From Mycobacterium sp. UM_WGJ (lineage in GTDB: Bacteria > Actinomycetota > Actinomycetes > Mycobacteriales > Mycobacteriaceae), in NCBI RefSeq assembly GCF_000455125.1, contig NZ_AUWR01000071.1, positions 22,468-86,467 on the forward strand: a DNA stretch of 64,000 nt, in the 5' to 3' direction. The notes beneath the pieces are model-generated. The model was given only the letters and a program-made list of their open reading frames with translations, was not told the origin of the DNA and ran no database searches. The position numbers were made by a program, and so were the translations under genes. Positions 1-64,000 of the stretch are shown here, piece after piece (position 1 is the first letter of the stretch; each line of letters opens with the position of its first letter).

Positions 1-748
1 ACAGCCGCAGCGCCACCGATTGGGTGGAGGTGTGCCGCCCCCGGCCGATGTCAGTGACCCGTCCGACAGCCCGATCAGCTTCGGGGACAAGGCGATTCAC
101 CAAGGTTGATTTGCCGACGCCGGAGTGTCCCAAGAGCACCGTCACCTGGGATTGCAGCAGGGGGGCGACCGCGTCGAGCGGGTCGTCGCGGCCCGCGGTG
201 ACCACCGTGAGGTCCAGGTCGGCGAACTGGCCGGCGAAGGGCGCCGGATCCGCCAGGTCAGTTTTGGTCAGGCACAGAATCGGCGTCAGTCCTCCGGCAT
301 AGGCGGCGATCAGCGCCCGATCGACCAGTCCCGTCCGTGGCGGGGGATCGGCCAGCGCGACCACGATCAGCAGCTGGTCGGCGTTGGCGACCACCACTCG
401 CTCGGTGGGGTCGGTGTCATCGGCGGTGCGCCGCAACACGGTTCGTCGTGGTCTGCGCCGCACGATGCGGGCCAGGGTGTCGGGCCGGCCGGACAGGTCG
501 CCGACCACGTCGACGCGGTCGCCGACCACGATCGGGGTGCGACCCAATTCGCGGGCGCGCATCGCGGTGACCTGAAGATCGGCCGGGCCGTCGGGGCCGT
601 CTAGGACACAACCCCAGCGTCCGCGATCGACGCTGACCACCATGGCCGACTGGGCGTCGGCGTGCCCGGGACGGATTTTGGTGCGAGGCCGCGAGCCGCG
701 GCCGGAGCGGACTTTGACGTCGGATTCGTCGTAGTCCTCCGGTTTCAA
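1..748 (-). CDS. rsgA: Ribosome-assembly GTPase RsgA (YjeQ), 3' part missing
   Basis: This is a circularly permuted GTPase that checks maturation of the 30S subunit. The gene runs off the left edge, so about the first 249 codons are present. The start is TTG at 748-746, and it overlaps the aroA stop as TTGA, which indicates translational coupling. The N-terminus begins [10 protein letters not shown], as I recall for Rv3228. The G4-type motif (LTKTDL, near 270-250) precedes the P-loop GHSGVGKST (near 120-95), the G4-G1 order that defines the family. The C-terminal zinc-binding domain lies outside the window. Confidence 0.9.
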
Positions 749-2037
749 GCGCCGGCCCCCGCGTCGGCGAGCATGTCCGCCCACATCCGGGGGAATGCGG
801 GCAGGGTTTTGGCGGTGGTCTCGATGTCCTCGACCTCGACACCGGGGACCCGAAGCCCGATGATCGCACCGGCGGTGGCCATCCGATGGTCGGCGTAGGA
901 ATGCCAGATTCCGCCGTGTAACGGGGTCGCGGTGATCAGCAGGCCGTCGGGCGTCTCGACACTGTCGCCGCCCAGCCGGTTGATTTCGGTCGTCAGCGCG
1001 GCCAGCCGGTCGGTCTCGTGCCCGCGCAGGTGCGCGATGCCGCTCAGTCGTGACACCGAGCCCGGGGCGGCCAGGGCGGCCAGTGCCGCCACCGTCGGGG
1101 TGAGCTCGCCGACGGCGCGCAGATCCACGTCGAAGCCGCCGTAGCTGCTCGGGCCCTCCACCTGCAGGTGCGCATCGGCGTGGCTCACCCGGGCTCCGGT
1201 CGCACCGAAGATCTCGATGATGGCGCCGCTGGGCTGCACGCCGACGGCCGGCCAGTCGGCGATACGGACGCGGCCACCGGTGACCACCGCGGCCGCCAGA
1301 AACGGGGTGGCGTTGGACAGGTCGGGTTCGATCTCCCAGTTTCGGGGCGTCGCCGTCGCCGGGGTGACCCGCCAGCGGTTCGGGACGGCGTCGTCAACGT
1401 CGATACCTGCCTGGCGCAGCATCGCGACCGTCATCGCGATATGCGGGGCGGACGGCAGGGTGGCCCCGGTGTGCACCACGGTCAGCCCGTCGTCGAACGC
1501 GGCGGACGCCAGCAGCAGGCCGGAGACGAACTGCGATGACGCGGAGGCGTCGATCCCCACGGTGCCGCCCGCGACGGAGCCAGTGCCGTGGATCCCGAAC
1601 GGTAGGCCGTCGCCCTCGACCGCGATACCCAGGCTGCGCATCGCATCCAGCAGCGGCGCGATCGGCCGGGCCCGGGCCTGTTCGTCCCCGTCGAACGTGA
1701 CGGTGACGGTGCCCAGCGCGGCCAGCGGCGGCACGAACCGCAGCACGGTGCCGGCGAGGCCACAGTTCAGTCGGATATTCGGTTCAGGGTCGATCTTGCC
1801 GCTGACTGTCACATGGTGAGCTACCGCCTCAACCCGCAGGCCCAGGCCGCGCAGAGCATCGAGCATCAGGTCGGTGTCGCGGCTGCGCAGGGCGCCGGAG
1901 AGGGTGGAGACACCGCCACCGCTTGCTGCGGCCAGGGCGGCCAGTACCAGCGCACGATTGGTCTGCGACTTCGAGCCGGGCACGGTCACCGTCGCGTCGA
2001 TAGGGGCGGTGGGCGTCGGTGCCGGCCAAGTCGTCAC
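745..2037 (-). CDS. aroA: 3-phosphoshikimate 1-carboxyvinyltransferase (EPSP synthase)
   Basis: This enzyme transfers enolpyruvate from PEP to shikimate-3-phosphate, the sixth step of the shikimate pathway. It has 430 residues, normal for the family. The start is GTG. The substrate-binding segment [10 protein letters not shown] is at residues 20-29, followed by [12 protein letters not shown] in the first domain and the [10 protein letters not shown] segment. The C-terminal part carries the DHRMA motif ([10 protein letters not shown]) near the end. It shares a 4-bp overlap with rsgA, and the pair matches the Rv3227-Rv3228 arrangement. Upstream it is divergent from a kinase gene. Confidence 0.96.
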
Positions 2038-2165
2038 GGTTTCATCCTGCCAGCGTCCGCCTCCAGAGCTGGTACCGGCGGTTCAGCGAGCCTCGATCGG
2101 GTTCTTTGCCGGCTCGCTGCCTGGTATCACCCAACTGTTTACCCAGCATCATTAGTGTCTGCGGC

Positions 2166-3749
2166 ATGGCTCTGGCGGCGGGCTCGATTTTTGCTGAGTA
2201 CACCATCTTGAAACTGTTGGGTGCCGGCGGGATGGGCAAGGTTTACCTTGCGCAGCACCCCCGGCTGCCCCGACGCGAAGCCGTGAAGATTCTGCGCCGG
2301 TCCTTGAGTGCCGACGATGAGTACGAGGAGCGGTTCCGGCGTGAGGCCGAAGCCGCCGCGGTGCTGGTGCACCCGAACATCGTGCGCGTGCATGACCGCG
2401 GCGAATACCGCGGCCGGTTGTGGCTCTCGATGGAATACATCGAGGGCGAGACGCTCGGCGAGCTCATCACCCGCAAGTTCCCGGCCGGGATGCCTGCCCA
2501 GATCGTCATCCCGATCGTCGCGAGCATCGCCGATGCCCTGGACTACGCCCACGGACAGGGTGTGGTGCACCGCGACGTCAAACCCAGCAACATCTTGGTG
2601 ACCGAGGACGGCGACGAAGTTCTGACCGCCGTTCTGGCCGACTTCGGCGTCGCTCGGCAACTGAGCGGACCCACCGGACTGACCGCCAGCAATCTTGCCA
2701 TCGGCACCGTCGCCTACGCCGCACCCGAACAACTGATGGGTGCCGAAGGTCTGGAATGTGCCGACCAGTACGCGTTGGCTGCTACCACCTTTCAGATGCT
2801 GACCGGGGTGCCGCCGTATCAGCACGAGAACCCGGTGACGGTGATCAGTCATCACCTGAACACCCCGCCGCCGCTGCTCAGCGACCGGCGTCCCGAGCTG
2901 CAACAGTTCGACGATGTGCTGGCCGCTGCGCTGGCCAAAGACCCCGCCGAGCGATTCCGGGACTGCTCGGACTTCGTCGCAGCCCTGGCCGAACAGCTCG
3001 CCGACCCGGACTCCGATGACAAGTCCGACTCCGCCAGTACCGTCGTGCGGGGCGTTCCGCGCGCCCTGCCGGCACCGCCGCCGAGCCGGCTGTCGAAACT
3101 GGCCCGACCCGCTGTCCTGGTGCCCTTGGGTCTGGCAGTAGTGGGATCGGTTGCGGCGATCGTCCCGCGCCTGCTGGCTGAGGAGCCGACTGACACGGCG
3201 TCGGTCACCGCCAGCACAGCACCCGCGGAGGTCGTGGCGCCACCGCCCAAGGCGCCCGCTTTCGAGGGGACTTACCGCGTCGACGCCAACCGGGCTGGCG
3301 AGAAGTACAACGGCGTCCCGAACCCCCAGCCGCCCAACGTCAGCACCTGGTGGGCCGTCAAATCCTCCTGTGACACCTCCGAATGCACGGCATCGGCGAT
3401 CATGCTGGACTCGAAAGATCACCGGAAAGCGGCGACGACGCCGTCGGGTGGCAACGAATTGGCCCTGGAATACACCGGTGACTCCTGGCGGTCGCAGCCA
3501 CAGACATTGCAGGCGCCGTGTATAGCTGTAGACGGCCGCCAAGGCAGTCAGATCACCACCCAGGTGCTCACCCTGGAGCCGACCATTCCGGGTGTCCTGC
3601 ACGGCGCGATGGTCGCCACCGTGGAAAGCAACGAGTGCGGCCAGCGCGGAGCCCAGATCTGGGTTCCGGTGGTAGCCAGCCGATTCGGTGATCTTCCGGC
3701 GGGCATCAACCCGTCGGTCGAAATGGTCAAACCGGCCAAGCCGGCCTGA
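2166..3749 (+). CDS. Membrane Ser/Thr protein kinase, PknF-like, with extracellular sensor domain
   Basis: This is a 527-residue receptor-type kinase. The cytoplasmic catalytic domain is complete: glycine loop GAGGMGKVY (19-27), catalytic Lys41, HRDVKPSN with Asp137, DFG at 159-161, an activation loop with several Thr/Ser (168-181), and APE at 186-188. A basic/Pro-rich linker is followed by one transmembrane helix (about 315-337). An extracytoplasmic domain of about 190 residues contains four cysteines, two of them close together (SSCDTSEC). I chose the ATG at 2166 because the G-loop begins about 18 residues later, as in mycobacterial Pkn proteins. No kinase lies here in M. tuberculosis, so this is accessory. 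The sensed ligand is unknown. Confidence 0.9.
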   Translation: MALAAGSIFAEYTILKLLGAGGMGKVYLAQHPRLPRREAVKILRRSLSADDEYEERFRREAEAAAVLVHPNIVRVHDRGEYRGRLWLSMEYIEGETLGELITRKFPAGMPAQIVIPIVASIADALDYAHGQGVVHRDVKPSNILVTEDGDEVLTAVLADFGVARQLSGPTGLTASNLAIGTVAYAAPEQLMGAEGLECADQYALAATTFQMLTGVPPYQHENPVTVISHHLNTPPPLLSDRRPELQQFDDVLAAALAKDPAERFRDCSDFVAALAEQLADPDSDDKSDSASTVVRGVPRALPAPPPSRLSKLARPAVLVPLGLAVVGSVAAIVPRLLAEEPTDTASVTASTAPAEVVAPPPKAPAFEGTYRVDANRAGEKYNGVPNPQPPNVSTWWAVKSSCDTSECTASAIMLDSKDHRKAATTPSGGNELALEYTGDSWRSQPQTLQAPCIAVDGRQGSQITTQVLTLEPTIPGVLHGAMVATVESNECGQRGAQIWVPVVASRFGDLPAGINPSVEMVKPAKPA

Positions 3750-3987
3750 TCATCTCGGGACCGCCCTGCTCGACTTTGCATCACTGGAAAATTTAGAGCG
3801 CACTATTGTGCGTTTGCTATCTATGTTACTTTTCGAGTAATTCAAGGCTGCTCGACAGCTTTCGCATGGGCGCAGAGTCCGCCTCGTCGCACGGCAAAGG
3901 AGCGCAGGCCATGCAGCGGACCCTTCCCGCGCCGGTTTATCGTCTACCACTGCACACGCCTGGTCGGGCTGCCCGAAGGAGAATCCA

Positions 3988-5406
3988 GTGAGTCACGTAC
4001 GCGGCCCCTTGTGCGCTGTTGCCACCGCCGTGGTGGGTGCGGGTTTGATCGCACCCACGGCGGCGGCCGCGCCGTCAGCCGCCCTGCAGATTCCGGGATT
4101 GCGCCTGTCCGCCAATGAAATCGCGACTCAGCCACTGGGCGGCGGCACGGCGTTCATCATCGGCGGCAGTGGGTTGGCCACGCCCGGGCCGTCGTACGTG
4201 GCCGCCGCTACGTCGATGTATCTGGAGCCGCTCGGCTTCACCGGCACCACGCAGGTGCTCACCATGCCCCAACAGCTCTACCCGTTCTTGGGCCCGTTCG
4301 GCGGAACGCTGGATGAATCGGTAGCGCAGGGCCAGCAGATCCTCTACGAGGCGATCATGGCTCAGTACCAGAACGGAGACCTCAGCGCGGAGAACCCCGC
4401 TGTCGTCTTCGGCTGGTCGCAGGGCGCCATCATCGAGTCGATGGCGCAGTACCAGCTTGCGGAAGCAGGCGTGCCCAGTGACTACGTGCGTTTCGTGATG
4501 ATCGGCGACGTCAGTGCGCCGAACGGTGGCATGCTCTCCCGCTTCAATCTGCCCGAACTCGGGCCGGTGAGCCTGCCGAGTCTGGGGCTGACGTTCAGCG
4601 GGGCAGGACCGTCTGATCTGTACCCCACCGAGGTCTACAACCGGGAATACGACGGCTTTGCCGACTTCCCGCAATACCCGCTCAACTTCTTGTCGGTTCT
4701 CAATGCGATCCTGGGAATTGCGTTCCAGCACACCACCTATCTGGGCCTGACGTCCGATCAGATCGATGACGCGATCCTGCTTCCCAATGCATCGCCGGAT
4801 TCGTTGACCAACTACTACATGATTCCGGCCGAGGGACTGCCGTTGCTGTATCCGCTGCTGTTCTTCGGCAGTGGGGGGCAGGCGCTTTACGATCTGTTCG
4901 AGCCGGTCACGCGCATCCTGGTGAACCTGGGCTACGGCAATATCGAGCACGGCTGGAGTCAAGGACCCGCCGATGTGGCGACGCCATTGGGATTCCTGCC
5001 GGATCCGGCGACGCTGGCGGCGCTTGCGCAGGAGCTGCCGCAGGCGCTGAGCAACGCCTGGCAGCAAGGCGTCGCCGACTTCTTCGACGAGATCGTGAAC
5101 CCGACCACCGCGCCGCCAGCCTTCATGGCGGAGATGGAGGGCTTCATCAACGCGATCTCGGACACCCAGACGGCGGACTTCTTCTCGTACTTCCCCACGC
5201 TGGACGACATTTTCGGCACCTTCCCACCCCATACCGGCATTCCGCTGCTGGATGTGGGCACCGCGCTGTTGTTCAACCTGCCCCAGGTCAGCTTCGACAT
5301 CTTCGCCACGGAGTTGGCCGACGGTGATCTCCTCGACGCCATCGGCCTCCCGCTGGCCGTCGGCATGGGAATCCTGCCTCTCGCGTTGCTGGGCGCGTTG
5401 ATCTGA
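3988..5406 (+). CDS. Secreted PE-PPE-domain serine hydrolase
   Basis: This 472-residue exported protein has an N-terminal signal-like segment (VATAVVGAGLIAPTAAAAPS, residues 11-30) with an Ala-rich cleavage region. It is followed by an alpha/beta-hydrolase of the PE-PPE domain family (PF08237). The early strand AFIIGGSG (55-62) and the nucleophile elbow GWSQG, with Ser144, are typical of this esterase group. No PE or PPE N-terminal domain is attached, so it would use the signal peptide rather than ESX export. The end is hydrophobic (last 20 residues). The start is GTG, with GAAGGAGAA 5 bases upstream. It converges on a PE-PPE-PPE operon and may act with it. The substrate is unknown. Confidence 0.88.
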   Translation: MSHVRGPLCAVATAVVGAGLIAPTAAAAPSAALQIPGLRLSANEIATQPLGGGTAFIIGGSGLATPGPSYVAAATSMYLEPLGFTGTTQVLTMPQQLYPFLGPFGGTLDESVAQGQQILYEAIMAQYQNGDLSAENPAVVFGWSQGAIIESMAQYQLAEAGVPSDYVRFVMIGDVSAPNGGMLSRFNLPELGPVSLPSLGLTFSGAGPSDLYPTEVYNREYDGFADFPQYPLNFLSVLNAILGIAFQHTTYLGLTSDQIDDAILLPNASPDSLTNYYMIPAEGLPLLYPLLFFGSGGQALYDLFEPVTRILVNLGYGNIEHGWSQGPADVATPLGFLPDPATLAALAQELPQALSNAWQQGVADFFDEIVNPTTAPPAFMAEMEGFINAISDTQTADFFSYFPTLDDIFGTFPPHTGIPLLDVGTALLFNLPQVSFDIFATELADGDLLDAIGLPLAVGMGILPLALLGALI

Positions 5407-5410
5407 ACGC

Positions 5411-5435
5411 GCCCAGCGCCTATCCGGCGCTGGGC
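5411..5435. terminator. Bidirectional hairpin between convergent genes
   Basis: A perfect 10-bp stem (GCCCAGCGCC / GGCGCTGGGC) with a 5-base loop. The loop side contains the stop codon of the PPE gene on the minus strand. It lies directly after the hydrolase stop, so it can end transcription from both sides. There is no T-tract, as is common in mycobacteria. Confidence 0.7.
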
Positions 5436-6658
5436 GGCCGGTTCATCACCCGGTGGCGGTAGCCGTATCGGGGAACGAACCGGAAACCGGTGGGCCCACC
5501 GCCGCCGCCGGCGGCCGCCGGCAACGCTGCCAGACCGCCCATACCTGCCATCGCGGCGCGGGGCATCTCAGCGGGCCCGGCGGCGGCTGCCATCCGGCTG
5601 GAGACCAGCGTTGCCGCAGCCTGATTGGCCGTGCTAGGGGCAATGGGCCAACTCTGCGGCACCGACAGGGCGCCGACCTGTATGCCCTTGCCCACTGCGG
5701 CGGACGGCATCGCGGGGCTGAAACCCGATTTGATTGCGGTGGATCCGGCACTCTTGGCAGCGCTCTCGGCTGCCTTCGCCGCGTCGGCGAGAACGTCCCG
5801 CACACCTGCTGGCCCGGAGCCGGCGTGCTGCCAGCCTTTAAAAGCTTCACCGATCGGATGCGCGTACCGCAGCGGGTGCAGCGGGTCCCTCCACATGTCG
5901 TCTAGCGGCTTCATCGTGTTGACGACCTTCTGCAGGAACGCGGTCAACGGCGGCACGGTGCCTCCAGGCGGCGTGGCCCCGGTGCCTGGAAGCACCGGGG
6001 AGCCCGGCGTGGTGGGTGTCCCGCTGGCAGTGCCGGCCTGGGCGATTGACTGGTTCAGCGCCTGCGTGGCCGCCGAGTTCCCAGCAGCGTTGCTGGTTGC
6101 GGCCGCCTGTTCGGCGGGCCCGGCCGGGTTGGTGGTCTGCGGCGGTGAGGTGAATTCGGACATCTGTGTTGCCGCTGCGGAGCCGGCCGCATAGGTGTAC
6201 ATCGCGGTCGCATCCTGAGCCCACATCTCCGCATAGTGCGCTTCGGTCACTGCGATTGCCGGGGTGTTCTGACCGAAGAAATTGGTGGCAACCAGCGTCA
6301 TCAGCTGGATTCGGTTGGCCAGTACGACGGGAGGAGGAACCGTCATTGCGAACGCTGCTTCGAAAGCGGCCGCGGCGGCCCTGGCTTGGGAGGCCGCGAG
6401 CTCAGCCTGCCCGGCGGTGGCCCTGAACCACGTGGTGAAGGGCAGCACTGCAGCCGCCATGGCGGCTGCAGACGGCCCACGCCACGGACCACTGGTCAGA
6501 TCTGCGATGGTCATATCCACCGCGGCAGCGGTAACGCTCACCTCTTGGGCCAGGACATCCCAGGCCCCCGCGGCTGCCAACAGTGGACCGGAGCCGGCTC
6601 CCGCGTACATCCGTGCGGAATTGACCTCCGGTGGCAGCGCCCCGTAGTCGATCACCAA
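5420..6658 (-). CDS. PPE family protein, SVP subgroup
   Basis: A 412-residue PPE protein. The N-terminal domain of about 180 residues opens with [21 protein letters not shown], which holds the PPE signature, and has the WRGPSAAAM helix-turn. The C-terminal part carries the SVP signature ([10 protein letters not shown]) before an Ala-rich tail. PPE proteins are exported by type VII (ESX) systems as heterodimers with PE proteins and stay at the cell surface or in the outer layers. It is last in a PE-PPE-PPE operon, 12 bp behind the previous gene. Confidence 0.95.
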
Positions 6659-6670
6659 GTCTCCTGGGCG

Positions 6671-7861
6671 CTATCCGCCGAACGGACGGCGCGGCATGAC
6701 GGTTAGCTGGCTCCCGTAGCGGGGCCCGCCGAAGCCCTTGAAGCCGGCGCCTGCGGCGCCCGCAGCTCCTGCCGGCATCCCCGCCATCCCCATCGGGGGA
6801 GCCATCGGGGAGCCGCCGAGGATTCCGCCGGCGGCGGCGCCGCCGATCGGCTGCCACGTTCCTCCCGATACCGGGCCCAGGGCGGTCAATGGCGCCGATG
6901 GAACAGTCCAGCTTGGCGGCACCGAGAGCCCACCGAGCGAGCCGGCGGCACCCGCCGCGGCGCGAGCAGCGCCCGAAGCTGCACCCGAAGCGGCGCCCGC
7001 AGCGCCCGCGGCGCCCGAAGCGGCGCCCTTGGCGGCGTCGGCGGCACCTGAGGCGGCCTTGGCTGCATCTTTCGCCCCATCGGCGAACATCTTCTGAAGA
7101 CCGGTGAGACCGCTCATTCCGCGCCAGACCGCACAGAGGTTGTTCGAGTACATGCTGATCTGGCCCGTGGCCATGTCCACGGCTTGGCCGCCCAGTTGGT
7201 AGTTCGGGTCGTCGAGGATGTCCCCGGCGGGACTGCCCGTGCTCTCGGCCGACATCGGGCGGAACAGGTTCTGCAAGGCGGACGACGCCGGCGCCGCTTG
7301 GTTCGCACCGGTGGCAGGACCGGCCTCCGAGCCCGGGTTGGTCGGATTCGGCGGCGAGGTGAACTCGCTCAGCTCGGTGGCGGCGCTGGACTGGGCTTGA
7401 TAGCCGTACATCGCCATGGTGTCTTGGGCCCACATCTCGCCGTGCTCGGCTTCGGTGGCCGCGATCGACGGGGTGTTCTGCCCGAGGATGTTGGTGGTCA
7501 CCAACTCCTGCAGCAACTGGCGGTTGGCTGTGACGGCTACCGGCGGAACCGTCTGGGCGTGTGCCGCCTCGTAGGCGGCTGCCGCGGAACGGCCCTGAGC
7601 GGCGGTCTGCTCGGCCTGCGCGGCAGTGAGTTCCATCCAGTTCACGTAGGGCGCGGCCGCTGTAGCCATCGCCGCTGATGCCGGTCCCAGCCATTCTTCG
7701 GAGGTCAACAGATTGATGACCGACCGGTACTCGGCCGCAATGGTTTTCAGTTCAGCGGCAAGCGCGCTCCAGGCCGAGGAGGCCACCACCATCGGCTCCG
7801 AACCGGGGCCGGAGTAGATCATGGTGGAGGTCACCTCTGGCGGCAACGACAAGTAGTTCAT
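6671..7861 (-). CDS. PPE family protein, SVP subgroup, with Ala-rich linker
   Basis: A 396-residue PPE protein with the N-terminal signature YLSLPPEVTSTMIYSGPG and the SVP motif LSVPPSWTVP. Between the PPE domain and the SVP motif lies a stretch of about 45 residues made almost only of Ala, Gly and Ser (plus strand near 6925-7070). This stretch comes from GC-rich, internally repetitive DNA and is a likely site of slippage. The gene starts 9 bp after the PE stop, so it is probably translated with PE as its partner. The C-terminus ends in a Gly/Ala/Pro-rich tail. Confidence 0.95.
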   Translation of the reverse strand: MNYLSLPPEVTSTMIYSGPGSEPMVVASSAWSALAAELKTIAAEYRSVINLLTSEEWLGPASAAMATAAAPYVNWMELTAAQAEQTAAQGRSAAAAYEAAHAQTVPPVAVTANRQLLQELVTTNILGQNTPSIAATEAEHGEMWAQDTMAMYGYQAQSSAATELSEFTSPPNPTNPGSEAGPATGANQAAPASSALQNLFRPMSAESTGSPAGDILDDPNYQLGGQAVDMATGQISMYSNNLCAVWRGMSGLTGLQKMFADGAKDAAKAASGAADAAKGAASGAAGAAGAASGAASGAARAAAGAAGSLGGLSVPPSWTVPSAPLTALGPVSGGTWQPIGGAAAGGILGGSPMAPPMGMAGMPAGAAGAAGAGFKGFGGPRYGSQLTVMPRRPFGG

Positions 7862-7870
7862 CGCCGTCGC

Positions 7871-8170
7871 CTAACCGGCCGCGGCTGCGTTGGCAGCCTC
7901 AGTAGCGGCGTATGCGTTGGCTCCGTTGGTCAGGGCGTTGACGAACATTTCGTGGACGGCCACAGCCTGTGCGCTCACGGCCTGGTAGGTCTGGCCGTGA
8001 GCGGCGAACTGGGCAGCGGTCAGCGCGGAAACCTCGTCAGCGGCTGCCGGGACCACACCGGTGGTGGGTGTTGCCGCAGCGGCGCTGTGAGCGGCCAGCG
8101 ACGAACCGATGGTTCGCAGATTGGCGACGGCGGCCAGCAACGCTTCGGGCTGCGTTGTGACGAACGACAT
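7871..8170 (-). CDS. PE family protein
   Basis: A 99-residue stand-alone PE domain beginning MSFVTTQPEALLAAVANL, the canonical PE start. PE proteins form a helical hairpin that pairs with the PPE N-terminal domain. Near the C-terminus YAATE fits the YxxxD/E type VII secretion signal. The ATG at 8170 is chosen because it opens the PE motif and is preceded by GAGGAG (minus strand). Longer in-frame starts upstream would add sequence foreign to the family. It is first gene of the PE-PPE-PPE operon. Confidence 0.93.
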   Translation of the reverse strand: MSFVTTQPEALLAAVANLRTIGSSLAAHSAAAATPTTGVVPAAADEVSALTAAQFAAHGQTYQAVSAQAVAVHEMFVNALTNGANAYAATEAANAAAAG

Positions 8171-8385
8171 GAAGGCTCCTCGTAGAAGACTTTCCAGTTC
8201 CGCGATTGCTACGCAGATCGCGTACGCCCTTGGCGCAGAGCCGACGTTATGCGATCTGACACCCGACACGCAGCCTGGAAGCGGACTTTTCGGAGACTGT
8301 CAGCAGTTGTTCATTGACAGTTGGAAAAGGCACCCGAAACATTCACCGAGCAGCCCTCTGGCGTTGGTTTGTCTTCATCTCTTGT
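8171..8385. other. Intergenic region upstream of the PE-PPE-PPE operon
   Basis: About 215 bp between the PE start and the stop of the oxidoreductase. It holds the PE ribosome binding site (8171-8180) and must hold the operon promoter. I see no convincing hairpin or coding frame in it. Confidence 0.5.
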
Positions 8386-9432
8386 TCACTTTGCCGACGC
8401 GGCGCCGGCCAATAGCCGCAACGTGACTTCACGCCCCGGCGCACTGGCGGCAGCGGTGCCTCGCCGGCTTGAGGCGACCGGGTTGAGCATCAACTCGTCC
8501 ACGCCGAATCGGTCGGCCAATTTCCGCAGCTTTCCGAGCGCTTCGGCCGGCGTGCCGACCACCGCGCGTGAGAGTTCGCCCTGCGCGACGCGCTGTTGCT
8601 GCGGCGTCAGAGTCGACTGCTCGGCGTCTTCGACCAGTTCCAGGCGGGCGGGTGGCTGTCCGGTCGCCGTGTGAGCCTGCAATCGCAGGTACGGAAGGAT
8701 CAAAGCCATTGCCTCGTCGTGTGTTTCGGCAACCACGGTGTTGACCGTCAGAAAGGCGGTCGGCTGGTCGGCAAACTCGCTCGGGACGAACTGCGATCGG
8801 TAGTACGCCAGTGCCTCGTCGGTGTGTTCGCCGAACAGGTGATGCCCGAATACGTAGGGCAGTCCCTTAGCCGCGGCAACTTGAGCCGACTGCATCGAGG
8901 ATCCCAGCACGTACACGCGTGGCCTCGACACCGCGCACGGCGTCGACCGCAGGACGTAGTCGCGGTCCGGCAGTTGCACCGATACGCCCGCGTTGCCCAG
9001 CAGGGCGACCACATCGGAGAGGTTGTCGGGGAAATCATTGAGGCCCTGGTTGTCGTGGTCGCCGCGCCCGCCCCGCAACACCGTCGATGCCACCAGGTCG
9101 GCGCCGGAAGCGCGTCCGATACCCAGGTCGATACGGCCGGGATGGGCGGCCTCCAGCAGCGCGAACTGCTCGGCCACAGCCAGGGGAGCGTGATTGGGCA
9201 GCATCACCCCGCCCGAGCCCACCCGGATACGTGAGGTGGCGGCGGCGATCATCGCGGTCAGCACCGCCGGGCTGGTGGCGGCTACCGCGGGAATATTGTG
9301 GTGCTCGGCGACCCAATAGCGGGTGTAGCCGAGTTCGTCGGCGATCTTCGCCAGTCGCATCGTTGCCGCCAGCGCATTCGAGGTGGACTGGTCGGTGCGG
9401 ACCGGTGTGAGATCGAGGACGGAGAGGCGCAC
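8386..9432 (-). CDS. LLM-class flavin-dependent oxidoreductase (luciferase-like)
   Basis: A 348-residue TIM-barrel oxidoreductase of the bacterial luciferase superfamily, MsnO8-like. Seen directly: the N-terminal strand MRLSVLDLTPV, the GYTRYWVAEHHN segment, GSGGVMLPNHAPLAVAEQF, and IDLGIGRASG, all hallmarks of this branch. The family uses FMN or, in mycobacteria, often F420. Which one applies here, and the substrate, cannot be told from sequence. It is divergent from a methyltransferase gene with a short shared promoter region and lies outside the conserved backbone. Confidence 0.9.
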   Translation of the reverse strand: MRLSVLDLTPVRTDQSTSNALAATMRLAKIADELGYTRYWVAEHHNIPAVAATSPAVLTAMIAAATSRIRVGSGGVMLPNHAPLAVAEQFALLEAAHPGRIDLGIGRASGADLVASTVLRGGRGDHDNQGLNDFPDNLSDVVALLGNAGVSVQLPDRDYVLRSTPCAVSRPRVYVLGSSMQSAQVAAAKGLPYVFGHHLFGEHTDEALAYYRSQFVPSEFADQPTAFLTVNTVVAETHDEAMALILPYLRLQAHTATGQPPARLELVEDAEQSTLTPQQQRVAQGELSRAVVGTPAEALGKLRKLADRFGVDELMLNPVASSRRGTAAASAPGREVTLRLLAGAASAK

Positions 9433-9524
9433 AGCGGCGATCTTGCCATCACCTGGGCGACTGTCGCCGTTCGTACACCGTGCGTTCTGATTTCGTTAAC
9501 CGGACTCGCGCACAGTTGTGGGCG

Positions 9525-10250
9525 ATGAACAGCGATACCGAGCTCGGCGGCGCACCACCGGCAAGTCCTCCCGAGCCGTGGGAGATCGGTCGTCCGCAGC
9601 CGGTGGTGCAGCAACTGGTGGCGTGCGGAGCGCTGCGCGGGGAAGTCCTCGACCCCGGAACCGGCTCGGGTCATCACGCGATTCACTATGCAGCCCATGG
9701 CTATTCGACCACGGGGCTCGACCATTCTCCGGCTGCTATCGCGGTCGCGCAGCGTAACGCGGCCCAAGCCGGTGTGACGGTGAACTTCCAGGTGGCCGAC
9801 GCGGTCGACCTCGACGGGTTCGACGACCGGTTCGACACCGTGGTCGACAGCGCGTTCTACCACCTGTTCCAGGACGACGAAGAAGCTCAGTTGCGCTACG
9901 CGCGCAACCTGCACCGAGCGACCAGGCCTCAAGCCCGGTTGTTCATGTTCGAAGCCGGCCGCCACAACGTCAACGGCTGGCAGTTGGACGGGCTGTCGCC
10001 CGAGCGCTTCGGCCCGCTGCTCGAATCCGCCGGGTGGCGTATCGAGCACGTCGGCACCACGACCTATCAAGGGACTTTCGAACCCACTGCCTTCACCGAC
10101 ATGATCGCGGTGATGGAGGCGATGGGTCGCGAGGACCTGGTGGCAGGTGTCCGCGCGCTGGCCGAGCGGTTCGCCTACCTGCAACCGCTGCTGGTGGACA
10201 ACCTGGTGCATATGCCGTTCTGGGCGGTCACCGCCACCCGGATCGATTAG
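9525..10250 (+). CDS. Class I SAM-dependent methyltransferase
   Basis: A 241-residue methyltransferase. Motif I is LDPGTGSGHHAIHYA, an unusual DPGTGSG in place of D-x-GxGxG. The acidic end of strand 2 is TTGLDHSPAAI, and motif IV is FDTVVDSAFYHLF. The arrangement resembles small-molecule (thiopurine/halide-type or Methyltransf_25) enzymes. The acceptor is unknown. I took the ATG at 9525, but a GTG at 9480 would add 15 residues. The stop lies 16 bp before the SRAP gene, so the two may be cotranscribed. Confidence 0.85.
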   Translation: MNSDTELGGAPPASPPEPWEIGRPQPVVQQLVACGALRGEVLDPGTGSGHHAIHYAAHGYSTTGLDHSPAAIAVAQRNAAQAGVTVNFQVADAVDLDGFDDRFDTVVDSAFYHLFQDDEEAQLRYARNLHRATRPQARLFMFEAGRHNVNGWQLDGLSPERFGPLLESAGWRIEHVGTTTYQGTFEPTAFTDMIAVMEAMGREDLVAGVRALAERFAYLQPLLVDNLVHMPFWAVTATRID

Positions 10251-10266
10251 CTGTCACCATGGAGCT

Positions 10267-11073
10267 ATGTGCGGGCGTTTCGCGGTAACCATCGATCCGG
10301 CGTTGCTGGCTACGCGTATCGATGCGATCAACGAGATGCCGGTCGGCGTCGACGCCGGTCCGAACTACAACGTGGCCCCCACCGACGGCATCGCGACCCT
10401 GGTCAGCCGGCACACCCAGGCGCCGCATGAACCCGGTGGTTCAGCGAGGTTCGACGTAGGAGAGGCGAAGCTGGGACCGCCGCATGAACCCGGTGACCAA
10501 CCGACTCGACGGCTCCGGCGGATGCGCTGGGGACTGGTGCCGCCGTGGACCAAGGCCGGCCCGAACGGGGCGCCGGCCCCGGGCGGCCCATTGTTGATCA
10601 ATGCCCGTGCCGACAAGCTCACCACCTCACCGGCGTTCTCCGCGTCCGCGCAGCGGCGGCGCTGCCTGGTGCCGATGGACGGCTATTACGAATGGCGCGC
10701 AGAGCCCCAAGGTCGCAAGAAACCGTTCTATATCCACGGTGACGGCGCGATGCTGTACGCGGCCGGTCTGTGGTCGGTCTGGCGCCCCGATCGGCTGTCC
10801 GACGCGTTGCTCAGCGTCGTAATCATCACCACCGCGGCCGTCGGGGAACTGGCCGGCATTCACGACCGGATGCCGTTACTGCTGGCCGAAAACCATTGGG
10901 AAGCTTGGCTGGATCCCGACGCTGCGATCGACACCGCGTTGCTGGCCCGCCCGCCGGACGTGGCCGGGATCGCGGTGCGTGAGGTCTCGACCTTGGTCAA
11001 CAGCGTGCGCAACAACTCGCCCGAGCTGATCGCACCGGTCGAGCCGCAACCCGAGCAGGCCTACCTGCTTTAA
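10267..11073 (+). CDS. SOS response-associated peptidase family protein (SRAP; YedK/HMCES)
   Basis: Ortholog of Rv3226c, 268 residues. SRAP proteins crosslink to abasic sites in single-stranded DNA through the N-terminal Cys exposed after Met removal. The start MCGRFAV places Cys2 correctly, so ATG 10267 is secure. Other conserved parts are [16 protein letters not shown], the INARADK segment, [11 protein letters not shown], and HDRMPLLL with the catalytic His. Between SRH and the [10 protein letters not shown] segment it contains about 24 extra residues ([17 protein letters not shown] and following), encoded by a 57-bp repeat element also found in adnA. The stop overlaps the convergent PPE gene by 3 bases. 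Confidence 0.93.
10423..10496. repeat. In-frame 57-bp repeat element, copy 1 (inside SRAP gene)
   Basis: A 57-bp unit begins CCGCATGAACCCGGTGG at 10423, and its first 16 bases recur at 10480 (CCGCATGAACCCGGTG). The period is exactly 57 bp, or 19 codons. It contains the inverted repeat TGAACC-CGGT-GGTTCA. By hand alignment it matches the unit in adnA at about 48 of 57 positions, with the same reading frame. Confidence 0.85.
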
Positions 11074-12344
11074 CGCCCGACCAGACTCCGTTTCTCCAGC
11101 GCGTACTCCTCGGCCGTGAGAATCCCGGCGTTGCGCAGTTCGGCCAGCTCGCGCAGCTCGATGTCGGCGCCCATCAACAGAGCGAACGCCGAGGACGCGG
11201 GCAACTCCGGCAGCTGGTTGGGCCGCGATACCGGCGGCGGGGTGACGGTACCGGCGGTCGGGATGCGGTGCCCCTGGGTGGCGCCGGCCCCGGCTCGCCC
11301 GGCCACGCCGGCTGCGGCCATCCCTGCCGCTGGGATCACCGTCTCACCGGCGGCCACGGCCGGGACAGCGGAGGTGGCGGCGGCCGTACCGGCGGACGCC
11401 AGCGACATACCTATCTGCGGCGCCACCGCCGCCGGTGCGGCCGCCGCCCAGGCCAGCGGCACCGACAGCCCGCTGATCGAGGTCGCCGAGGCCAGATTGG
11501 CCGAGACCGGCAGCGCACCGGCCATCGCAGCACGCAGCAATTCCTGGCCCACCTCGGCGGCGCCCATCGCATCGATCAAGAACGTCCCAAGCGCGTCGAC
11601 GCCGAACGTGCCCATCGAGTCGACAACCAGCTCGACACCGGCGATGCCGACCTCGATTGCGGGCTCGCTGATCAAGATTGCGTCTGCACCAATGGCCTCA
11701 GCCAGGGCGGACGAGGACTCCAGCGCATGGGTCAAAGTGGTGATGACGCCCTCGCCGTGGCCCTCCGAGCTGGTAGCGGCCGCCTGCATGACGGCCGCTG
11801 ACTGAGCCGATGTAGCGGCGGAGTTGGTGGTGCGCGGCGGCTGCCTGAACGGGCTCAGCCGGCCGGCGGCGGCGGCACCGGCGGCATAGCCGTACATGGC
11901 GGTGGCATCCTGGGCCCACATCTCGTAGTAGTGGGCCTCGGTGGTCGCGATAGCGGGTGTGTTCTGGCCCAGGAAGTTGGTCGCGACCAAAGTCATCAGC
12001 AGGCTGCGGTTGGCCGCGACGACCGGCGGCGGCACCGTCATGGCGAAAGCTGACTCGTAGGCGGCGGTGGCGGCGCGGGCCGCGATGGCGGTCTCCTCGG
12101 CCTGGATCGCGGCGGTGTGCAGCCATTGGGCGTACGGTGCTGCGGCGGCGGCCATGGCCCGCGCGCTGGGGCCGGCCCAACCGGAGCCCAGTTCGGTGAG
12201 CACCGAGGCGTAGGCGAGTCCGGCGCTGTGTAGCTCAGCGCCCAGCGCATCCCAGGATGACGCCGCGGCGAGCATGGGGCCGGCGCCCGCGCCGGAATAC
12301 ATCCGGAGGGAGTTGACCTCCGGTGGCAGCAATGCGAAATCCAT
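11070..12344 (-). CDS. PPE-SVP protein with C-terminal SHOCT-like domain (second of pair)
   Basis: A 424-residue protein. The N-terminal PPE domain ([18 protein letters not shown]) is followed by an Ala-rich middle, an SVP-type motif GLSVPLAW, and a tail that does not belong to the PPE family. The last 30 residues ([19 protein letters not shown] and following) match the SHOCT pattern: amphipathic helix, D/NAGILT turn, EE-Y/F, K-x2-L. SHOCT domains are short C-terminal modules proposed to mediate oligomerisation. The gene starts 5 bp after the first PPE stop, and no PE gene is adjacent. The stop overlaps the SRAP gene. Confidence 0.92.
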
Positions 12345-12349
12345 GGGGG

Positions 12350-13690
12350 CTACCGGCCGAGAAGGCGCTGCTTTTCCCGGGTGAACTCTTCTTCGGTGAG
12401 GATCCCGGCATCGCGCAGATCGGCCAGTTCCCGCAGCTCACCGGAGATCCGGGTGATGGGGCCGTGCAATGGACGTACCGGCGGTTTCTTCGGCTTCTCG
12501 GTTTGGTCGCGCTGTTTGACCATGGCGCGCGGTGCCCGTTTGGGGGCGGCTTTCGGGTTCGGGGTGGCGGTGCGACCCCGCCCGAGGCCCGCGGTGGCCC
12601 GGCCGGCCAACCCGGCGGCGCCGATGGCGGCCAGCGGCAGCGCGGAGGCCCCGGCCGCGGCGGCGGGCACTGCAGCTTGCCCGGCGTTGGGCAATGCGGC
12701 GCTGAACTGCTGGATCACGGTGGTCGTCGGCGCCGCGGTGGCCCAGGCCTGCGGCACCGACAGACCGCTGAGCGTGGCCGCTTCACCCATCTCGGCGCTC
12801 ACCGGAGTGAGCGCGCCGGTCAGAGCCATCTCCGGCAGCAGTTCACTCTCGATCTCGCCGACGCCGATCAGGTCGATCCCGAAGGTGCCGGCCGCGTCCA
12901 CGCCGAAGGTACCGGCCGAGTCGATGACGAAAGTGCCGAACAGGCTGGAGGCCAATGCCAGGTAGGACGCCGCCAGCCCGGGCTCCATTGCCGCCGCTGA
13001 ACCGATGGAACTCGTCAGCGTCGCATTGGATCCCGCTGCCGCCGATCCTGGCGCGCCGAGACCCTGCAGTGCCTGGGTGATCGCCGCAGCCGCGGAATCG
13101 GCGTGGCCGCCTGCCGCGGTGGCTGTGGCCTGGCCTACCGCTCCGGCCTGATTCGCCGTGCCGGTGGGATTGGTGGTGCGCGGGGGCTCGGTGAACGGAA
13201 CCAGCCTGGTGGCGGCAGCGGAGCTGGTGGCATAGCCGTACATGGCGGTGGCGTCCTGGGCCCACATCTCGTAGTACTGGGCGTCGGTGGCCGCGATGGC
13301 GGCCGTGTTCTGACCCAGATAGTTGGTGGCGAGCAGCGACATCATCTGAGTGCGGTTGGCGGTGACCGCCGGGGGAGGCACGGTCATCGCGAACGCCGCA
13401 TCGTAGGCGGCGGCCGCCGTGCGGGCCGACGAAGCGGTGTGTTCGGCCTGGGCGGCGGTGGCATGCATCCACTGGGCGTACGGTGCCGCGGCGGCGGCCA
13501 TCGCGGCGGCGCTGGGGCCGGCCCAGCCGGCGGACAGCTCATCGATCATCGAGTCGCAGGCCAGTCCCGCGCTGTTCAGTTCGGCGGCCAGGGCGCTCCA
13601 GGCGGCGGCAGCGGCCAGCAATGGCTGTGCTCCTGCCCCCGAATACATCCGGCTCGAGTTGACCTCTGGTGGCAGAATCGCGAAATCCAT
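12350..13690 (-). CDS. PPE-SVP protein with C-terminal SHOCT-like domain (first of pair)
   Basis: A 446-residue paralog of the next gene. It has the PPE domain ([18 protein letters not shown]), the SVP motif GLSVPQAW, then a basic Pro/Lys-rich linker ([17 protein letters not shown]), and finally the SHOCT-like tail [19 protein letters not shown]. The basic linker is unusual for an exported PPE protein. The ATG at 13690 has no good Shine-Dalgarno of its own. A nine-codon leader ORF with a strong one ends 2 bases upstream, so translation is probably coupled. No PE partner is adjacent. Confidence 0.92.
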
Positions 13691-13692
13691 TG

Positions 13693-13722
13693 TCAGATAG
13701 GCCTGTTATTAGTAGGCGTCAT
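13693..13722 (-). CDS. Nine-codon leader ORF upstream of the PPE-SHOCT pair
   Basis: On the minus strand, an ATG at 13722-13720 follows the strong ribosome binding site CAGGAGG. It encodes MTPTNNRPI and stops at TGA 13695-13693, two bases before the PPE start codon (TGA-CA-ATG). It is out of frame with the PPE gene. The arrangement suits ribosome hand-over (stop-restart) or a short regulatory leader. Alternatively it is simply a displaced ribosome binding site with a chance ATG. Confidence 0.55.
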   Translation of the reverse strand: MTPTNNRPI

Positions 13723-13891
13723 GGTGCCTCCTGAATTTCCCGGTTCGCGCCGGTGCGGCAGGCCACCGGGCGCACTCGGTCTCCGTGACCGTAAACAGTC
13801 AACTTGAAGTGAACCTGAAGAACGCGGCGGTGAGCGCAAGCCGCGCCGGTCGGGCCTCCCCATGACGGCGCGACGGTGTTATCAATGGACC

Positions 13892-14614
13892 ATGGCCGAT
13901 TCCCGGTCCGCCGACCGTCGCGGCGGTACCCCCTTCAGCGTGGGAACGCCGCGGGTTCTGGTGGTCGAGGACTCCGAGGCCATCCGCGAGATGGTCAGCG
14001 AGGCGCTGGCCGACGCCGGCTACCTCACCGACACCCAGCCCGACGGTCACGGTCTGGAGGAGGTGCTGGACGGATTCCGGCCGGACCTGGTGGTTCTCGA
14101 CGTCATGCTGCCGGGACGCGATGGCTTCGCGCTGATGGATGTGATCCTGCGCTGGGGCGAGGTGGGGGTGGTGTTGCTCACCGCGCGTGACGGCTTACCC
14201 GACCGGCTGCGCGGTCTTGACGGCGGCGCCGACGACTACGTGGTCAAGCCGTTCGAGTTGGCCGAGCTGGTGTCGCGGGTCGGTGCGGTGCTCCGTCGGC
14301 GGGGCCGGCTACCGGCTGCCGTGCAGTTCGGGGATCTGATGGTCGATGTCGACGCCGGGGTGGCCGCCCGCTCCGGCACCCCTCTGGGTCTGACCGCCAC
14401 CGAGCTGCGGGTGCTGGTCTACCTTGTCGAACAGCGCGGTCGTATCGTCAGCAGCGCGCAGATCCTTAACGCGGTATGGGGTTATGAGGCATACGACCCC
14501 AACCTGGTGCAGGTCCACATCAGTGGGTTGAGGCAGAAGCTCGAGGCGCACGGACCACGAATCCTGCATACCGTGCGTGGGATCGGCTACCGGCTGGAAC
14601 TTTCGGGTTCATGA
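13892..14614 (+). CDS. OmpR/PhoB-family response regulator
   Basis: A 240-residue DNA-binding response regulator. The receiver domain has the acidic pair at 26-27 (VVEDSEA), phospho-acceptor Asp70 (VVLDVMLPGRDG), Thr97 and Lys119 (DDYVVKPF). A winged helix (about 135-238) carries the TATELRVLVYL helix and the wing GIGYRLE. The ATG at 13892 gives a normal N-terminus, while an ATG at 13862 would add 10 residues. Its stop overlaps the next start as ATGA, so it forms one transcript with its kinase. It lies divergent from the PPE-SHOCT pair and could regulate it (inference from position only). Confidence 0.93.
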   Translation: MADSRSADRRGGTPFSVGTPRVLVVEDSEAIREMVSEALADAGYLTDTQPDGHGLEEVLDGFRPDLVVLDVMLPGRDGFALMDVILRWGEVGVVLLTARDGLPDRLRGLDGGADDYVVKPFELAELVSRVGAVLRRRGRLPAAVQFGDLMVDVDAGVAARSGTPLGLTATELRVLVYLVEQRGRIVSSAQILNAVWGYEAYDPNLVQVHISGLRQKLEAHGPRILHTVRGIGYRLELSGS

Positions 14615-16053
14615 CCGCCACTCCCTCGCTGCGGCGTCGCCTGACGCTGATGGTGCTGGCGTTGCTTGTCATGCTCATGCTGGCGATGGGGCTGGTGATC
14701 AATGCCAGTTTGACCGCGCTGGCGACCCGCAGCGTGCACGAACGACTGGCAGCGGCGACGGCTCGGGCGGATTCCCTCGTAGCACTGGGCATCTCGGCTG
14801 AACAGATGTCCGAACAACTCAACGGCGGCATCATCGCCGCACTCGTAGTCACCGCCGACGGCACCAGCTACGGTGACCCCGCGATCGAGCCCGACGCGAC
14901 CACCGGATCGAAGTTTCCGGCCCCGCCGCTTGAGCCCGACGACACCGCGACAGTCCTGGTGCATCCCCTGGCCAACGGCGACCGGGTGATCCTGGTCGCC
15001 GACACCACGGAGTCCGACGAGACGCTGCGCCGATTGCGGCGCTTGATGATCGAGGCCGGGCTGGGGACCTTGCTACTGGCATCGACCTTGTTGGCCGGAG
15101 CGAGTCGCGCGCTGCTGGCGCCGCTGGATCGTCTCACCGATCTCGCCCGCGACATCACCACGGGGGATCGGGGTCGGCGGCTGCGCCCAGACCGTCCCAG
15201 GACCGAACTGGGTCGGGCGGCAGAAGCTTTCGACGACATGCTCGACGAGCTGGAGAACTCCGAGAAGCGGGCTCAGAGCGCCGCGCAGGGGGCGCAGCGA
15301 GCCGAAGCGGCAGTGCGGCGTTTCCTCGCCGACGCTGCCCATGAGCTGCGCACCCCGATAGCGGGAATGCAGGCCGCTGCCGAGCAGATCGCCGGAAACG
15401 TCGGCGTGCATGTCGGCCAGTCCATCGGTGAGGACGCCATCGAGCCCGAGGTACTTCGCCAGCATCGTCGTGCCAGCCTGTTGTTGACCGAAGCGCGGCG
15501 GGCGACCCGGCTGGTCACCGACATGCTGGACCTGAGCTATATCGATGCCGGATTGCCGTTGGAGCTCAAAGACATCGATCTGGTCGGCATCATCGACACC
15601 CAGCTGGACCGGGCCGCGCTGCTTGCTCCGCAACTCCGGATCGGGCGGACCGGCCTGGACTCAGTGACCGCCGGGGTCGACCCCACGCGCGTCGCGCAGA
15701 TTCTGTCCAACCTGCTCGACAACGCGCGCCGTTACACACCGCCCGGTGGACAGATCAACGTCGACGTCGGCAAAGACAGCGGGGGTGTCGCGGTGGTCGT
15801 CACCGACACCGGCATAGGTGTGAGTGCCGAGGACGCCGAGCGGATCTTCGATCGGCTGGTGCGCCTGGACAGCGCCCGCGGGCGCGACCACGGCGGTGCG
15901 GGACTGGGCCTGCCGATCGCCCGGGCGCTGGCCGAGGCGCACGGGGGGACCCTGACGTGCGTTCCCCGAAACGGGGGCGCCTGCTTCAGACTGGTCATCC
16001 CGACGGGTTCCGGCGGGGCCGTGGTCAGCTCTGCACGTAGCCCGGCGGGTTGA
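14611..16053 (+). CDS. Membrane sensor histidine kinase
   Basis: A 480-residue partner of the preceding regulator, starting in its stop codon (ATGA). Transmembrane helices lie at about 11-33 and 150-168 and enclose an extracytoplasmic sensor of about 115 residues that is acidic and lacks cysteines. A HAMP linker follows (LLAPLDRLTDLARDI), then the dimerisation helix with phospho-acceptor His244 in FLADAAHELRTPI. The ATPase part has the N box (LLDNARRYTP), G1 box (VTDTGIGV) and G2 box (GAGLGLPIA). It ends within the convergent SDR gene, overlapping by 29 bp tail to tail. The stimulus is unknown. Confidence 0.93.
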   Translation: MTATPSLRRRLTLMVLALLVMLMLAMGLVINASLTALATRSVHERLAAATARADSLVALGISAEQMSEQLNGGIIAALVVTADGTSYGDPAIEPDATTGSKFPAPPLEPDDTATVLVHPLANGDRVILVADTTESDETLRRLRRLMIEAGLGTLLLASTLLAGASRALLAPLDRLTDLARDITTGDRGRRLRPDRPRTELGRAAEAFDDMLDELENSEKRAQSAAQGAQRAEAAVRRFLADAAHELRTPIAGMQAAAEQIAGNVGVHVGQSIGEDAIEPEVLRQHRRASLLLTEARRATRLVTDMLDLSYIDAGLPLELKDIDLVGIIDTQLDRAALLAPQLRIGRTGLDSVTAGVDPTRVAQILSNLLDNARRYTPPGGQINVDVGKDSGGVAVVVTDTGIGVSAEDAERIFDRLVRLDSARGRDHGGAGLGLPIARALAEAHGGTLTCVPRNGGACFRLVIPTGSGGAVVSSARSPAG

Positions 16054-16894
16054 CGGTGTCGACCCACAGGTCTACGCCCAGGTCGCTGCCGGGCACACAG
16101 TCATAGACCGACAGGTCGGTGACGCCGGAGTCCACCAGCACGTCCTCGCACAGCAAAGAGTTGCCGGTGTATTCGCGGGCCGGCTTGGTCACGATGGCGT
16201 ATGCGGCGTCGGCGTAGATCTCCGGGGTGCGAGAGCGTGCCATCGCCTCGTCTCCGCCGAGCAGGTTCTGTACCGCGGCGGTCGCGATCATGGTGCGCGG
16301 CCACAGCGTGTTGGAGGCGATCCCGTGCTGGCGCAGTTCCTCGGCCATCCCGAGGGCGCACAGCGTCATCCCGAACTTGGCCATCATGTAGGCGGTGGGC
16401 TTGAGCCATTGAGGCTCCAGCCGGATCGGCGGGGACAGCGTCAGGATGTGCGGGTTGTCGCGGCCGATCATGTGCGGGATGCAGGCCTGCGACACCGCGT
16501 AGGTGCCGCGCACCTCGATGCCGTTCATCAGGTCGAAGCGTTTCAGCGGCACTTCGAGGATCGAACCCAGGTTGATCGCCGAGGCATTGTTCACGCAGAT
16601 GTCGATGCCGCCGAACCGCTCGACGGTGGCGGCCACGGCCCCTGCCACGGAGTCCCCGTCACGGATGTCACCGACGATCGGCAGTGCCTGCCCGCCGGCC
16701 TCTTCGATTTCGGCGGCCGCGGTATAGATCGTGCCGTCGAGCTTCGGGTGCGGTTCGGCGGTCTTGGCGATCAGCGCGACGTTGGCGCCGTCGCGGGCGG
16801 CGCGCTTGGCGATCGCCAGGCCGATACCGCGGCTGGCGCCCGAGATGAACATGGTCTTGCCGGAGAGGGGTCCTGTGTTGGCCATGTTGGTCAC
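16025..16894 (-). CDS. Short-chain dehydrogenase/reductase (Rv3224-like)
   Basis: A 289-residue SDR oxidoreductase of the HSDL2-like branch. The cofactor motif SGASRGIG at 18-25 replaces the usual TGxxxGIG. NNAS is at 102-105, and the catalytic Ser154, Tyr169 and Lys173 lie in LSPP and YMMAK. The C-terminus ends in a Pro/Gly-rich tail as in Rv3224. Two in-frame ATGs (16894 and 16885) are both plausible. The substrate is not established, and the family mostly acts on acyl or steroid-type alcohols. Confidence 0.92.
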   Translation of the reverse strand: MTNMANTGPLSGKTMFISGASRGIGLAIAKRAARDGANVALIAKTAEPHPKLDGTIYTAAAEIEEAGGQALPIVGDIRDGDSVAGAVAATVERFGGIDICVNNASAINLGSILEVPLKRFDLMNGIEVRGTYAVSQACIPHMIGRDNPHILTLSPPIRLEPQWLKPTAYMMAKFGMTLCALGMAEELRQHGIASNTLWPRTMIATAAVQNLLGGDEAMARSRTPEIYADAAYAIVTKPAREYTGNSLLCEDVLVDSGVTDLSVYDCVPGSDLGVDLWVDTVNPPGYVQS

Positions 16895-17036
16895 CCTATG
16901 CCGCCGATGACCTCGCTCATCGCCGGATGGCCGGGGTCGCCAGGGCGGGGGATCGTCGGGGCGGTCCGACGCTTCGCGCCGAAATCGGGCGGGTCGACTC
17001 CCGGGAAGGATTGATAAAAGCAGTATATTAATGAGC

Positions 17037-17052
17037 GAAATACAAGTATTTC
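17037..17052. promoter_or_regulatory. Candidate operator upstream of pcaD
   Basis: A perfect 7-bp inverted repeat, GAAATAC-aa-GTATTTC, in an AT-rich island (17016-17085) that stands out from the surrounding GC-rich DNA. A second imperfect palindrome, CAGAATATCAATACTG, begins directly after it. The island also holds a 16-codon ATG frame (17031-17081) with no ribosome binding site, which I do not call as a gene. It probably holds the promoter and operator of the pcaD operon. Confidence 0.5.
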
Positions 17053-17085
17053 AGAATATCAATACTGGTCATTACTGTTGAAAAC

Positions 17086-17151
17086 GTGACCATTTCCGTC
17101 GATATCGGGCCCGAGCGCGACCCGGCCGCCGTCTTCGAGGCCGGGCGATGA
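17086..17151 (+). CDS. Short ORF overlapping the pcaD start (leader or gene remnant)
   Basis: A 21-codon frame starting at GTG 17086 (MTISVDIGPERDPAAVFEAG), with its TGA overlapping the pcaD ATG as ATGA. The coding style is normal. The sequence reads like the first residues of a larger protein, possibly SRPBCC-type, cut off after 20 codons. It may be a translational leader or a deletion scar. Confidence 0.35.
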   Translation: MTISVDIGPERDPAAVFEAGR

Positions 17152-17918
17152 GCGCCGTCGCGGTGCACACGGTGATCACCGGTCGCGAAGGCGGTCCGGT
17201 CCTGCTGCTGTCCAACTCGCTGGGATCGACCCACCGGATGTGGGACGCCCAGATCGGCGCGCTGCAGGACCGGTTCCAGGTGGTGCGCTACGACACTCGT
17301 GGGCACGGCCAATCCCCGGTCCCGGACGGGCCGTACACCATCGACGACCTGGCCGACGACGTGATCGCACTGCTTGACCGGCTCGGTGTGGAGCGGGCAC
17401 ACCTGGTCGGACTGTCGCTGGGCGGGATGACCGCGATGCGGGTCGCGGCCCGCAACCCCGAGCGGGTCGACCGGCTGGCCGTGCTGTGCACGGCCGCGCA
17501 CCTGCCACCGGCCACCGCCTGGCAGGAACGGGCCGCGACGGTCCGCGCCCGCGGTGCCGGCGCGGTCGCCGCCGCGGTGGTACAGCGGTGGTTCACCCCG
17601 CAATACCTTGCGGCGCACCCCGACGTCCGTGCCGAGGGCGAAGCCATGGTCGCCGCGACACCCGCGCAGGGCTACGCCGGCTGCTGCGAGGCGATCGCCG
17701 GCCTGGACGTCCGCGGCGACCTGGCCGTCATCACCGCCCCGACCCTGGCCGTCGCCGGCGCTGACGACCCCGCCACCCCGCCGGCCAAGCTTGAAGAGAT
17801 CGCGGCCGGCGTCAAAAACGGTCGGCTGCTGGTCGTTTCGCACGCCGCTCACCTGGCCAACGCCGAACAACCCGAGATCATCACGCCAGCCCTCATTGAA
17901 CACCTGGAGCGCCCATGA
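17148..17918 (+). CDS. pcaD: 3-oxoadipate enol-lactonase (alpha/beta hydrolase)
   Basis: This enzyme hydrolyses beta-ketoadipate enol-lactone to beta-ketoadipate, the step where the catechol and protocatechuate branches have merged. It has 256 residues, right for PcaD. Seen: the LLLSNSLGSTHRMWD oxyanion region, VRYDTRGHGQS, the nucleophile elbow GLSLGG with Ser90, an Asp near 206 (AGADDPATP) and His235 (SHAAHLA). The next gene starts inside its 3' end (ATGAGCCTG at 17915), so it is cotranscribed with the CoA-transferase genes that would use its product. Confidence 0.85.
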   Translation: MSAVAVHTVITGREGGPVLLLSNSLGSTHRMWDAQIGALQDRFQVVRYDTRGHGQSPVPDGPYTIDDLADDVIALLDRLGVERAHLVGLSLGGMTAMRVAARNPERVDRLAVLCTAAHLPPATAWQERAATVRARGAGAVAAAVVQRWFTPQYLAAHPDVRAEGEAMVAATPAQGYAGCCEAIAGLDVRGDLAVITAPTLAVAGADDPATPPAKLEEIAAGVKNGRLLVVSHAAHLANAEQPEIITPALIEHLERP

Positions 17919-18742
17919 GCCTGAACAAAGTGGTCGAATCTGCGGCCGCGGCGGTCGCCGACATACCCGACAGTGCGAGTCTGGCCGTCGGCGGCTTCGG
18001 GCTGGCCGGCATCCCGTGGTTTCTCATCGAGGCCCTCCTTGAACAGGGCGCCACCGACCTGACCATCGTGTCCAACAACTGCGGGGTCGACGGTGCCGGG
18101 CTGGGCCTGTTGCTCGACGCGCGCCGGATCAGCCGGGTCATCGCCTCCTACGTCGGGGAGAACAAGGAATTCGCCCGCCAGTACCTGTCCGGTGAACTGA
18201 CCGTCGAGCTCACCCCGCAGGGCACCCTGGCCGAAAGGATGCGCGCCGGGGGCAGCGGCATCGGCGCCTTCTTCACCCCCACCGGGGTCGGCACCGCCGT
18301 CGCCGACGGGGGACTGCCCTGGCGGTATCACCCCGACGGCAGCATCGCCATCGCCTCACCGCCCAAAGAGGTACGCAACTTCCGCGGCACCGACATGGTG
18401 CTCGAGGAGGGCATCACCACCGACTATGCGCTGGTGCGCGCCGCGGTCGCCGATAAGGCTGGCAACTGTCAATTCCACGCCGCGGCACGCAATTTCAACC
18501 CCCCGGCAGCCATGTCTGGACGGACCACCATCGTCGAAGCCGAGCGGGTCGTCGAGGTCGGGGAACTGCACCCCGACGCGGTTCACCTGCCCGGGATCTT
18601 CGTCAAGCGAATCCTGGCACTGACTCCGGAGCAGGCCGCGCGCAAGGACATCGAGAAGCGCACCACCCGGCCGATGACGGCGCGGGCGAGCCACGAGGCC
18701 GCCCGGGAGGCGGGCAATCAAGAGCAGGAGGCGACACGATGA
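17915..18742 (+). CDS. 3-oxoacid/3-oxoadipate CoA-transferase subunit A
   Basis: The alpha subunit of a heteromeric family I CoA-transferase, which moves CoA from succinyl-CoA to a 3-oxoacid. It has 275 residues and the CoA-binding glycine motif [10 protein letters not shown] near residue 25, then [22 protein letters not shown] and [19 protein letters not shown]. Its place after pcaD argues for 3-oxoadipate (PcaI), but sequence alone cannot exclude acetoacetate (ScoA). The tail is about 20 residues longer than usual and very charged. It overlaps subunit B by 4 bp. Confidence 0.85.
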
Positions 18743-19404
18743 GCTGGACCCGCGACGAGATGGCCGCGCGAGCGGCCCGGGAACTGCACGACGGCGACTA
18801 CGTCAACCTGGGCATCGGCCTGCCCACCCTGATTCCCGGTCACCTGCCCGACGACTCCAGCATCACGCTGCACGCCGAGAACGGCATCCTCGGCGTCGGG
18901 CCTTTCCCCTACGACCATGAAGTCGACCCGGACCTGATCAACGCCGGAAAGCAGACCGTCACGGTGTTGCCCGGGGCAGCGTATTTCGACTCCGCGACCA
19001 GCTTCGCGATGATCCGCGGTGGCCATGTCGATGTGGCCGTGCTGGGCGGCATGCAGGTGGCGGCCAACGGTGACCTGGCCAACTGGATGGTGCCGGGGGC
19101 CATGGTCAAGGGCATGGGCGGTGCCATGGATCTGGTCAGCGGCGTGCGCCGGGTGATCGTCCTGATGGATCACACCACCAAGGCCGGTGCCGCCAAACTG
19201 GTCGCCGCCTGCGATCTGCCGCTGACCGGACGCGGTGTGGTCAGCCGGGTGATCACCGACCTCGGGGTGCTCGATGTCGCCGGCGACCGGTTCGCCTTGG
19301 TGGAGCTGGCGCCCGGGGTCGGTTATGACGAGGTGGTCGCGAAAACCGCGGCACCGGTGCTTGATCGACGGGCAGTTGGGCAACCGGCCGGCGTAGTAGG
19401 TTGA
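18739..19404 (+). CDS. 3-oxoacid/3-oxoadipate CoA-transferase subunit B
   Basis: The beta subunit, 221 residues. The catalytic glutamate that forms the glutamyl-CoA thioester is Glu47 in [42 protein letters not shown] and GMGGAMDLV are standard. Conservation stops near AKTAAPV, and the last 12 residues ([13 protein letters not shown]) look unlike the family and run into the deletion junction before catC. The C-terminus is therefore probably altered but short, so activity may be kept. Confidence 0.85.
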
Positions 19405-19526
19405 GCGCACGGCGCCAGGCGTCGATCTGGACGCGTCGGGGTTGCTCGAAGCTGGATTCAGCGGCGCAATGCCACGGCAGCTTCGCGGTGACCTACAACT
19501 TCGTCCTCGACCCGGTGCAGGACTGA
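19360..19526 (+). pseudogene. catA (catechol 1,2-dioxygenase) 3' stump and deletion junction
   Basis: Just before catC a frame ends HGSFAVTYNFVLDPVQD (TGA at 19524-19526). This resembles the C-terminus of intradiol catechol dioxygenases, which end in a (V)TYDFVLDP-type strand. Only about 15 codons are recognisable. Upstream (19365-19470) the sequence fits neither subunit B nor CatA and marks the breakpoint or a small insertion. I infer that catA, and perhaps catB, once stood here and was lost. Confidence 0.5.
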
Positions 19527-19533
19527 GGCCGCC

Positions 19534-19824
19534 ATGCTGTTTCACGTACGGATGGATGTGCGCATCCCGCACGACCTCGACCCGCAGGTCCGTGCCGAGA
19601 TTGTGGCCAGCGAAAAGGCGTACTCCCAGGATCTGCAGCGGTCCGGCAAGTGGCCGCACATCTGGCGGATCGTCGGCGAGTACTCGAACATCTCGATCTT
19701 CGATGTCGCGTCGAATGACGAACTGCACCAGATACTTTCCGGGCTCCCATTGTTCGCCTACATGGATATCCGGGTGACCCCGCTGGCCGGCCATCCCAGT
19801 GACGTCAAGGCGCTCACCCGCTAG
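19534..19824 (+). CDS. catC: Muconolactone delta-isomerase
   Basis: This enzyme converts muconolactone to beta-ketoadipate enol-lactone, the substrate of PcaD. The protein has 96 residues, the full family length: MLFHVRMDVRIPHDL, ASEKAYSQDLQRSGKWPHIWRIVG, NISIFDV, ELHQILSGLPLFAYMDI and VTPLAGHPS. It is intact although its usual neighbours catA and catB are missing here. The ATG follows the catA stump by 7 bp, as in a normal catA-catC arrangement. Confidence 0.92.
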   Translation: MLFHVRMDVRIPHDLDPQVRAEIVASEKAYSQDLQRSGKWPHIWRIVGEYSNISIFDVASNDELHQILSGLPLFAYMDIRVTPLAGHPSDVKALTR

Positions 19825-19865
19825 CCGGTGGACGCGACTATGGCCGCTTTGGCCTATCGTGGCGA

Positions 19866-19880
19866 GCTTACGACGTAAAC
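19866..19880. promoter_or_regulatory. GTTTACGNCGTAAAC palindrome, site 1
   Basis: GCTTACGACGTAAAC, one mismatch from the perfect 15-bp palindrome found three more times in the next 1.3 kb. It lies 59 bp upstream of the tetR start, where an autoregulatory operator would be expected. Confidence 0.75.
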
Positions 19881-19938
19881 TCGTGGTCGGTGCGCGAAGC
19901 GGATCGCAGGTGGCCGCTGGAGTCGGGCCGTCGATGCG

Positions 19939-20700
19939 GTGAAAAGGGTGATCTGGGTGGATGCCGGCGATCGCGGTGCGCAGCGGCCGGTGCACGCCGA
20001 GGGGGCCGACATCGGCGACGGTCTGCGGCCGTCGCACCTGAGCCGTGACGCGATCCTGGAAATGGCCATCGACTTCATCGACCGGCACGGACTGTCGAAG
20101 TTGACCATGCGTGGGTTGGGGGCAGCCTGCGGAGTCGAGGCGATGGCGCTGTACCGCTATGTGCACGGCCGTGGGGACCTGCTCACCGGAGTTGTCGACC
20201 ATATCGTCGACCGGCTCTACGCGGATCAGCTCGCGGCGCGACGCCAGGAAGACGGCTGGCAGGACTACCTCATGCGGCTGGCGCACGGGGTACGCCAGAT
20301 CGCACTCGACCATCCGGAGGTCTTTCCGCTGGTCGCCACCCAGGCCCCGGAGGCCCCGTGGGTTCGGCCACCGCTGCGCAGCCTGCGCTGGATGGAGAGC
20401 TTCCTCGACACGCTGATCACCTATGGATTCGACGACGGCGCCGCGGTGTCCGCCTACCGTTCCTACACCACGTTCCTGATCGGTCATCTGCTGTTGGAAG
20501 TGTCGGCACGCGGCGCTGAACTGCACCCCGACGAGGTGCTTCTCGATGACAGGGGCGCGCGGTCCGGGCGCGACCTTACCGACTACCCGCACCTGCTACG
20601 CCTGCAGCCGATGTTGTCGCAGGACCGCAGCACCGCGGAGTTCGAGGAGGCGCTGGAGGCCATCCTGGACCGGCTCGAGCTGCTGATCGCCCGGCGCTGA
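19939..20700 (+). CDS. TetR-family transcriptional regulator (TetR_C type)
   Basis: A 253-residue regulator. The helix-turn-helix lies at about 35-80 (LSRDAILEMAIDFIDRHG, LTMRGLGAACGVEAMALYRYVHGRGDLL). The C-terminal ligand-binding part resembles the TetR_C fold typical of drug-responsive TetR proteins (RSYTTFLIGHLLLE). The N-terminus up to residue 34 is not conserved, and the true start may be one of the later GTG codons. It is flanked by palindromic sites at 19866 and 20724, which are likely its operators. It may control catC and the pca genes, or the downstream CsbD and STAS genes. Confidence 0.88.
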   Translation: MKRVIWVDAGDRGAQRPVHAEGADIGDGLRPSHLSRDAILEMAIDFIDRHGLSKLTMRGLGAACGVEAMALYRYVHGRGDLLTGVVDHIVDRLYADQLAARRQEDGWQDYLMRLAHGVRQIALDHPEVFPLVATQAPEAPWVRPPLRSLRWMESFLDTLITYGFDDGAAVSAYRSYTTFLIGHLLLEVSARGAELHPDEVLLDDRGARSGRDLTDYPHLLRLQPMLSQDRSTAEFEEALEAILDRLELLIARR

Positions 20701-20723
20701 AGCGATCGGGCCACCCGATGAGG

Positions 20724-20738
20724 GTTTACGTCGTAAAC
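20724..20738. promoter_or_regulatory. GTTTACGNCGTAAAC palindrome, site 2
   Basis: GTTTACGTCGTAAAC, a perfect palindrome, 24 bp after the tetR stop and 50 bp before the CsbD start, in the only place a csbD promoter could lie. Confidence 0.8.
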
Positions 20739-20787
20739 ATGGTGGGTATCCCTTCTGTCGCAACGCCACATGAGGGAGGAGTTCACG

Positions 20788-20961
20788 ATGGGATTGGCAG
20801 ACAAAGCCAAACATGCCGCGGAGGACGTCGCGGGCAAGGCCAAAGAGGCCGCCGGCAAGGTCACCGGCAATGACGACCTCAGGAACGAGGGCAAGGCTGA
20901 CCAGGGCAAGTCCAGCCTGAAGAAGGCCGGTGAGAACATCAAGGACGCCTTCAAGGACTAA
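20788..20961 (+). CDS. CsbD-family stress protein
   Basis: A 57-residue, highly charged protein (MGLADKAKHAAEDVAGKAKE) with the family's Lys/Ala/Gly pattern and GKADQGKSSLKKAGENIKDAF. CsbD proteins are abundant general-stress proteins of unknown mechanism. The ATG at 20788 is chosen because GAGGGAGGAG lies 7 bases upstream. It has a palindromic operator upstream and a hairpin downstream, so it is a monocistronic unit of the palindrome regulon. Confidence 0.9.
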   Translation: MGLADKAKHAAEDVAGKAKEAAGKVTGNDDLRNEGKADQGKSSLKKAGENIKDAFKD

Positions 20962-20973
20962 CAAGCGAGAACA

Positions 20974-21007
20974 CCGCCCCGTGCGCCGATTACGGCGTGC
21001 GGGGCGG
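20974..21007 (+). terminator. Hairpin after the CsbD gene
   Basis: CCGCCCCGTGCGCCG and CGGCGTGCGGGGCGG are separated by ATTA. The 15-bp arms have two internal mismatches. It lies 13 bp after the stop codon with no T-tract. Confidence 0.65.
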
Positions 21008-21080
21008 TGGCGTGTCCGGGGGGTGGAGCGGGTTGCAGCGGGGGGACGGCAACGCGGTCTAGGGAGCCCCCCGCAGACAG

Positions 21081-21095
21081 GTTTACAACGTAAAC
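21081..21095. promoter_or_regulatory. GTTTACGNCGTAAAC palindrome, site 3
   Basis: GTTTACAACGTAAAC, upstream of the STAS gene. Its centre lies 47 bp from the centre of site 4, so a regulator could bind both and loop or cooperate. Confidence 0.78.
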
Positions 21096-21127
21096 AATCC
21101 GGCGTAGCTTCAATTCCATGCTGTTCG

Positions 21128-21142
21128 GTTTACGCCGTAAAC
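21128..21142. promoter_or_regulatory. GTTTACGNCGTAAAC palindrome, site 4
   Basis: GTTTACGCCGTAAAC, with perfect arms. It lies inside the longest possible reading frame of the STAS gene, which argues that translation really begins downstream (ATG 21190 or 21214). Confidence 0.78.
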
Positions 21143-21189
21143 TCAGCCGCTGCGCTGGTTGGCGCCGCAACGGTGCCGGGCCGGAGCGG

Positions 21190-21663
21190 ATGGAAGCGGT
21201 TCCGGTCGCCGCGATGGCCGTCGGTGGCGTCGTCGGCGAGACGTGCGTCGGCGAGGCGTTCGTCGCGCCGGAGGTTCCTGCGGAAGAAGAGCTGCATGTC
21301 CTGGTGGAGCGGCGCGGCTCAGCGCTGCTGGTTCACGCGGGTGGCAGTGTCGACGCGTCCAACATCGCCGTCTGGCGTCGCCTGGTCGGCGAGGCCGCGG
21401 AGGTGGCAACAGCTCCCGGGCCGCTGATCATCGATACCAGCGCCCTCGAATTCATGGGAATCTGCGCGTTCGCGGTGCTGGTTGAAGAGTCGGCCAGCTG
21501 CCGTCGGCGCGGCATCCGGCTCTGCCTTGTCAGCGACCAGCACATCACCGCCCGGGTGGTGGACGCCGCGGGTATCGACGCCGAATTGTCGTTCGCCGCG
21601 ACCGTCGACGATGCGCTCGGGAACGCACCGCGCGACGATCCCGGTTCGGTTCTGGACCGTTGA
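21190..21663 (+). CDS. STAS-domain protein (anti-anti-sigma factor-like) lacking the phospho-Ser
   Basis: About 157 residues with a STAS domain from about residue 30: LHVLVERRGSALLVHAGGSVDA, PLIIDTSALEFMGICAFAVL and RRRGIRLCLVS. In SpoIIAA-type antagonists the helix start reads MDSSG with a phosphorylated Ser. Here it is MGICA, so phosphorylation control is lost. Cysteines are at that helix and in SASCRRRGIRLCLV. M. tuberculosis RsfA is a redox-controlled STAS antagonist of this kind (established). By analogy this one may sense redox, but that is inference. An ATG at 21118 is possible but would translate through operator site 4. Confidence 0.85.
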   Translation: MEAVPVAAMAVGGVVGETCVGEAFVAPEVPAEEELHVLVERRGSALLVHAGGSVDASNIAVWRRLVGEAAEVATAPGPLIIDTSALEFMGICAFAVLVEESASCRRRGIRLCLVSDQHITARVVDAAGIDAELSFAATVDDALGNAPRDDPGSVLDR

Positions 21664-21681
21664 ACGCCGGCAACCGCGGGG

Positions 21682-22179
21682 TCAGCGGGCCTGGATGTCC
21701 GCGGTGATCGCCCCCGTCAACCGGACAAGATCCGCAGGTGCCACCGCCACGTCCAAGCCGCGTTGCCCCGCGCTGCACAGCACCCGGTCAAAGCCCAGTG
21801 CAGAGGCATCCACCACGGTCGGCAAAGCTTTGCGCTGCCCGAGCGGCGAGATCCCGCCCAGCACGTAACCGGTCGCTCGTTGTGCCGCCGCCGGGTCGGC
21901 CATTGCGGCCTTGGGCGCCCCGAGTGCGGCGGCGACCGCCTTCAACGACAGCTTGGCCGGCACCGGCAGGACCGCGATCGCCAGTGCGGGCGGGATCGCC
22001 ACCACCAGCGTCTTGAAGATCTGCTCGGGGCGCACCCCGCCCGGTCCCTCGGCCGCGAGCTGCTCGACGGCTTCGGCTCCGAAAGCACGCTGGTCTGGCT
22101 CATGCCGGTAACGCAACACCTCGTAGGGCACCTGCGCGGCGATCAGGGCCGCTACAGCTCGGGTTGCCGCACGACTCAC
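21682..22179 (-). CDS. ybaK: Cys-tRNA(Pro)/Cys-tRNA(Cys) deacylase, YbaK/EbsC family
   Basis: A 165-residue editing enzyme that hydrolyses mischarged aminoacyl-tRNA. Family motifs are IFKTLVVAIPP (the essential Lys), LPVPAKLSLKAVAAALG and GYVLGGISPLGQRKALPTVVD. It is intact here, whereas I recall the M. tuberculosis locus (Rv3224A/B) as split. It converges with the STAS gene and is divergent from sigH. Confidence 0.93.
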   Translation of the reverse strand: MSRAATRAVAALIAAQVPYEVLRYRHEPDQRAFGAEAVEQLAAEGPGGVRPEQIFKTLVVAIPPALAIAVLPVPAKLSLKAVAAALGAPKAAMADPAAAQRATGYVLGGISPLGQRKALPTVVDASALGFDRVLCSAGQRGLDVAVAPADLVRLTGAITADIQAR

Positions 22180-22196
22180 CGCGCCAGGATACGGCC

Positions 22197-22224
22197 GGGA
22201 AATAGTGCCATGGCCAACGCTGTT
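22197..22224 (+). promoter_or_regulatory. Candidate SigH-dependent promoter of sigH
   Basis: GGGAAAT at 22197-22203 and TGTT at 22221-22224 with a 17-bp spacer. This fits the known SigH promoter pattern (GGGAAY, 16-18 bp, CGTT) at -35/-10, about 70 bp before the chosen sigH start. Autoregulation of sigH is established in M. tuberculosis. Confidence 0.6.
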
Positions 22225-22295
22225 GACTAAGCCAGTTGGTGTGGTCGCTGCGCCAAGTCGTCGATCACGGCCCTAGGATCGGAAAGGAGTCGCCG

Positions 22296-23051
22296 ATGTC
22301 AACGGCGATCGGTCTGCTGGAACGCGAGCTATCGGCTGGGCTGGTTGTGGGCACCGCGACAGAAGGGGCAGCGACGATACAGATGGCTGACGGCGAGAGT
22401 GCGTCCGGTACCGGGACCGAGGCTTCGACCGAAGCCAAGGCGCCGGTACGTTCCGATGAGACCGACGCGCAGCTGACCGCTCGGTTCGAACGCGATGCGA
22501 TCCCCATGCTCGATCAGCTCTACGGCGGCGCGCTGCGCATGACGCGCAATCCTGCCGATGCCGAGGACCTGCTGCAGGAGACCATGGTCAAGGCCTATGC
22601 CGGGTTCCGCTCCTTTCGAGAGGGCACCAACCTCAAGGCGTGGCTCTACCGCATCCTGACCAACACCTACATCAACAGCTACCGCAAGAAGCAACGCTCA
22701 CCGGCGGAGTACCCGACCGACGAGATCACCGACTGGCAGCTGGCGGCCACCGCCGAACACTCTTCGACGGGGCTGCGCTCAGCGGAGGTAGAGGCTCTGG
22801 AGTCGCTGCCTGACACCGAGATCAAAGAGGCGCTGCAGCAGCTTCCCGAAGAATTCCGGATGGCGGTGTACTACGCCGACGTCGAAGGATTCCCGTACAA
22901 GGAGATCGCTGAGATCATGGATACGCCGATCGGCACGGTGATGTCGCGTTTGCACCGCGGCAGGCGACAGTTGCGCAGTCTGCTGGCCGACGTAGCCCGC
23001 GATCGTGGATTCATTCGCGACGGCCAGACTTCCGAGGAGGTGTCGTCGTGA
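22296..23051 (+). CDS. sigH: ECF sigma factor SigH (oxidative and heat stress)
   Basis: Group 4 sigma factor for the thioredoxin/thiol and heat stress response, held inactive by RshA. Region 2 ([36 protein letters not shown]) and region 4 ([41 protein letters not shown]) are nearly identical to those of M. tuberculosis SigH. The ATG at 22296 has GGAAAGGAG upstream and gives 251 residues, about 35 more than SigH of M. tuberculosis. An internal ATG at 22383 gives the usual length. The extra N-terminus is acidic and low-complexity. The stop overlaps the rshA start. Confidence 0.96.
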
Positions 23052-23347
23052 CCGAACACTCGCGGGACTGCAACACGCCGCCGGCTGACGGCGGGTCCCA
23101 TGCCAACTGTTCGGAGGTGATCGCCGAAGTATGGACCCTGCTCGACGGCGAATGCACGGCGGAGACCAGGGCCAAACTGCGCCAGCACCTTGAGGAATGC
23201 CCCGGCTGCCTGCGGCACTACGGGGTCGAGGAACGGATCAAGACGCTGATCGCCCGCAAATGCAGTGGCGACAAGGCCCCGCGGCGTCTCTACGAACGGG
23301 TGCGGCTGGAGATCAGCCGGACCACGATCATCCACCGCGAGGGCTGA
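23048..23347 (+). CDS. rshA: Anti-sigma factor RshA (zinc-associated, redox-sensing)
   Basis: A 99-residue anti-SigH protein. The ZAS motif H-x3-C-x2-C is HLEECPGC (His47, Cys51, Cys54), with [13 protein letters not shown] before it and a further Cys in [10 protein letters not shown]. In the family, oxidation of the motif releases SigH. It starts at GTG in the sigH stop (GTGA), so the two are made in fixed ratio. The C-terminal [11 protein letters not shown] matches RshA. Confidence 0.95.
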
Positions 23348-23372
23348 TCCGGGCGGCTGCCATGGCGCCGGA

Positions 23373-23417
23373 GGCGATCGCACGCGCGCGGCGGCGCCGG
23401 GCGAAGCGGGTCGCCGC
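23373..23417 (-). repeat. Diverged copy of the GGCTCCGCCGCGC repeat family
   Basis: Read on the minus strand this resembles the 53-bp unit at 38226-38331: a GACCCG core, CGCCCGG, CGCCGCCGCGC, then a GCGATCGCC end. It lies downstream of the bL37 gene in the same orientation relative to that gene as the other copies have to theirs. Identity is only moderate. Confidence 0.4.
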
Positions 23418-23445
23418 TATGGCTTCGAGATGGCCGATAACTGCA

Positions 23446-23472
23446 GCAAGCCCGGCCTGAGGCCGGGCTTGC
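23446..23472. terminator. Strong bidirectional hairpin
   Basis: A perfect 12-bp stem (GCAAGCCCGGCC / GGCCGGGCTTGC) with a 3-base loop, between the convergent rshA and bL37 genes. Confidence 0.8.
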
Positions 23473-23505
23473 GGTCAGCTGTGCTGGCGAGCTTGAACCA
23501 ACGCG

Positions 23506-23580
23506 CTAGGCGTTGGGTCGCTTGCCGTGGTTGGCTTTGCTGTGCTTGCGATCGCGCTTCTTGCGGCCACGTTTTGCCAT
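23506..23580 (-). CDS. Large-subunit ribosomal protein bL37
   Basis: A 24-residue, strongly basic protein, MAKRGRKKRDRKHSKANHGK plus RPNA. It corresponds to bL37, the actinobacterial 50S protein found by cryo-EM of mycobacterial ribosomes and long missing from annotations because of its size. The ribosome binding site AGGAGGG lies 7 bases before the ATG. It converges on rshA with a strong hairpin between. Confidence 0.92.
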   Translation of the reverse strand: MAKRGRKKRDRKHSKANHGKRPNA

Positions 23581-23747
23581 GATTGGCCCTCCTAGCAGGT
23601 ATTCCGGCTGACAAGTGTCTCACACGACCAGGTCTGGCGATAATCGCGCGGATGACCGGTCTGTCGTGGCAGCGCAACGCTGACGACATAGCCGTCGGCC
23701 GCGGCCGGCCGTCGGGCGAATCCGACGACCGGCTCACCGTCTCAGGA

Positions 23748-24287
23748 TCAGTGCACCGAGAAGTTCCGAGCGCCCGCCAGTGTCTGCGGCACCAGGGCCG
23801 GAGGTGTCGCCGGAGCGGGCGGGGTCTCCAGTGCAGGCCCCGCGGACATGGGCGCCCCAGGCGGCGTCAGAGTGCTCACGTCGGTGGGCATGATCGACCC
23901 CACGCCGGGGACCACGCGGTTGAGCATGCCGTTCAACGCCTGCAGGAAGGAGTTCGCGGCGTTCACGCCGGCTGAGGAGCCTCCGACGGCAGAGCCGGGC
24001 ATGCCCAGTGGGCTGGGGGCGCCCAGTGCACCTGGTACGCCCAGTGCGCCGGGCACGCCGAGCGGGCTGGGGGTGCCGAGGGGAGTCGGGGTGCCGAGGG
24101 GGGTCGGAATCGGCATGGGGTCATCAACCAGGGCCGGGGCGGCTTTGGCGGACGCGACACCGAATCCCAATGTGGCCAGCGTCATGGCGCCGGCGCAGAT
24201 CAGTGTCAGCCGCACTCGCGGCTGGGCAAGACGGTTTACAGACAACGCGCTACTCCTCAAGTTCGGTGTCGACTTGTGCCGCGTCAC
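23748..24287 (-). CDS. Secreted Pro/Gly/Leu-repeat protein of unknown function
   Basis: A 179-residue exported protein. A basic N-terminus and hydrophobic core (LTLICAGAMTLATLGFGVAS, about 28-47) end in AKAAPA, a likely signal peptidase site. The mature part begins with tandem five- and six-residue repeats, PTPLGTPTPLGTPSPLG then VPGALG and SPLGMPG. It continues with a non-repeated part (FLQALNGMLNRVVPGVGSIM) and a Pro/Ala-rich tail. The repeats suggest an extended, cell-wall-spanning stretch. I recognise no family. Confidence 0.75.
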   Translation of the reverse strand: MTRHKSTPNLRSSALSVNRLAQPRVRLTLICAGAMTLATLGFGVASAKAAPALVDDPMPIPTPLGTPTPLGTPSPLGVPGALGVPGALGAPSPLGMPGSAVGGSSAGVNAANSFLQALNGMLNRVVPGVGSIMPTDVSTLTPPGAPMSAGPALETPPAPATPPALVPQTLAGARNFSVH

Positions 24288-24508
24288 GGCGATTTCGTCA
24301 CGCGTTCAAAACACTCGAGTAACGGTGCTATGCAATTGTCACAGGAGAAACACGACACGATCACGGATCGAACTCTCTATGTCCTCTTAATTATCTTGGA
24401 GTTCGCTTACCCGAGCCGCCCTGCCCGATGCCGTGAGGGGGTTGTGGTTCGATAGGGCCTAGCTTTTTGATGTACGCAATCGTTGACTGGGTGATGAACG
24501 AGGTGAAG
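24288..24508. other. Divergent promoter region, AT-rich
   Basis: About 220 bp between the secreted-repeat gene and the biotinyl protein gene. The part at 24340-24410 is unusually AT-rich for this genome, and promoters for both genes must lie here. No operator palindrome was found. Confidence 0.4.
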
Positions 24509-24724
24509 ATGGCCGAGGACGTTCGCGCGGAGATCGTGGCCAGCGTGCTCGAGGTCGTGGTCCACGAGGGCGACCAGATCAACGAGGGCGACACCGTGGT
24601 GCTGCTGGAGTCGATGAAGATGGAGATCCCGGTGCTGGCCGAGACCGCGGGCACCATCAGCAAGGTGGCCGTGCAGGTCGGTGACGTGATTCAGGCCGGC
24701 GATCTGATCGCCGTGATCAGCTGA
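24509..24724 (+). CDS. Biotinylated protein TB7.3 (biotinyl/lipoyl attachment domain)
   Basis: A 71-residue stand-alone biotin attachment domain, ortholog of Rv3221c. The acceptor lysine is in ESMKMEIP at about residue 36. It has the barrel-sandwich hybrid strands VVHEGDQINEGDTVVLL and VQVGDVIQAGDLIAVIS. Such free carriers may serve acyl-CoA carboxylases, but no carboxylase is nearby. The ATG at 24509 opens the conserved MAEDVRAEIVAS. Confidence 0.95.
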   Translation: MAEDVRAEIVASVLEVVVHEGDQINEGDTVVLLESMKMEIPVLAETAGTISKVAVQVGDVIQAGDLIAVIS

Positions 24725-24756
24725 TCGCTGCCGCTGTGACCGGCGCGAGCTAGCCG

Positions 24757-26244
24757 ATGTCGACCCTCGGTGATCTGCTCGCCGAACACACCGTTCTGCC
24801 CGGCAGTGCGGTGGACCACCTGCATGCGGTGGTCGGGGAGTGGCAGCTGCTGGCGGACCTGTCGTTCGCCGACTACCTGATGTGGGTGCGCCGCGACCCC
24901 GACGCCGACGGTGCCCTGGTGTGCGTGGCGCAATGCCGGCCCAACACCGCGCCCACCGTACTGCTGAGTGACGCCGTCGGCACCATCGTCGTGCCGGAGT
25001 GGATGCCGCTGGCGGTCGCCGCCTTCGAATCGGGCGTCATCGGTCGAGAAGGTATTGCCGGACAACGCAATATGGAAGCGGTACCGGTGCGCCACGGCGA
25101 CCGGATCGTGGCCGTGCTGACCCACCAGACCGCGTTGACGGGCCGACGGGAGTCCAGCCGGCTGGAAGCGGCCTACTTGGATTGCGCGGCCGACTTGGTG
25201 CACATGATCTCCGAGGGCACCTTCCCAGACGTCGGCGACATCGCGGTGTCGCGCTCGAGTCCGCGCGTGGGAGACGGGTTCATCCGGCTGGCCGTCGACG
25301 GCACGGTCCGTTACGCCAGCCCGAATGCGGTGTCGGCCTACCACCGCATGGGCCTGGCCGCCGAACTGGCCGGCCACGACCTGGTCGCCATCACCCGGCC
25401 GCTGATCTCCGACCCATTCGAGGCTCACGAACTGGCCGAACATGTGCGTGAGTCGCTGTCCGGTGGCTCGAGCATGCGGTTCGAGGTCGACGCGGCCGGA
25501 GCGGTCGTTCTGTTGCGCACCCTGCCGCTGATCGTGCACGGCCGGCCGGCGGGGGCGGCGGTGCTGGTTCGCGACGTCACCGAGGTGAAGCGCCGCGACC
25601 GCGCGCTGCTCTCCAAGGACGCGACCATTCGAGAGATCCATCATCGAGTGAAGAACAATCTGCAGACCGTGGCGGCGCTGCTGCGCCTGCAGGCCCGCCG
25701 CACAACCAGTACCGAAGGCCGCGAGGCGCTGCTGGAGTCGGTGCGGCGGGTGTCGTCGATCGCACTGGTCCACGAAGCGCTGTCGATGTCGGTCGACGAG
25801 GTGGTGAACCTCGACAAGGTGATCGACCGCATCCTGCCGATGATGAACGACGTTGCCAGCGTGGATATCCCGATTCATGTCGCCCGGATCGGGTCGATCG
25901 GGTCGCTGGACGCCGACCGGGCTACCGCCTTGATCATGGTGATCACCGAACTGGTGCAGAACGCGATCGAGCACGCCTTTGAGGCAGAGGCCGACCGGCG
26001 AGCGGTGACCATCCGGGCCGAACGTTCGGCGCGTTGGCTCGACGTCGTGGTCCACGACGACGGCCACGGGCTTCCCGACGGGTTCCGACTGGAGACTTCC
26101 GACCGGCTCGGCCTGCAGATCGTCAACACGCTGGTCTCGGCGGAGCTCAACGGCTCGCTGACCGCGCAAGACGCGCCGGGCGGCGGAACCGAGATGGTGC
26201 TGCGCATCCCGGTCGGCGGTCGCCGGCTCCGTCAGGCGTTGTGA
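24757..26244 (+). CDS. pdtaS: Sensor histidine kinase PdtaS
   Basis: A soluble sensor kinase of 495 residues that phosphorylates the RNA-binding antiterminator PdtaR. An N-terminal GAF domain (about 1-150) and a PAS domain (about 170-280) precede a HisKA_2-type phosphoacceptor box with the likely acceptor His295 in IREIHHRVKNNLQTVAALLR. The ATPase domain has ITELVQNAIEHAF and VVHDDGHGLPDGF. There are no transmembrane segments. It is ortholog of Rv3220c, and pdtaR lies elsewhere in mycobacteria. Confidence 0.95.
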   Translation: MSTLGDLLAEHTVLPGSAVDHLHAVVGEWQLLADLSFADYLMWVRRDPDADGALVCVAQCRPNTAPTVLLSDAVGTIVVPEWMPLAVAAFESGVIGREGIAGQRNMEAVPVRHGDRIVAVLTHQTALTGRRESSRLEAAYLDCAADLVHMISEGTFPDVGDIAVSRSSPRVGDGFIRLAVDGTVRYASPNAVSAYHRMGLAAELAGHDLVAITRPLISDPFEAHELAEHVRESLSGGSSMRFEVDAAGAVVLLRTLPLIVHGRPAGAAVLVRDVTEVKRRDRALLSKDATIREIHHRVKNNLQTVAALLRLQARRTTSTEGREALLESVRRVSSIALVHEALSMSVDEVVNLDKVIDRILPMMNDVASVDIPIHVARIGSIGSLDADRATALIMVITELVQNAIEHAFEAEADRRAVTIRAERSARWLDVVVHDDGHGLPDGFRLETSDRLGLQIVNTLVSAELNGSLTAQDAPGGGTEMVLRIPVGGRRLRQAL

Positions 26245-26263
26245 GGCAGGTCTCGACACAAAA

Positions 26264-26296
26264 CGACGCGGCCCCGACTGAGTCGGGGCCGCGTCG
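26264..26296. terminator. Bidirectional hairpin between pdtaS and whiB1
   Basis: A perfect 15-bp stem (CGACGCGGCCCCGAC / GTCGGGGCCGCGTCG) with loop TGA, followed by a short T-run on the plus strand. It ends both convergent genes. Confidence 0.88.
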
Positions 26297-26308
26297 CTTT
26301 GTCTGGGG

Positions 26309-26563
26309 TCAGACCCCGCTGCGCGCCCGCGTCCGAGCGTTGCGGCGCTTGAGCGCACGTCGCTCGTCTTCGCTCATGCCGCCCCACACGCCGGCGTCCT
26401 GGCCGGTCTCCAGCGCCCAGGTCAGGCACTCGGTGACCACCGAGCAACGGGTGCAGACCTGCTTAGCGGAAGCAATCTGGGCGAGAGCCGGGCCGCTGTT
26501 TCCCACCGGGAAGAACAGCTCCGGGTCCTCGTCGCGACAGACCGCCTTGTGGCGCCAATCCAT
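26309..26563 (-). CDS. whiB1: Transcriptional regulator WhiB1 ([4Fe-4S], NO-sensitive)
   Basis: An 84-residue Wbl protein that binds sigma A and senses nitric oxide through its cluster; it is essential in M. tuberculosis. The cluster cysteines are Cys9, Cys37, Cys40 and Cys46 (QVCTRCSVVTEC). The turn GVWGGM and the basic C-terminus ALKRRNARTRARS are as in WhiB1. The ribosome binding site is TAAGGAG. Confidence 0.97.
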   Translation of the reverse strand: MDWRHKAVCRDEDPELFFPVGNSGPALAQIASAKQVCTRCSVVTECLTWALETGQDAGVWGGMSEDERRALKRRNARTRARSGV

Positions 26564-26818
26564 AGGTCTCCAACTCCTTACTTTGGGCGCAGCGGGGTGC
26601 GCTAGTGCTTTTCGACTGTGTATAAGCGGCGCAAGAAATGATTACGGCTTGCATCCGATCGCTCGATCGTTTCACAGCTTGGACAGATGTCAAGGGTGCG
26701 CTTTATCACGTGGTCAAGGTCACGTTTTCGCGGGGCTGCTGACGGCGTTCCTGTGCAGGTGTACTACAGTGGGATGAACTGTGCGCTCAGTGAGCGATTG
26801 GAGCGCTATCTTCGCAGA
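26564..26818 (-). promoter_or_regulatory. whiB1 upstream region with candidate -10 and Crp-like site
   Basis: On the minus strand a TATACA -10 lies at 26624-26619. Further upstream, CGTGG-N6-TCACG at 26709-26724 approximates the Crp consensus TGTGA-N6-TCACA in its inner bases. Crp control of whiB1 is established in M. tuberculosis, but this site is a weaker match and far from the -10. The rest of the 255-bp gap shows no gene. Confidence 0.4.
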
Positions 26819-27784
26819 TCAGCGAGCTTTCTCTAGCGGAGGGGCGACGACGTCCAGCGCGTCGGGAACCGCCCGGAACGTCATCGCGGTACGCAGCCCG
26901 AGATATTCGCCATCGATCTGAGTCGCTATCGGTGTGTCGCCGGCATCCACCCGCAGCGCGGCCACATCGTCGTCGCGGATGAGCTGTTTGGCGCGCAATT
27001 TGGGCCGTTTCGACAGCATCTGCCGAACCAGCCTCAGCGTGGGCAGAACTTTCATGCTGGTGGTCGCGAACACGCCCATTCCCGACTCGAAGGTGGTGTC
27101 GGGGTTGGTCCACACGCACCGCTCGTCGGCATAGGTCCACGGAGCGCAGTTCGAGACGAACACGAAGTGCACCCCTTCGACCGGTTGGTCGTCGCCCAGC
27201 TGCAAGGTCAATGTCGGCGCCCGGCGGGTGGTGGCCAGTACCGCGGGGACCGCCGCGCGGATGTAGCGCAGTGGGGTGACGGCGTGGCCCTTCTCGCGTT
27301 CGGCCTCCACCGCGGCCACCACTTCGCCGTCGACTCCCATGCCGGCGTTGAGAACCGACCACCGCTCGCCGCAGTCGATAAGCCCGATCCGGCGCCACGC
27401 GGGCCGGCCGGTTGGGGGGTTGATCAATTCGATGAGCTGATTGGTGGCGGCGATCGGGTCGGCCGCGATGCCCAGCGAACGCGCGAACACGTTCGCCGAC
27501 CCGCCGGGCACCACCGCCACCGCCGGCAGGTGCGCCGGTGGCGGTGAACCAGGTGCCCCGAGCAGGCCGTTGACCACGCCGTGCACGGTCCCGTCGCCGC
27601 CGTGCGCGATAACCAGGTCGATGCCGTCTCGGCTCGCGGCCTGACTGATCTCGATGGCATGGCCGCGATAGTCGGTGTGCACCACGGTCAGGTCGAGGCG
27701 GCTCTTGAGCGCGTGGGCGAGCAGATCGCGCCCCGCCGGCGTAGTGGATGTGGCATTGGGGTTCACGATCAGCACGGCGCGCAC
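26819..27784 (-). CDS. Diacylglycerol/sphingosine kinase-like protein (Rv3218-like)
   Basis: 321 residues from the GTG at 27784, which opens MRAVLIVNPNATSTTPAGRD and gives the length I recall for Rv3218. It has the lipid-kinase catalytic domain with nucleotide motif HGGDGTVHGVVNGLLG, VVPGGSANVFARSLG and the C-terminal QIDGEYLG. The family phosphorylates diacylglycerol or related lipids; the substrate here is not known. It is divergent from the following small membrane gene, sharing a promoter region of about 56 bp. Confidence 0.88.
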   Translation of the reverse strand: MRAVLIVNPNATSTTPAGRDLLAHALKSRLDLTVVHTDYRGHAIEISQAASRDGIDLVIAHGGDGTVHGVVNGLLGAPGSPPPAHLPAVAVVPGGSANVFARSLGIAADPIAATNQLIELINPPTGRPAWRRIGLIDCGERWSVLNAGMGVDGEVVAAVEAEREKGHAVTPLRYIRAAVPAVLATTRRAPTLTLQLGDDQPVEGVHFVFVSNCAPWTYADERCVWTNPDTTFESGMGVFATTSMKVLPTLRLVRQMLSKRPKLRAKQLIRDDDVAALRVDAGDTPIATQIDGEYLGLRTAMTFRAVPDALDVVAPPLEKAR

Positions 27785-27840
27785 GAAATACGAGTCTATG
27801 GGCATCGGAGGCGATGGGTTCGGGTGGTTACGCTGGCGGC

Positions 27841-28233
27841 GTGAAAGCCGTCGCTGACTCACCGCGCGCTGTGCTCGGCGCCGGCCTGATTGTCGCTGTG
27901 CAGGGCGCGGCCGCCCTTGTTGTCGCGGTGGTGCTGGTACTGCGGGCATTGGCCGGCGCGGATCAGCATGACGCCAATGGCTACGGCACTGCGGCATGGT
28001 TCGCCTTCGTCGGTGTTGCGGTGTCGGCGGCCGGGTGGGCGCTGCTGCGAGGCCGGCGCTTCGGGCGCGGCATAGCAGTGTTCGCCAATCTGCTGCTGTT
28101 GCCGGTCGCCTGGTATCTGGGGGTGGGCTCGCACCGCTGGGGCTACGGCGTGGCGGTCGGCGTGGCGGCGGTGGCGGTGCTGGCGGCGTTGTTCAGTCCA
28201 GCGGCGCTGCGCTGGGCGGAACGACGCCCATAG
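27841..28233 (+). CDS. Integral membrane protein (Rv3217c-like)
   Basis: A 130-residue protein with four predicted membrane helices: GAGLIVAVQGAAALVVAVVL, AAWFAFVGVAVSAAGWALL, GIAVFANLLLLPVAWYLGV and VAVGVAAVAVLAALF. No catalytic motif was seen. The GTG start at 27841 places the first helix correctly. Its last 41 bp overlap the convergent isochorismate synthase gene. Confidence 0.8.
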   Translation: MKAVADSPRAVLGAGLIVAVQGAAALVVAVVLVLRALAGADQHDANGYGTAAWFAFVGVAVSAAGWALLRGRRFGRGIAVFANLLLLPVAWYLGVGSHRWGYGVAVGVAAVAVLAALFSPAALRWAERRP

Positions 28234-29314
28234 CCGACAAGATCGTGCCGAACTTCGTCACCGTCTCGGCCAGTTCCTCGTCCGGGTCGGATTCGGCGAC
28301 GATCCCGCCGCCGGCATGGGCCAGCGCGGATCGGCGGTCGGCGGACAGTTGCGCGCAGCGGATCGAGACCACCCAGCGGCCGTCACCGGCGGCGTCGCAC
28401 CAGCCGACCGCGCCGGCGTAAAAGCCCCGGTCGCCCTCCAGTTCGGTGATGAGATCCACCGCGGCGGCGGTCGGAAGCCCGCCGACCGCGGCCGTCGGAT
28501 GCAGTGCCAGCGCCAAATCCAGTGCAGTGGTGGAGCAGTCGCGCAGTCGACCGGTGATCGGGGTGTTCAGGTGCCACACCGCAGAGGTCCTGCTGAGCTG
28601 TGGTTCCGGCGCTATGTCGAGTTCCACGCACAGTGGCTCGAGGGCCGCACGCAACTGATCGACGACCAGTTGATGCTCGTGGCGGTTCTTGCCGGACTCG
28701 GCCAGCGCGGCTCCGTTGGCGGCATCGACTACCGCATCGGGGGAGCGCGGCGCCGAACCGGCGAAGGGCCGGCAGGTGATTCGGTCGCCTTCGCGGGCGA
28801 CCAACAGTTCAGGACTGGCGCCGACCAGGACCGTGCCGGCGTAGGCCTGCCCGGCCGCGCTCAGCTCGACCAGGTAGCCGTAGCCGCTCGGGTCCGCGGC
28901 GACCAGCCGGTGCAGGAGGGTATCGGCGTCCAGCGGGGCATCGGCGGCCAGGCGCAGCCCGCGGGCCAGCACCACCTTGCGCAGGGCGCTTCGTGGTGCG
29001 GTCAGTTCGTCCAGGGCCCGGCGGATCCGGGCTCGATGCTCGTCGGGCTGCGGAATCTGCGCGACCACGTGGACCGCGGGAAGCGCCGCATCGCGTGCGG
29101 GCGGCAGCGCCTCTTCGCGTCGCACCTCGCGCGGGACGAACAGGGCCGCGGCGGAATCGGGCCGGAAAGGCAGCGCCCCCAACACTATTGGTGCATCACC
29201 GCGCGACAATGCGGCCTGCGCGGCGGTGACATCGGTGAACCCGGCGGTCATCGCGTCGGCCGACAGCGTCCCGGAGGGTCCGGAAAGGACGAACTTCGGT
29301 GGCAGTGTTGTCAC
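28193..29314 (-). CDS. entC: Isochorismate synthase
   Basis: Converts chorismate to isochorismate, an entry step for menaquinone or siderophore precursors. 373 residues from the GTG at 29314, which overlaps the preceding stop as GTGA. Chorismate-family motifs: KVVLARGL with the catalytic Lys, GASPELLV, FAGSAPR, AVGGLPT and ELEGDRGFYAGAVGW, then IRCAQL. Ortholog of Rv3215. It is translationally coupled to the phosphatase-like gene upstream. Confidence 0.92.
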   Translation of the reverse strand: MTTLPPKFVLSGPSGTLSADAMTAGFTDVTAAQAALSRGDAPIVLGALPFRPDSAAALFVPREVRREEALPPARDAALPAVHVVAQIPQPDEHRARIRRALDELTAPRSALRKVVLARGLRLAADAPLDADTLLHRLVAADPSGYGYLVELSAAGQAYAGTVLVGASPELLVAREGDRITCRPFAGSAPRSPDAVVDAANGAALAESGKNRHEHQLVVDQLRAALEPLCVELDIAPEPQLSRTSAVWHLNTPITGRLRDCSTTALDLALALHPTAAVGGLPTAAAVDLITELEGDRGFYAGAVGWCDAAGDGRWVVSIRCAQLSADRRSALAHAGGGIVAESDPDEELAETVTKFGTILSAMGVVPPSAAPLD

Positions 29315-29916
29315 AGCCCTGCGGCCTGAGGTCCGGTCAGGCCGAGCGCGATGAGCTGGCGCACTCCGTGCTCGAAGCCACACACGGCCATCGAGGCCGC
29401 CGCCATCGCGACTCGTGCGCCATCGGCTAACGGCAGCTCCAGCCACCGCGTGATCACAGCCCGGGAGAAGTGGCCGTGTCCGACGAACACCACATCACGC
29501 GAGGGGAGCTGTCGCAGCGCCAACGCAACCATGCGGTCGGCGCGGTCGCTGACCTGCGCCACCGTCTCACCGCCGGCACTGCCGTGTGTCCAGATCAGCC
29601 AGTCGGGTTCGGATTCGCGGATCTGCGCGGTGGTCAGCCCTTCGTAGCGGCCGTAGTCCCACTCGGCGAGGTCGTCGAAGTTCTCATCGACGTGCAGCCC
29701 TGCCAGCTCGGCGGTCACCCGGGCGCGGCGGCGCGGGCTGCAGATCACCAGCGGGTTGTCCAGCGTCAGCTTTGTCAGCGTTGCCCGGGCGGCGACGGCT
29801 TGACGCCGGCCCACCTCAGTCAACTCCAGATCGGTGCGCCCGGTGTGCCGGCCGCTTTGGGACCACTCGGTTTCCCCGTGGCGCAGCAGCAGAAGTCGGT
29901 GCTCCTCGATCCCCAC
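29311..29916 (-). CDS. gpm2: Histidine phosphatase (Rv3214/gpm2-like)
   Basis: A 201-residue histidine phosphatase-superfamily enzyme. The phospho-His is in LLLRHGETEWSQSGRHTGRTD, the second His in FVGHGHFSRAV, and the Glu in EWDYGRYEG. Ortholog of Rv3214, named gpm2 but described as an acid phosphatase rather than a phosphoglycerate mutase, so the mutase name should be treated with care. Confidence 0.92.
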   Translation of the reverse strand: MGIEEHRLLLLRHGETEWSQSGRHTGRTDLELTEVGRRQAVAARATLTKLTLDNPLVICSPRRRARVTAELAGLHVDENFDDLAEWDYGRYEGLTTAQIRESEPDWLIWTHGSAGGETVAQVSDRADRMVALALRQLPSRDVVFVGHGHFSRAVITRWLELPLADGARVAMAAASMAVCGFEHGVRQLIALGLTGPQAAGL

Positions 29917-29993
29917 GTCAGTCGATTCTGCCCGACGGCGGACACCGACCCGCGTTTGGTGCTCCGAGGGCTAAGCCGTGCCAGTATGTCGGT

Positions 29994-30794
29994 GTGACGG
30001 GGATGCGGATCTTGGCGGTTGCCAATCAGAAGGGCGGCGTGGCCAAGACCACGACGGTGGCTTCGCTGGGTGCGGCGATGGCCGAGCTGGGTCGGCGGGT
30101 GTTATTGGTCGACCTCGACCCGCAGGGCTGCCTAACCTTCTCCCTGGGCCACGATCCCGACAAGCTGCCGGTGTCGGTGCACGAAGTGCTGCTCGGCGAG
30201 GTGGAACCCAATACGGCATTGGTGCCGACCGACGAGGGGATGACCCTGCTGCCGGCCAACATCGACCTGGCCGGCGCTGAGGCGATGCTGCTGATGCGGG
30301 CCGGCCGCGAGTACGTTCTGCAGCGGGCGCTGGCCAAGCTCGAAGACGAGTTCGATGTGGTGGTCATCGACTGCCCGCCGTCCTTGGGTGTGCTGACCCT
30401 CAACGGCCTTACCGCGGCCGGCGAGGTGATCGTGCCCCTGCAATGCGAGACCCTCGCGCATCGAGGCGTCGGCCAATTTCTGCGCACGGTCTCCGACGTC
30501 CAGCAGATCACCAACCCCGAGCTGCGTCTGCTGGGTGCCCTGCCGACGCTCTACGACTCGCGCACCACCCACAGTCGCGATGTGTTACTCGACATCGCCG
30601 ACCGCTACGACCTGCCGGTGCTGGCTCCGCCGATCCCGCGGACCGTGCGTTTCGCCGAGGCCAGTGCATCGGGTGCCTCGGTGATCGCCGGGCGCAAGAA
30701 CAAGGGCGCGCAGGCCTACCGTCAGCTGGCCGAGGCCTTGCTCAAGTACTGGAAGAACGGCAAGTCGCTGCCCACGTTTACTCCCGAGGTCTAG
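29994..30794 (+). CDS. ParA/Soj-family ATPase (Rv3213c-like)
   Basis: 266 residues from the GTG at 29994, the same length I recall for Rv3213c; an ATG at 30003 is the alternative. It has the deviant Walker A NQKGGVAKTTTVASLG, Walker A' VLLVDLDPQG and Walker B VVVIDCPPSLG. ParA ATPases move DNA or protein cargoes. No parB or parS is adjacent, so this is an orphan paralog of the chromosomal Soj, and its cargo is unknown. Confidence 0.92.
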   Translation: MTGMRILAVANQKGGVAKTTTVASLGAAMAELGRRVLLVDLDPQGCLTFSLGHDPDKLPVSVHEVLLGEVEPNTALVPTDEGMTLLPANIDLAGAEAMLLMRAGREYVLQRALAKLEDEFDVVVIDCPPSLGVLTLNGLTAAGEVIVPLQCETLAHRGVGQFLRTVSDVQQITNPELRLLGALPTLYDSRTTHSRDVLLDIADRYDLPVLAPPIPRTVRFAEASASGASVIAGRKNKGAQAYRQLAEALLKYWKNGKSLPTFTPEV

Positions 30795-30799
30795 CGGGG

Positions 30800-30898
30800 C
30801 CATCAGCCCAGCGGTGATCGCAAGCGCGGCGGAGCCGGGCGCCGCGGGCCGCCGCCATTAACCCAGCGGTGATCGCAAGCGCGGCGGAGCCGCCGCCA
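30800..30898 (-). repeat. Tandem repeat after Rv3212-like gene (GGCTCCGCCGCGC family)
   Basis: Two tandem copies of a unit containing GTGATCGCAAGCGCGGCGGA (plus strand, at about 30813 and 30869). Each is followed on the minus strand by CCGCTGGG and a stop codon like the end of the adjacent gene. The true stop (TGA, 30901-30899) is thus followed by a TAA and a TGA in the copied context, suggesting duplication of the gene end with the element. The core is shared with 38226-38331. Confidence 0.8.
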
Positions 30899-32134
30899 TC
30901 AGCCCAGCGCGACGACGGCGTCGCCGCGCTGCTCCAATACCGTCGGGCCCGACACCGCCGGGAACACGGTCGAGACCCCGGGCGGGCGGCTCACCGGGAT
31001 GATGCGTTCCGGCGCGCCGGTGTTCTGGTCGAAGACGCCGACCCCGTCGGTCACCGGTATCAGGAGGCGATCGGCCATCCGTACTGCCGGCCCCAACGGA
31101 ACCGCGGCACCCGACGCCGGAATGGTGTAGCGGTAGGTCAGCGTTCCGGAGTCGAACACCATCACCGCATCGCCGGTCCACCAGCAGATCAACCCGGTGG
31201 GCCGCGATACCGGCAGTGCGGCGCTGGCGGGGCTGGGTTTGGCCGGCAGCATGGTCTTGGCGATCGTGGTGCCGGTCTGGTCGACGACCTCGATACGAGG
31301 CTGCGGAGTGGGCAGATAGAGCGCGGTGTTGGTGCCGGCGTCGGAGTCGGTCACCGCGAGCACCCGGGCGCCGGAGTCCGCGGTCACTCCGCGTTCGGCG
31401 ACGTGCTGGGTCTCCGGCTCGTCTTCTTCCTTGCCCGCGCGCAGCAGCGTCAGTTGCAGATCGGACTGGCCCGCGCAGGACTCCAGCACCGATACCGCCG
31501 AGGAGGCCGCCGCTGCCGAGACCAGGGCGCAGCCCTGCCCTCGGCCGCGCGCCGAAGGTTTCACCCGAGCGTCGATCTCCCCGTAAGACATCACTCGCAC
31601 CAGATCTGAACGCCACAGTTCCAGGCGGGTGGCGCCGGCTGAGAGCACCGCGCTGCCCTCAGAGGAGACCCGTACGGCCCGGTCGGCGTAGCTGGTGCGG
31701 GCCGGTCCCCGCAGGCCGTCGGCAGCGACGACCGCGCTGACCTGGCCACACCCGCGGGAATCGGGGTAGACCGCGACGGCGTAGCGGTAGATCCACGACA
31801 CCGCGCACAGGTCGACGTCGCGGGAGTAGCTCCAGCGCTCCTCGCCGGTGGCCGGGTCACGACCACTCATCCGCGGACCGTCACCGGTGATCACCGTGCC
31901 GGAGACCACCACGGGCGCCCAGGTTGCCGGGCTGGCCGCTGTCCACAGCTGCGACAGCGCCGCGGGCACCATCGCCGCCGACGGGGGATTGGTCGCCGAG
32001 TCCGACGCCGACCGGCTGATCGTGGCGCGGGCATCGCTGGTCCACCAGATGACCACTCCGACGACAACGATCACGACCGCGATCAAGGCCGCCGCGACCA
32101 GATCACCGGAGGTGCGGCGCTCGGGTCGTACCAT
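30899..32134 (-). CDS. Membrane-anchored Ala/Val-rich protein (Rv3212-like), likely beta-propeller
   Basis: A 411-residue protein with one N-terminal membrane helix (LVAAALIAVVIVVVGVVIWW, about 12-31) and a long extracytoplasmic part. PQQ/beta-propeller-like blades are suggested by SGRDPATGEERWSYSRDVDLC, RIEVVDQTGTTIAK, MVFDSGTLTYRYTI and VGVFDQNTGAPERII. Five cysteines may form disulfides. No catalytic motif was seen. Cell-envelope location is inferred; function is unknown. Confidence 0.8.
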   Translation of the reverse strand: MVRPERRTSGDLVAAALIAVVIVVVGVVIWWTSDARATISRSASDSATNPPSAAMVPAALSQLWTAASPATWAPVVVSGTVITGDGPRMSGRDPATGEERWSYSRDVDLCAVSWIYRYAVAVYPDSRGCGQVSAVVAADGLRGPARTSYADRAVRVSSEGSAVLSAGATRLELWRSDLVRVMSYGEIDARVKPSARGRGQGCALVSAAAASSAVSVLESCAGQSDLQLTLLRAGKEEDEPETQHVAERGVTADSGARVLAVTDSDAGTNTALYLPTPQPRIEVVDQTGTTIAKTMLPAKPSPASAALPVSRPTGLICWWTGDAVMVFDSGTLTYRYTIPASGAAVPLGPAVRMADRLLIPVTDGVGVFDQNTGAPERIIPVSRPPGVSTVFPAVSGPTVLEQRGDAVVALG

Positions 32135-32148
32135 CTCAGCGGTCTAGC

Positions 32149-33663
32149 TCAGCCGCCGTTAGCGGCAGCGGCCGCGGTCTTGTTCGGGCGACGGCGGCGA
32201 CGGCGCCGCGGCGCACTGGGCCCGGTGGCCTCGGAGTTCGCGGCGGTGCCGGGCTCACCCGCCTCGGCGTTCTGCGGGGCGCCGTCGGTGGCGCTCGCCT
32301 GGCTACCACCGCGGGTGCGCCGACGAGACCGGGTCGGGTTGCGGGGCGCCCGCTGGCGGTCCGCTGCGGTCTCGCGGGTTTCGTCCTCGGACCGCTTGGC
32401 CGGTGACCGGCGCGTCTGGCCGATGGAGCCGCTGACGTCGGTGGGAATGTTGAGCTCGGTGAACAGGTGCGGCGAGCTGGAGTAGGTCTCCGCCGGGTCC
32501 GGGCAGCACAGGTTGAGGGCCTTGTCGATCAGCGTCCAGCGGGCCAGCTCGTCCCAGTCGACCAGGGTGACGGCGACGCCGGTCTTTCCGGCGCGTCCGG
32601 TGCGGCCGATGCGGTGAACGTAGGTCTTCTCATCGTCGGGGCACTGGTAGTTGATGACGTGCGTGACGTCGTCGATGTCGATGCCCCGGGCGGCCACATC
32701 GGTGGCCACCAGCACATCGATGTCGCCGGTGCGGAACGCCTTGAGTGCTTTCTCGCGAGCTACCTGGTTGAGGTCGCCATGCACCGCGCCCACTTTGAAC
32801 CCGCGCTCATTGAGGTCGTCGGCGACCTTCTGGGCGGTGCGCTTGGTGCGGGTGAAGATCATCGTGGCTCCGCGGCCACGGGCCTGCAGCACCCGCGCCA
32901 CCAATTCGGCCTTGTCCAGGGCGTGGGCCCGGTAGACGAACTGCTCGGTGGCGTCGTGCACCGCCGAAGAGTGCGGCGCCTCGGCCCGGATGTGGGTGGG
33001 CTGGTTCATGAAGCTGCGGGCCAGCGTGATGATCGGGCCGGGCATGGTGGCCGAGAACAGCATCGACTGCCGGTCGTCGGGGATACGAGACAAGATGCGC
33101 TCGATGTCGGGCAGGAAGCCCAGGTCCAGCATCTCGTCGGCCTCGTCGAGCACCAGCACCGACAGGCCGCCCAGCTGCAGGTGCCCCTGCTGGGCCAGGT
33201 CGAGTAGCCGGCCCGGGGTGCCCACCACCACGTCGGCACCGGCCTGCAGCGCCTCGATCTGCGGTTCGTAGGGCCGGCCGCCGTAGATGGCCTGCACCGA
33301 CAGCGGGCGGTCCCCGGCGGTCAGGTATTTGGCCGCGTCGGCCAGGTCGCCGGAGACCTGGATGCACAGCTCACGGGTCGGCACCACGACCAACGCTCGC
33401 GGTGCGCCGGTCAGCGGCCGGTCCGGGCTGGTGCTGACCCGCTGTAGCAGCGGGATGCCGAAGCCGTAGGTCTTGCCCATGCCGGTGCGGGCCTGGCCGA
33501 TCAGGTCGTCGCCGGCCAAGGCCAGCGGCAACGTCAGCTCCTGGATCGCGAAGGCGTGCTCGATGCCGTCCTCGGCGAGTGCGCGGACGATCTCGTCGCG
33601 GACGCCCAGCTCGGCGAAGCTCGGAGGGGTAGTGGGAACGGTGGTTGAGATCAATGGGGTCAT
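32149..33663 (-). CDS. rhlE: DEAD-box ATP-dependent RNA helicase RhlE
   Basis: A 504-residue helicase. Motifs: Q motif ([12 protein letters not shown]), I ([11 protein letters not shown], Met in place of the usual Ser/Thr), Ia ([12 protein letters not shown]), II (VLDEADEM), III (FSATMP), IV (MIFTRTKR), V ([13 protein letters not shown]) and VI ([10 protein letters not shown]). The C-terminal tail is basic and ends in a run of arginines, probably for RNA or ribosome binding. Ortholog of Rv3211. Confidence 0.95.
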
Positions 33664-33918
33664 GCGCGGGCAGATGCCTTTCGAAGTCGGCGCGGTATGT
33701 CAGTCGATCGCGGTGCGGGTCGGGGCGCACACACTGGAGACGGTCGATACTTTGCCCATATTCGGAGGCACCGCCGGGGGCCCTGCACTCGCCGAGGAGG
33801 CGGGCCAACCACGTGTACGCACATTGCGCGGCAGCACCGAATAGGCACTGCCTGAGCATGATCCTACCTGGTCGGGCCGGGCATCGGTCCATTGCCGCGG
33901 AACGCATACAGTGTGGTG

Positions 33919-34614
33919 ATGAATTCGGTTCCCTCCGCCGACGCGGAAGCGCAGTCTTCCCCGCCGCGGCTGTCCGCCGATCATCCTGGGGTCAACGAGC
34001 TTTTCGCGGTACTGGCCTATGGCGAGGTGGCCGCGTTCTACCGGCTCACCGACGAAGCCCGGATGGCGCCCGATCTGCGTGGCCGGATCTCGATGGCGGC
34101 GATGGCCGCCGCGGAGATGGGCCACTTCGAACTGCTCCGTGAAGCTCTCGAGCGCCGCAGTGTCGACGTGGTCGCGGCAATGTCGAAATACGCTACTGCC
34201 CTTGATAATTACCATCGTCTGACGATGCCCAGCACGTGGCTGGAGGCATTGGTCAAGACCTACATCGGCGACGCGATGGCCGCCGACTTCTACCTGCAGA
34301 TCGCCGACGGACTCCCCGACGAGGTGGGCGACGTGGTGCGTGCGGTGCTCGCCGAGACCAAGCATTCGCAGTTCGTCGTCGAGGAGGTACGCGGCGCGGT
34401 CACGGCCAGCAACAAGCAGCGCAGCCGGCTGGCGTTGTGGTCGCGTCGGCTGCTCGGTGAGGCGATCACCCAGGCCCAGTACGTGTTGGCCGACCGCGAC
34501 GAACTCGCCGACCTGGTGGTGTCGGGGGCGGCCGGACTGGCCCAGCTGGCCGGGTTCTTCAATCGCCTGCAACACACCCACGACGAGCGCATGCGCGAGC
34601 TGGGTCTGGCTTAG
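33919..34614 (+). CDS. Ferritin-like protein (MiaE-like; Rv3210c-like)
   Basis: 231 residues from the ATG at 33919, equal to the length I recall for Rv3210c. It is an all-helical ferritin-like fold with two E-x2-H motifs that can hold a di-iron centre (AAEMGHFELL and AETKHSQFVVEEV). It is related to MiaE, the tRNA 2-methylthio-isopentenyladenosine hydroxylase. Substrate and activity in mycobacteria are unproven. Confidence 0.85.
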   Translation: MNSVPSADAEAQSSPPRLSADHPGVNELFAVLAYGEVAAFYRLTDEARMAPDLRGRISMAAMAAAEMGHFELLREALERRSVDVVAAMSKYATALDNYHRLTMPSTWLEALVKTYIGDAMAADFYLQIADGLPDEVGDVVRAVLAETKHSQFVVEEVRGAVTASNKQRSRLALWSRRLLGEAITQAQYVLADRDELADLVVSGAAGLAQLAGFFNRLQHTHDERMRELGLA

Positions 34615-34725
34615 CCCGCCGCCACGCAGCGCGTTATCGCCGAGGGCGAACGGCCGGTGCGCACCAACCGGGCCGCCGTCCACTAGCCTGCTTAGCAACG
34701 CCCAACGCAAACGAAAGGGGCAGGC

Positions 34726-35744
<1,019 letters not shown>

Positions 35745-35877
35745 CTACGCGCTACACCCGTCACTTCCACCAGCGACATCCGCCAGTCCGGCATCGATCA
35801 GCATTTCGAAGTCCTCGCAGTGCCCTCCTGGCGTGCCGCAGAGTCCCAGCTCGCAGACCTTGTGCCATTCTGGGACC

Positions 35878-36912
35878 GTGACCTACGACCCGGGGCGGAG
35901 CGGCGGCGGTCGAGCCCCGGTGCTGCGGGATCGCTTCCGCGAGCCATTGCGCGCCCAGCGTGACCCGCTCGCCGCCGGTGCCGGGCGACTGCGGTCCGAC
36001 CGTGATGTGCACCGCCAGTGGCGCAAGCAGACCTGGCTGGGCAGGTTCGTCTCCACCTACGGGTGGCGCGCGTACGCGCTGCCGGTGCTCATGGCTCTCA
36101 CCGTCGTGGTGGTGTATCAGACGGTGACCGGTACTGGAGTGCGCACCCAGTCCGCCGATGACACGGTTCAGGGGCCGCCGACGATCGGATCGGCGGGCAC
36201 CTCGATCATCGGCGCACCACCGCGCGGCCTCACCGAGTTCGACGTCAACCTGCCCACCGGTGTGCTGCCCAACGGCGGCCCGTTCACCGAAGCCGGCGAC
36301 ATGTCCTGGCACGTCATCCCGGGCATCGAGCCGGAATTCGGGCAGGGCACCGAGAAGGTGTTCGCCTACACCATCGAAGTGGAGAACGGCATCGACACCA
36401 CCGCGTTCGGCGGCGACGAGGCATTCGCCCGGATGGTCGACCAAACCCTGCGTAACCCCAAGGGATGGACGCATACCCCGCAGATCGGGTTCGTACGGGT
36501 CGACGCCAGCAGCCCGATCACCCCCGATTTCCGGATCTCGTTGACGTCGCCGATCACGGTCCGGGAGGGCTGCGGCTACGAGATTCCGCTGGAGGCGTCC
36601 TGCTATAACCCGGCATACGGGGCCAAGTCGGAGCCGCGGGTATTCATCAACGAAGCCCGCTGGGTTCGCGGTGCCGTGCCCTTCCAGGGCGACATCGGGT
36701 CCTACCGGCAGTACCTGATCAACCATGAGGTCGGCCACGCCATCGGCTACCAGCACCACGAACCGTGCGACAAGCAGGACGGGCTGGCGCCGGTGATGAT
36801 GCAGCAGACGTTCGGCACCTCCAACGACGACGCGGCGAAGTTCGACCCGGACTGGGTCAAGCCCGACGGAAAGACCTGCCGCTTCAACCCCTGGCCGGCT
36901 CCGATTGCCTGA
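35878..36912 (+). CDS. DUF3152 protein, membrane-anchored metzincin-type peptidase (Rv3207c-like)
   Basis: 344 residues from the GTG at 35878. A cytoplasmic N-terminus rich in Arg is followed by a membrane helix (YALPVLMALTVVVVYQTV) and an outer domain. The zinc motif HEVGHAIGYQHH fits H-E-x2-H-x2-G-x2-H of metzincins, and a Met-containing segment (APVMMQQTF) follows as a possible Met-turn. Cys pairs flank the site. Protease activity is predicted only. Confidence 0.88.
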   Translation: MTYDPGRSGGGRAPVLRDRFREPLRAQRDPLAAGAGRLRSDRDVHRQWRKQTWLGRFVSTYGWRAYALPVLMALTVVVVYQTVTGTGVRTQSADDTVQGPPTIGSAGTSIIGAPPRGLTEFDVNLPTGVLPNGGPFTEAGDMSWHVIPGIEPEFGQGTEKVFAYTIEVENGIDTTAFGGDEAFARMVDQTLRNPKGWTHTPQIGFVRVDASSPITPDFRISLTSPITVREGCGYEIPLEASCYNPAYGAKSEPRVFINEARWVRGAVPFQGDIGSYRQYLINHEVGHAIGYQHHEPCDKQDGLAPVMMQQTFGTSNDDAAKFDPDWVKPDGKTCRFNPWPAPIA

Positions 36913-37012
36913 GCCGGTCGGGCTGCCTTCGGGAAGCTTCGCGCGCGGTTTGTCGTTGCCCCCACCAGCTGCTGTGATGGGTGGGCGGACCCGACGTTGA
37001 GGAGATTGCCAG

Positions 37013-38206
37013 GTGCCGAGATCACTGCCGCCGCTGGTGGAGCCGGCCGGCGAGCTGACCAGGGAGGAAGTAGCGCGCTACAGCCGCCACTTGATCATTC
37101 CCGATGTCGGCGTGCAGGGGCAGAAGCGACTCAAGAACGCTCGGGTGCTGGTGATCGGTGCCGGTGGATTGGGTGCGCCGACACTGCTGTATCTGGCCGC
37201 CGCCGGCGTCGGAACCCTCGGGATTGTCGACTTCGACATCGTCGAGGAGTCGAACCTGCAGCGCCAGGTCATCCACGGTGTCTCTGACATCGGCCGCACC
37301 AAGGCCGAAAGCGCCCGGGACTCGATTGCCGAGGTCAACCCGCTCTTACGCGTGCAGCTGCACCAGGTACGGCTGGACCGCTCCAACGCCGTCGACCTGT
37401 TCAGCCAGTACGACCTGATCCTGGACGGCACCGACAACTTCGCCACCCGCTACCTGGTCAACGACGCCGCGGTGTTGGCGCACAGGCCCTACATCTGGGG
37501 CTCGATCTATCGCTTCGAGGGCCAGGTGTCGGTGTTCTGGGAGGACGCCCCGGCCGATGAGGCCGGCAATGAGCGCGGTCTCAACTACCGCGACCTGTAT
37601 CCCGAGCCCCCGCCGCCAGGCATGGTGCCGTCGTGCGCCGAGGGCGGAGTGCTCGGCGTGTTGTGCGCCTCGATCGGGTCGGTGATGGGCACCGAGGCGA
37701 TCAAGTTGATCACCGGTATCGGAGAATCGCTGCTGGGACGGCTGATGATCTACGACGCCTTGGAGATGAGCTACCGCACCATTGCGATCCGCAAGGATCC
37801 CGCCACACCGGCGATCACCGAATTGGTCGACTACGACGCGTTCTGCGGCGTAGTTCCCGAGGATGACGCCGCTGCGGCCGCCGGGTCCACGATCACTCCC
37901 GCCGAGCTGCGCGAGCTGCTGGACTCCGGGCAACTGCTGGCCCTGATCGATGTGCGCGAGCCGGGAGAATGGGCGATCAACCGCATCGAGGGCGCCCAGT
38001 TGGTCCCGCAGTCGACGATCAACACCGGTGAGGGGCTGGCAAAACTCCCGCAGGACCGAATGTCGGTGCTGTACTGCAAGACCGGGATCCGTTCGGCGCA
38101 AGCCCTAGCCACCCTGAAGAAGGCCGGCTTTGCCAACGCGGTCCACCTGCAGGGCGGAATTGTGGCGTGGGCCAAGCAGATGCAGCCCGATATGGTCATG
38201 TATTAG
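37013..38206 (+). CDS. moeZ: Adenylyltransferase/sulfurtransferase MoeZ (MoeB1)
   Basis: A 397-residue E1-like plus rhodanese fusion that adenylates and thiolates sulfur-carrier proteins (molybdopterin, CysO and thiamin-type carriers). The ATP-binding GAGGLGAPTLLYLAAAGVG is followed by DFDIVEESNLQRQ, LDGTDNFATRYLVND, and the C-terminal rhodanese with the persulfide Cys in LYCKTGIRS. GTG start with a GAGGAG site. Ortholog of Rv3206c. Confidence 0.95.
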   Translation: MPRSLPPLVEPAGELTREEVARYSRHLIIPDVGVQGQKRLKNARVLVIGAGGLGAPTLLYLAAAGVGTLGIVDFDIVEESNLQRQVIHGVSDIGRTKAESARDSIAEVNPLLRVQLHQVRLDRSNAVDLFSQYDLILDGTDNFATRYLVNDAAVLAHRPYIWGSIYRFEGQVSVFWEDAPADEAGNERGLNYRDLYPEPPPPGMVPSCAEGGVLGVLCASIGSVMGTEAIKLITGIGESLLGRLMIYDALEMSYRTIAIRKDPATPAITELVDYDAFCGVVPEDDAAAAAGSTITPAELRELLDSGQLLALIDVREPGEWAINRIEGAQLVPQSTINTGEGLAKLPQDRMSVLYCKTGIRSAQALATLKKAGFANAVHLQGGIVAWAKQMQPDMVMY

Positions 38207-38225
38207 CGCTATAGACCCGGTGCAC

Positions 38226-38331
38226 GGTGCTTTTGGCGGTGACCCGCCGCGCCCGGCTCCGCCGCGCTCGCGATCACCGGTGCTTTTGGCGGTGACCCGC
38301 CGCGCCCGGCTCCGCCGCGCTCGCGATCACC
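38226..38331 (+). repeat. Exact 53-bp tandem duplication after moeZ
   Basis: Two identical 53-bp units (38226-38278, 38279-38331) beginning GGTGCTTTTGGCGGTGACCC and ending GCGATCACC. The core CGCCCGGCTCCGCCGCGC is shared with the repeat at 30800-30898. The second unit ends 17 bp before the next gene. Confidence 0.92.
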
Positions 38332-38348
38332 GCGGTTAGTCTTATCGC

Positions 38349-39203
38349 GTGACCATCGAGCCGCCGCCCGAACATGTGCTGGCGACGTTCGGTATTCGCA
38401 ACGTTTCGCCCACACCGCTTGGTGCCGGCTGGGAAGACGGCTGGAAGTGCGGGGAAGTGGTCCTGTCGATGGTCGCCGACCATGCCAGGGCCGCGTGGTC
38501 GGCTAAAGTCCGCGAGACCCTGTTCGCCGACGGCATCCGCCTGGCCCGCCCCGTGCGGTCCACCGACGGACGTTATGTGGTGTCGGGCTGGCGCGCGGAC
38601 ACCTTCGTCGGTGGCAGCCCCGAGCCGCGCCACGACGAGGTGGTGTCGGCGGCGGTTCGGCTGCACGAGGCCACCTCCAAGTTGGAGCGGCCCCGATTCT
38701 TGACCCAGGCACCGGTGGCGCCGTGGGCCGACGTCGACGTGTTCATCGCCGCGGACCGGGCGGCCTGGGAGGAACGGCCGTTCGCCTCGCTGCAGGCCGG
38801 TGCACGATTGGCTCCGGGCTCGGTGGACGGTCAGCGGTCGATCGACCTGATCAACCAGCTGGCCACTTTGCGCAAGCCCACCAGGAGTCCCAGCCAGTTG
38901 GTGCACGGCGACCTATACGGCACGGTGCTGTTCTCCGGCGCCGCGGCGCCCGGCATCACCGACATCACGCCCTACTGGCGGCCCGCCTCGTGGGCTGCCG
39001 GGGTAGTGGTGGTCGACGCCCTGTCGTGGGGTGACGCCGACGACGGGCTGATCGAACGGTGGGAGACGCTGCCCGAGTGGCCGCAGATGTTGCTGCGCGC
39101 GTTGATGTTCCGTCTTGCCGTACATGCGCTGCATCCGCGCTCCACCGAGGAGGCGTTCCCCGGTCTGGCCCGCACTGCGGCGCTGGTCCGCCTGGCGCTC
39201 TAG
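38349..39203 (+). CDS. Aminoglycoside phosphotransferase-like protein, TIGR02569 type (Rv3205c-like)
   Basis: A 284-residue actinobacterial protein with a weak kinase-like fold: LVHGDLYGTVLFS resembles the HGD-x-N catalytic loop with a Tyr-Gly-Thr replacement, and GITDITPYWRPASWA the metal-binding segment. Key catalytic residues are incomplete, so kinase activity is doubtful. Start GTG at 38349, close behind the 53-bp repeats. Confidence 0.85.
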   Translation: MTIEPPPEHVLATFGIRNVSPTPLGAGWEDGWKCGEVVLSMVADHARAAWSAKVRETLFADGIRLARPVRSTDGRYVVSGWRADTFVGGSPEPRHDEVVSAAVRLHEATSKLERPRFLTQAPVAPWADVDVFIAADRAAWEERPFASLQAGARLAPGSVDGQRSIDLINQLATLRKPTRSPSQLVHGDLYGTVLFSGAAAPGITDITPYWRPASWAAGVVVVDALSWGDADDGLIERWETLPEWPQMLLRALMFRLAVHALHPRSTEEAFPGLARTAALVRLAL

Positions 39204-39235
39204 CTTTCTCGGCTTTGGCGCCGAATGCGGATCCG

Positions 39236-39532
39236 TCAGAACCGGTGTCGCAGCGTGCGCAGATCCACCTTCCCGCCGACGGCCAGGACTCCTTCGGCGC
39301 GAAGACGTTCCAGTTGCTCGGTGCGCAAGTGATCCGCCGGCCGTCCCGACGCTGGGAGCACCCGGTGCCAGGGCAGATCCGCCCCGTCGATCCGCAGAAT
39401 CCAGCCCACGATGCGGGGACTGGAAAGCCCTGCCGCGGAAGCGACATCGCCATATGTGGTGACCCGGCCGGCGGGCACACTGATGATCAGCGCACGCACC
39501 ACCTCGACCTGTTCGTCGGTGACGGCCGCCAC
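39236..39532 (-). CDS. Alkyltransferase-like protein (ATL; MGMT family without Cys)
   Basis: A 98-residue DNA-binding domain of the O6-alkylguanine transferase family. The catalytic Cys of PCHRV is Trp here (PWHRVLPASG), the mark of ATL proteins, which bind O6-alkylguanine and flag it for nucleotide excision repair. It has VPAGRVTTYGDVA and the arginine-finger region. The GTG at 39532 is the first usable start, 11 bp after the lipV stop. Ortholog of Rv3204. Confidence 0.88.
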   Translation of the reverse strand: MAAVTDEQVEVVRALIISVPAGRVTTYGDVASAAGLSSPRIVGWILRIDGADLPWHRVLPASGRPADHLRTEQLERLRAEGVLAVGGKVDLRTLRHRF

Positions 39533-39543
39533 GGACTGCGCCC

Positions 39544-40326
39544 CTAGCGCCGGGCCAGCTGCGCCCGGATCACCGCGGCAGCCTCGGCGGGACGGGCCTG
39601 GTCGACCATGTGATTGCAGTCGAAGTCGACCAGCTGGAAGTTCGCGCCCAGCCGATCCCGCAAACCGTCGGTGAGCGTCGCTGTCACATACGGCGGCGAG
39701 GTGCGGGTGGCCCGCACGACGGTGGTCGGCGTGGACTGCGGCAGCACGACCGCGCGGGCCAACTCGCTCCAGTACGACATCACCGCGGGCACGCTGATAC
39801 GCCAACCGAAGCGGCCCGTGGGCAGCGCGACCAGATGCTCCTCGAGTTCGTTGTCGAGCAGGTCGGGATCCACGTCGGACCAGGCACCGTTCTCTTTCTC
39901 GGCGCGCGCCTCCGCGGGATCGGGGTAGTCGGGGGAGGCCAGCATCGCGGCGGCGATCGTGGCCATCCACTCGCCGTCCAGGCCGATCGCCGGGTCGAGC
40001 AGGATCAGCGCGTCGACGAGGTCGGGGCGTGCTGCGGCCAGATGCAGCGCAATCGCACCGCCGAAGGAATGCGCGACCACCGGAACCGGGCCGTCCGCGG
40101 TGTCCTCCAGCAGCGCCGCCAGCGCTGCGACGTTGGCGTCGATGCTCCACGGGGCCGCCCACGACGAGTGGCCGTGGCCGATCAGGTCTGGTGCGGCGAC
40201 GGCGATGTCGGGCAGCTGGTCGGCCACGTAGCGCCAGCGGGCCCCGTGACCGGTCAGCCCGTGGACCGCCAGCATCTGGACCGGCCCGGACGGTCCGTAG
40301 CGGTGCACATGCAGGAGATCGCTCAC
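39544..40326 (-). CDS. lipV: Alpha/beta hydrolase, LipV-like esterase
   Basis: 260 residues from the GTG at 40326. It has the HGLTGHGARW oxyanion loop, PDLIGHGHSSW, the nucleophile elbow AHSFGG, and the acid and His in FDCNHMVDQ. Ortholog of Rv3203, described as a lipase/esterase. An ATG further upstream (40425) would add 33 residues unlike the family. It is followed by the ATL gene. Confidence 0.87.
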   Translation of the reverse strand: MSDLLHVHRYGPSGPVQMLAVHGLTGHGARWRYVADQLPDIAVAAPDLIGHGHSSWAAPWSIDANVAALAALLEDTADGPVPVVAHSFGGAIALHLAAARPDLVDALILLDPAIGLDGEWMATIAAAMLASPDYPDPAEARAEKENGAWSDVDPDLLDNELEEHLVALPTGRFGWRISVPAVMSYWSELARAVVLPQSTPTTVVRATRTSPPYVTATLTDGLRDRLGANFQLVDFDCNHMVDQARPAEAAAVIRAQLARR

Positions 40327-40611
40327 GTCGCTGATGCTGCCAGCCGGGGCATTCGGTCGGCGGGTCGGCCTGGGTAACCCGGTGCTGAATGTCCCCAAGT
40401 CCAGGGAAGACCCTGTGTCGCTCACCTATGTCGCCGTTGGCGGCGGAGCCGCAATGTCGCTGCTAGAGGCCGAGTTTGAACAGGGTGAGTACTAGGGGGG
40501 TGATCGCTGGAGTCGTCGCTGCCGGTGCTGCTGTGGCGTTGGCCGGTCGCGCCGCGCCGACACAGCCCGCATCTGGCCGGAGTTGTCAGACCCCGGTGAT
40601 GTGATGGCGGG
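40327..40611. other. Divergent region between lipV and adnA
   Basis: About 285 bp. It must hold promoters for both genes. A minus-strand frame ending ITPLVLTLFKLGL (40472-40510) is hydrophobic but has no start codon. I see no operator or hairpin I can defend. Confidence 0.4.
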
Positions 40612-43600
40612 GTGAATGAGCGCTGGACACCCGAAGCGGGCGCCGTGCTGGACCCGGCGGCGCGCGGCGTCCTGCGGGTGCTCGGCGGACCCGGGACCGG
40701 CAAGACCAGTCTGCTGCTCGACACGGCGGTCGCCCACGTCGCCGCCGGCGTGGACGCGAACTCGGTGCTGCTGCTCACGGGTTCGGGCCGGCTTCCCGCT
40801 GCGGACCGCGGAGCCCTGACTGCGACGTTGCTGGCTGCCGCCGGACCCGACGCCGGCCAGGCGATCCGGGAATCTGTCGTGCGCACCGTGCACGGCTACG
40901 CCTTCGCGGTGCTGCAGCGCGCCGCGCGGCGGGCCGAGGCCGCGCCGCCGCGGCTGGTCACCGGGGCTGAGCAGGACAGCGTGATCCGCGAACTGCTCGC
41001 CGGTGACGGAGCCGCAGCCTGGCCGCCGTCGTTGCATGCGGCGCTGGCCACCGACGGTTTCGCCACCGAACTGCGGGACCTGATGGCGCGCTGCGCCGAA
41101 CGCGGCGTCGACCCGGCCGAGCTGGTCCGGCTCGGCAAGCGGTGCCGCCGCCCGGAGTGGGCCGCCGCCGGCCGCTTCGCCCGGCAGTACGAGCAGGTGA
41201 TGCTGCTGCGCGCCGCGGTCGGTACCGCGGCACCCCAGGCGACCACGCCGGCGTTGGGCGCGGCCGAGTTGGTCGGGGCCGCGCTGGAGGCGTTCGCGAC
41301 TGACCCGGACCTGCTCAACGACGAACGCAGCCGAATCCGGCTGCTGCTGGTCGACGACGCCCAGCAACTCGACCCGCAGGCGGCCCGGTTGGTGCGGGTT
41401 CTCGCCGCCGGCGTGCACCGCACGGTGATCGCGGGCGACCCTGATCAGGCGGTGTTCGGCTTCCGCGGAGCCGAACCCACCGTCCTGCTGACCGACGACG
41501 CCCAACCCGGCGGAGCCGGGGTGCCGGTGGTGACGCTGACGACGTCGCACCGTTGCGCCCCGGCGGTGGCCAACGCCATCAGCGCCGTCACCGGGCGGCT
41601 GCCCGGGACCAGCGCCACGCGTCGCATCGAGGGCACCGGACCCGACGCCGGCGCGGTGAGCGTGCGTACCGCAGCCAGCAGCCACGCTGAAGCGGCCCTG
41701 ATCGTGGACACTTTGCGGCGCGCCCACCTGATCGACGGGGTGCCGTGGTCGCAGATGGCGGTGATCGTCCGTTCGGTGCCGCGAGCGGCCGCGCGGCTGC
41801 CCCGCGCCCTGGCCGCTGCCGGCATCCCGGTCACTTTGCCGGCCAGCGGGGGGTTGCTGGCCGAACAGCCCGCGGTGGCCGCCCTGCTCACGGTGCTGGA
41901 GTGCACCGCAGACGCCGTGGACGGGCCCCGGGCGCTGGCCTTGCTCAGTGGGCCGATCGGGCGAGTGGACCCGATCTCGCTGCGGCAACTGCAACGCACA
42001 CTGCGCCGCGGTACGGCCAGCCCGGAGATCCCGCTTGAACCGGGCGGTTCAACGAGGCTCGACGCAGGAGAGGCGAAGTTGGAATCGCCGCTTGAACCCG
42101 GCGGTTCAACGAGGCTCGCCGCAGTGCTCACCGGTGTTCCCGGTGCGCTGCCGGCCGCGCACGCCCGCGCACTGCGCCGGGTCCGCGGGGTGCTGCAGGC
42201 CGCTGCTCGCAGTCACGCCGACGGCCGCGATCCGCACCACACGCTGTGGCAGGCCTGGAACCGGTCCGGTCTGCAACAACGCTGGCTGTCAGCCGCCGAG
42301 CGCGGTGGTACCGCCGGCGCTCAAGCCGGCCGGGACCTGGACGCGGTGACCGCGCTGTTCGATCTCGCCGAGCAGTATGTGGCGCGCACTGCCGGTGCCA
42401 CCCTGACCGGTCTGGTCGAATACGTCACCGCGATGCAGCTGGCGGCGCCCCGCACCGAGTCGGTGACGGGCACGGAGGCGGTCGGTGTGCTGAGCGCACA
42501 CGCCGCGCTCGGGCGCGAGTGGGATCTGGTGGTGGTCGCCGGAGTCCAGGAGGGCTTGTGGCCCAACACCGTTCCGCGCGGCGGCGTGCTGGGAACCCAG
42601 CGGCTCCTGGACACCCTGCATGGCTTCGGGGAAGAGGTCTCGGCTCGGGCCCCGCTGCTTGCCGAAGAGCGGCGGCTGCTGGTGGCGGCGCTGGGCCGGG
42701 CACGGCGCCGACTGGTGATCACCGCCGTCGATGGCGAGGGGGACGGCAGCGCCGAAGAACAGATCCCGTCGGAGTTCTTCGTCGAACTCGCAGCCTGCGC
42801 CACCGGCGAGGGGGCAACGGCGCCGTCTCCACCGGTGGTGGCTCCGCCGGTGCTGTCCGCGGCCGGGCTGGTGGGCCGGCTGCGGGCTGTGGTCTGTGCA
42901 CCGGAGAACGCGGTAAACGATTCCGAACGCGCTGACGCGGCAACGCAATTGGCGCGACTTGCCCGAGCCGGGGTGCCGGGTGCCGATCCGCGGAGCTGGC
43001 ATGGCGTGGTGCCGTTGAGCACCGAGAAGCCACTTCGACAACCCGGCGACGGACCGGTCACTCTGTCGCCGTCGGCTCTGCAAAGCCTGCTGGACTGTCC
43101 GCTGCGCTGGCTGGCCGAACGCCACGGCGGAACCGACGGCCGCGACCTGCGCTCGACGATCGGATCGGTGATACACGCACTGGTCGCCGAATCGGCGGGC
43201 AACCCGCAAGAACTGCAGGCCGAGTTGGACCGGGCATGGGAGCAGTTGCCGTTCACGTCGCAGTGGTACTCGGCCAACGAACTCGACCGCCATCGCGCCA
43301 TCCTCGAGACGTTTCTGGCATGGCGCGCCCAAACCCGGGGCGAACTCACCGAAGTCGGCATCGAGGTCGGTTTCGACGGCGTGATCGACGCTGGCGAGGA
43401 CGGGGTTCGGCTGCGCGGTCGGATCGACCGAGTCGAACGCGACGCGGCCGGCCGGCTGGTAGTCGTCGACGTCAAGACCGCGAAGACGCCGGCCAGCAAG
43501 GACGACGCACAACAGCACGCCCAGTTGGCGGTCTACCAGCTGGCGGTGGAAGCCGGGCTCGTTGGGCCCGACGAGCAGCCCGGCGGGGGCCGGCTGGTCT

Positions 43601-43806
43601 ATCCCGCCAAACCCGGAACCGCCGGGGCCACCGAGCGCGAACAGGACCCCCTCACCCCTGACGCCGGTGGGCACTGGCGGGAGCGGATCGCGCAGGCGGC
43701 CGTGGCCACCGCCGGCCCGCAGTTCACCGCCCGAGTCAATGACGGCTGCCGGCACTGTCCGGTCCGGCCGATCTGCCCGGCCCACAACGATGGGTGTGGC
43801 GCATGA
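40612..43806 (+). CDS. adnA: Helicase-nuclease subunit AdnA
   Basis: Subunit of the mycobacterial AdnAB complex that unwinds and resects double-strand breaks. 1064 residues: a UvrD-like motor with Walker A GGPGTGKTS (Lys31), VDDAQQLDP, GDPDQAVFGFRG and the HAALGREWDLVVVAG helicase region. The C-terminal RecB-type nuclease has VVVDVKTAKTPASK. Four cysteines (LLDCPLRW, then CRHCPVRPIC) can hold a 4Fe-4S cluster. Residues about 474-502 contain 1.5 units of a 57-bp repeat element also found in the SRAP gene. The stop overlaps the adnB ATG. Confidence 0.95.
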   Translation: MNERWTPEAGAVLDPAARGVLRVLGGPGTGKTSLLLDTAVAHVAAGVDANSVLLLTGSGRLPAADRGALTATLLAAAGPDAGQAIRESVVRTVHGYAFAVLQRAARRAEAAPPRLVTGAEQDSVIRELLAGDGAAAWPPSLHAALATDGFATELRDLMARCAERGVDPAELVRLGKRCRRPEWAAAGRFARQYEQVMLLRAAVGTAAPQATTPALGAAELVGAALEAFATDPDLLNDERSRIRLLLVDDAQQLDPQAARLVRVLAAGVHRTVIAGDPDQAVFGFRGAEPTVLLTDDAQPGGAGVPVVTLTTSHRCAPAVANAISAVTGRLPGTSATRRIEGTGPDAGAVSVRTAASSHAEAALIVDTLRRAHLIDGVPWSQMAVIVRSVPRAAARLPRALAAAGIPVTLPASGGLLAEQPAVAALLTVLECTADAVDGPRALALLSGPIGRVDPISLRQLQRTLRRGTASPEIPLEPGGSTRLDAGEAKLESPLEPGGSTRLAAVLTGVPGALPAAHARALRRVRGVLQAAARSHADGRDPHHTLWQAWNRSGLQQRWLSAAERGGTAGAQAGRDLDAVTALFDLAEQYVARTAGATLTGLVEYVTAMQLAAPRTESVTGTEAVGVLSAHAALGREWDLVVVAGVQEGLWPNTVPRGGVLGTQRLLDTLHGFGEEVSARAPLLAEERRLLVAALGRARRRLVITAVDGEGDGSAEEQIPSEFFVELAACATGEGATAPSPPVVAPPVLSAAGLVGRLRAVVCAPENAVNDSERADAATQLARLARAGVPGADPRSWHGVVPLSTEKPLRQPGDGPVTLSPSALQSLLDCPLRWLAERHGGTDGRDLRSTIGSVIHALVAESAGNPQELQAELDRAWEQLPFTSQWYSANELDRHRAILETFLAWRAQTRGELTEVGIEVGFDGVIDAGEDGVRLRGRIDRVERDAAGRLVVVDVKTAKTPASKDDAQQHAQLAVYQLAVEAGLVGPDEQPGGGRLVYPAKPGTAGATEREQDPLTPDAGGHWRERIAQAAVATAGPQFTARVNDGCRHCPVRPICPAHNDGCGA
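42031..42118. repeat. In-frame 57-bp repeat element, copy 2 (inside adnA)
   Basis: Units start at 42031 and 42088, period 57 bp. The second is truncated after 31 bp (CTTGAACCCGGCGGTTCAAC and GAGGCTCG). The encoded peptide is PLEPGGSTRLDAGEAKLES, then PLEPGGSTRL. It uses the same frame as the SRAP copy, with the inverted repeat TGAACC-N4-GGTTCA. Confidence 0.88.
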
Positions 43807-46800
43807 GATACCACTACGACCCCGCCGAGCTGGCGGACGCGCTCGGGTTGCACCAGCCCACCGACGAGCAGGCCGCGGTCATCGCCGCGCCGCCGGGACC
43901 GCTGGTGGTGATCGCCGGCGCGGGCGCCGGCAAGACCGAGACGATGGCCGCCCGGGTGGTGTGGCTGGTTGCCAACGGCTACGCCGAACCCGGCCAGGTC
44001 TTGGGACTGACCTTCACCCGCAAGGCGGCCGGTCAACTGCTGCGCCGGGTTCGGTCCCGGCTGGCGCGATTGGCCGGTGCCGGACTGATGACAGCTGAAC
44101 CGAACAGATCCGGCTCGAATGGGATCGACGGTGCCCCGGCGACGACGCCTGTGGTGAGCACCTACCACGCGTTCGCCGGCGCACTGCTGCGCGAGCACGG
44201 GCTGCTGCTGGGCATCGAGCCCGACACCCGCCTGCTCACCGAGACCGGGCTGTGGCAGCTGGCATTCGACGTGGTCAGCGGTTACCCCGGGGAGCTGCAC
44301 ACCGACCGGGATCCCGCAGCGGTCACCGCGATGGTGGTGCGGCTGGCGGGGCAGCTGGCCGAGCACCTGGTGGACACCGACGCCCTGCGCCACACCCATC
44401 TGGAGTTGGAGCGGTTGGTGCACACCCTGCCGCCGGGCCCGCGCCAGCGTGCCGAACCCAACCAGTTGCTGCTGAAGATGCTCGACACCCAGACCGAACG
44501 TGCCGAACTGGTCCCGCTGATCGAGGCCCTACACCAGCGCATGCGCACGGAACGGGCAATGGATTTCGGCGCGCAGATGGCGACGGCCGCTCGACTGGCG
44601 CAGTCAAACGAGGCGGTCGGCGCCCGGTTGCGCGCCACCTACCGGGTGGTGCTGCTCGACGAGTACCAAGACACCGGGCACGCCCAGCGCATCGCCTTGT
44701 CGTCGCTGTTCGGCGGCGGTGCCGACGACGGCCTGGCGCTGACCGCGGTCGGGGACCCGATCCAGTCGATCTACGGCTGGCGCGGTGCCTCGGCGACCAA
44801 CCTGCCCCGATTCGCCACCGACTTCCCGCTCTCCGACGGCAGCCCGGCGCCCACCCTGGAGCTGCGGACCAGCTGGCGCAACCCGCCAGAGGTGTTACAC
44901 CTGGCCAACGAGATCTCCGCGGAGGCACGCCAGCGCTCGGTCGCGGTGCAACCGCTCCGGCCACGCCCGGCCGCGCCCCCCGGCGACGTGCGGGTCGCGC
45001 TGCTACCCGACGTGGTCACCGAAGACGAGTGGGTCGCCGAGGAATTGCAGCGGCGCTACCGGCAAGCCGAGGCCGACGGGGTGGCCCCGCCCACCACCGC
45101 GGTGCTGGTGCGGCGCAACGCCGACGCCGCGCCCCTGGCCGAGGCGATCCGTGCCCGCGGCCTCCCGGTGGAAGTGGTGGGTCTGGCCGGGCTGCTGTCG
45201 GTGCCGGAGGTGGCCGACCTGGTGGCGGTGTTGCGGCTGCTCCAAGAGCCGACCGCCGGCGCGGCGGCGATGCGCGTGCTGACTGGCCCGCGGTGGCGGC
45301 TCGGCGCCGCCGACCTGGCCGCGCTGTGGCGACGCGCCGCCGAGCTGGCCCGGCCCGATCAACCCAGTGCGCCGGTATCGGCCGCCGAGATCGCTGCCAC
45401 GGCCGGGCCGGATTCCGAGACGCCGTGTCTGGCCGACGCGCTGGCCGATCCCGGACCGGCGGAGCGCTATTCGGCCGTCGGATACCGCCGCATCCTCGCC
45501 GTCGCCGAGGAACTGACCCTGCTGCGCGGCCATCTGTGGCATCCGCTGCCCGACCTGGTTGCCGAGGTACGCCGGGTGCTGGGCTTGGACTGCGAGATGC
45601 TCGCCGCGCAGCCGGTGGTGGCAACGGCGGCCGGCAACGAACAACTGGACGCCTTCGCCGACGTGGTGGCCGGTTATGCCGAGGGGGCAGGGGCCCGGGC
45701 CGCGCTGCCGGGTCTGCTGGGCTACCTCGATGCCGCCGCCGCGGTGGAGAACGGGTTGGCCCCCGCGGCACTGGCGGTCGCTGCCGACCGCGTCCAGATC
45801 CTCACCGTGCATGCCGCCAAGGGACTGGAGTGGCAGGTGGTCGCGATACCGCACCTGGTGGCGCGGGTTTTCCCGTCGACCGCGTCGCGACGCACCTGGC
45901 TCTCCGACGTCGGCGAGCTGCCGCCGCTGCTGCGCGGCGACCGCGCCGACTTGGGCGATCACGGCGTCCCGCTGCTCGATACCGATGCGGTCACCAACCG
46001 AAAGCAGCTGTCCGACACCATCTCTGAACATCAGCGCCGCTTGGACCAGCGGCGCGTCGACGAAGAGCGCAGGTTGCTCTACGTCGCCGTCACCCGCGCC
46101 GAGGACACCCTGCTGATCTCTGGCCACCACTGGGGGCACGGCGAGGCCAAGCCGCGCGGGCCGTCGGATTTCCTCGCCGAGATCAAGGCGGTGATCGACA
46201 GCGCAGCCGACGAGGGGACGCCCTGCGGGGTGGTCGAGCACTGGGTGCCGGCGCCGGCCGGCGGAGAGAAAAACCCGTTGTCCGACACCGCAACCGAAGG
46301 AGTATGGCCGGCTGACCCGCTGGGCGGCCGGCGCGGTGATGTCGAACGCGGCGCGGCACTGGTCGTCGCGGAACTGCAGGCCGGCGAACCCCAGACCGGC
46401 CAGCCCTCGGCCAGCGCGTGGGCCGCCGACGTGGACGCCTTGCTGGCCGAGCGCGCCACGGCCGCAACGCAGCAGACCCGCGCCCTGCCCAACCAGCTCT
46501 CGGTGAGCGGCCTGGTCGAGTTGAGCCGCGACCCCGCCGGCGCGGGGCAGCGTCTGAGCCGCCGGCTACCGGCCAGGCCAGACCCGCATGCATTGTTGGG
46601 CACTGCATTTCACGACTGGGTTCAGCGGCTCTATGGGGCCGAGCGACTCTTCGAGCTCGAAGATCTGCCCGGCGCGGCCGACGCTGACACCGCCCGCGCC
46701 GATGCGCAGGAGCTGGCCCGTCTGCAGGCCGCGTTCCTGGAATCGCCATGGGCCGCCCGTACTCCCACCGCCGTCGAGGTGCCGTTCGAGATGGCCATCG

Positions 46801-47078
46801 GCAGCCGGGTGGTGCGCGGCCGGATCGACGCGGTGTTCGCCGAGCGCGACGGCAGCGTCACCGTGGTGGACTGGAAGACCGGGGCGCCCCCCGACGGACC
46901 CGAGGCGCGCCGGCACGCCGCCGTCCAGCTCGGCGTTTACCGGCTGGCCTGGGCCGCATTGACCGGCTGCCTGCCCGCACAGGTGCACGCCGCCTTCCAC
47001 TACGTGCGGTCCGGCACCACCGTCGTCGCTGAGGAGCTGCCCGAACTGGCTGACCTGGCCGCGCTGCTCAACACCTGA
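43803..47078 (+). CDS. adnB: Helicase-nuclease subunit AdnB
   Basis: Partner of AdnA and, from work on the M. smegmatis enzyme, the main motor. 1091 residues from ATG 43803 (overlap ATGA). The Walker A is AGAGAGKTET (Lys44), with [47 protein letters not shown] and YVAVTRAEDTL. The C-terminal nuclease has the catalytic Asp-Lys in VVDWKTGAPPDGP and QLGVYRLAW. Unlike AdnA it has no Fe-S cysteines at the end. The segment LARLAGAGLMTAEPNRSGSN looks like a lineage-specific loop. Confidence 0.95.
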   Translation: MRYHYDPAELADALGLHQPTDEQAAVIAAPPGPLVVIAGAGAGKTETMAARVVWLVANGYAEPGQVLGLTFTRKAAGQLLRRVRSRLARLAGAGLMTAEPNRSGSNGIDGAPATTPVVSTYHAFAGALLREHGLLLGIEPDTRLLTETGLWQLAFDVVSGYPGELHTDRDPAAVTAMVVRLAGQLAEHLVDTDALRHTHLELERLVHTLPPGPRQRAEPNQLLLKMLDTQTERAELVPLIEALHQRMRTERAMDFGAQMATAARLAQSNEAVGARLRATYRVVLLDEYQDTGHAQRIALSSLFGGGADDGLALTAVGDPIQSIYGWRGASATNLPRFATDFPLSDGSPAPTLELRTSWRNPPEVLHLANEISAEARQRSVAVQPLRPRPAAPPGDVRVALLPDVVTEDEWVAEELQRRYRQAEADGVAPPTTAVLVRRNADAAPLAEAIRARGLPVEVVGLAGLLSVPEVADLVAVLRLLQEPTAGAAAMRVLTGPRWRLGAADLAALWRRAAELARPDQPSAPVSAAEIAATAGPDSETPCLADALADPGPAERYSAVGYRRILAVAEELTLLRGHLWHPLPDLVAEVRRVLGLDCEMLAAQPVVATAAGNEQLDAFADVVAGYAEGAGARAALPGLLGYLDAAAAVENGLAPAALAVAADRVQILTVHAAKGLEWQVVAIPHLVARVFPSTASRRTWLSDVGELPPLLRGDRADLGDHGVPLLDTDAVTNRKQLSDTISEHQRRLDQRRVDEERRLLYVAVTRAEDTLLISGHHWGHGEAKPRGPSDFLAEIKAVIDSAADEGTPCGVVEHWVPAPAGGEKNPLSDTATEGVWPADPLGGRRGDVERGAALVVAELQAGEPQTGQPSASAWAADVDALLAERATAATQQTRALPNQLSVSGLVELSRDPAGAGQRLSRRLPARPDPHALLGTAFHDWVQRLYGAERLFELEDLPGAADADTARADAQELARLQAAFLESPWAARTPTAVEVPFEMAIGSRVVRGRIDAVFAERDGSVTVVDWKTGAPPDGPEARRHAAVQLGVYRLAWAALTGCLPAQVHAAFHYVRSGTTVVAEELPELADLAALLNT

Positions 47079-47133
47079 CGACGGGTGTGGTTACAGTGGG
47101 TCCGTGCGTCAGGCTGACCGATGACCGCCCGTC

Positions 47134-48207
47134 GTGGCAGGAGCTAGCTGGCGGCGGTTGCGGCGTCTGGACGAGACGCTGACCGCCCAACCCAGTTATG
47201 CGCTCGTCGGCGTGCTGCGCATGCCACACGGACAGTCCAGTCCCGGCCGCACCGTCTACCGCCGAAGCCTGATCGCACTGGCGGCACTGCTGGTGTCCAC
47301 GCTGTTCGTCTACGTCGACCGTGACGGCTACCAGGACGTGCAAGGCGACCGGTTGAGCTTCCTGGACTGCCTTTACTACTCGGCGGTGACGCTGTCGACC
47401 ACCGGATACGGCGACATCACGCCGGTCACCGAGTTCGCCCGCATGATCAACGTGCTGGTCATCACCCCGTTGCGGATCGCCTTCCTGATCTTGCTGGTCG
47501 GAACGACCGTCGAGGCGTTCACCGAGACGTCCCAGCAGGCGTTTCGCATTCAGCGTTGGAGGAAGAGAGTGAAAGACCACACCATCGTCATCGGGTACGG
47601 AACCAAGGGCAAGACCGCGATCGCGGCGATGCTCGGCGACGACGAGACCACCCCGAGCGACATCGTCGTGGTGGACAACGACCGAGCCGTGCTCGAACGG
47701 GCGAAGACCGCCGGGCTGGTGACCGTCGACGGTGATGCGACCCGCTCGGATGTGCTGCGGCTGGCCAGCGCTCAGCGCGCGTCGGCGATCGTGGTGGCCA
47801 CCGGCTCCGACGCCACCGCCGCACTGGTCACCTTGACCGCCCGCGAGATCGCGCCGCAGGCCACCATCGTGGCGTCCATCCGGGAAGCCGAGAACCAGCA
47901 TCTGCTGGAACAGTCCGGTGCCAACTCCGTCGTGGTGTCCTCGGAGACCGCCGGACGGTTGCTCGGCATCGCCACCACCACGCCCCGGGTTGTCGAGATC
48001 ATCGAGGACTTGCTCACCCCCGACGCCGGCTATGCCATCGCTGAACGTGAGGTGGAACAACAGGAAGTCGGCGGATCGGCCAAGCATCTCAATGAGATAG
48101 TCCTGGCCCTGGTGCGCGAGGGCCGGCTGCTGCGACTGGATGCACCGGAGGTCGATGTGATCGAGGTCGGCGACCGGCTGCTTTACGTGCGTACGGTGAC
48201 CAACTAA
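47134..48207 (+). CDS. Two-helix potassium channel with RCK domain (Rv3200c-like)
   Basis: A 357-residue channel subunit. The membrane helices LIALAALLVSTLFVYV and ITPLRIAFLILLVGTTVEAF flank a pore loop with the K+ filter TTGYGD (89-94). The cytoplasmic RCK/TrkA-N domain has IVIGYGTKGKTAI and VVDNDRAVLERA, which bind NAD-type ligands, then a TrkA-C part. GTG start. Probably tetrameric in the inner membrane. Confidence 0.93.
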   Translation: MAGASWRRLRRLDETLTAQPSYALVGVLRMPHGQSSPGRTVYRRSLIALAALLVSTLFVYVDRDGYQDVQGDRLSFLDCLYYSAVTLSTTGYGDITPVTEFARMINVLVITPLRIAFLILLVGTTVEAFTETSQQAFRIQRWRKRVKDHTIVIGYGTKGKTAIAAMLGDDETTPSDIVVVDNDRAVLERAKTAGLVTVDGDATRSDVLRLASAQRASAIVVATGSDATAALVTLTAREIAPQATIVASIREAENQHLLEQSGANSVVVSSETAGRLLGIATTTPRVVEIIEDLLTPDAGYAIAEREVEQQEVGGSAKHLNEIVLALVREGRLLRLDAPEVDVIEVGDRLLYVRTVTN

Positions 48208-48238
48208 TGACGATCGCGGCGCGTCGGCACGGGGAGGA

Positions 48239-49165
48239 ATGATGGGCAACTTCCAGCTGCGCCAGGTGCCCCTGCTGTCGCGGGTCGGGGCGGATCGAGC
48301 CGATCAGTTGCGCACTGACACGGACGCGGCCGTCGCCGGCTGGTCATCGGCAGCGCTGCTGCGCGTCGATCCCCGTAACCAGGTATTGGTCGCCGGCGGC
48401 AAGGTGGTGCTGCACGAGGCCGGCGAACTGGGCGAAACACCGCCCCCGGATGCGGTGTTCCTGGGCCGTGTCGAGGACGGTCGGCACGTCTGGGCGGTCC
48501 GCGGCGCGCTGCAGGCCCCGAGCAGCGCCGACGTCTCGGTGGTGGACATCCGTGCCACCGGCGACGTCTTCGACGACGTCAGCGCCCAGTTGGTGTCGTC
48601 GGCCATCGCGCTGCTGAATTGGCATGACAACGCCAGGTTTTCGGCCGTCGACGGTACACCGACCAAGCCGGTGCGCGGCGGCTGGGCGCGCGCCAACCCG
48701 GCCACCGGTGTGGAGGAGTTCCCGCGCATCGACCCGGCAGTGATCTGCCTGGTGCACGACGGCGGCGACCGGGTGGTGCTGGCCCGTCAGCACAACTGGC
48801 CGGTCCGGATGTTCTCGCTGCTGGCCGGGTTCGTCGAAGCCGGCGAGTCGTTCGAGACCTGTGTGATCCGCGAGGTCCACGAAGAGGTGGGGCTGGCCGT
48901 GCGTGACGTGACCTATCTCGGCAGTCAGCCGTGGCCGTTCCCGCGCTCGCTGATGGTCGGCTTCCACGCCGTCGCCGACCCGGGGCAGACATTCGTGTTC
49001 AGCGACGGTGAGATCACCGAGGCGAACTGGTTCACCCGCGAGGAAGTGCGGGCTGCGCTGTCCGCCGGGGCGTGGAACCGCGGCGACCCGGATGCCAAAC
49101 TGCTGCTGCCCGGCTCGATCTCGATCGCCCGGACGATCATCGAGTCCTGGGCCGAATCGAGCTGA
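48239..49165 (+). CDS. nudC: NADH pyrophosphatase NudC
   Basis: A Nudix hydrolase of about 308 residues. The Nudix box is GFVEAGESFETCVIREVHEE, then VGL, followed by the NADH-type array SQPWPFPRS. The zinc-ribbon cysteines of E. coli NudC are replaced, so no zinc site. The Pro in SQPWPFP is the standard residue; I recall M. tuberculosis having Gln there, linked to lower activity. GGGGAGG directly precedes two tandem ATGs (48239 and 48242); the second has better spacing. Confidence 0.95.
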   Translation: MMGNFQLRQVPLLSRVGADRADQLRTDTDAAVAGWSSAALLRVDPRNQVLVAGGKVVLHEAGELGETPPPDAVFLGRVEDGRHVWAVRGALQAPSSADVSVVDIRATGDVFDDVSAQLVSSAIALLNWHDNARFSAVDGTPTKPVRGGWARANPATGVEEFPRIDPAVICLVHDGGDRVVLARQHNWPVRMFSLLAGFVEAGESFETCVIREVHEEVGLAVRDVTYLGSQPWPFPRSLMVGFHAVADPGQTFVFSDGEITEANWFTREEVRAALSAGAWNRGDPDAKLLLPGSISIARTIIESWAESS

Positions 49166-49170
49166 CGGCG

Positions 49171-49419
49171 CTACCCGCCGAGCCGCTCCAGCTTCGCCTT
49201 GACCTCACGCCCGGTGGGGTTCGTCAGCGTCGAGCCGTCGGCGAAACGCAGCGTCGGCACCGTGCGGTTGCCGCCGTTGGCTGAGCTGACGAACTCAGCA
49301 GCGGTGGGGTCCAGCTCGATGTCGATCTCTTCGTAGTCGATCTCGAGCTTCTTCAACGACGCTTTGAGCTGCCGACAGTAGCCGCACCACTGGGTCGTGT
49401 ACATGACGAGCTGGTTCAT
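49171..49419 (-). CDS. mrx1: Mycoredoxin-1
   Basis: An 82-residue glutaredoxin-like protein that reduces mycothiol mixed disulfides. Active site CGYC at 12-15 (TTQWCGYCRQL), cis-Pro loop RTVPTLRF and helix-capping GSTLTNPTG. Ortholog of Rv3198A. It converges with nudC, only 5 bp apart. Confidence 0.95.
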   Translation of the reverse strand: MNQLVMYTTQWCGYCRQLKASLKKLEIDYEEIDIELDPTAAEFVSSANGGNRTVPTLRFADGSTLTNPTGREVKAKLERLGG

Positions 49420-49492
49420 AACTCCCCAAACCTAGTAGGTCGCCCGATGATTCCCGAATCGGCGTCTGGGCCCGTCGGGGGTGCCTGCCAAG

Positions 49493-51592
49493 ATGGACGC
49501 CATGGATGCGCTCATCGCCGGGCTGGACGAGGAGCAGCGTGCTGCGGTACTGGCGCCGCGCGGCCCGGTGTGCGTGCTCGCCGGCGCAGGGACCGGCAAG
49601 ACCCGCACCATCACCCACCGGATCGCCCAGCTGGTGGCGGCCGGTCATGTTGCGCCCGGGCAGGTGCTGGCGGTGACGTTCACCCAGCGTGCGGCCGGGG
49701 AGATGCGCTCGCGGCTACGCGCATTGGGTTCAGCGGCCGGCGCGGGTGCTGCCGCCGGAGTAGGCGCGGTGCAGGCGCTGACGTTCCACGCCGCCGCGCG
49801 CCGGCAGCTGCGCTACTTCTGGCCGCGGGTGGTCGGCGACACCGCCTGGGAACTGCTGGACCGCAAGTTCGGGGTGGTCGCGCGGGCCGCCGGCCATGCC
49901 GGGCTGCGGCTGAGCAACGATGACGTGCGCGACGTGTCCGGGGAGATCGAGTGGGCCAAGGCGTCCCTGATCGGGCCGGAGCAGTACCCGGAGGCGGCGG
50001 CAGCTGCCGGGCGCGACACCCCGATCGAGGCCGCCAAGCTCGCCGATGTCTACGCCGGCTACGAGGCGCTGAAGGCCCGCGGCGAAGTGGCGATGCTCGA
50101 CTTCGACGATCTGCTGTTGCACACCGCCGCCGCGATCGAGAACGACGCGGCGGTGGCCGCCGAGTTCCGGGACCGCTACCGCTGCTTCGTGGTCGACGAA
50201 TACCAGGACGTCACCCCGCTGCAGCAGCGGGTGCTGACGGCCTGGCTGGGCCAGCGCGACGATTTGACCGTGGTCGGCGACGCCAACCAGACCATCTACT
50301 CGTTCACCGGCGCCTCGCCGCGCTATCTGCTGGACTTCACCCGCCGGTTCCCCGACGCCGCCCTGGTGCGCCTGGAGCGGGACTACCGGTCCACGCCCGA
50401 GGTGGTGTCGTTGGCCAACCGGGTGATCGCCGCCGCACGTGGGCGGGTGGCCGGCAGCAAGCTGAAGCTGATCGGCCAGCGCGAGTCCGGCCCGACGCCG
50501 ATCTTCCGCGAGCATCCCGACGAGGTCGCCGAGGCCGCGGCAGTCGCCAAGTCCATCGCCCGGCTGATCCGCGACGGCACCTCACCGGCCGAGATCGCCG
50601 TGCTGTACCGGATCAACGCACAGTCGGAGGTCTACGAGGAGGCGCTCACCGAGGCCGGCATCGCCTATCAGGTGCGCGGCGGTGAGGGGTTCTTCACCCG
50701 CCAGGAGATCCGTCAGGCGCTGGTCGCCTTGCAGCGGGCCTCCGAACGCGGCGTCGACGGGCCGCTGTCGCAAACCGTGCGGGCCGTTCTGGAACCGCTC
50801 GGTCTGACCGCCGAACCGCCGAGCGGGGCCAAGGCCCGGGAGCGCTGGGAGGCGCTCGGCGCGCTGGCCGAACTGGCCGACGACGAGGTGGCCCAACGCC
50901 CCGATCTCGACCTGCCCGCGCTGCTGACCGAACTGCGGATGCGCGCCGACTCCCGGCATCCGCCGACCGTGCAGGGTGTGACGCTGGCATCCCTGCACGC
51001 CGCCAAAGGCCTGGAGTGGGACGCGGTGTTTCTGGTGGGCCTTGCCGATGGCACCCTGCCCATCTCGCACGCCCTGGCGCACGGCGCGGACAGCGAGGCC
51101 GTCGAAGAGGAGCGCCGGCTGCTCTATGTCGGCGTCACCCGGGCCCGGATCCACCTCACGCTGAGCTGGGCGCTGGCCCGCGCGCCGGGCGGGCGGGCCG
51201 GCCGCAAGCCGTCGCGGTTCCTCAGCGGTATCGCCCCGCAGGCCGACGCCGCCACCACCCCCACCAAGCGCCGGGCCCGCGGCGCCCCGAAGCATTGCCG
51301 CATCTGCAACAAGGCACTGGCCACCCCGGCGGCCATCATGCTCAGCCGCTGCGAGACCTGCGCCGCCGATGTCGACACCGAGTTGCTGGTGGCGCTCAAA
51401 GACTGGCGTCTGCGCACTGCCACCGAACTGAAAGTGCCCGCCTACATCGTCTTTTCCGACAACACCTTGACCGCGATCGCCGAGATGCTGCCCGGCGACG
51501 AGGCCGCCCTGGTGGCCATCCCGGGCATCGGAGCGCGCAAGTTGGAACAGTTCGGCTCCGATGTGCTGGAGCTGGTCCGCAACCGGGGTTGA
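49493..51592 (+). CDS. uvrD2: ATP-dependent DNA helicase UvrD2
   Basis: A 699-residue SF1A 3'-5' helicase, essential in mycobacteria. Motifs: [68 protein letters not shown] and [11 protein letters not shown]. The C-terminal part has the tetracysteine CRICNK...CETC, then an HRDC domain ([33 protein letters not shown]). ATG 49493 or 49502 are both possible. Confidence 0.95.
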
Positions 51593-51617
51593 AACCGGGG
51601 TCCGGCCACTGCCGGTC

Positions 51618-51656
51618 GTAATTCGGTTGTGGGTCGGTGGGTCGAGCGGCTAGCCT
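51618..51656 (+). promoter_or_regulatory. whiB7 promoter with AT-rich WhiB7 contact element
   Basis: TTGTGG (-35, 51627-51632) and TAGCCT (-10, 51651-51656) with an 18-bp spacer. The short AT-rich GTAATTC (51618-51624) lies just before the -35, the place where WhiB7 bound to sigma A is known to read DNA through its AT-hook. This predicts autoregulation. Confidence 0.65.
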
Positions 51657-51664
51657 CGGACCCC

Positions 51665-51778
51665 ATGACCACGATCAGCGTCCTGTGGGTAGCCGGCGCG
51701 CGCCATGCCGCCGCTGCCGAGGCGGCGGTGCGCCATGCCGCCGCCGTAGACGCGTCCGTGCATCGGGGTTCGCCCTAA
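51665..51778 (+). CDS. whiB7 leader peptide (uORF)
   Basis: A 37-codon ORF, MTTISVLWVAGARHAAAAEA onward, ending RGSP-TAA, about 9 bp after the -10. Two near-identical DNA segments (CGCCATGCCGCCGC) encode RHAAAA and RHAAAV. Translation of a uORF in the whiB7 leader is known to tune antitermination when ribosomes stall. The stop lies 18 bp before the terminator stem, so ribosome position could affect folding. Confidence 0.75.
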   Translation: MTTISVLWVAGARHAAAAEAAVRHAAAVDASVHRGSP

Positions 51779-51795
51779 CAGCAGCCCCCGCCCCC

Positions 51796-51836
51796 GATGG
51801 CCACGGACCCAACCAGGATCCGTGGCCATTATTTTT
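51796..51836 (+). terminator. whiB7 leader attenuator (intrinsic terminator)
   Basis: An 11-bp perfect stem, ATGGCCACGGA / TCCGTGGCCAT, followed by TATTTTTT. A canonical Rho-independent terminator is rare in mycobacteria. Sited 67 bp before the whiB7 start it would end most transcripts unless an antiterminator forms. Confidence 0.9.
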
Positions 51837-51903
51837 TGCTCGGCAGCCCGTCGACCGGCCCGGATCCGACCCTCACGAACCGACCGGAAAGCAGGTACAC
51901 ACC

Positions 51904-52149
51904 ATGTCGAGAACCCTGAAGTTGCCGTGTCACAGCGATCCCGACCTGTGGTTCGCCGACGACCCGGCCGATCTGGAGCGGGCCAAGGCACGGTGTGCTC
52001 AGTGCCCGATCCGCCAGCAGTGCCTGGCGGCGGCGTTGCAGCGCGCCGAGCCGTGGGGTGTGTGGGGCGGCGAGATCCTCGACCGGGGCAACGTCATTGG
52101 CCGTAAGCGGCCGCGGGGCCGTCCGCGTAGGGAGCCGGTGGCCGCGTGA
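51904..52149 (+). CDS. whiB7: Transcriptional regulator WhiB7 (intrinsic antibiotic resistance)
   Basis: An 81-residue Wbl protein that switches on macrolide, aminoglycoside and tetracycline resistance genes. Cluster cysteines are Cys9, Cys31, Cys34 and Cys40, then the sigma-contacting EPWGVWGGE, and a C-terminal AT-hook RGRP (71-74) unique to WhiB7. ATG 51904 follows a 240-nt regulatory leader. It converges on the MABP gene. Confidence 0.96.
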   Translation: MSRTLKLPCHSDPDLWFADDPADLERAKARCAQCPIRQQCLAAALQRAEPWGVWGGEILDRGNVIGRKRPRGRPRREPVAA

Positions 52150-52161
52150 GCGGCCGCAGCA

Positions 52162-53517
52162 TCAGGCCGACGGGCCGACCGCGACGTCTTCGGGATCGGC
52201 GAAGCCCGGCACCAATTCCTCGGAGAGACGCTTGATCGGGACGTGGGCGTCGAGCTGACACATGATCGCCGTGGTGGACCCGAGGACTCGCATCGGCATC
52301 GCGAGCTTGGGCGGCAGGTCTAGCTGGCGGGCGGTCTTGAGCTGCTCGACCGGGCGTTCCAGCTGCTTGCCGGCCATCCGCATCAGCCACTTGCGGGTGT
52401 AGTGGAAAACCTCGACTTGCACCGGCTCGACATGCTGGCGCAGCATCTCGTCGATCTCGCGCACCGAGACGGTCTGGCCCTTCTGGATGAAGCCGCCCCG
52501 GCGCATGGTCTCGATGACCTTGTCGTAGTCCTTGTCCCGGGCGTAGCGCACGGAGGCACCCAGTTCCGGCGGGAACCCGCCGGGCATCGGCGCCACTGCA
52601 CCGAAGTCGATCACGCCCATCCGGCCGTCCGGCATCAGCATGAAGTTGCCCGGGTGGGCGTCGCCATGGATCAGTTCCAGCCGGCGCGCCGCGTCCCAGG
52701 TGAATTCGGCCAGACGGGTGCCCATCAGGTCACGCTGTTCGACGGTGCCGTTGCGGATGATCTCGGCCATTCCGACGCCGTCGATCCACTCCTGGATGAC
52801 CGTCTTGGGGGCGCTTGCCACCACGTTCGGAATCAGGAAGTGCGGGTGCCCGGCGTAGGCCTTGGCGAAGATGCGCTGGTTGTCGGCCTCGAGCCGGTAG
52901 TCGAGCTCCATCTCGGTGCGCTCGATGAGCTCGTCGACGACGCCCTTTACGTCGACACCGGGTGCCAGCTGCTTGAAGATGCCGGTCAACCGCCGGATGG
53001 TCTTGAGATCGGCGCGCAGCGCTTCATCGGCGCCGGGGTATTGGATCTTGACCGCGACGGGACGGCCGTCGGCCCACACCGCCTTATGCACCTGCCCGAT
53101 GCTGGCCGAGGCGATGGGGGTGTCGTCGAACTCGGTGAAGCGCTCCCGCCATTTGGTGCCCAGTTGTGCGTCAAGCACCCGGTGCACCTTGTCGGCAGGC
53201 AGCGGCGGGGCGTCCTTCTGCAGCTTGGTCAGCGCCTCCCGGTAGGGCTCGCCGAACTGCTCGGGGATGGCCGCTTCCATCACCGACAGGGCTTGGCCCA
53301 CCTTCATGGCGCCGCCTTTGAGTTCACCGAGCACGGTGAACAACTGGTCGGCCGCCTTCTCCATGAGCTCGGCGGTGACCTCGTCCTTGGACTTGCCGGT
53401 CAGCCGCTTCCCGAACCCGAGTGCTGCCCGGCCGGCGATGCCGACCGGCAGGCTGGCCAGCTTCGCATTGCGCGCTGCGCTTCCGCGTTTGATTTCTGAC
53501 ACGCGTCCATCATCCAT
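52162..53517 (-). CDS. ABC1/UbiB-family atypical kinase (Rv3197/MABP-like)
   Basis: About 451 residues. It has the family's KxGQ element (GGAMKVGQALS), Ala-rich nucleotide loop (ASASIGQVHKAVW), VAVKIQYPG, the catalytic HGDAHPGNFML and the metal-binding DFGAV. UbiB proteins support quinone synthesis or lipid metabolism. The M. tuberculosis ortholog lies in the WhiB7 neighbourhood and is reported as WhiB7-linked. A GTG at 53502 is an alternative start. Confidence 0.93.
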   Translation of the reverse strand: MDDGRVSEIKRGSAARNAKLASLPVGIAGRAALGFGKRLTGKSKDEVTAELMEKAADQLFTVLGELKGGAMKVGQALSVMEAAIPEQFGEPYREALTKLQKDAPPLPADKVHRVLDAQLGTKWRERFTEFDDTPIASASIGQVHKAVWADGRPVAVKIQYPGADEALRADLKTIRRLTGIFKQLAPGVDVKGVVDELIERTEMELDYRLEADNQRIFAKAYAGHPHFLIPNVVASAPKTVIQEWIDGVGMAEIIRNGTVEQRDLMGTRLAEFTWDAARRLELIHGDAHPGNFMLMPDGRMGVIDFGAVAPMPGGFPPELGASVRYARDKDYDKVIETMRRGGFIQKGQTVSVREIDEMLRQHVEPVQVEVFHYTRKWLMRMAGKQLERPVEQLKTARQLDLPPKLAMPMRVLGSTTAIMCQLDAHVPIKRLSEELVPGFADPEDVAVGPSA

Positions 53518-53572
53518 GACGTTGTTGTGGTGCCGGTCACCGCGGTGACAATTCTCAGTGGCGATCGTGACG

Positions 53573-54442
53573 TCAGCAATCACATAACGGGTGGCGGACC
53601 CAGCGCCGGGTCAGCATCGATCCGGTGGCCAAATCCAGCTCCAGGGTGGAGTCGAGGGTCGGCGGAGCAGCCAGGTCCGGGCCGGTTGCGGCTCCGCGCA
53701 CCGCTGCGATCACCCGTTCGACTTGGCTCAGTGCCAGCGCCGCGGTCGCCAGTACGGTTGCCCGGTCGGCGTGGGTGACGGTGTGGCGAAGCTGCGCGGC
53801 CACCGCAGGCCATGCCGAGTCCCGGTCTCGCCGGTGCAGGTCAGCGCAGCGCAGACAGCTGGTGACTCCCGGCAGGACCAGCGGGCCGACCATTCCGGTG
53901 CCATCGCGCACCCGCACCGGTAGGTGCGGCACCCGCGCGGCGTGCAGCTCACGTACCAGCCGTGGATCGGGAACCAGGAAGTCGGCCAGCACCACCAGAT
54001 CGGTCCCGGCGGCACTGACTGCGGCGTGCGGATGACTGCTGTGCCGGACCACGGCGCTCGAGCAGCGCAGCGATTCGACCAACAGGTCCGACAGGGGACC
54101 GCGTCCGTGCACCCGCAGTGAGACGGTGCGGCACTGACGGCGCGGCCCGGCGCCGCGGACGGCGACACGTGCCGCCACCAGCTCGACCAGCAGGTCGTCC
54201 AGCTCGGCGGCGTCCACCGGGCCGTGTTGGGCGGCCTCATGGCGCAGCGCCGCGACCGTGGTCGGGATCTGCATCGTCCGTAAGACGGCGGCCAGTGCAG
54301 CGGTGCTCATCCCGCGGGGTGGCCGCACGAGTACGGCACGCCGCGGATCCCAGCCGACCTGGACAGCACCGTCGGGGCGCAGTAACACCGGCAGCGCCGG
54401 ATCGAGGGTGTAGGTGGAGGTCTCGGAACCAACCCTGTTCAC
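53573..54442 (-). CDS. Cyclodehydratase-like E1-fold protein (Rv3196-like)
   Basis: 289 residues from the GTG at 54442. Resembles the partner (ocin-ThiF/TOMM cyclodehydratase-type) proteins: a Rossmann-like part with DLVVLADFLVPDP, LPVRVRDGTGMVGPLVLPG, then a zinc-type CLRCADLHRRDRD and a terminal C-x-C (HPLCDC) that could complete a four-Cys site. No precursor peptide or YcaO gene is visible here. Function in mycobacteria is unknown. Confidence 0.7.
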   Translation of the reverse strand: MNRVGSETSTYTLDPALPVLLRPDGAVQVGWDPRRAVLVRPPRGMSTAALAAVLRTMQIPTTVAALRHEAAQHGPVDAAELDDLLVELVAARVAVRGAGPRRQCRTVSLRVHGRGPLSDLLVESLRCSSAVVRHSSHPHAAVSAAGTDLVVLADFLVPDPRLVRELHAARVPHLPVRVRDGTGMVGPLVLPGVTSCLRCADLHRRDRDSAWPAVAAQLRHTVTHADRATVLATAALALSQVERVIAAVRGAATGPDLAAPPTLDSTLELDLATGSMLTRRWVRHPLCDC

Positions 54443-54482
54443 GCGGGTGACCCTGCCATGCCGGCCGGCGGCGATCCTCCCG

Positions 54483-55058
54483 TCATCCACAGGGGCGCGA
54501 AGCGATGCGCCGCGCGGCCTCCACGGCGGCGCGGCGTTGGCGTGCGATGACGGCGGGGTCGGTGAGGGTCTCGTACGGCTCGGGGGAGTGGGCCCAGGCC
54601 AGACCGATGCCGAACAGCAGGGCCAGCAGGTCGAGGGGTTCCCAGGAGCTGTCCACGTGTCCACCGGCCTGGGCGGTTTCGATGGCGGTGACCGCGTGCT
54701 CGAAGATCGGCTGTCCGTCGGCGTGGGGTTCGTCGAGGGTCAGCCCCTCCAGGCGGGCCCAGGTGATCATGCGCAGGTGTTGGGGGCTGTTTCTGCCCAA
54801 ATCGTAGACATCGCCCGCGAATTCGGGCACCGCGTCGGGGCGAAGGGTGACCGACCGGTAGAAGGCCGCCACGTCGGTGGCCACCACTTCCCGAAACAGT
54901 GCCTCCTTGTCGCCGAAGTGGGCGTAGAGGCGTTCTTTGCTGGCCTGCGCCGCGCGGGCAATGCGATCGATGCGCGATCCGGCAAGACCATGGCGAGCGA
55001 ACTCGGCGCGGGCAGCGTCGAGGATCTGGCCGCGCAGCTGGGAAGTGCTCCTTCGCAC
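54483..55058 (-). CDS. TetR-family regulator, divergent from acyltransferase
   Basis: A 191-residue regulator with the helix-turn-helix LRGQILDAARAEFARHGLAG, IARAAQASKERLYAHFGDKE. GTG start. The divergent spacer (55059-55105) has a perfect 14-bp palindrome, its probable operator. The pair is absent from this place in M. tuberculosis. Confidence 0.9.
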   Translation of the reverse strand: MRRSTSQLRGQILDAARAEFARHGLAGSRIDRIARAAQASKERLYAHFGDKEALFREVVATDVAAFYRSVTLRPDAVPEFAGDVYDLGRNSPQHLRMITWARLEGLTLDEPHADGQPIFEHAVTAIETAQAGGHVDSSWEPLDLLALLFGIGLAWAHSPEPYETLTDPAVIARQRRAAVEAARRIASRPCG

Positions 55059-55075
55059 AGCAAGATCATAACCAT

Positions 55076-55089
55076 ACGAACTAGTTCGT
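55076..55089. promoter_or_regulatory. Perfect palindrome ACGAACTAGTTCGT
   Basis: A 14-bp palindrome, 17 bp from the tetR start and 16 bp from the acyltransferase start, in a 47-bp divergent spacer. Likely operator of the TetR protein, controlling both genes. Confidence 0.8.
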
Positions 55090-55105
55090 TCTGTAATGTG
55101 AGGGC

Positions 55106-55981
55106 ATGCACGTCCTCCAAGACACCCCCGCGATCCTGAACCAGCCGCCGCGAGTCGAGGCCATGCGGCGCGCTGTGGAGGCCGTCGCCGACGCGGTCAC
55201 GCCCGTTGTCGAGGCGTACCGCCCCTACGTCGAAGGGCTCGACAACCTTCCCCGTGATGGTCGATTTCTCTTGGTGGGCAACCACACTCAGACCAGTGTG
55301 GAAGCGCTGCTGATTCCGTTCCACGTCCGGCGGGCGATCGGCCAACGCGTACGGCCGTTGACGGATCGGCAGTTCGGGCGCATGCGGGGTCCGGCCCGAG
55401 ATCTGCTCGCCGCTGCGGGGGCCCTGGTGGGCGCCCCGGAACCGGTCCGCGAACTGATGCTCCGCAACGAGCCCATCCTGGTATTCCCCGGCGGTGGTCG
55501 CGAGATTCCCAAGTTCAAGGGGGAGGAGTACTCCCTGCGCTGGCAGGGCCGCACCGGATTCGCGCGCCTCGCAGTCGAACACGACTATCCGATCGTGCCG
55601 GTCGGACTGGTGGGGGGCGATGACGTCTACCGGAGTCTGAGCCCTCGCGGTGGCAGCTGGGAGCGCTTCAGTGTGGCGCTGTCGCGACGGCTTTCAGGTC
55701 CGCCGGAGATGGCCATGCCCCTGCAGCGCGGCATCGGCCCAACCCTCATCCCGCGACCGCAGCGGATGTACCTGCGCTTCGGCGCGCCCATCGACACCGC
55801 CAAACCCGCCCGCGTCGCGAACGAGGAATGGGTTGCCACCGTGCGGGACAGGGCGCAGCAGTCGCTCGAGCGGATCTTGGCTGACCTGCTCGACGTCCGC
55901 GCGAAGGACCCCTACCGCCACCTCAATCCCCTGGCGTGGCGGCAGGCCATCTCGCCACCCGACGCCGCCAGGGTGCGTTAG
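55106..55981 (+). CDS. Lysophospholipid/DAG acyltransferase-family protein
   Basis: A 291-residue membrane-associated acyltransferase. LLVGNHTQTSVEALLIPF holds His60, but the usual H-x4-D lacks the Asp, as in DAGAT/TMEM68-like relatives. VFPGGGREIPKFKGEEY and FARLAVEHDYPIVPVGLVGG fit that group. Possibly a triacylglycerol or wax ester enzyme, an inference. Its stop overlaps the convergent DUF2342 gene by 4 bp. Confidence 0.82.
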   Translation: MHVLQDTPAILNQPPRVEAMRRAVEAVADAVTPVVEAYRPYVEGLDNLPRDGRFLLVGNHTQTSVEALLIPFHVRRAIGQRVRPLTDRQFGRMRGPARDLLAAAGALVGAPEPVRELMLRNEPILVFPGGGREIPKFKGEEYSLRWQGRTGFARLAVEHDYPIVPVGLVGGDDVYRSLSPRGGSWERFSVALSRRLSGPPEMAMPLQRGIGPTLIPRPQRMYLRFGAPIDTAKPARVANEEWVATVRDRAQQSLERILADLLDVRAKDPYRHLNPLAWRQAISPPDAARVR

Positions 55982-57315
55982 CCGTCGGTGTCGTCGGGCT
56001 TACCGGCCTCGCGCTGAAACTCCGCGATCGCCTGGTCGATGGCCGAGTCGAGGTCGCTGGAGCCGCCGATGATCCGGTCGATGAACGCCGCCGGCTCGTC
56101 AAGGTCGGCGGACTCGGGCAGCAGATCGGGATGTTGCCACACCTTGTCGCGGGCGTCAGACCCGACCGCCGTGGTCAACCGCTCCCAGAGCACCGCGGCC
56201 TCGCGTAACTTGCGCGGGCGCAGTTCCAGACCGACCAGCGTGGCGAACGTCTGCTCGGCCGGGCCACCGGTGGCGCGCCGCCGGCGCAGCGTCTCCGAGA
56301 GCGCGGCGGTGCCCGGGATCCGGTCGCCCAGCGCCGCATTGACCACGGTCTGTACCCAGCCCTCGATCAGAGCCAGCAGGGTCTCCAGCCGTTCCAGTGC
56401 GATGAGTTGCTCGGGGGTCGACTTGGGCTCGAACACGCCCTGGTTGAGCAGTTCATTCATGGCCGAGGGATCGGTCAGCGCCGCCGGATCGAACCCCTGG
56501 GCCAGTTCCTCGATACCCCGGATGTCGATCTTCATGCCCCGGGCGTACGCCTCCACCGCGCTGAGCAACTGGTTGGACAGCCACGGCACGTGGGTGAACA
56601 GCCGGTGGTGGGCGGCCTCACGGGCGGCCAGGAAGGTGACGATCTCACTGCGCGGCTGATCCAATCCGCCGGCCAATTCCTCGATCGCGCCGGGCAGCAG
56701 CGCGGCCACTCCGCTGGGCCCCAGCGGCAGGCCGATGTCGGTCGAGGTCAGCACCTCTCCGGACAACCGTCCCAGCGCCTGGCCCAATTGAGAACCGAAC
56801 GCCAACCCACCCATCTGCGACATCACCGACAACAACGGGCCGGCCATACTCTTGGCCTCTTCCGGAAGCGCTGACGCCCACACCGACGAAACCTGTTCGG
56901 CCATCGGGTCACACAGGCGCTGCCAGGTGGTCATGGTGTGCTCGACCCAGTCCACCGGCGTCCAGGCGACCCCACTGGTGGTGCCGGCCGGCAACGAAGT
57001 CGCCCCGTCAAGCCAGGTTTCAGCCAGGTGCACGGCATCGCCGATGGCGGTCGCGGTCGACGCGGTGACGGGCGCGACCGAACCGATCGACTTGATCGCG
57101 ACCTGTCGGGCCAGGTCGTAGTTCACCGGCCCGGCCGGTCGGCCGTCGGCGCTGACCCGGCCGGCACCGCTGAACATCTGCCCGAGCTGGGTAAAAACCT
57201 GGCCCAGATCGGCCATGTTGAAACCAGCACCCATCCCGAACGGGTCGGAGGGCCCGGAGCCTCGCTCGCGGTCGGGGTCGTCCCCGGAAGAAAAACCGAA
57301 GGGCAGATCAGCCAT
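55978..57315 (-). CDS. Zincin-like metallohydrolase, DUF2342 (Rv3195-like)
   Basis: 445 residues from ATG 57315 (MADLPFGFSSGDDPDRERGS). The Gly/Asp-rich N-terminus leads to a DUF2342 domain with the metal-type motif AREAAHHRLFTHVPWLSNQL, plus LPGAIEELAGGLDQP. The family is zinc-dependent and linked to F420-related genomes. The role is unknown. It is divergent from the Lon-like protease gene. Confidence 0.88.
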   Translation of the reverse strand: MADLPFGFSSGDDPDRERGSGPSDPFGMGAGFNMADLGQVFTQLGQMFSGAGRVSADGRPAGPVNYDLARQVAIKSIGSVAPVTASTATAIGDAVHLAETWLDGATSLPAGTTSGVAWTPVDWVEHTMTTWQRLCDPMAEQVSSVWASALPEEAKSMAGPLLSVMSQMGGLAFGSQLGQALGRLSGEVLTSTDIGLPLGPSGVAALLPGAIEELAGGLDQPRSEIVTFLAAREAAHHRLFTHVPWLSNQLLSAVEAYARGMKIDIRGIEELAQGFDPAALTDPSAMNELLNQGVFEPKSTPEQLIALERLETLLALIEGWVQTVVNAALGDRIPGTAALSETLRRRRATGGPAEQTFATLVGLELRPRKLREAAVLWERLTTAVGSDARDKVWQHPDLLPESADLDEPAAFIDRIIGGSSDLDSAIDQAIAEFQREAGKPDDTDG

Positions 57316-57415
57316 AGACACAACCGTACCCACCGGCAACGTCCGGCGGTACGACACACGGCCGCCAGTGGTCGGGCCGTTACCGCCTGGGCAGTGGGCG
57401 TTTACCATACCCGGG

Positions 57416-58435
57416 GTGAACAGGCGGATTCTGACGCTGTTGGCGGCTGTGCTGCCGGTGGTCGCGTTCGGCGTGCTGCTGACGGCGGTGACGGTGCCCT
57501 TCGTGTCGTTGGGGCCGGGTCCCACGTTCGACACCCTCGGCATGATCGACGGCAAGCAGGTGGTCGATATCGAGGGGACCACCACGCACCCGACGACCGG
57601 CCACCTCAACATGACCACGGTCTCCCAGCGCGACGGTCTGACGCTGGGGGAGGCGCTGGCGCTGTGGTTGTCCGGACGCGAGCAGCTCATGCCGCGTGAC
57701 CTGGTCTATCCGCCCGGCAAGTCCCGCCAGGAAGTCGACGAGAGCAACGACGCCGACTTCCGCGCGTCCGAGCAGAGTGCCGAGTACGCCGCGCTGGGCT
57801 ACCTGCGCTACCCGTCGGCGGTCACCCTCGCCGACGTCCAGGACCCGGGGCCGTCAGCCGGCGCGCTGCAGCGCGGCGACGCTGTGGACGCCGTCAACGG
57901 CGAACCGGTGTACACCGTGCAGCAGTTCACCGCGCGACTGGCCGACACCAAGGCCGGCGAGACGGTTGCCATCGACTACCGGCGCAAGAACGCCGCACCC
58001 GGTACGGCGCGGATTACGCTCGGAGAGAACAAGGACCGCCCCAACGGATTCCTGGGGGTGTCCGTCCTCGATGCCCCGTGGGCGCCGTTCACCATCGACT
58101 TCAACCTGGCCAACATCGGCGGCCCGTCGGCGGGGCTGATGTTCTCGCTGGCCGTCGTCGACAAGCTCACCACCGGCACCCTGGCCGGACCGAACTTCGT
58201 GGCCGGTACCGGGGTCATCAAGGCCAACGGCCAGGTCGACGCGATCGGCGGGATCACGCACAAGATGATGGCGGCCCGCGAGGCCGGCGCGACGGTGTTT
58301 CTGGTCCCGGCCGACAACTGCTACGAGGCCAGAAACGACGACAAGGGTCTGCAACTGGTCAAAGTCGACAGCCTCGCCCAGGCGGTGGGTGCGCTGCGAA
58401 CCATCACCGACGGAGGTCAGCCGCCGTCTTGCTGA
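57416..58435 (+). CDS. Lon-type serine protease with PDZ domain (Rv3194c-like)
   Basis: 339 residues from the GTG at 57416. N-terminal membrane helix (RILTLLAAVLPVVAFGVLLT), a PDZ domain (about 125-215: QDPGPSAGALQRGDAVDAVN), and a C-terminal Lon-like domain with the nucleophile Ser in GGPSAGLMFSLAVVD and Lys in GGITHKMMAAREAGA. Probably active on the outer side of the membrane. Confidence 0.92.
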   Translation: MNRRILTLLAAVLPVVAFGVLLTAVTVPFVSLGPGPTFDTLGMIDGKQVVDIEGTTTHPTTGHLNMTTVSQRDGLTLGEALALWLSGREQLMPRDLVYPPGKSRQEVDESNDADFRASEQSAEYAALGYLRYPSAVTLADVQDPGPSAGALQRGDAVDAVNGEPVYTVQQFTARLADTKAGETVAIDYRRKNAAPGTARITLGENKDRPNGFLGVSVLDAPWAPFTIDFNLANIGGPSAGLMFSLAVVDKLTTGTLAGPNFVAGTGVIKANGQVDAIGGITHKMMAAREAGATVFLVPADNCYEARNDDKGLQLVKVDSLAQAVGALRTITDGGQPPSC

Positions 58436-58491
58436 GTGTTCGTTGGCTACAGTGGGGCCGTCAGGGACAACTGAGCTAGGGAGCGTGGCAC

Positions 58492-61452
58492 GTGGGGATG
58501 CGGCCCACTGCGAGGATGCCGAAATTGACCGCGCGCAGCCGGATCATGGTCGGCAGCGCCTTCGTCGTGATCGCGCTGCTGCTGTTGGGGCCGCGGCTGA
58601 TCGACGGCTATGTCGACTGGTTGTGGTTCGGCGAGCTGGGCTACCGCTCGGTGTTCGTCACGACGTTGCTGACCCGCCTGATCACGTTCGTGGTGGTGAC
58701 ACTGCTGGTCGGCGGGATGGTGTTCGCCGCGATGGCCACCGCCTTCCGGGTCCGGCCGGTCTTCGTCCCCAGTAACGGTGTCAACGACCCGGTGGCCCGT
58801 TATCGCACCACGGTGCTGTCGCGGCTGCGGCTGTTCGGGTTCGGAATTCCGGTCGGCATCGGTGTGCTGGCCGGCATCGTCGCGCAGAGCTACTGGGTCC
58901 GCATCCAGCTGTTCCTGCGCGGCGGTGACTTCGGGATCACCGATCCGCAGTTCGGCAAGGACCTCGGTTTCTATGCCTTCGACCTGCCGTTCTACCGGCT
59001 GGTGGTCGGGCTGTTGCTGGCCACGTTGCTGCTGGCCACCATCGCGAACATCACGACGCACTACGTCTTCGGTGGCATCCGGTTGTCCGGCCGGGCCGGC
59101 GCGCTGAGTCGTCCGGCCCGCATCCAGGTGGTCAGTCTGATCGGCACCCTGGTGCTGCTCAAGGCCGGCGCCTACTGGCTGGACCGCTACGAGTTGCTCA
59201 GCCACACCCGCACCGGCAAGCCGTTCACCGGAGCCGGTTACACCGACATCAATGCGGTGCTGCCGGCCAAGATGATCCTGCTGGCGATCGCGCTGATCTG
59301 CGCGGTCGCAGTGTTCTCGGCGATCGTGCTGCGCGACTTGCAGATTCCAGCGATCGGGCTGGTGCTATTGCTGCTGTCATCGGTCGTGGTCGGCGCGGGC
59401 TGGCCACTGATCGTCGAACAGTTCAGCGTCAAGCCGAACGCGGCGCAGAAGGAGAGCGAGTACATCTCCCGCTCGATCACGGCGACCCGGCAGGCCTACG
59501 GTCTGACCGAGGATGTGGTCACCTACCGCGACTACCGCGGTGACGCACGCGCCACGGCCGCGCAGGTGGGCGCCGATGCGGCCACCACCTCCAACATCCG
59601 GCTGCTGGACCCCACCATCGTCAGCCCCGCGTTCACCCAGTTTCAGCAGGGCAAGAACTTCTATTTCTTCCCCGACCAGCTCACCATCGATCGCTATCGC
59701 GACGACGAGGGCCAGCTGCGTGACTATGTGGTCGCCGCCCGCGAGCTGAACCCGGATCGACTGATCGACAATCAGCGCGACTGGATCAACCGGCACACCG
59801 TGTTCACCCACGGCAATGGGCTCATCGCCTCGCCGGCCAACACCGTGCGCGGTATCGCCAACGACCCCAACCAGAACGGCGGATACCCGGAGTTCTTGGT
59901 CAACGTCGTCGGAGCCAACGGTGGCGTCGTCTCCGACGGACCGGCCCGCCTCGACCAGCCGCGCGTCTACTACGGGCCGGTGATCGCCGACACCGCCGCC
60001 GACTACGCGATCGTCGGCCGCAACGGCGCCGACCGTGAGTACGACTACGAAACCAACACCGAGACCAAGAACTACACCTACACCGGTGCCGGCGGGGTAG
60101 GCGTCGGAAACTGGTTGGCCCGCAGCGTGTTCGCCGCGAAGTTCGCTGAGCGCAACTTCTTGTTCTCCAACGTGATCGGCGCGGACAGCAAGATCCTGTT
60201 CAACCGCGACCCGGCCAGCCGGGTGCAGGCGGTGGCGCCCTGGCTGACCACCGACTCCACGGTGTATCCGGCGATCGTGAACAAGCGCCTGGTGTGGATC
60301 ATCGACGGCTACACCACGCTGGACAACTACCCCTACTCGGAGCTGACGTCGCTGTCGTCGGCCACCGCGGATTCCAAAGAGGTGGAGTTCAACCGGCTGC
60401 TGCCGGACCGGCGGGTGTCCTACATCCGTAACTCGGTCAAGGCAACGGTCGACGCCTACGACGGCACGGTGAGCCTGTACGCCCAGGACGAGCAAGATCC
60501 GGTACTGCAGGCATGGATGAGGGTGTTCCCCGGCACGGTCAAACCGAAGGCCGAGATCTCACCCGAGCTCGCCGATCACCTGCGCTACCCCGAGGACCTG
60601 TTCAAGGTGCAGCGCATGCTGTTGGCCAAGTACCACGTCAACGACCCGGTGACGTTCTTCTCCACATCCGACTTCTGGGATGTGCCGCTGGACCCCAACC
60701 CGACCGCCAGCAGCTTCCAGCCGCCGTACTACATCGTCGCGAAAAACCTTGCCAAGGGCGACAATTCGGCGTCGTTCCAGCTGACCAGTGCGATGAACCG
60801 GTTCAAGCGCGACTATTTGGCCGCCTACATCAGCGCCAGCTCGGATCCAGACACCTACGGCAAGATCACCGTGCTGACCATTCCTGGCCAGGTCAACGGG
60901 CCCAAGCTGGCCAATAACGCGATCACCACCGATACCACGGTCAGCCAAGACCTCGGTGTGATCGGGCGCGACAATCAGAACCGCATCCGGTGGGGCAACC
61001 TGCTGACCCTGCCGGTGGCGCAGGGCGGACTGCTCTACGTCGAACCGGTCTATGCCTCACCCGGTTCCAGCGATGCCTCGTCGTCGTACCCACGGCTCAT
61101 CCGGGTGGCGATGATGTACAACGACAAGATCGGCTATGGGCCGACAGTCTCCGATGCGCTGACCGGGCTGTTCGGGCCGGGTGCCAGTGCAGCGGCCACG
61201 GATATCGCACCCACCGACGGCGGCGCTGCCACGCAGGGGACGCCGCCATCGGCGACCCCGCCTGTTGCGGCGGTGCCGACGCCCCCGGCTGCCGAGGTCG
61301 CGTTGTCTCCGGCCAAAGCCGCGGCGCTGCGCGAGGTCGAATCGGCGCTCAACGCAGTGCGCGATACCCAGCACCGCGGTGACTTCGCCGCTTACGGTGC
61401 AGCGCTGCAACGCCTCGACGACGCGATGGCCAAGTTCAACAGCGCCAAGTAA
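58492..61452 (+). CDS. UPF0182 large membrane protein (Rv3193c-like)
   Basis: A 986-residue protein with seven membrane helices in the first third (to about residue 310), then a large extracytoplasmic domain and a Pro/Ala-rich tail ([15 protein letters not shown]) ending in a helical segment. Very conserved in actinobacteria ([24 protein letters not shown]). Function unknown. GTG start. It is 56 bp behind the Lon-like gene and probably cotranscribed. Confidence 0.93.
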
Positions 61453-61457
61453 GCGTG

Positions 61458-61477
61458 CGCGGCGCTCAGGCGCCGCG
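61458..61477. terminator. Hairpin between UPF0182 and MpaB-type genes
   Basis: CGCGGCGC / GCGCCGCG with loop TCAG, 8-bp perfect stem, 5 bp after one stop and 5 bp before the other (convergent genes). Confidence 0.65.
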
Positions 61478-61482
61478 TGGTG

Positions 61483-62289
61483 TCAGCGACGCGTGGCGCC
61501 CAGCGGCATTGTCGGCTTGTATTGTGCCGCCGTGCTGAGTGCGGCGCGTGCCTTGGCGTTCCAGTGGTGTCTAGGGGTCAGTGCGGACAGCTGAGCCAAT
61601 CGGACGAACTGTCGCAGTGACCATCGGTCGGCGGCGCTGACGGTGATCCCGGTGAGTTCCACGGCGCGGGGGTGCTGCAGGGCGCGGATGGCCGGGTGGG
61701 GGACGGTGCGCATCCACCAGTCGGTGGGGGCGAAAATCTGCTCGCGGAACGGCTCGAAGTGTTCGCCGGCCACCAGGTGCGAGCGGCAGTAATCTTCGAA
61801 GTATTCGACGAATTCTGGCCAGGTCGCGGGCATCGGCCGCGTCGATACGCCATATCGGCGATACCACGCGCAGCACTCCTGGTAGAGCTGCTCATGTTCG
61901 TCGGTGTCGAGCCGACGAATGAAGGTGTTCACCATGACGACGAGGGACTCGACATAAGCGCTGTGCTGAAAATGGAACGTGTCGGGATTCAGTGCGTGGT
62001 ACTTGTGCCCGAGACTGTCGATGCCCTTGACATGCTCGTGGGAGAACCGCATCTGGGGCCGCATGTCCACGTCGGTGTAGGCGTAGTTGACGGCCTGGGT
62101 GAAGGTGCGTTTCTTGTGTAGCCAAATGCGTTTGCGCATGAGGGCGTGCTCGTTGATGCCGGCGGCAATGCCGGGATGCAACAGCAACAGACACACCGCC
62201 CTGGGGAGCACGAAAAGGTAGCGCCGGTCGGCCAGGAAGTGCCACAGCATGCTGTTGGGCCCCAGGCCGTCGTCGTTGTGGTCAGCCAT
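61483..62289 (-). CDS. MpaB-family oxygenase (DUF2236), second of pair
   Basis: A 268-residue protein. Family region ADHNDDGLGPNSMLWHFLAD at the start, then NPDTFHFQHSAYVES, a form of the (D)PDT-x3-H motif near the haem-type site, and WPEFVEYFEDYC. The family includes haem-dependent oxygenases; the haem ligand here is not certain. It starts 2 bp after the preceding stop. Confidence 0.82.
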   Translation of the reverse strand: MADHNDDGLGPNSMLWHFLADRRYLFVLPRAVCLLLLHPGIAAGINEHALMRKRIWLHKKRTFTQAVNYAYTDVDMRPQMRFSHEHVKGIDSLGHKYHALNPDTFHFQHSAYVESLVVMVNTFIRRLDTDEHEQLYQECCAWYRRYGVSTRPMPATWPEFVEYFEDYCRSHLVAGEHFEPFREQIFAPTDWWMRTVPHPAIRALQHPRAVELTGITVSAADRWSLRQFVRLAQLSALTPRHHWNAKARAALSTAAQYKPTMPLGATRR

Positions 62290-62291
62290 GA

Positions 62292-63224
62292 TCAGATCAG
62301 TGCCTTGTCTCGGCGGATGCGATAGCGAACGTCGGCCATCAGCACGGTGTAGTTGACGGTTCGGATGAATCGGGGAATGAAGCGGTTCACGAATGATACG
62401 AACAGGAACAGGTTTTCGAACTGGCGTTGCTCAGTCGGCGACCAGGGCACGCCGAGTAGCTCACGAAAGTGCGGAGGCAGAAAGCCGATTGTCAGGAACC
62501 GCAGCAGGGGCGCCAGGGGCACCCGCAAGATCGGGCTGATCATTTTCAGGTCGACCAGCCGCATGAGGTAGTCGCGGACGACGTCGTCCATCGCCAGGGT
62601 CTGGCAGGTGGTGTTCCAGTAGGTGTCGAATTCGGCGCGGGTGGACGGCCATTGGTCGGCGGTGACCTGCAAGGTGGTGCCGAGCGGCCAGGCGTGGCGA
62701 TAAAAGCCCTCCGCCTGGGTCTGAGACATCTTGCCGCGCAGCAGCTGATAGGTGTCCTCGTAGAAGACGAACAGGCATGCGGCGACCCACAGTTGCAGAT
62801 CCTGATCGAAGGCATTGTACTGCACCGGACTGTCTCCGGTCGAGCGCACCTGCCGGTGTGCGACGTTGACCGCGTCGCGGTAGGCGGTGCGTTCCTGATC
62901 GTTGCCCAATACGGCGACGGCCATGTACTGGGCGGTGGTGCGCAGCCGCTTCCAGGGATGCTCCATCAGCGCGCCGGATTCCACTCGGCTCTCCACGACG
63001 CCGTGGCCGACCCCGGGCATGCTCAACTGCATGACGACGTTGGCGGCTGCTGCGGCCGCAGACCAAAAATCCAGCGCCTCAGTCAGATCGACGGGACCAT
63101 CGTCGAAGCGTGGGGTGTATTGGCCTATGTGGATCCGGGTTTCGCCCGCGTGCAGGGAAGGTGACTTGGGGGAGACGCCGAGCATTCTCATGGCCAGATC
63201 GATGATCCGTACCAAAAACATCAT
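62292..63224 (-). CDS. MpaB-family oxygenase (DUF2236), first of pair
   Basis: A 310-residue protein. It has VVMQLSMPGVGHGVVESRVESG, the family's N-terminal substrate/haem segment, RLRTTAQYMAVAVLG, then DQDLQLWVAACLFVFYEDTY and WPSTRAEFDTYW. The C-terminal hydrophobic segments (RFLTIGFLPPHFRELLG) match the family. Cotranscribed with its paralog. Substrate unknown. Confidence 0.85.
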   Translation of the reverse strand: MMFLVRIIDLAMRMLGVSPKSPSLHAGETRIHIGQYTPRFDDGPVDLTEALDFWSAAAAAANVVMQLSMPGVGHGVVESRVESGALMEHPWKRLRTTAQYMAVAVLGNDQERTAYRDAVNVAHRQVRSTGDSPVQYNAFDQDLQLWVAACLFVFYEDTYQLLRGKMSQTQAEGFYRHAWPLGTTLQVTADQWPSTRAEFDTYWNTTCQTLAMDDVVRDYLMRLVDLKMISPILRVPLAPLLRFLTIGFLPPHFRELLGVPWSPTEQRQFENLFLFVSFVNRFIPRFIRTVNYTVLMADVRYRIRRDKALI

Positions 63225-63266
63225 CCGAGCGGCCTCCGATGTTGCGGGCGGGGTTACGCCTTGCCG

Positions 63267-63455
63267 TCACTGCATACAGACGTTAGCGATCAGCAGCACC
63301 GGCCACGCCACGATCGATCCAAGAAGGGACACCACCAGGTCCAGGCCTTGCATGCCGTGCAGCGCAGCGGTGTGGGTCAGCGTCCAGATCGACCCGACGA
63401 TCAGATACGGCGTACCGAGAAACAAGCCCAGGCCGATCAGCTCTCCGACGGTCAT
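63267..63455 (-). CDS. Small membrane protein upstream of the MpaB pair
   Basis: 62 residues from ATG 63455 (MTVGELIGLGLFLGTPYLIV). Two hydrophobic helices, IGLGLFLGTPYLIVGSIWTL and LVVSLLGSIVAWPVLLIANV. First gene of the operon with the oxygenases, 42 bp upstream. No family recognised. Confidence 0.7.
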   Translation of the reverse strand: MTVGELIGLGLFLGTPYLIVGSIWTLTHTAALHGMQGLDLVVSLLGSIVAWPVLLIANVCMQ

Positions 63456-63660
63456 CCGGTAGCCCAGCAGGTGCCGACGTTGTCGAGAAATCCGGGCATC
63501 CGTTGCCCCTCCCGCTTTTTTGGTCCCGGAATGCAGCATGGCATAGCGCGGTTAGGCCGACAAGGACGACGTGAATCGGCGTCGGTCGGGTGACGGCGGC
63601 GACGCCAGACCAGGCGATTTGGCGGCGTGGGCACCCATTCGGTAGTGTCATATCTACCGA

Positions 63661-63734
63661 CGCGGGGTGGAGCAGCTCGGTAGCTCGCTGGGCTCATAAC
63701 CCAGAGGTCGCAGGTTCGAATCCTGTCCCCGCTA
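63661..63734 (+). tRNA. tRNA-Met (CAT), initiator type
   Basis: A 74-nt cloverleaf. Acceptor CGCGGGG/CCCCGCT leaves a C1-T72 mismatch. Anticodon loop CTCATAA sits on a stem with three G-C pairs (CTGGG/CCCAG), both initiator hallmarks. T-arm GCAGG-TTCGAAT-CCTGT. Discriminator A is followed by CTA, so CCA is not encoded. Confidence 0.93.
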
Positions 63735-63763
63735 CTATTGTGATGTCTCAGGACATCGGCGAT

Positions 63764-63803
63764 AGCCGGACCTACGGATGTAGGTTCGGCTGTTGTTTAT
63801 TTC
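63764..63803 (+). terminator. Terminator after the tRNA
   Basis: A 12-bp stem AGCCGGACCTAC / GTAGGTTCGGCT (one G-T pair), loop GGAT, then the T-rich GTTGTTTATTTC. Confidence 0.78.
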
Positions 63804-63876
63804 TGGGGTTTTCGGGTTGGTCCTTTCGGGGGTTATTGGCCAGATTGTGTGTATGGCTGTCGGCGTGTTGCGGGGG

Positions 63877-64000
63877 TTAGGGGCGTGATCGTCCGGCCCA
63901 GCCGTGTTGGATGCCGTTGCCGTCGTCCCAGCTGAAGCTGGTGCCCATGACGGGGCCGATGGGTTCGTCATCGAGTTGAATCCCCCTGAATCCCCCCGGC
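63877..64000 (-). CDS. 3' end of an unidentified gene (partial)
   Basis: A minus-strand frame entering from beyond the window encodes GIQLDDEPIGPVMGTSFSWD and DGNGIQHGWAGRSRP, then TAA at 63879-63877. Composition is protein-like, but too little is present to name it. It lies just past a tRNA gene and could begin a different block. Confidence 0.5.
   Translation of the reverse strand, partial: PGGFRGIQLDDEPIGPVMGTSFSWDDGNGIQHGWAGRSRP

Follow-up and report, generated by a model that had tools for sequence, protein, structure and literature searches.

A dispersed 57-bp palindromic repeat of Mycolicibacter with copies lying in frame in protein-coding genes

Most descriptions of palindromes that invade protein genes concern Rickettsia and Wolbachia, and to our knowledge no mode of movement has been described for them. 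Rickettsia palindromic elements (RPEs) measure about 150 bp and fall into ten families according to the portion of PMC10969869 drawn on here. The PARCEL elements of Mollicutes lie in membrane and surface-protein genes and are associated with amphipathic domains (PMC2996958, in part). Small REPs tagged with GTAG or CGTC are 20-40 bp long, the tag standing at one end, and those with CGTC are mostly head-to-head dimers of families without a dedicated transposase; REPs are sometimes intragenic, often in repair genes (PMC3733652, main text in part). The same text names M. tuberculosis for untagged REP-like families, and the strings 'mycobacter' and 'actinobacter' are absent from it. In M. tuberculosis, the leuA gene holds VNTR4155, a tandem repeat of 57 bp plus an extra 9 bp in 2-21 copies (PMC2704214, in part).

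We analysed a window of 64,000 nucleotides from Mycobacterium sp. UM_WGJ, for which a preliminary description had reported a palindromic repeat inserted in frame in two DNA-repair genes. The hosts are an SRAP gene of the HMCES/YedK family (10267-11073, + strand, 268 aa) and adnA, which encodes a subunit of the AdnAB helicase-nuclease (40612-43806, + strand, 1064 aa) and matches the solved chains 7sjr_A and 6ppj_A, both of which lack the added peptide. The full units at 10423-10479 and 42031-42087 (both + strand) share 48 of their 57 bases. Each is translated in frame with its host gene and encodes a peptide of the form EPGGSxRxDxGEAKL, as had been described. The 57-bp period was also found in both arrays, but not the two full units proposed for each: one full period is followed by a partial second unit, of which the SRAP array has 16 matching bases at its right junction (10480-10495, + strand) and adnA has 37 bp with 2 mismatches (42088-42124, + strand). 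A suspected third copy proved to be a truncated 5' half, matching over 19 nt with 1 mismatch at 2077-2095 and forming part of a truncated segment (2074-2098, + strand) at the 5' edge of a kinase ORF (2019-3749). At no more than 1 mismatch, the 19-mer had 3 matches in the window (this fragment and two in the AdnA array) compared to 0 in 50 Markov surrogates.

A consensus built from 163 distinct first units showed that one copy consists of a 47-nt hairpin (GGCGGTTCAGCGAGGCTCGACGNAGGAGAGNCGAAGCTGGNACCGCC) and a linker of about 10 nt, which together give the period of 57. The conserved fold of the family is this hairpin, GGCGGTTCAGC...GCTGGGACCGCC, placed by position and consensus fold at 10435-10481 in the SRAP copy and 42043-42089 in the AdnA copy (both + strand). 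The palindrome originally pointed out, TGAACC-N4-GGTTCA, is present at 10428, 42036 and 42093, but it is not the conserved fold, its TGAACC half falling within a variable linker across the family. Hairpin z-scores were -3.0 and -5.1 for two examples on the + strand and -1.5 and -4.6 for two reverse ones, and stem pairing reached 91% compared to 23-48% in slid controls. Compensatory stem changes were only modestly above the slid controls (48 cells vs 11-36); we make no claim of selection on the fold. The palindromic core is followed on its right side by a one-sided tail of about 9 nt, and units within arrays stand head to tail.

Comparison with orthologs showed that the unit is absent from 25 of 30 SRAP orthologs and from 26 of 29 compared AdnA loci, the 3 filled loci including that of the window. 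Measured against orthologs without a unit, SRAP insertions exceeded 57n by 9 to 12 bp, which counts against a strict 57-bp step, and natural SRAP alleles carry 0, 1, 2 or 3 added peptides; in adnA, one pair of loci (L215 vs L226) differed by a clean +57 bp at a native CCGGCG. Insertion in frame in unrelated genes and absence from orthologs were borne out by the SRAP, AdnA and MurD alignments, contrary to the ancestral residues in orthologs that the preliminary description had named as grounds for refutation. Some sites counted as empty (the AdnA site of G069, and L314 and L315) carry element-like scraps and may be losses rather than never filled, so that the direction of change is not fixed at every site. 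The converse reading, that the unit residues date from a common ancestor and later disappeared from relatives, draws on such scraps at some AdnA sites. This reading is refuted as a general account and has next to no probability, given that the loci without the unit include those of family-free genomes and that 84 other genera sampled gave no match. The window itself holds two sites that are empty here and occupied by two units elsewhere: 45930-45969 (+ strand), in a UvrD-like ORF downstream of adnA (43794-47078; AdnB by position), filled in Mycolicibacter algericus (locus L134), and 22184-22221 (- strand), filled in M. longobardus (locus L103).

The element is dispersed. The preliminary description had made its reading depend on further copies, and 78 core matches at 59 sites were detected in the same genome, with 0 for a reversed-pattern control. 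Across the genus, matches were found in 27 of 396 genomes, 22 of them copy-rich with 9-126 copies, while the single matches in G228 and G387, at 3 mismatches each, may be chance. Among the matches listed, Mycolicibacter accounted for 79 of 80 named rows, and the family was not found in any of the 84 other genera; as far as searched, the element is abundant only in this one mycobacterial clade. Carriage by phages or plasmids was rejected, since viral contigs (searched with the exact pattern), plasmids and phages gave no match. Tandem growth is frequent: 108 of 263 arrays contain two or more units, and in 96 of these 108 a variable loop base is common to all units (27 expected), which marks local expansion. 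Such variation in number and internal homogeneity would also suit ordinary VNTRs that arose separately by slippage, locus by locus. That account stands for array growth and is refuted for dispersal, where the same sequence at 59 sites of one genome and the existence of filled and empty alleles oppose it; as an explanation of the whole family it is very improbable.

Within genes, 63 of 256 arrays lie in frame, a count that excluded arrays with under 330 bp of flank. Their reading frames are distributed as 47, 8, 7 and 1, with 0 in the two frames in which the consensus has a stop. Unit spacings equalled 57 in 18 of 18 cases in genes and in 117 of 143 elsewhere (p = 0.046). Because arrays of different species are partly orthologous, the counts and p-values given here are not all independent. 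DNA-repair hosts were not the rule: SRAP and AdnA make up 2 of the 15 in-gene sites of the window's genome (14 from an automatic test plus SRAP, which the test missed and which was counted from the ortholog alignment). The hosts of the element are varied enzymes, and most sites are intergenic.

The likeness to Rickettsia palindromic elements that had been suggested is supported on four counts: copies are dispersed, orthologous sites occur both with and without a unit, unrelated genes contain copies in frame, and the unit has hairpin potential. As in the Rickettsia and Wolbachia elements, short dispersed palindromes stand in frame in unrelated protein genes, add a recurrent and apparently tolerated peptide, and vary in presence between related genomes. 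Unlike RPEs as described in the literature, the Mycolicibacter element has a 57-bp unit, is often tandem, shows a frequent 57-bp insertion step and occurs in a GC-rich actinobacterium; instead of single copies of about 100-150 bp, we found a 57-bp period and the multi-unit arrays counted above. Like PARCEL, as covered in the cited part of that source, it is a palindrome that recurs in tandem within coding sequence and is translated into peptide, and it differs in its varied enzyme hosts and mostly intergenic sites.

Tagged REPs are likewise small hairpins with many copies, sometimes intragenic, whereas the present family is untagged and arranged head to tail. Movement as a REP or REPIN by RAYT, a Y1 HUH transposase, would account for a short hairpin at high copy number and has precedent in the intragenic REPs of PMC3733652 (in part). 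However, the consensus hairpin ends carry no GTAG or CGTC tag, the units run head to tail, and among the 22 copy-rich genomes only G086 and G181 matched Y1_Tnp (one match each), no Y1/RAYT transposase being found in the other 20. We rejected this route on the missing Y1_Tnp and regard it as scarcely probable at all.

To follow single events, we compared the closely related genomes G130 and G069, in which 41 of 55 G130 sites were comparable (for the other 14, none of the G069 stretches compared matched on both flanks; 40 stretches represent the 41 places, two of which share one). Presence or unit number differed at 33 of the 41 sites, with 15 filled vs empty, 18 changed in unit number and 8 unchanged, so that gain or loss is recent. 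Of the 15 filled/empty differences, 11 measured exactly +57 bp (the others 58, 60, 63 and 141); multiples of 57 made up 12 of the 18 unit-number changes, the remaining 6 departing from the rule. Among 20 aligned wider pairs (flank identities 73-94%), the difference was an exact multiple of 57 in 2, within 3 bp in 8 and neither in 10; the 57-bp rule is weaker outside the closest pair.

A short motif close to CCCGGCG typically flanks a copy on its left as well as on its right, and empty sites resemble CCGGCG. In a junction profile of 17 events, the empty site mostly agreed with the left flank as far as about -7 and, beyond a zone resembling CCCGGCG, with the right flank starting at about +2. The events comprised 11 of the 15 close-pair differences and 6 wider pairs picked by name, one filled site being counted against two relatives; because all were preselected for divisibility by 57, the profile alone is unable to show the 57-bp rule. 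In 148 single copies, the agreement of left and right junctions exceeded that of shuffles (z > 2) at 8 of 10 positions from -9 to 0, and at 1 of 12 positions outside this range.

These junctions bear on two recombination routes. The element could be a MITE that is mobilised by a DDE transposase encoded at another locus and duplicates a short target where the sequence resembles CCGGCG, tandem arrays being formed by later slippage. The inverted-repeat core and the presence/absence polymorphism agree with this, as does the covariation of left and right junctions over about 9 positions, which a worn target duplication of 8-9 bp, such as a transposase leaves, would also explain. Yet a canonical target duplication test gave only a partial signal, the ends are not symmetric given the 9 or so nucleotides beyond the palindrome on the right side, and in several close-pair events (L248, L318 and L308) the motif of the filled allele differs from that of the empty one. 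No longer element with the same ends and no full-length transposase-bearing parent was found in the loci examined, which span only 1.5 to 8 kb each. In these loci, 39 of 440 5' halves had no nearby 3' half, and for none of the 39 was an isolated 3' half found as a partner at a greater distance. A longer autonomous parent was also rejected in G069, where the 5'-half search gave 120 matches (no more than 2 mismatches), not above the 126 full cores (no more than 3). Overall, we consider the transposase route unlikely.

Alternatively, a folded strand or a 57-nt circle could pass in and out at a core of 6-7 bp (CCCGGCG) by site-specific recombination with a tyrosine recombinase, in the manner of integron cassettes. 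Such a system would be expected to confine exchange to a short core that the target has in common with the two junctions, as was seen in the 17 events of the profile, and to give the gain or loss of exactly 57 bp seen at the 11 close-pair sites. The core is very common in a GC-rich genome and would therefore provide little specificity, and we judge this route more doubtful still than the MITE.

We favour, with somewhat better than even confidence, the reading that the element is a small mobile palindrome, non-autonomous, whose copying into sites with a short common motif would need no dedicated transposase. One 57-bp period would be copied from a donor copy into a site that already resembles the motif, presumably through a template switch at short homology or an exchange of a similar kind. 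A period copied into a motif-like site would typically yield a net gain of 57 bp with the motif on both sides; we infer that most single events run in this direction. Existing arrays would afterwards lengthen or shorten in place, for the most part by 57-bp steps. A step of 57 preserves the frame because 57 = 3 x 19, and a gene that receives one 57-bp copy gains 19 amino acids. The copies spared by selection would be those that lie outside genes or that, in a stop-free frame, fall in loops able to tolerate them, and the added peptides are probably neutral.

The absence of a mycobacterial description, which the preliminary description had supposed, holds in part. The in-frame 57-bp tandem repeat of leuA is a partial precedent, sharing the 57-bp period, an in-frame 19-residue peptide, variable copy number and a mycobacterial host; genome-wide mobility is not described for it in the cited part of PMC2704214, and its peptide does not match that of the Mycolicibacter family. 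Peptide kinship of the hairpin family to the leuA repeat was unsupported (61 of 500 shuffles scored as high), whereas the peptide of a second repeat family in the window matches the leuA repeat (0 of 500 shuffles as good). We tentatively put forward a broader reading, itself rather improbable as a whole, in which spread occurs without an own transposase and both window families would be two branches of one mycobacterial superfamily with like ends, GCGGT... and ...ACCGCC-AT-. With the same short motif at both ends, a single template switch could copy exactly one 57-bp period into a similar motif, and a quantum that is a multiple of three would let a selfish sequence enter coding DNA without breaking the frame.

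An abundant, recently active protein-invading family in cultivable bacteria makes the question of mobilisation testable. The family may be of use for typing strains of the M. terrae group, supplies the natural SRAP alleles with 0, 1, 2 or 3 added peptides, and is a possible origin of in-frame mycobacterial VNTRs. If the broader reading is true, the known in-frame VNTRs of mycobacteria would be settled copies of such elements.

Within the window, the SRAP gene (10267-11073) carried one 57-bp unit at 10423-10479 plus 16 matching bases of a second, and adnA (40612-43806) carried one at 42031-42087 plus 37 bases of a second. The preliminary description had placed two units in each gene; one full unit stood in each, and the second proved only partial. 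It had rightly taken the units of the two genes to be nearly alike (48 of 57 positions agree), and its possible third copy near 2074 turned out to be a truncated 5' fragment of a unit (2074-2098). The 19-nt 5' half of the unit, searched with at most one mismatch, gave three matches in the window (the 2074 fragment and two in the AdnA array) compared with none in 50 surrogates. Neither the SRAP nor the adnA unit appeared in the TRF listing of the window at the default threshold.

A search of the whole genome (GCF_000455125.1) for further copies revealed a dispersed family, with 78 matches to the 28-nt core of the unit (≤3 mismatches) compared with 0 for the reversed control. Collected with flanks at a slightly different threshold, the copies in this genome amounted to 79 units at 59 sites. 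In a genus sample of 396 genomes, 27 had a core match, comprising 22 with 9-126 matches and 5 with one or two; the lone core matches in genomes G228 and G387 may be due to chance. Among the matches listed with names, 79 of 80 belonged to Mycolicibacter and one to Mycobacterium sp. An order sample of 397 genomes, searched at ≤2 mismatches, contained six matching genomes, all from one of 85 genera, the same as that of the window. Searches of viral contigs, plasmids and phages gave no match at the settings used. The copy-poor genome G117 (6.0 Mb) held a single full copy (L063:1498-1566) and no other match, which suggests occasional transfer. Three contig ends of the UM_WGJ genome (C12, C1 and C28) fell in or near units (loci L027, L050 and L276), and copy numbers taken from draft assemblies may therefore be too low.

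The collected loci contained 263 arrays with 424 units, 155 arrays being single and 108 tandem. In each unit a hairpin core of 47 nt was joined to a ~10-nt linker, and unit spacing was 57 in 135 of 161 cases (55, 56 or 58 in the rest). Across 163 distinct first units, 91% of cells in the hairpin were paired, compared with 23-48% when the 3' partner was slid; folding z-scores were -3.0 and -5.1 for two plus-strand examples and -1.5 and -4.6 for two reverse examples. The variable loop position held the same base in all units of 96 of the 108 tandem arrays (27 expected), and identity was 98% between neighbouring units versus 92% between arrays; arrays therefore seem to expand locally, each from one founder. 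Two size variants kept the palindromic ends, namely a tandem unit of ~79 bp with an enlarged loop (L052:1430-1620) and a mini-unit with the loop mostly deleted (L312).

To assess gain and loss, we compared the close pair G130 and G069, whose site flanks were 87-100% identical (mostly ~96%), at 41 of the 55 G130 sites. At 15 sites G130 had a copy where G069 had none, at 18 the unit number differed and at 8 it was the same. The filled-versus-empty difference was exactly 57 bp in 11 of 15 cases (58, 60, 63 and 141 in the others), and the change in unit number was a multiple of 57 in 12 of 18. Twenty wider pairs aligned less tidily (2 exact multiples of 57, 8 within 3 bp of one, 10 neither). Ortholog alignments agreed with the earlier reading of the extra residues as insertions: 25 of 30 genomes lacked the unit in SRAP, and 3 of 29 compared AdnA loci contained it. 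SRAP held one unit in G000, two in G130, three in G069, one degenerate copy in G174 and what looks like a remnant in G372; its insertions measured 57n plus 9 to 12 bp against empty orthologs. Two AdnA loci with closely matching flanks, L215 with a unit and L226 without, differed by a clean +57 at native CCGGCG, and because L226 is empty, AdnA was probably invaded more than once. In genome G022 the empty AdnA site (L210) has the sequence GGGTTCATGCGGCG; this matches the reverse complement of the family's linker exactly and looks as if left by a former inverted copy.

Junctions were profiled in 17 events selected for a length difference that was a multiple of 57. Up to about position -7 the sequence of the empty allele was mostly that of the left flank, and from about +2 on mostly that of the right. 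In the zone between, the consensus was CCCGGCG at both junctions, and the empty allele tended to CCGGCG, which was native at one such site in a unit-free relative (L075 for L248). A comparison of the two junctions of 148 single copies gave agreement above that of shuffles (z above 2) at 8 of the 10 positions between -9 and 0, and outside this range at 1 of 12; non-consensus junction bases were mostly unshared between the two sides. This pattern falls between a clean target duplication and full independence of the two sides. We infer that insertion would occur by exchange within the short shared motif, the simplest route being template switching in which one period of a donor would be copied. 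A Y1 transposase (PF01797) was detected in 8 of 44 genomes searched and in only 2 of 22 copy-rich genomes, and was therefore rejected as the driver. In the collected loci we found no pair of ends that would mark a longer element.

Copies in genes were recognized with a codon model whose training set was the window; it placed 63 of 256 arrays in frame within coding sequence. Among these, 47 used one forward frame, encoding a 19-residue peptide, 8 and 7 used two reverse frames, and 1 used a third forward frame; none of the 63 lay in either of the two frames in which the consensus contains a stop codon. Unit spacing was 57 in 18 of 18 cases in genes versus 117 of 143 elsewhere (P = 0.046, the arrays being partly orthologous). 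That about a quarter of sites lie in genes, in a densely coding genome, may reflect counter-selection or target bias. In the UM_WGJ genome 14 sites passed the in-gene test, with SRAP counted in addition. Pfam or PDB matches identified as hosts an AMP-binding enzyme, a C-N hydrolase, an acetoacetate decarboxylase, a KshA-type Rieske oxygenase, a DsbH-type protein and an AraC-type regulator; one of seven host proteins scanned had no family match. Further hosts we take, from reading the sequence, to be IrtA, LCP, glycosyltransferases and SRPBCC. The MurD and AdnA hosts both matched solved structures, and in MurD the added peptide formed a clean 19-residue gap against the sequence of the solved structure. 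The UvrD-like ORF adjoining AdnA (AdnB by position) had an empty site in the window (45930-45969), held units inside open frames at G069:C1:3432497-3432736 and G130:C11:24426-24515, and also carried units at L134. Thus, AdnA, AdnB (by position) and SRAP have all been hit in the Mycolicibacter clade. A passage on REPs records them in recBCD and uvrD genes too (PMC3733652).

The window also contained a second, GC-rich family at 30799-30910 (plus strand) and 38225-38332 (minus strand), with periods of 51-55 bp (GTGATCGCRAGCGCGGCGGAGCCGGGC) and 12 arrays of 17 units in the collected loci. Its ends resemble those of the 57-bp family. The intergenic site 38184-38342 held the second family in the window and, in relatives (L086, L131 and L156), the 57-bp family or part of it, as if one site received both. 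In one frame, the two window copies scored 53 and 52 against the peptide of leuA VNTR4155 (best shuffle 51; none of 500 shuffles reached either score), and the leuA peptide compared with the 57-bp family gave no match. The M. tuberculosis leuA repeat is described in an excerpt as an in-frame 57-bp VNTR plus an extra 9 bp, variable and seemingly dispensable (PMC2704214).

No description of the Mycolicibacter 57-bp family was found in the open-access library searched, the larger result sets being covered in part. Passages from related work describe in-frame RPEs of ~150 bp within Rickettsia genes, with similar cases supposed elsewhere (PMC10969869), tagged REPs that are in some cases intragenic and often in repair genes, with M. 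tuberculosis named for untagged REP-like families (PMC3733652), in-frame palindromes in Rickettsia, Wolbachia and an archaeon (PMC2996958), and a 57-bp tandem duplication at dop (PMC12817950). Within a known kind of element, the present family is distinguished by its frequent step of 57 bp, its arrangement in tandem arrays and an insertion bounded by the motif. It works like an RPE, the likeness being one of behaviour, and the first interpretation as an RPE-like, in-frame palindromic repeat was essentially right: the 57-bp family is real, a mobile, frame-keeping palindrome in mycobacteria.
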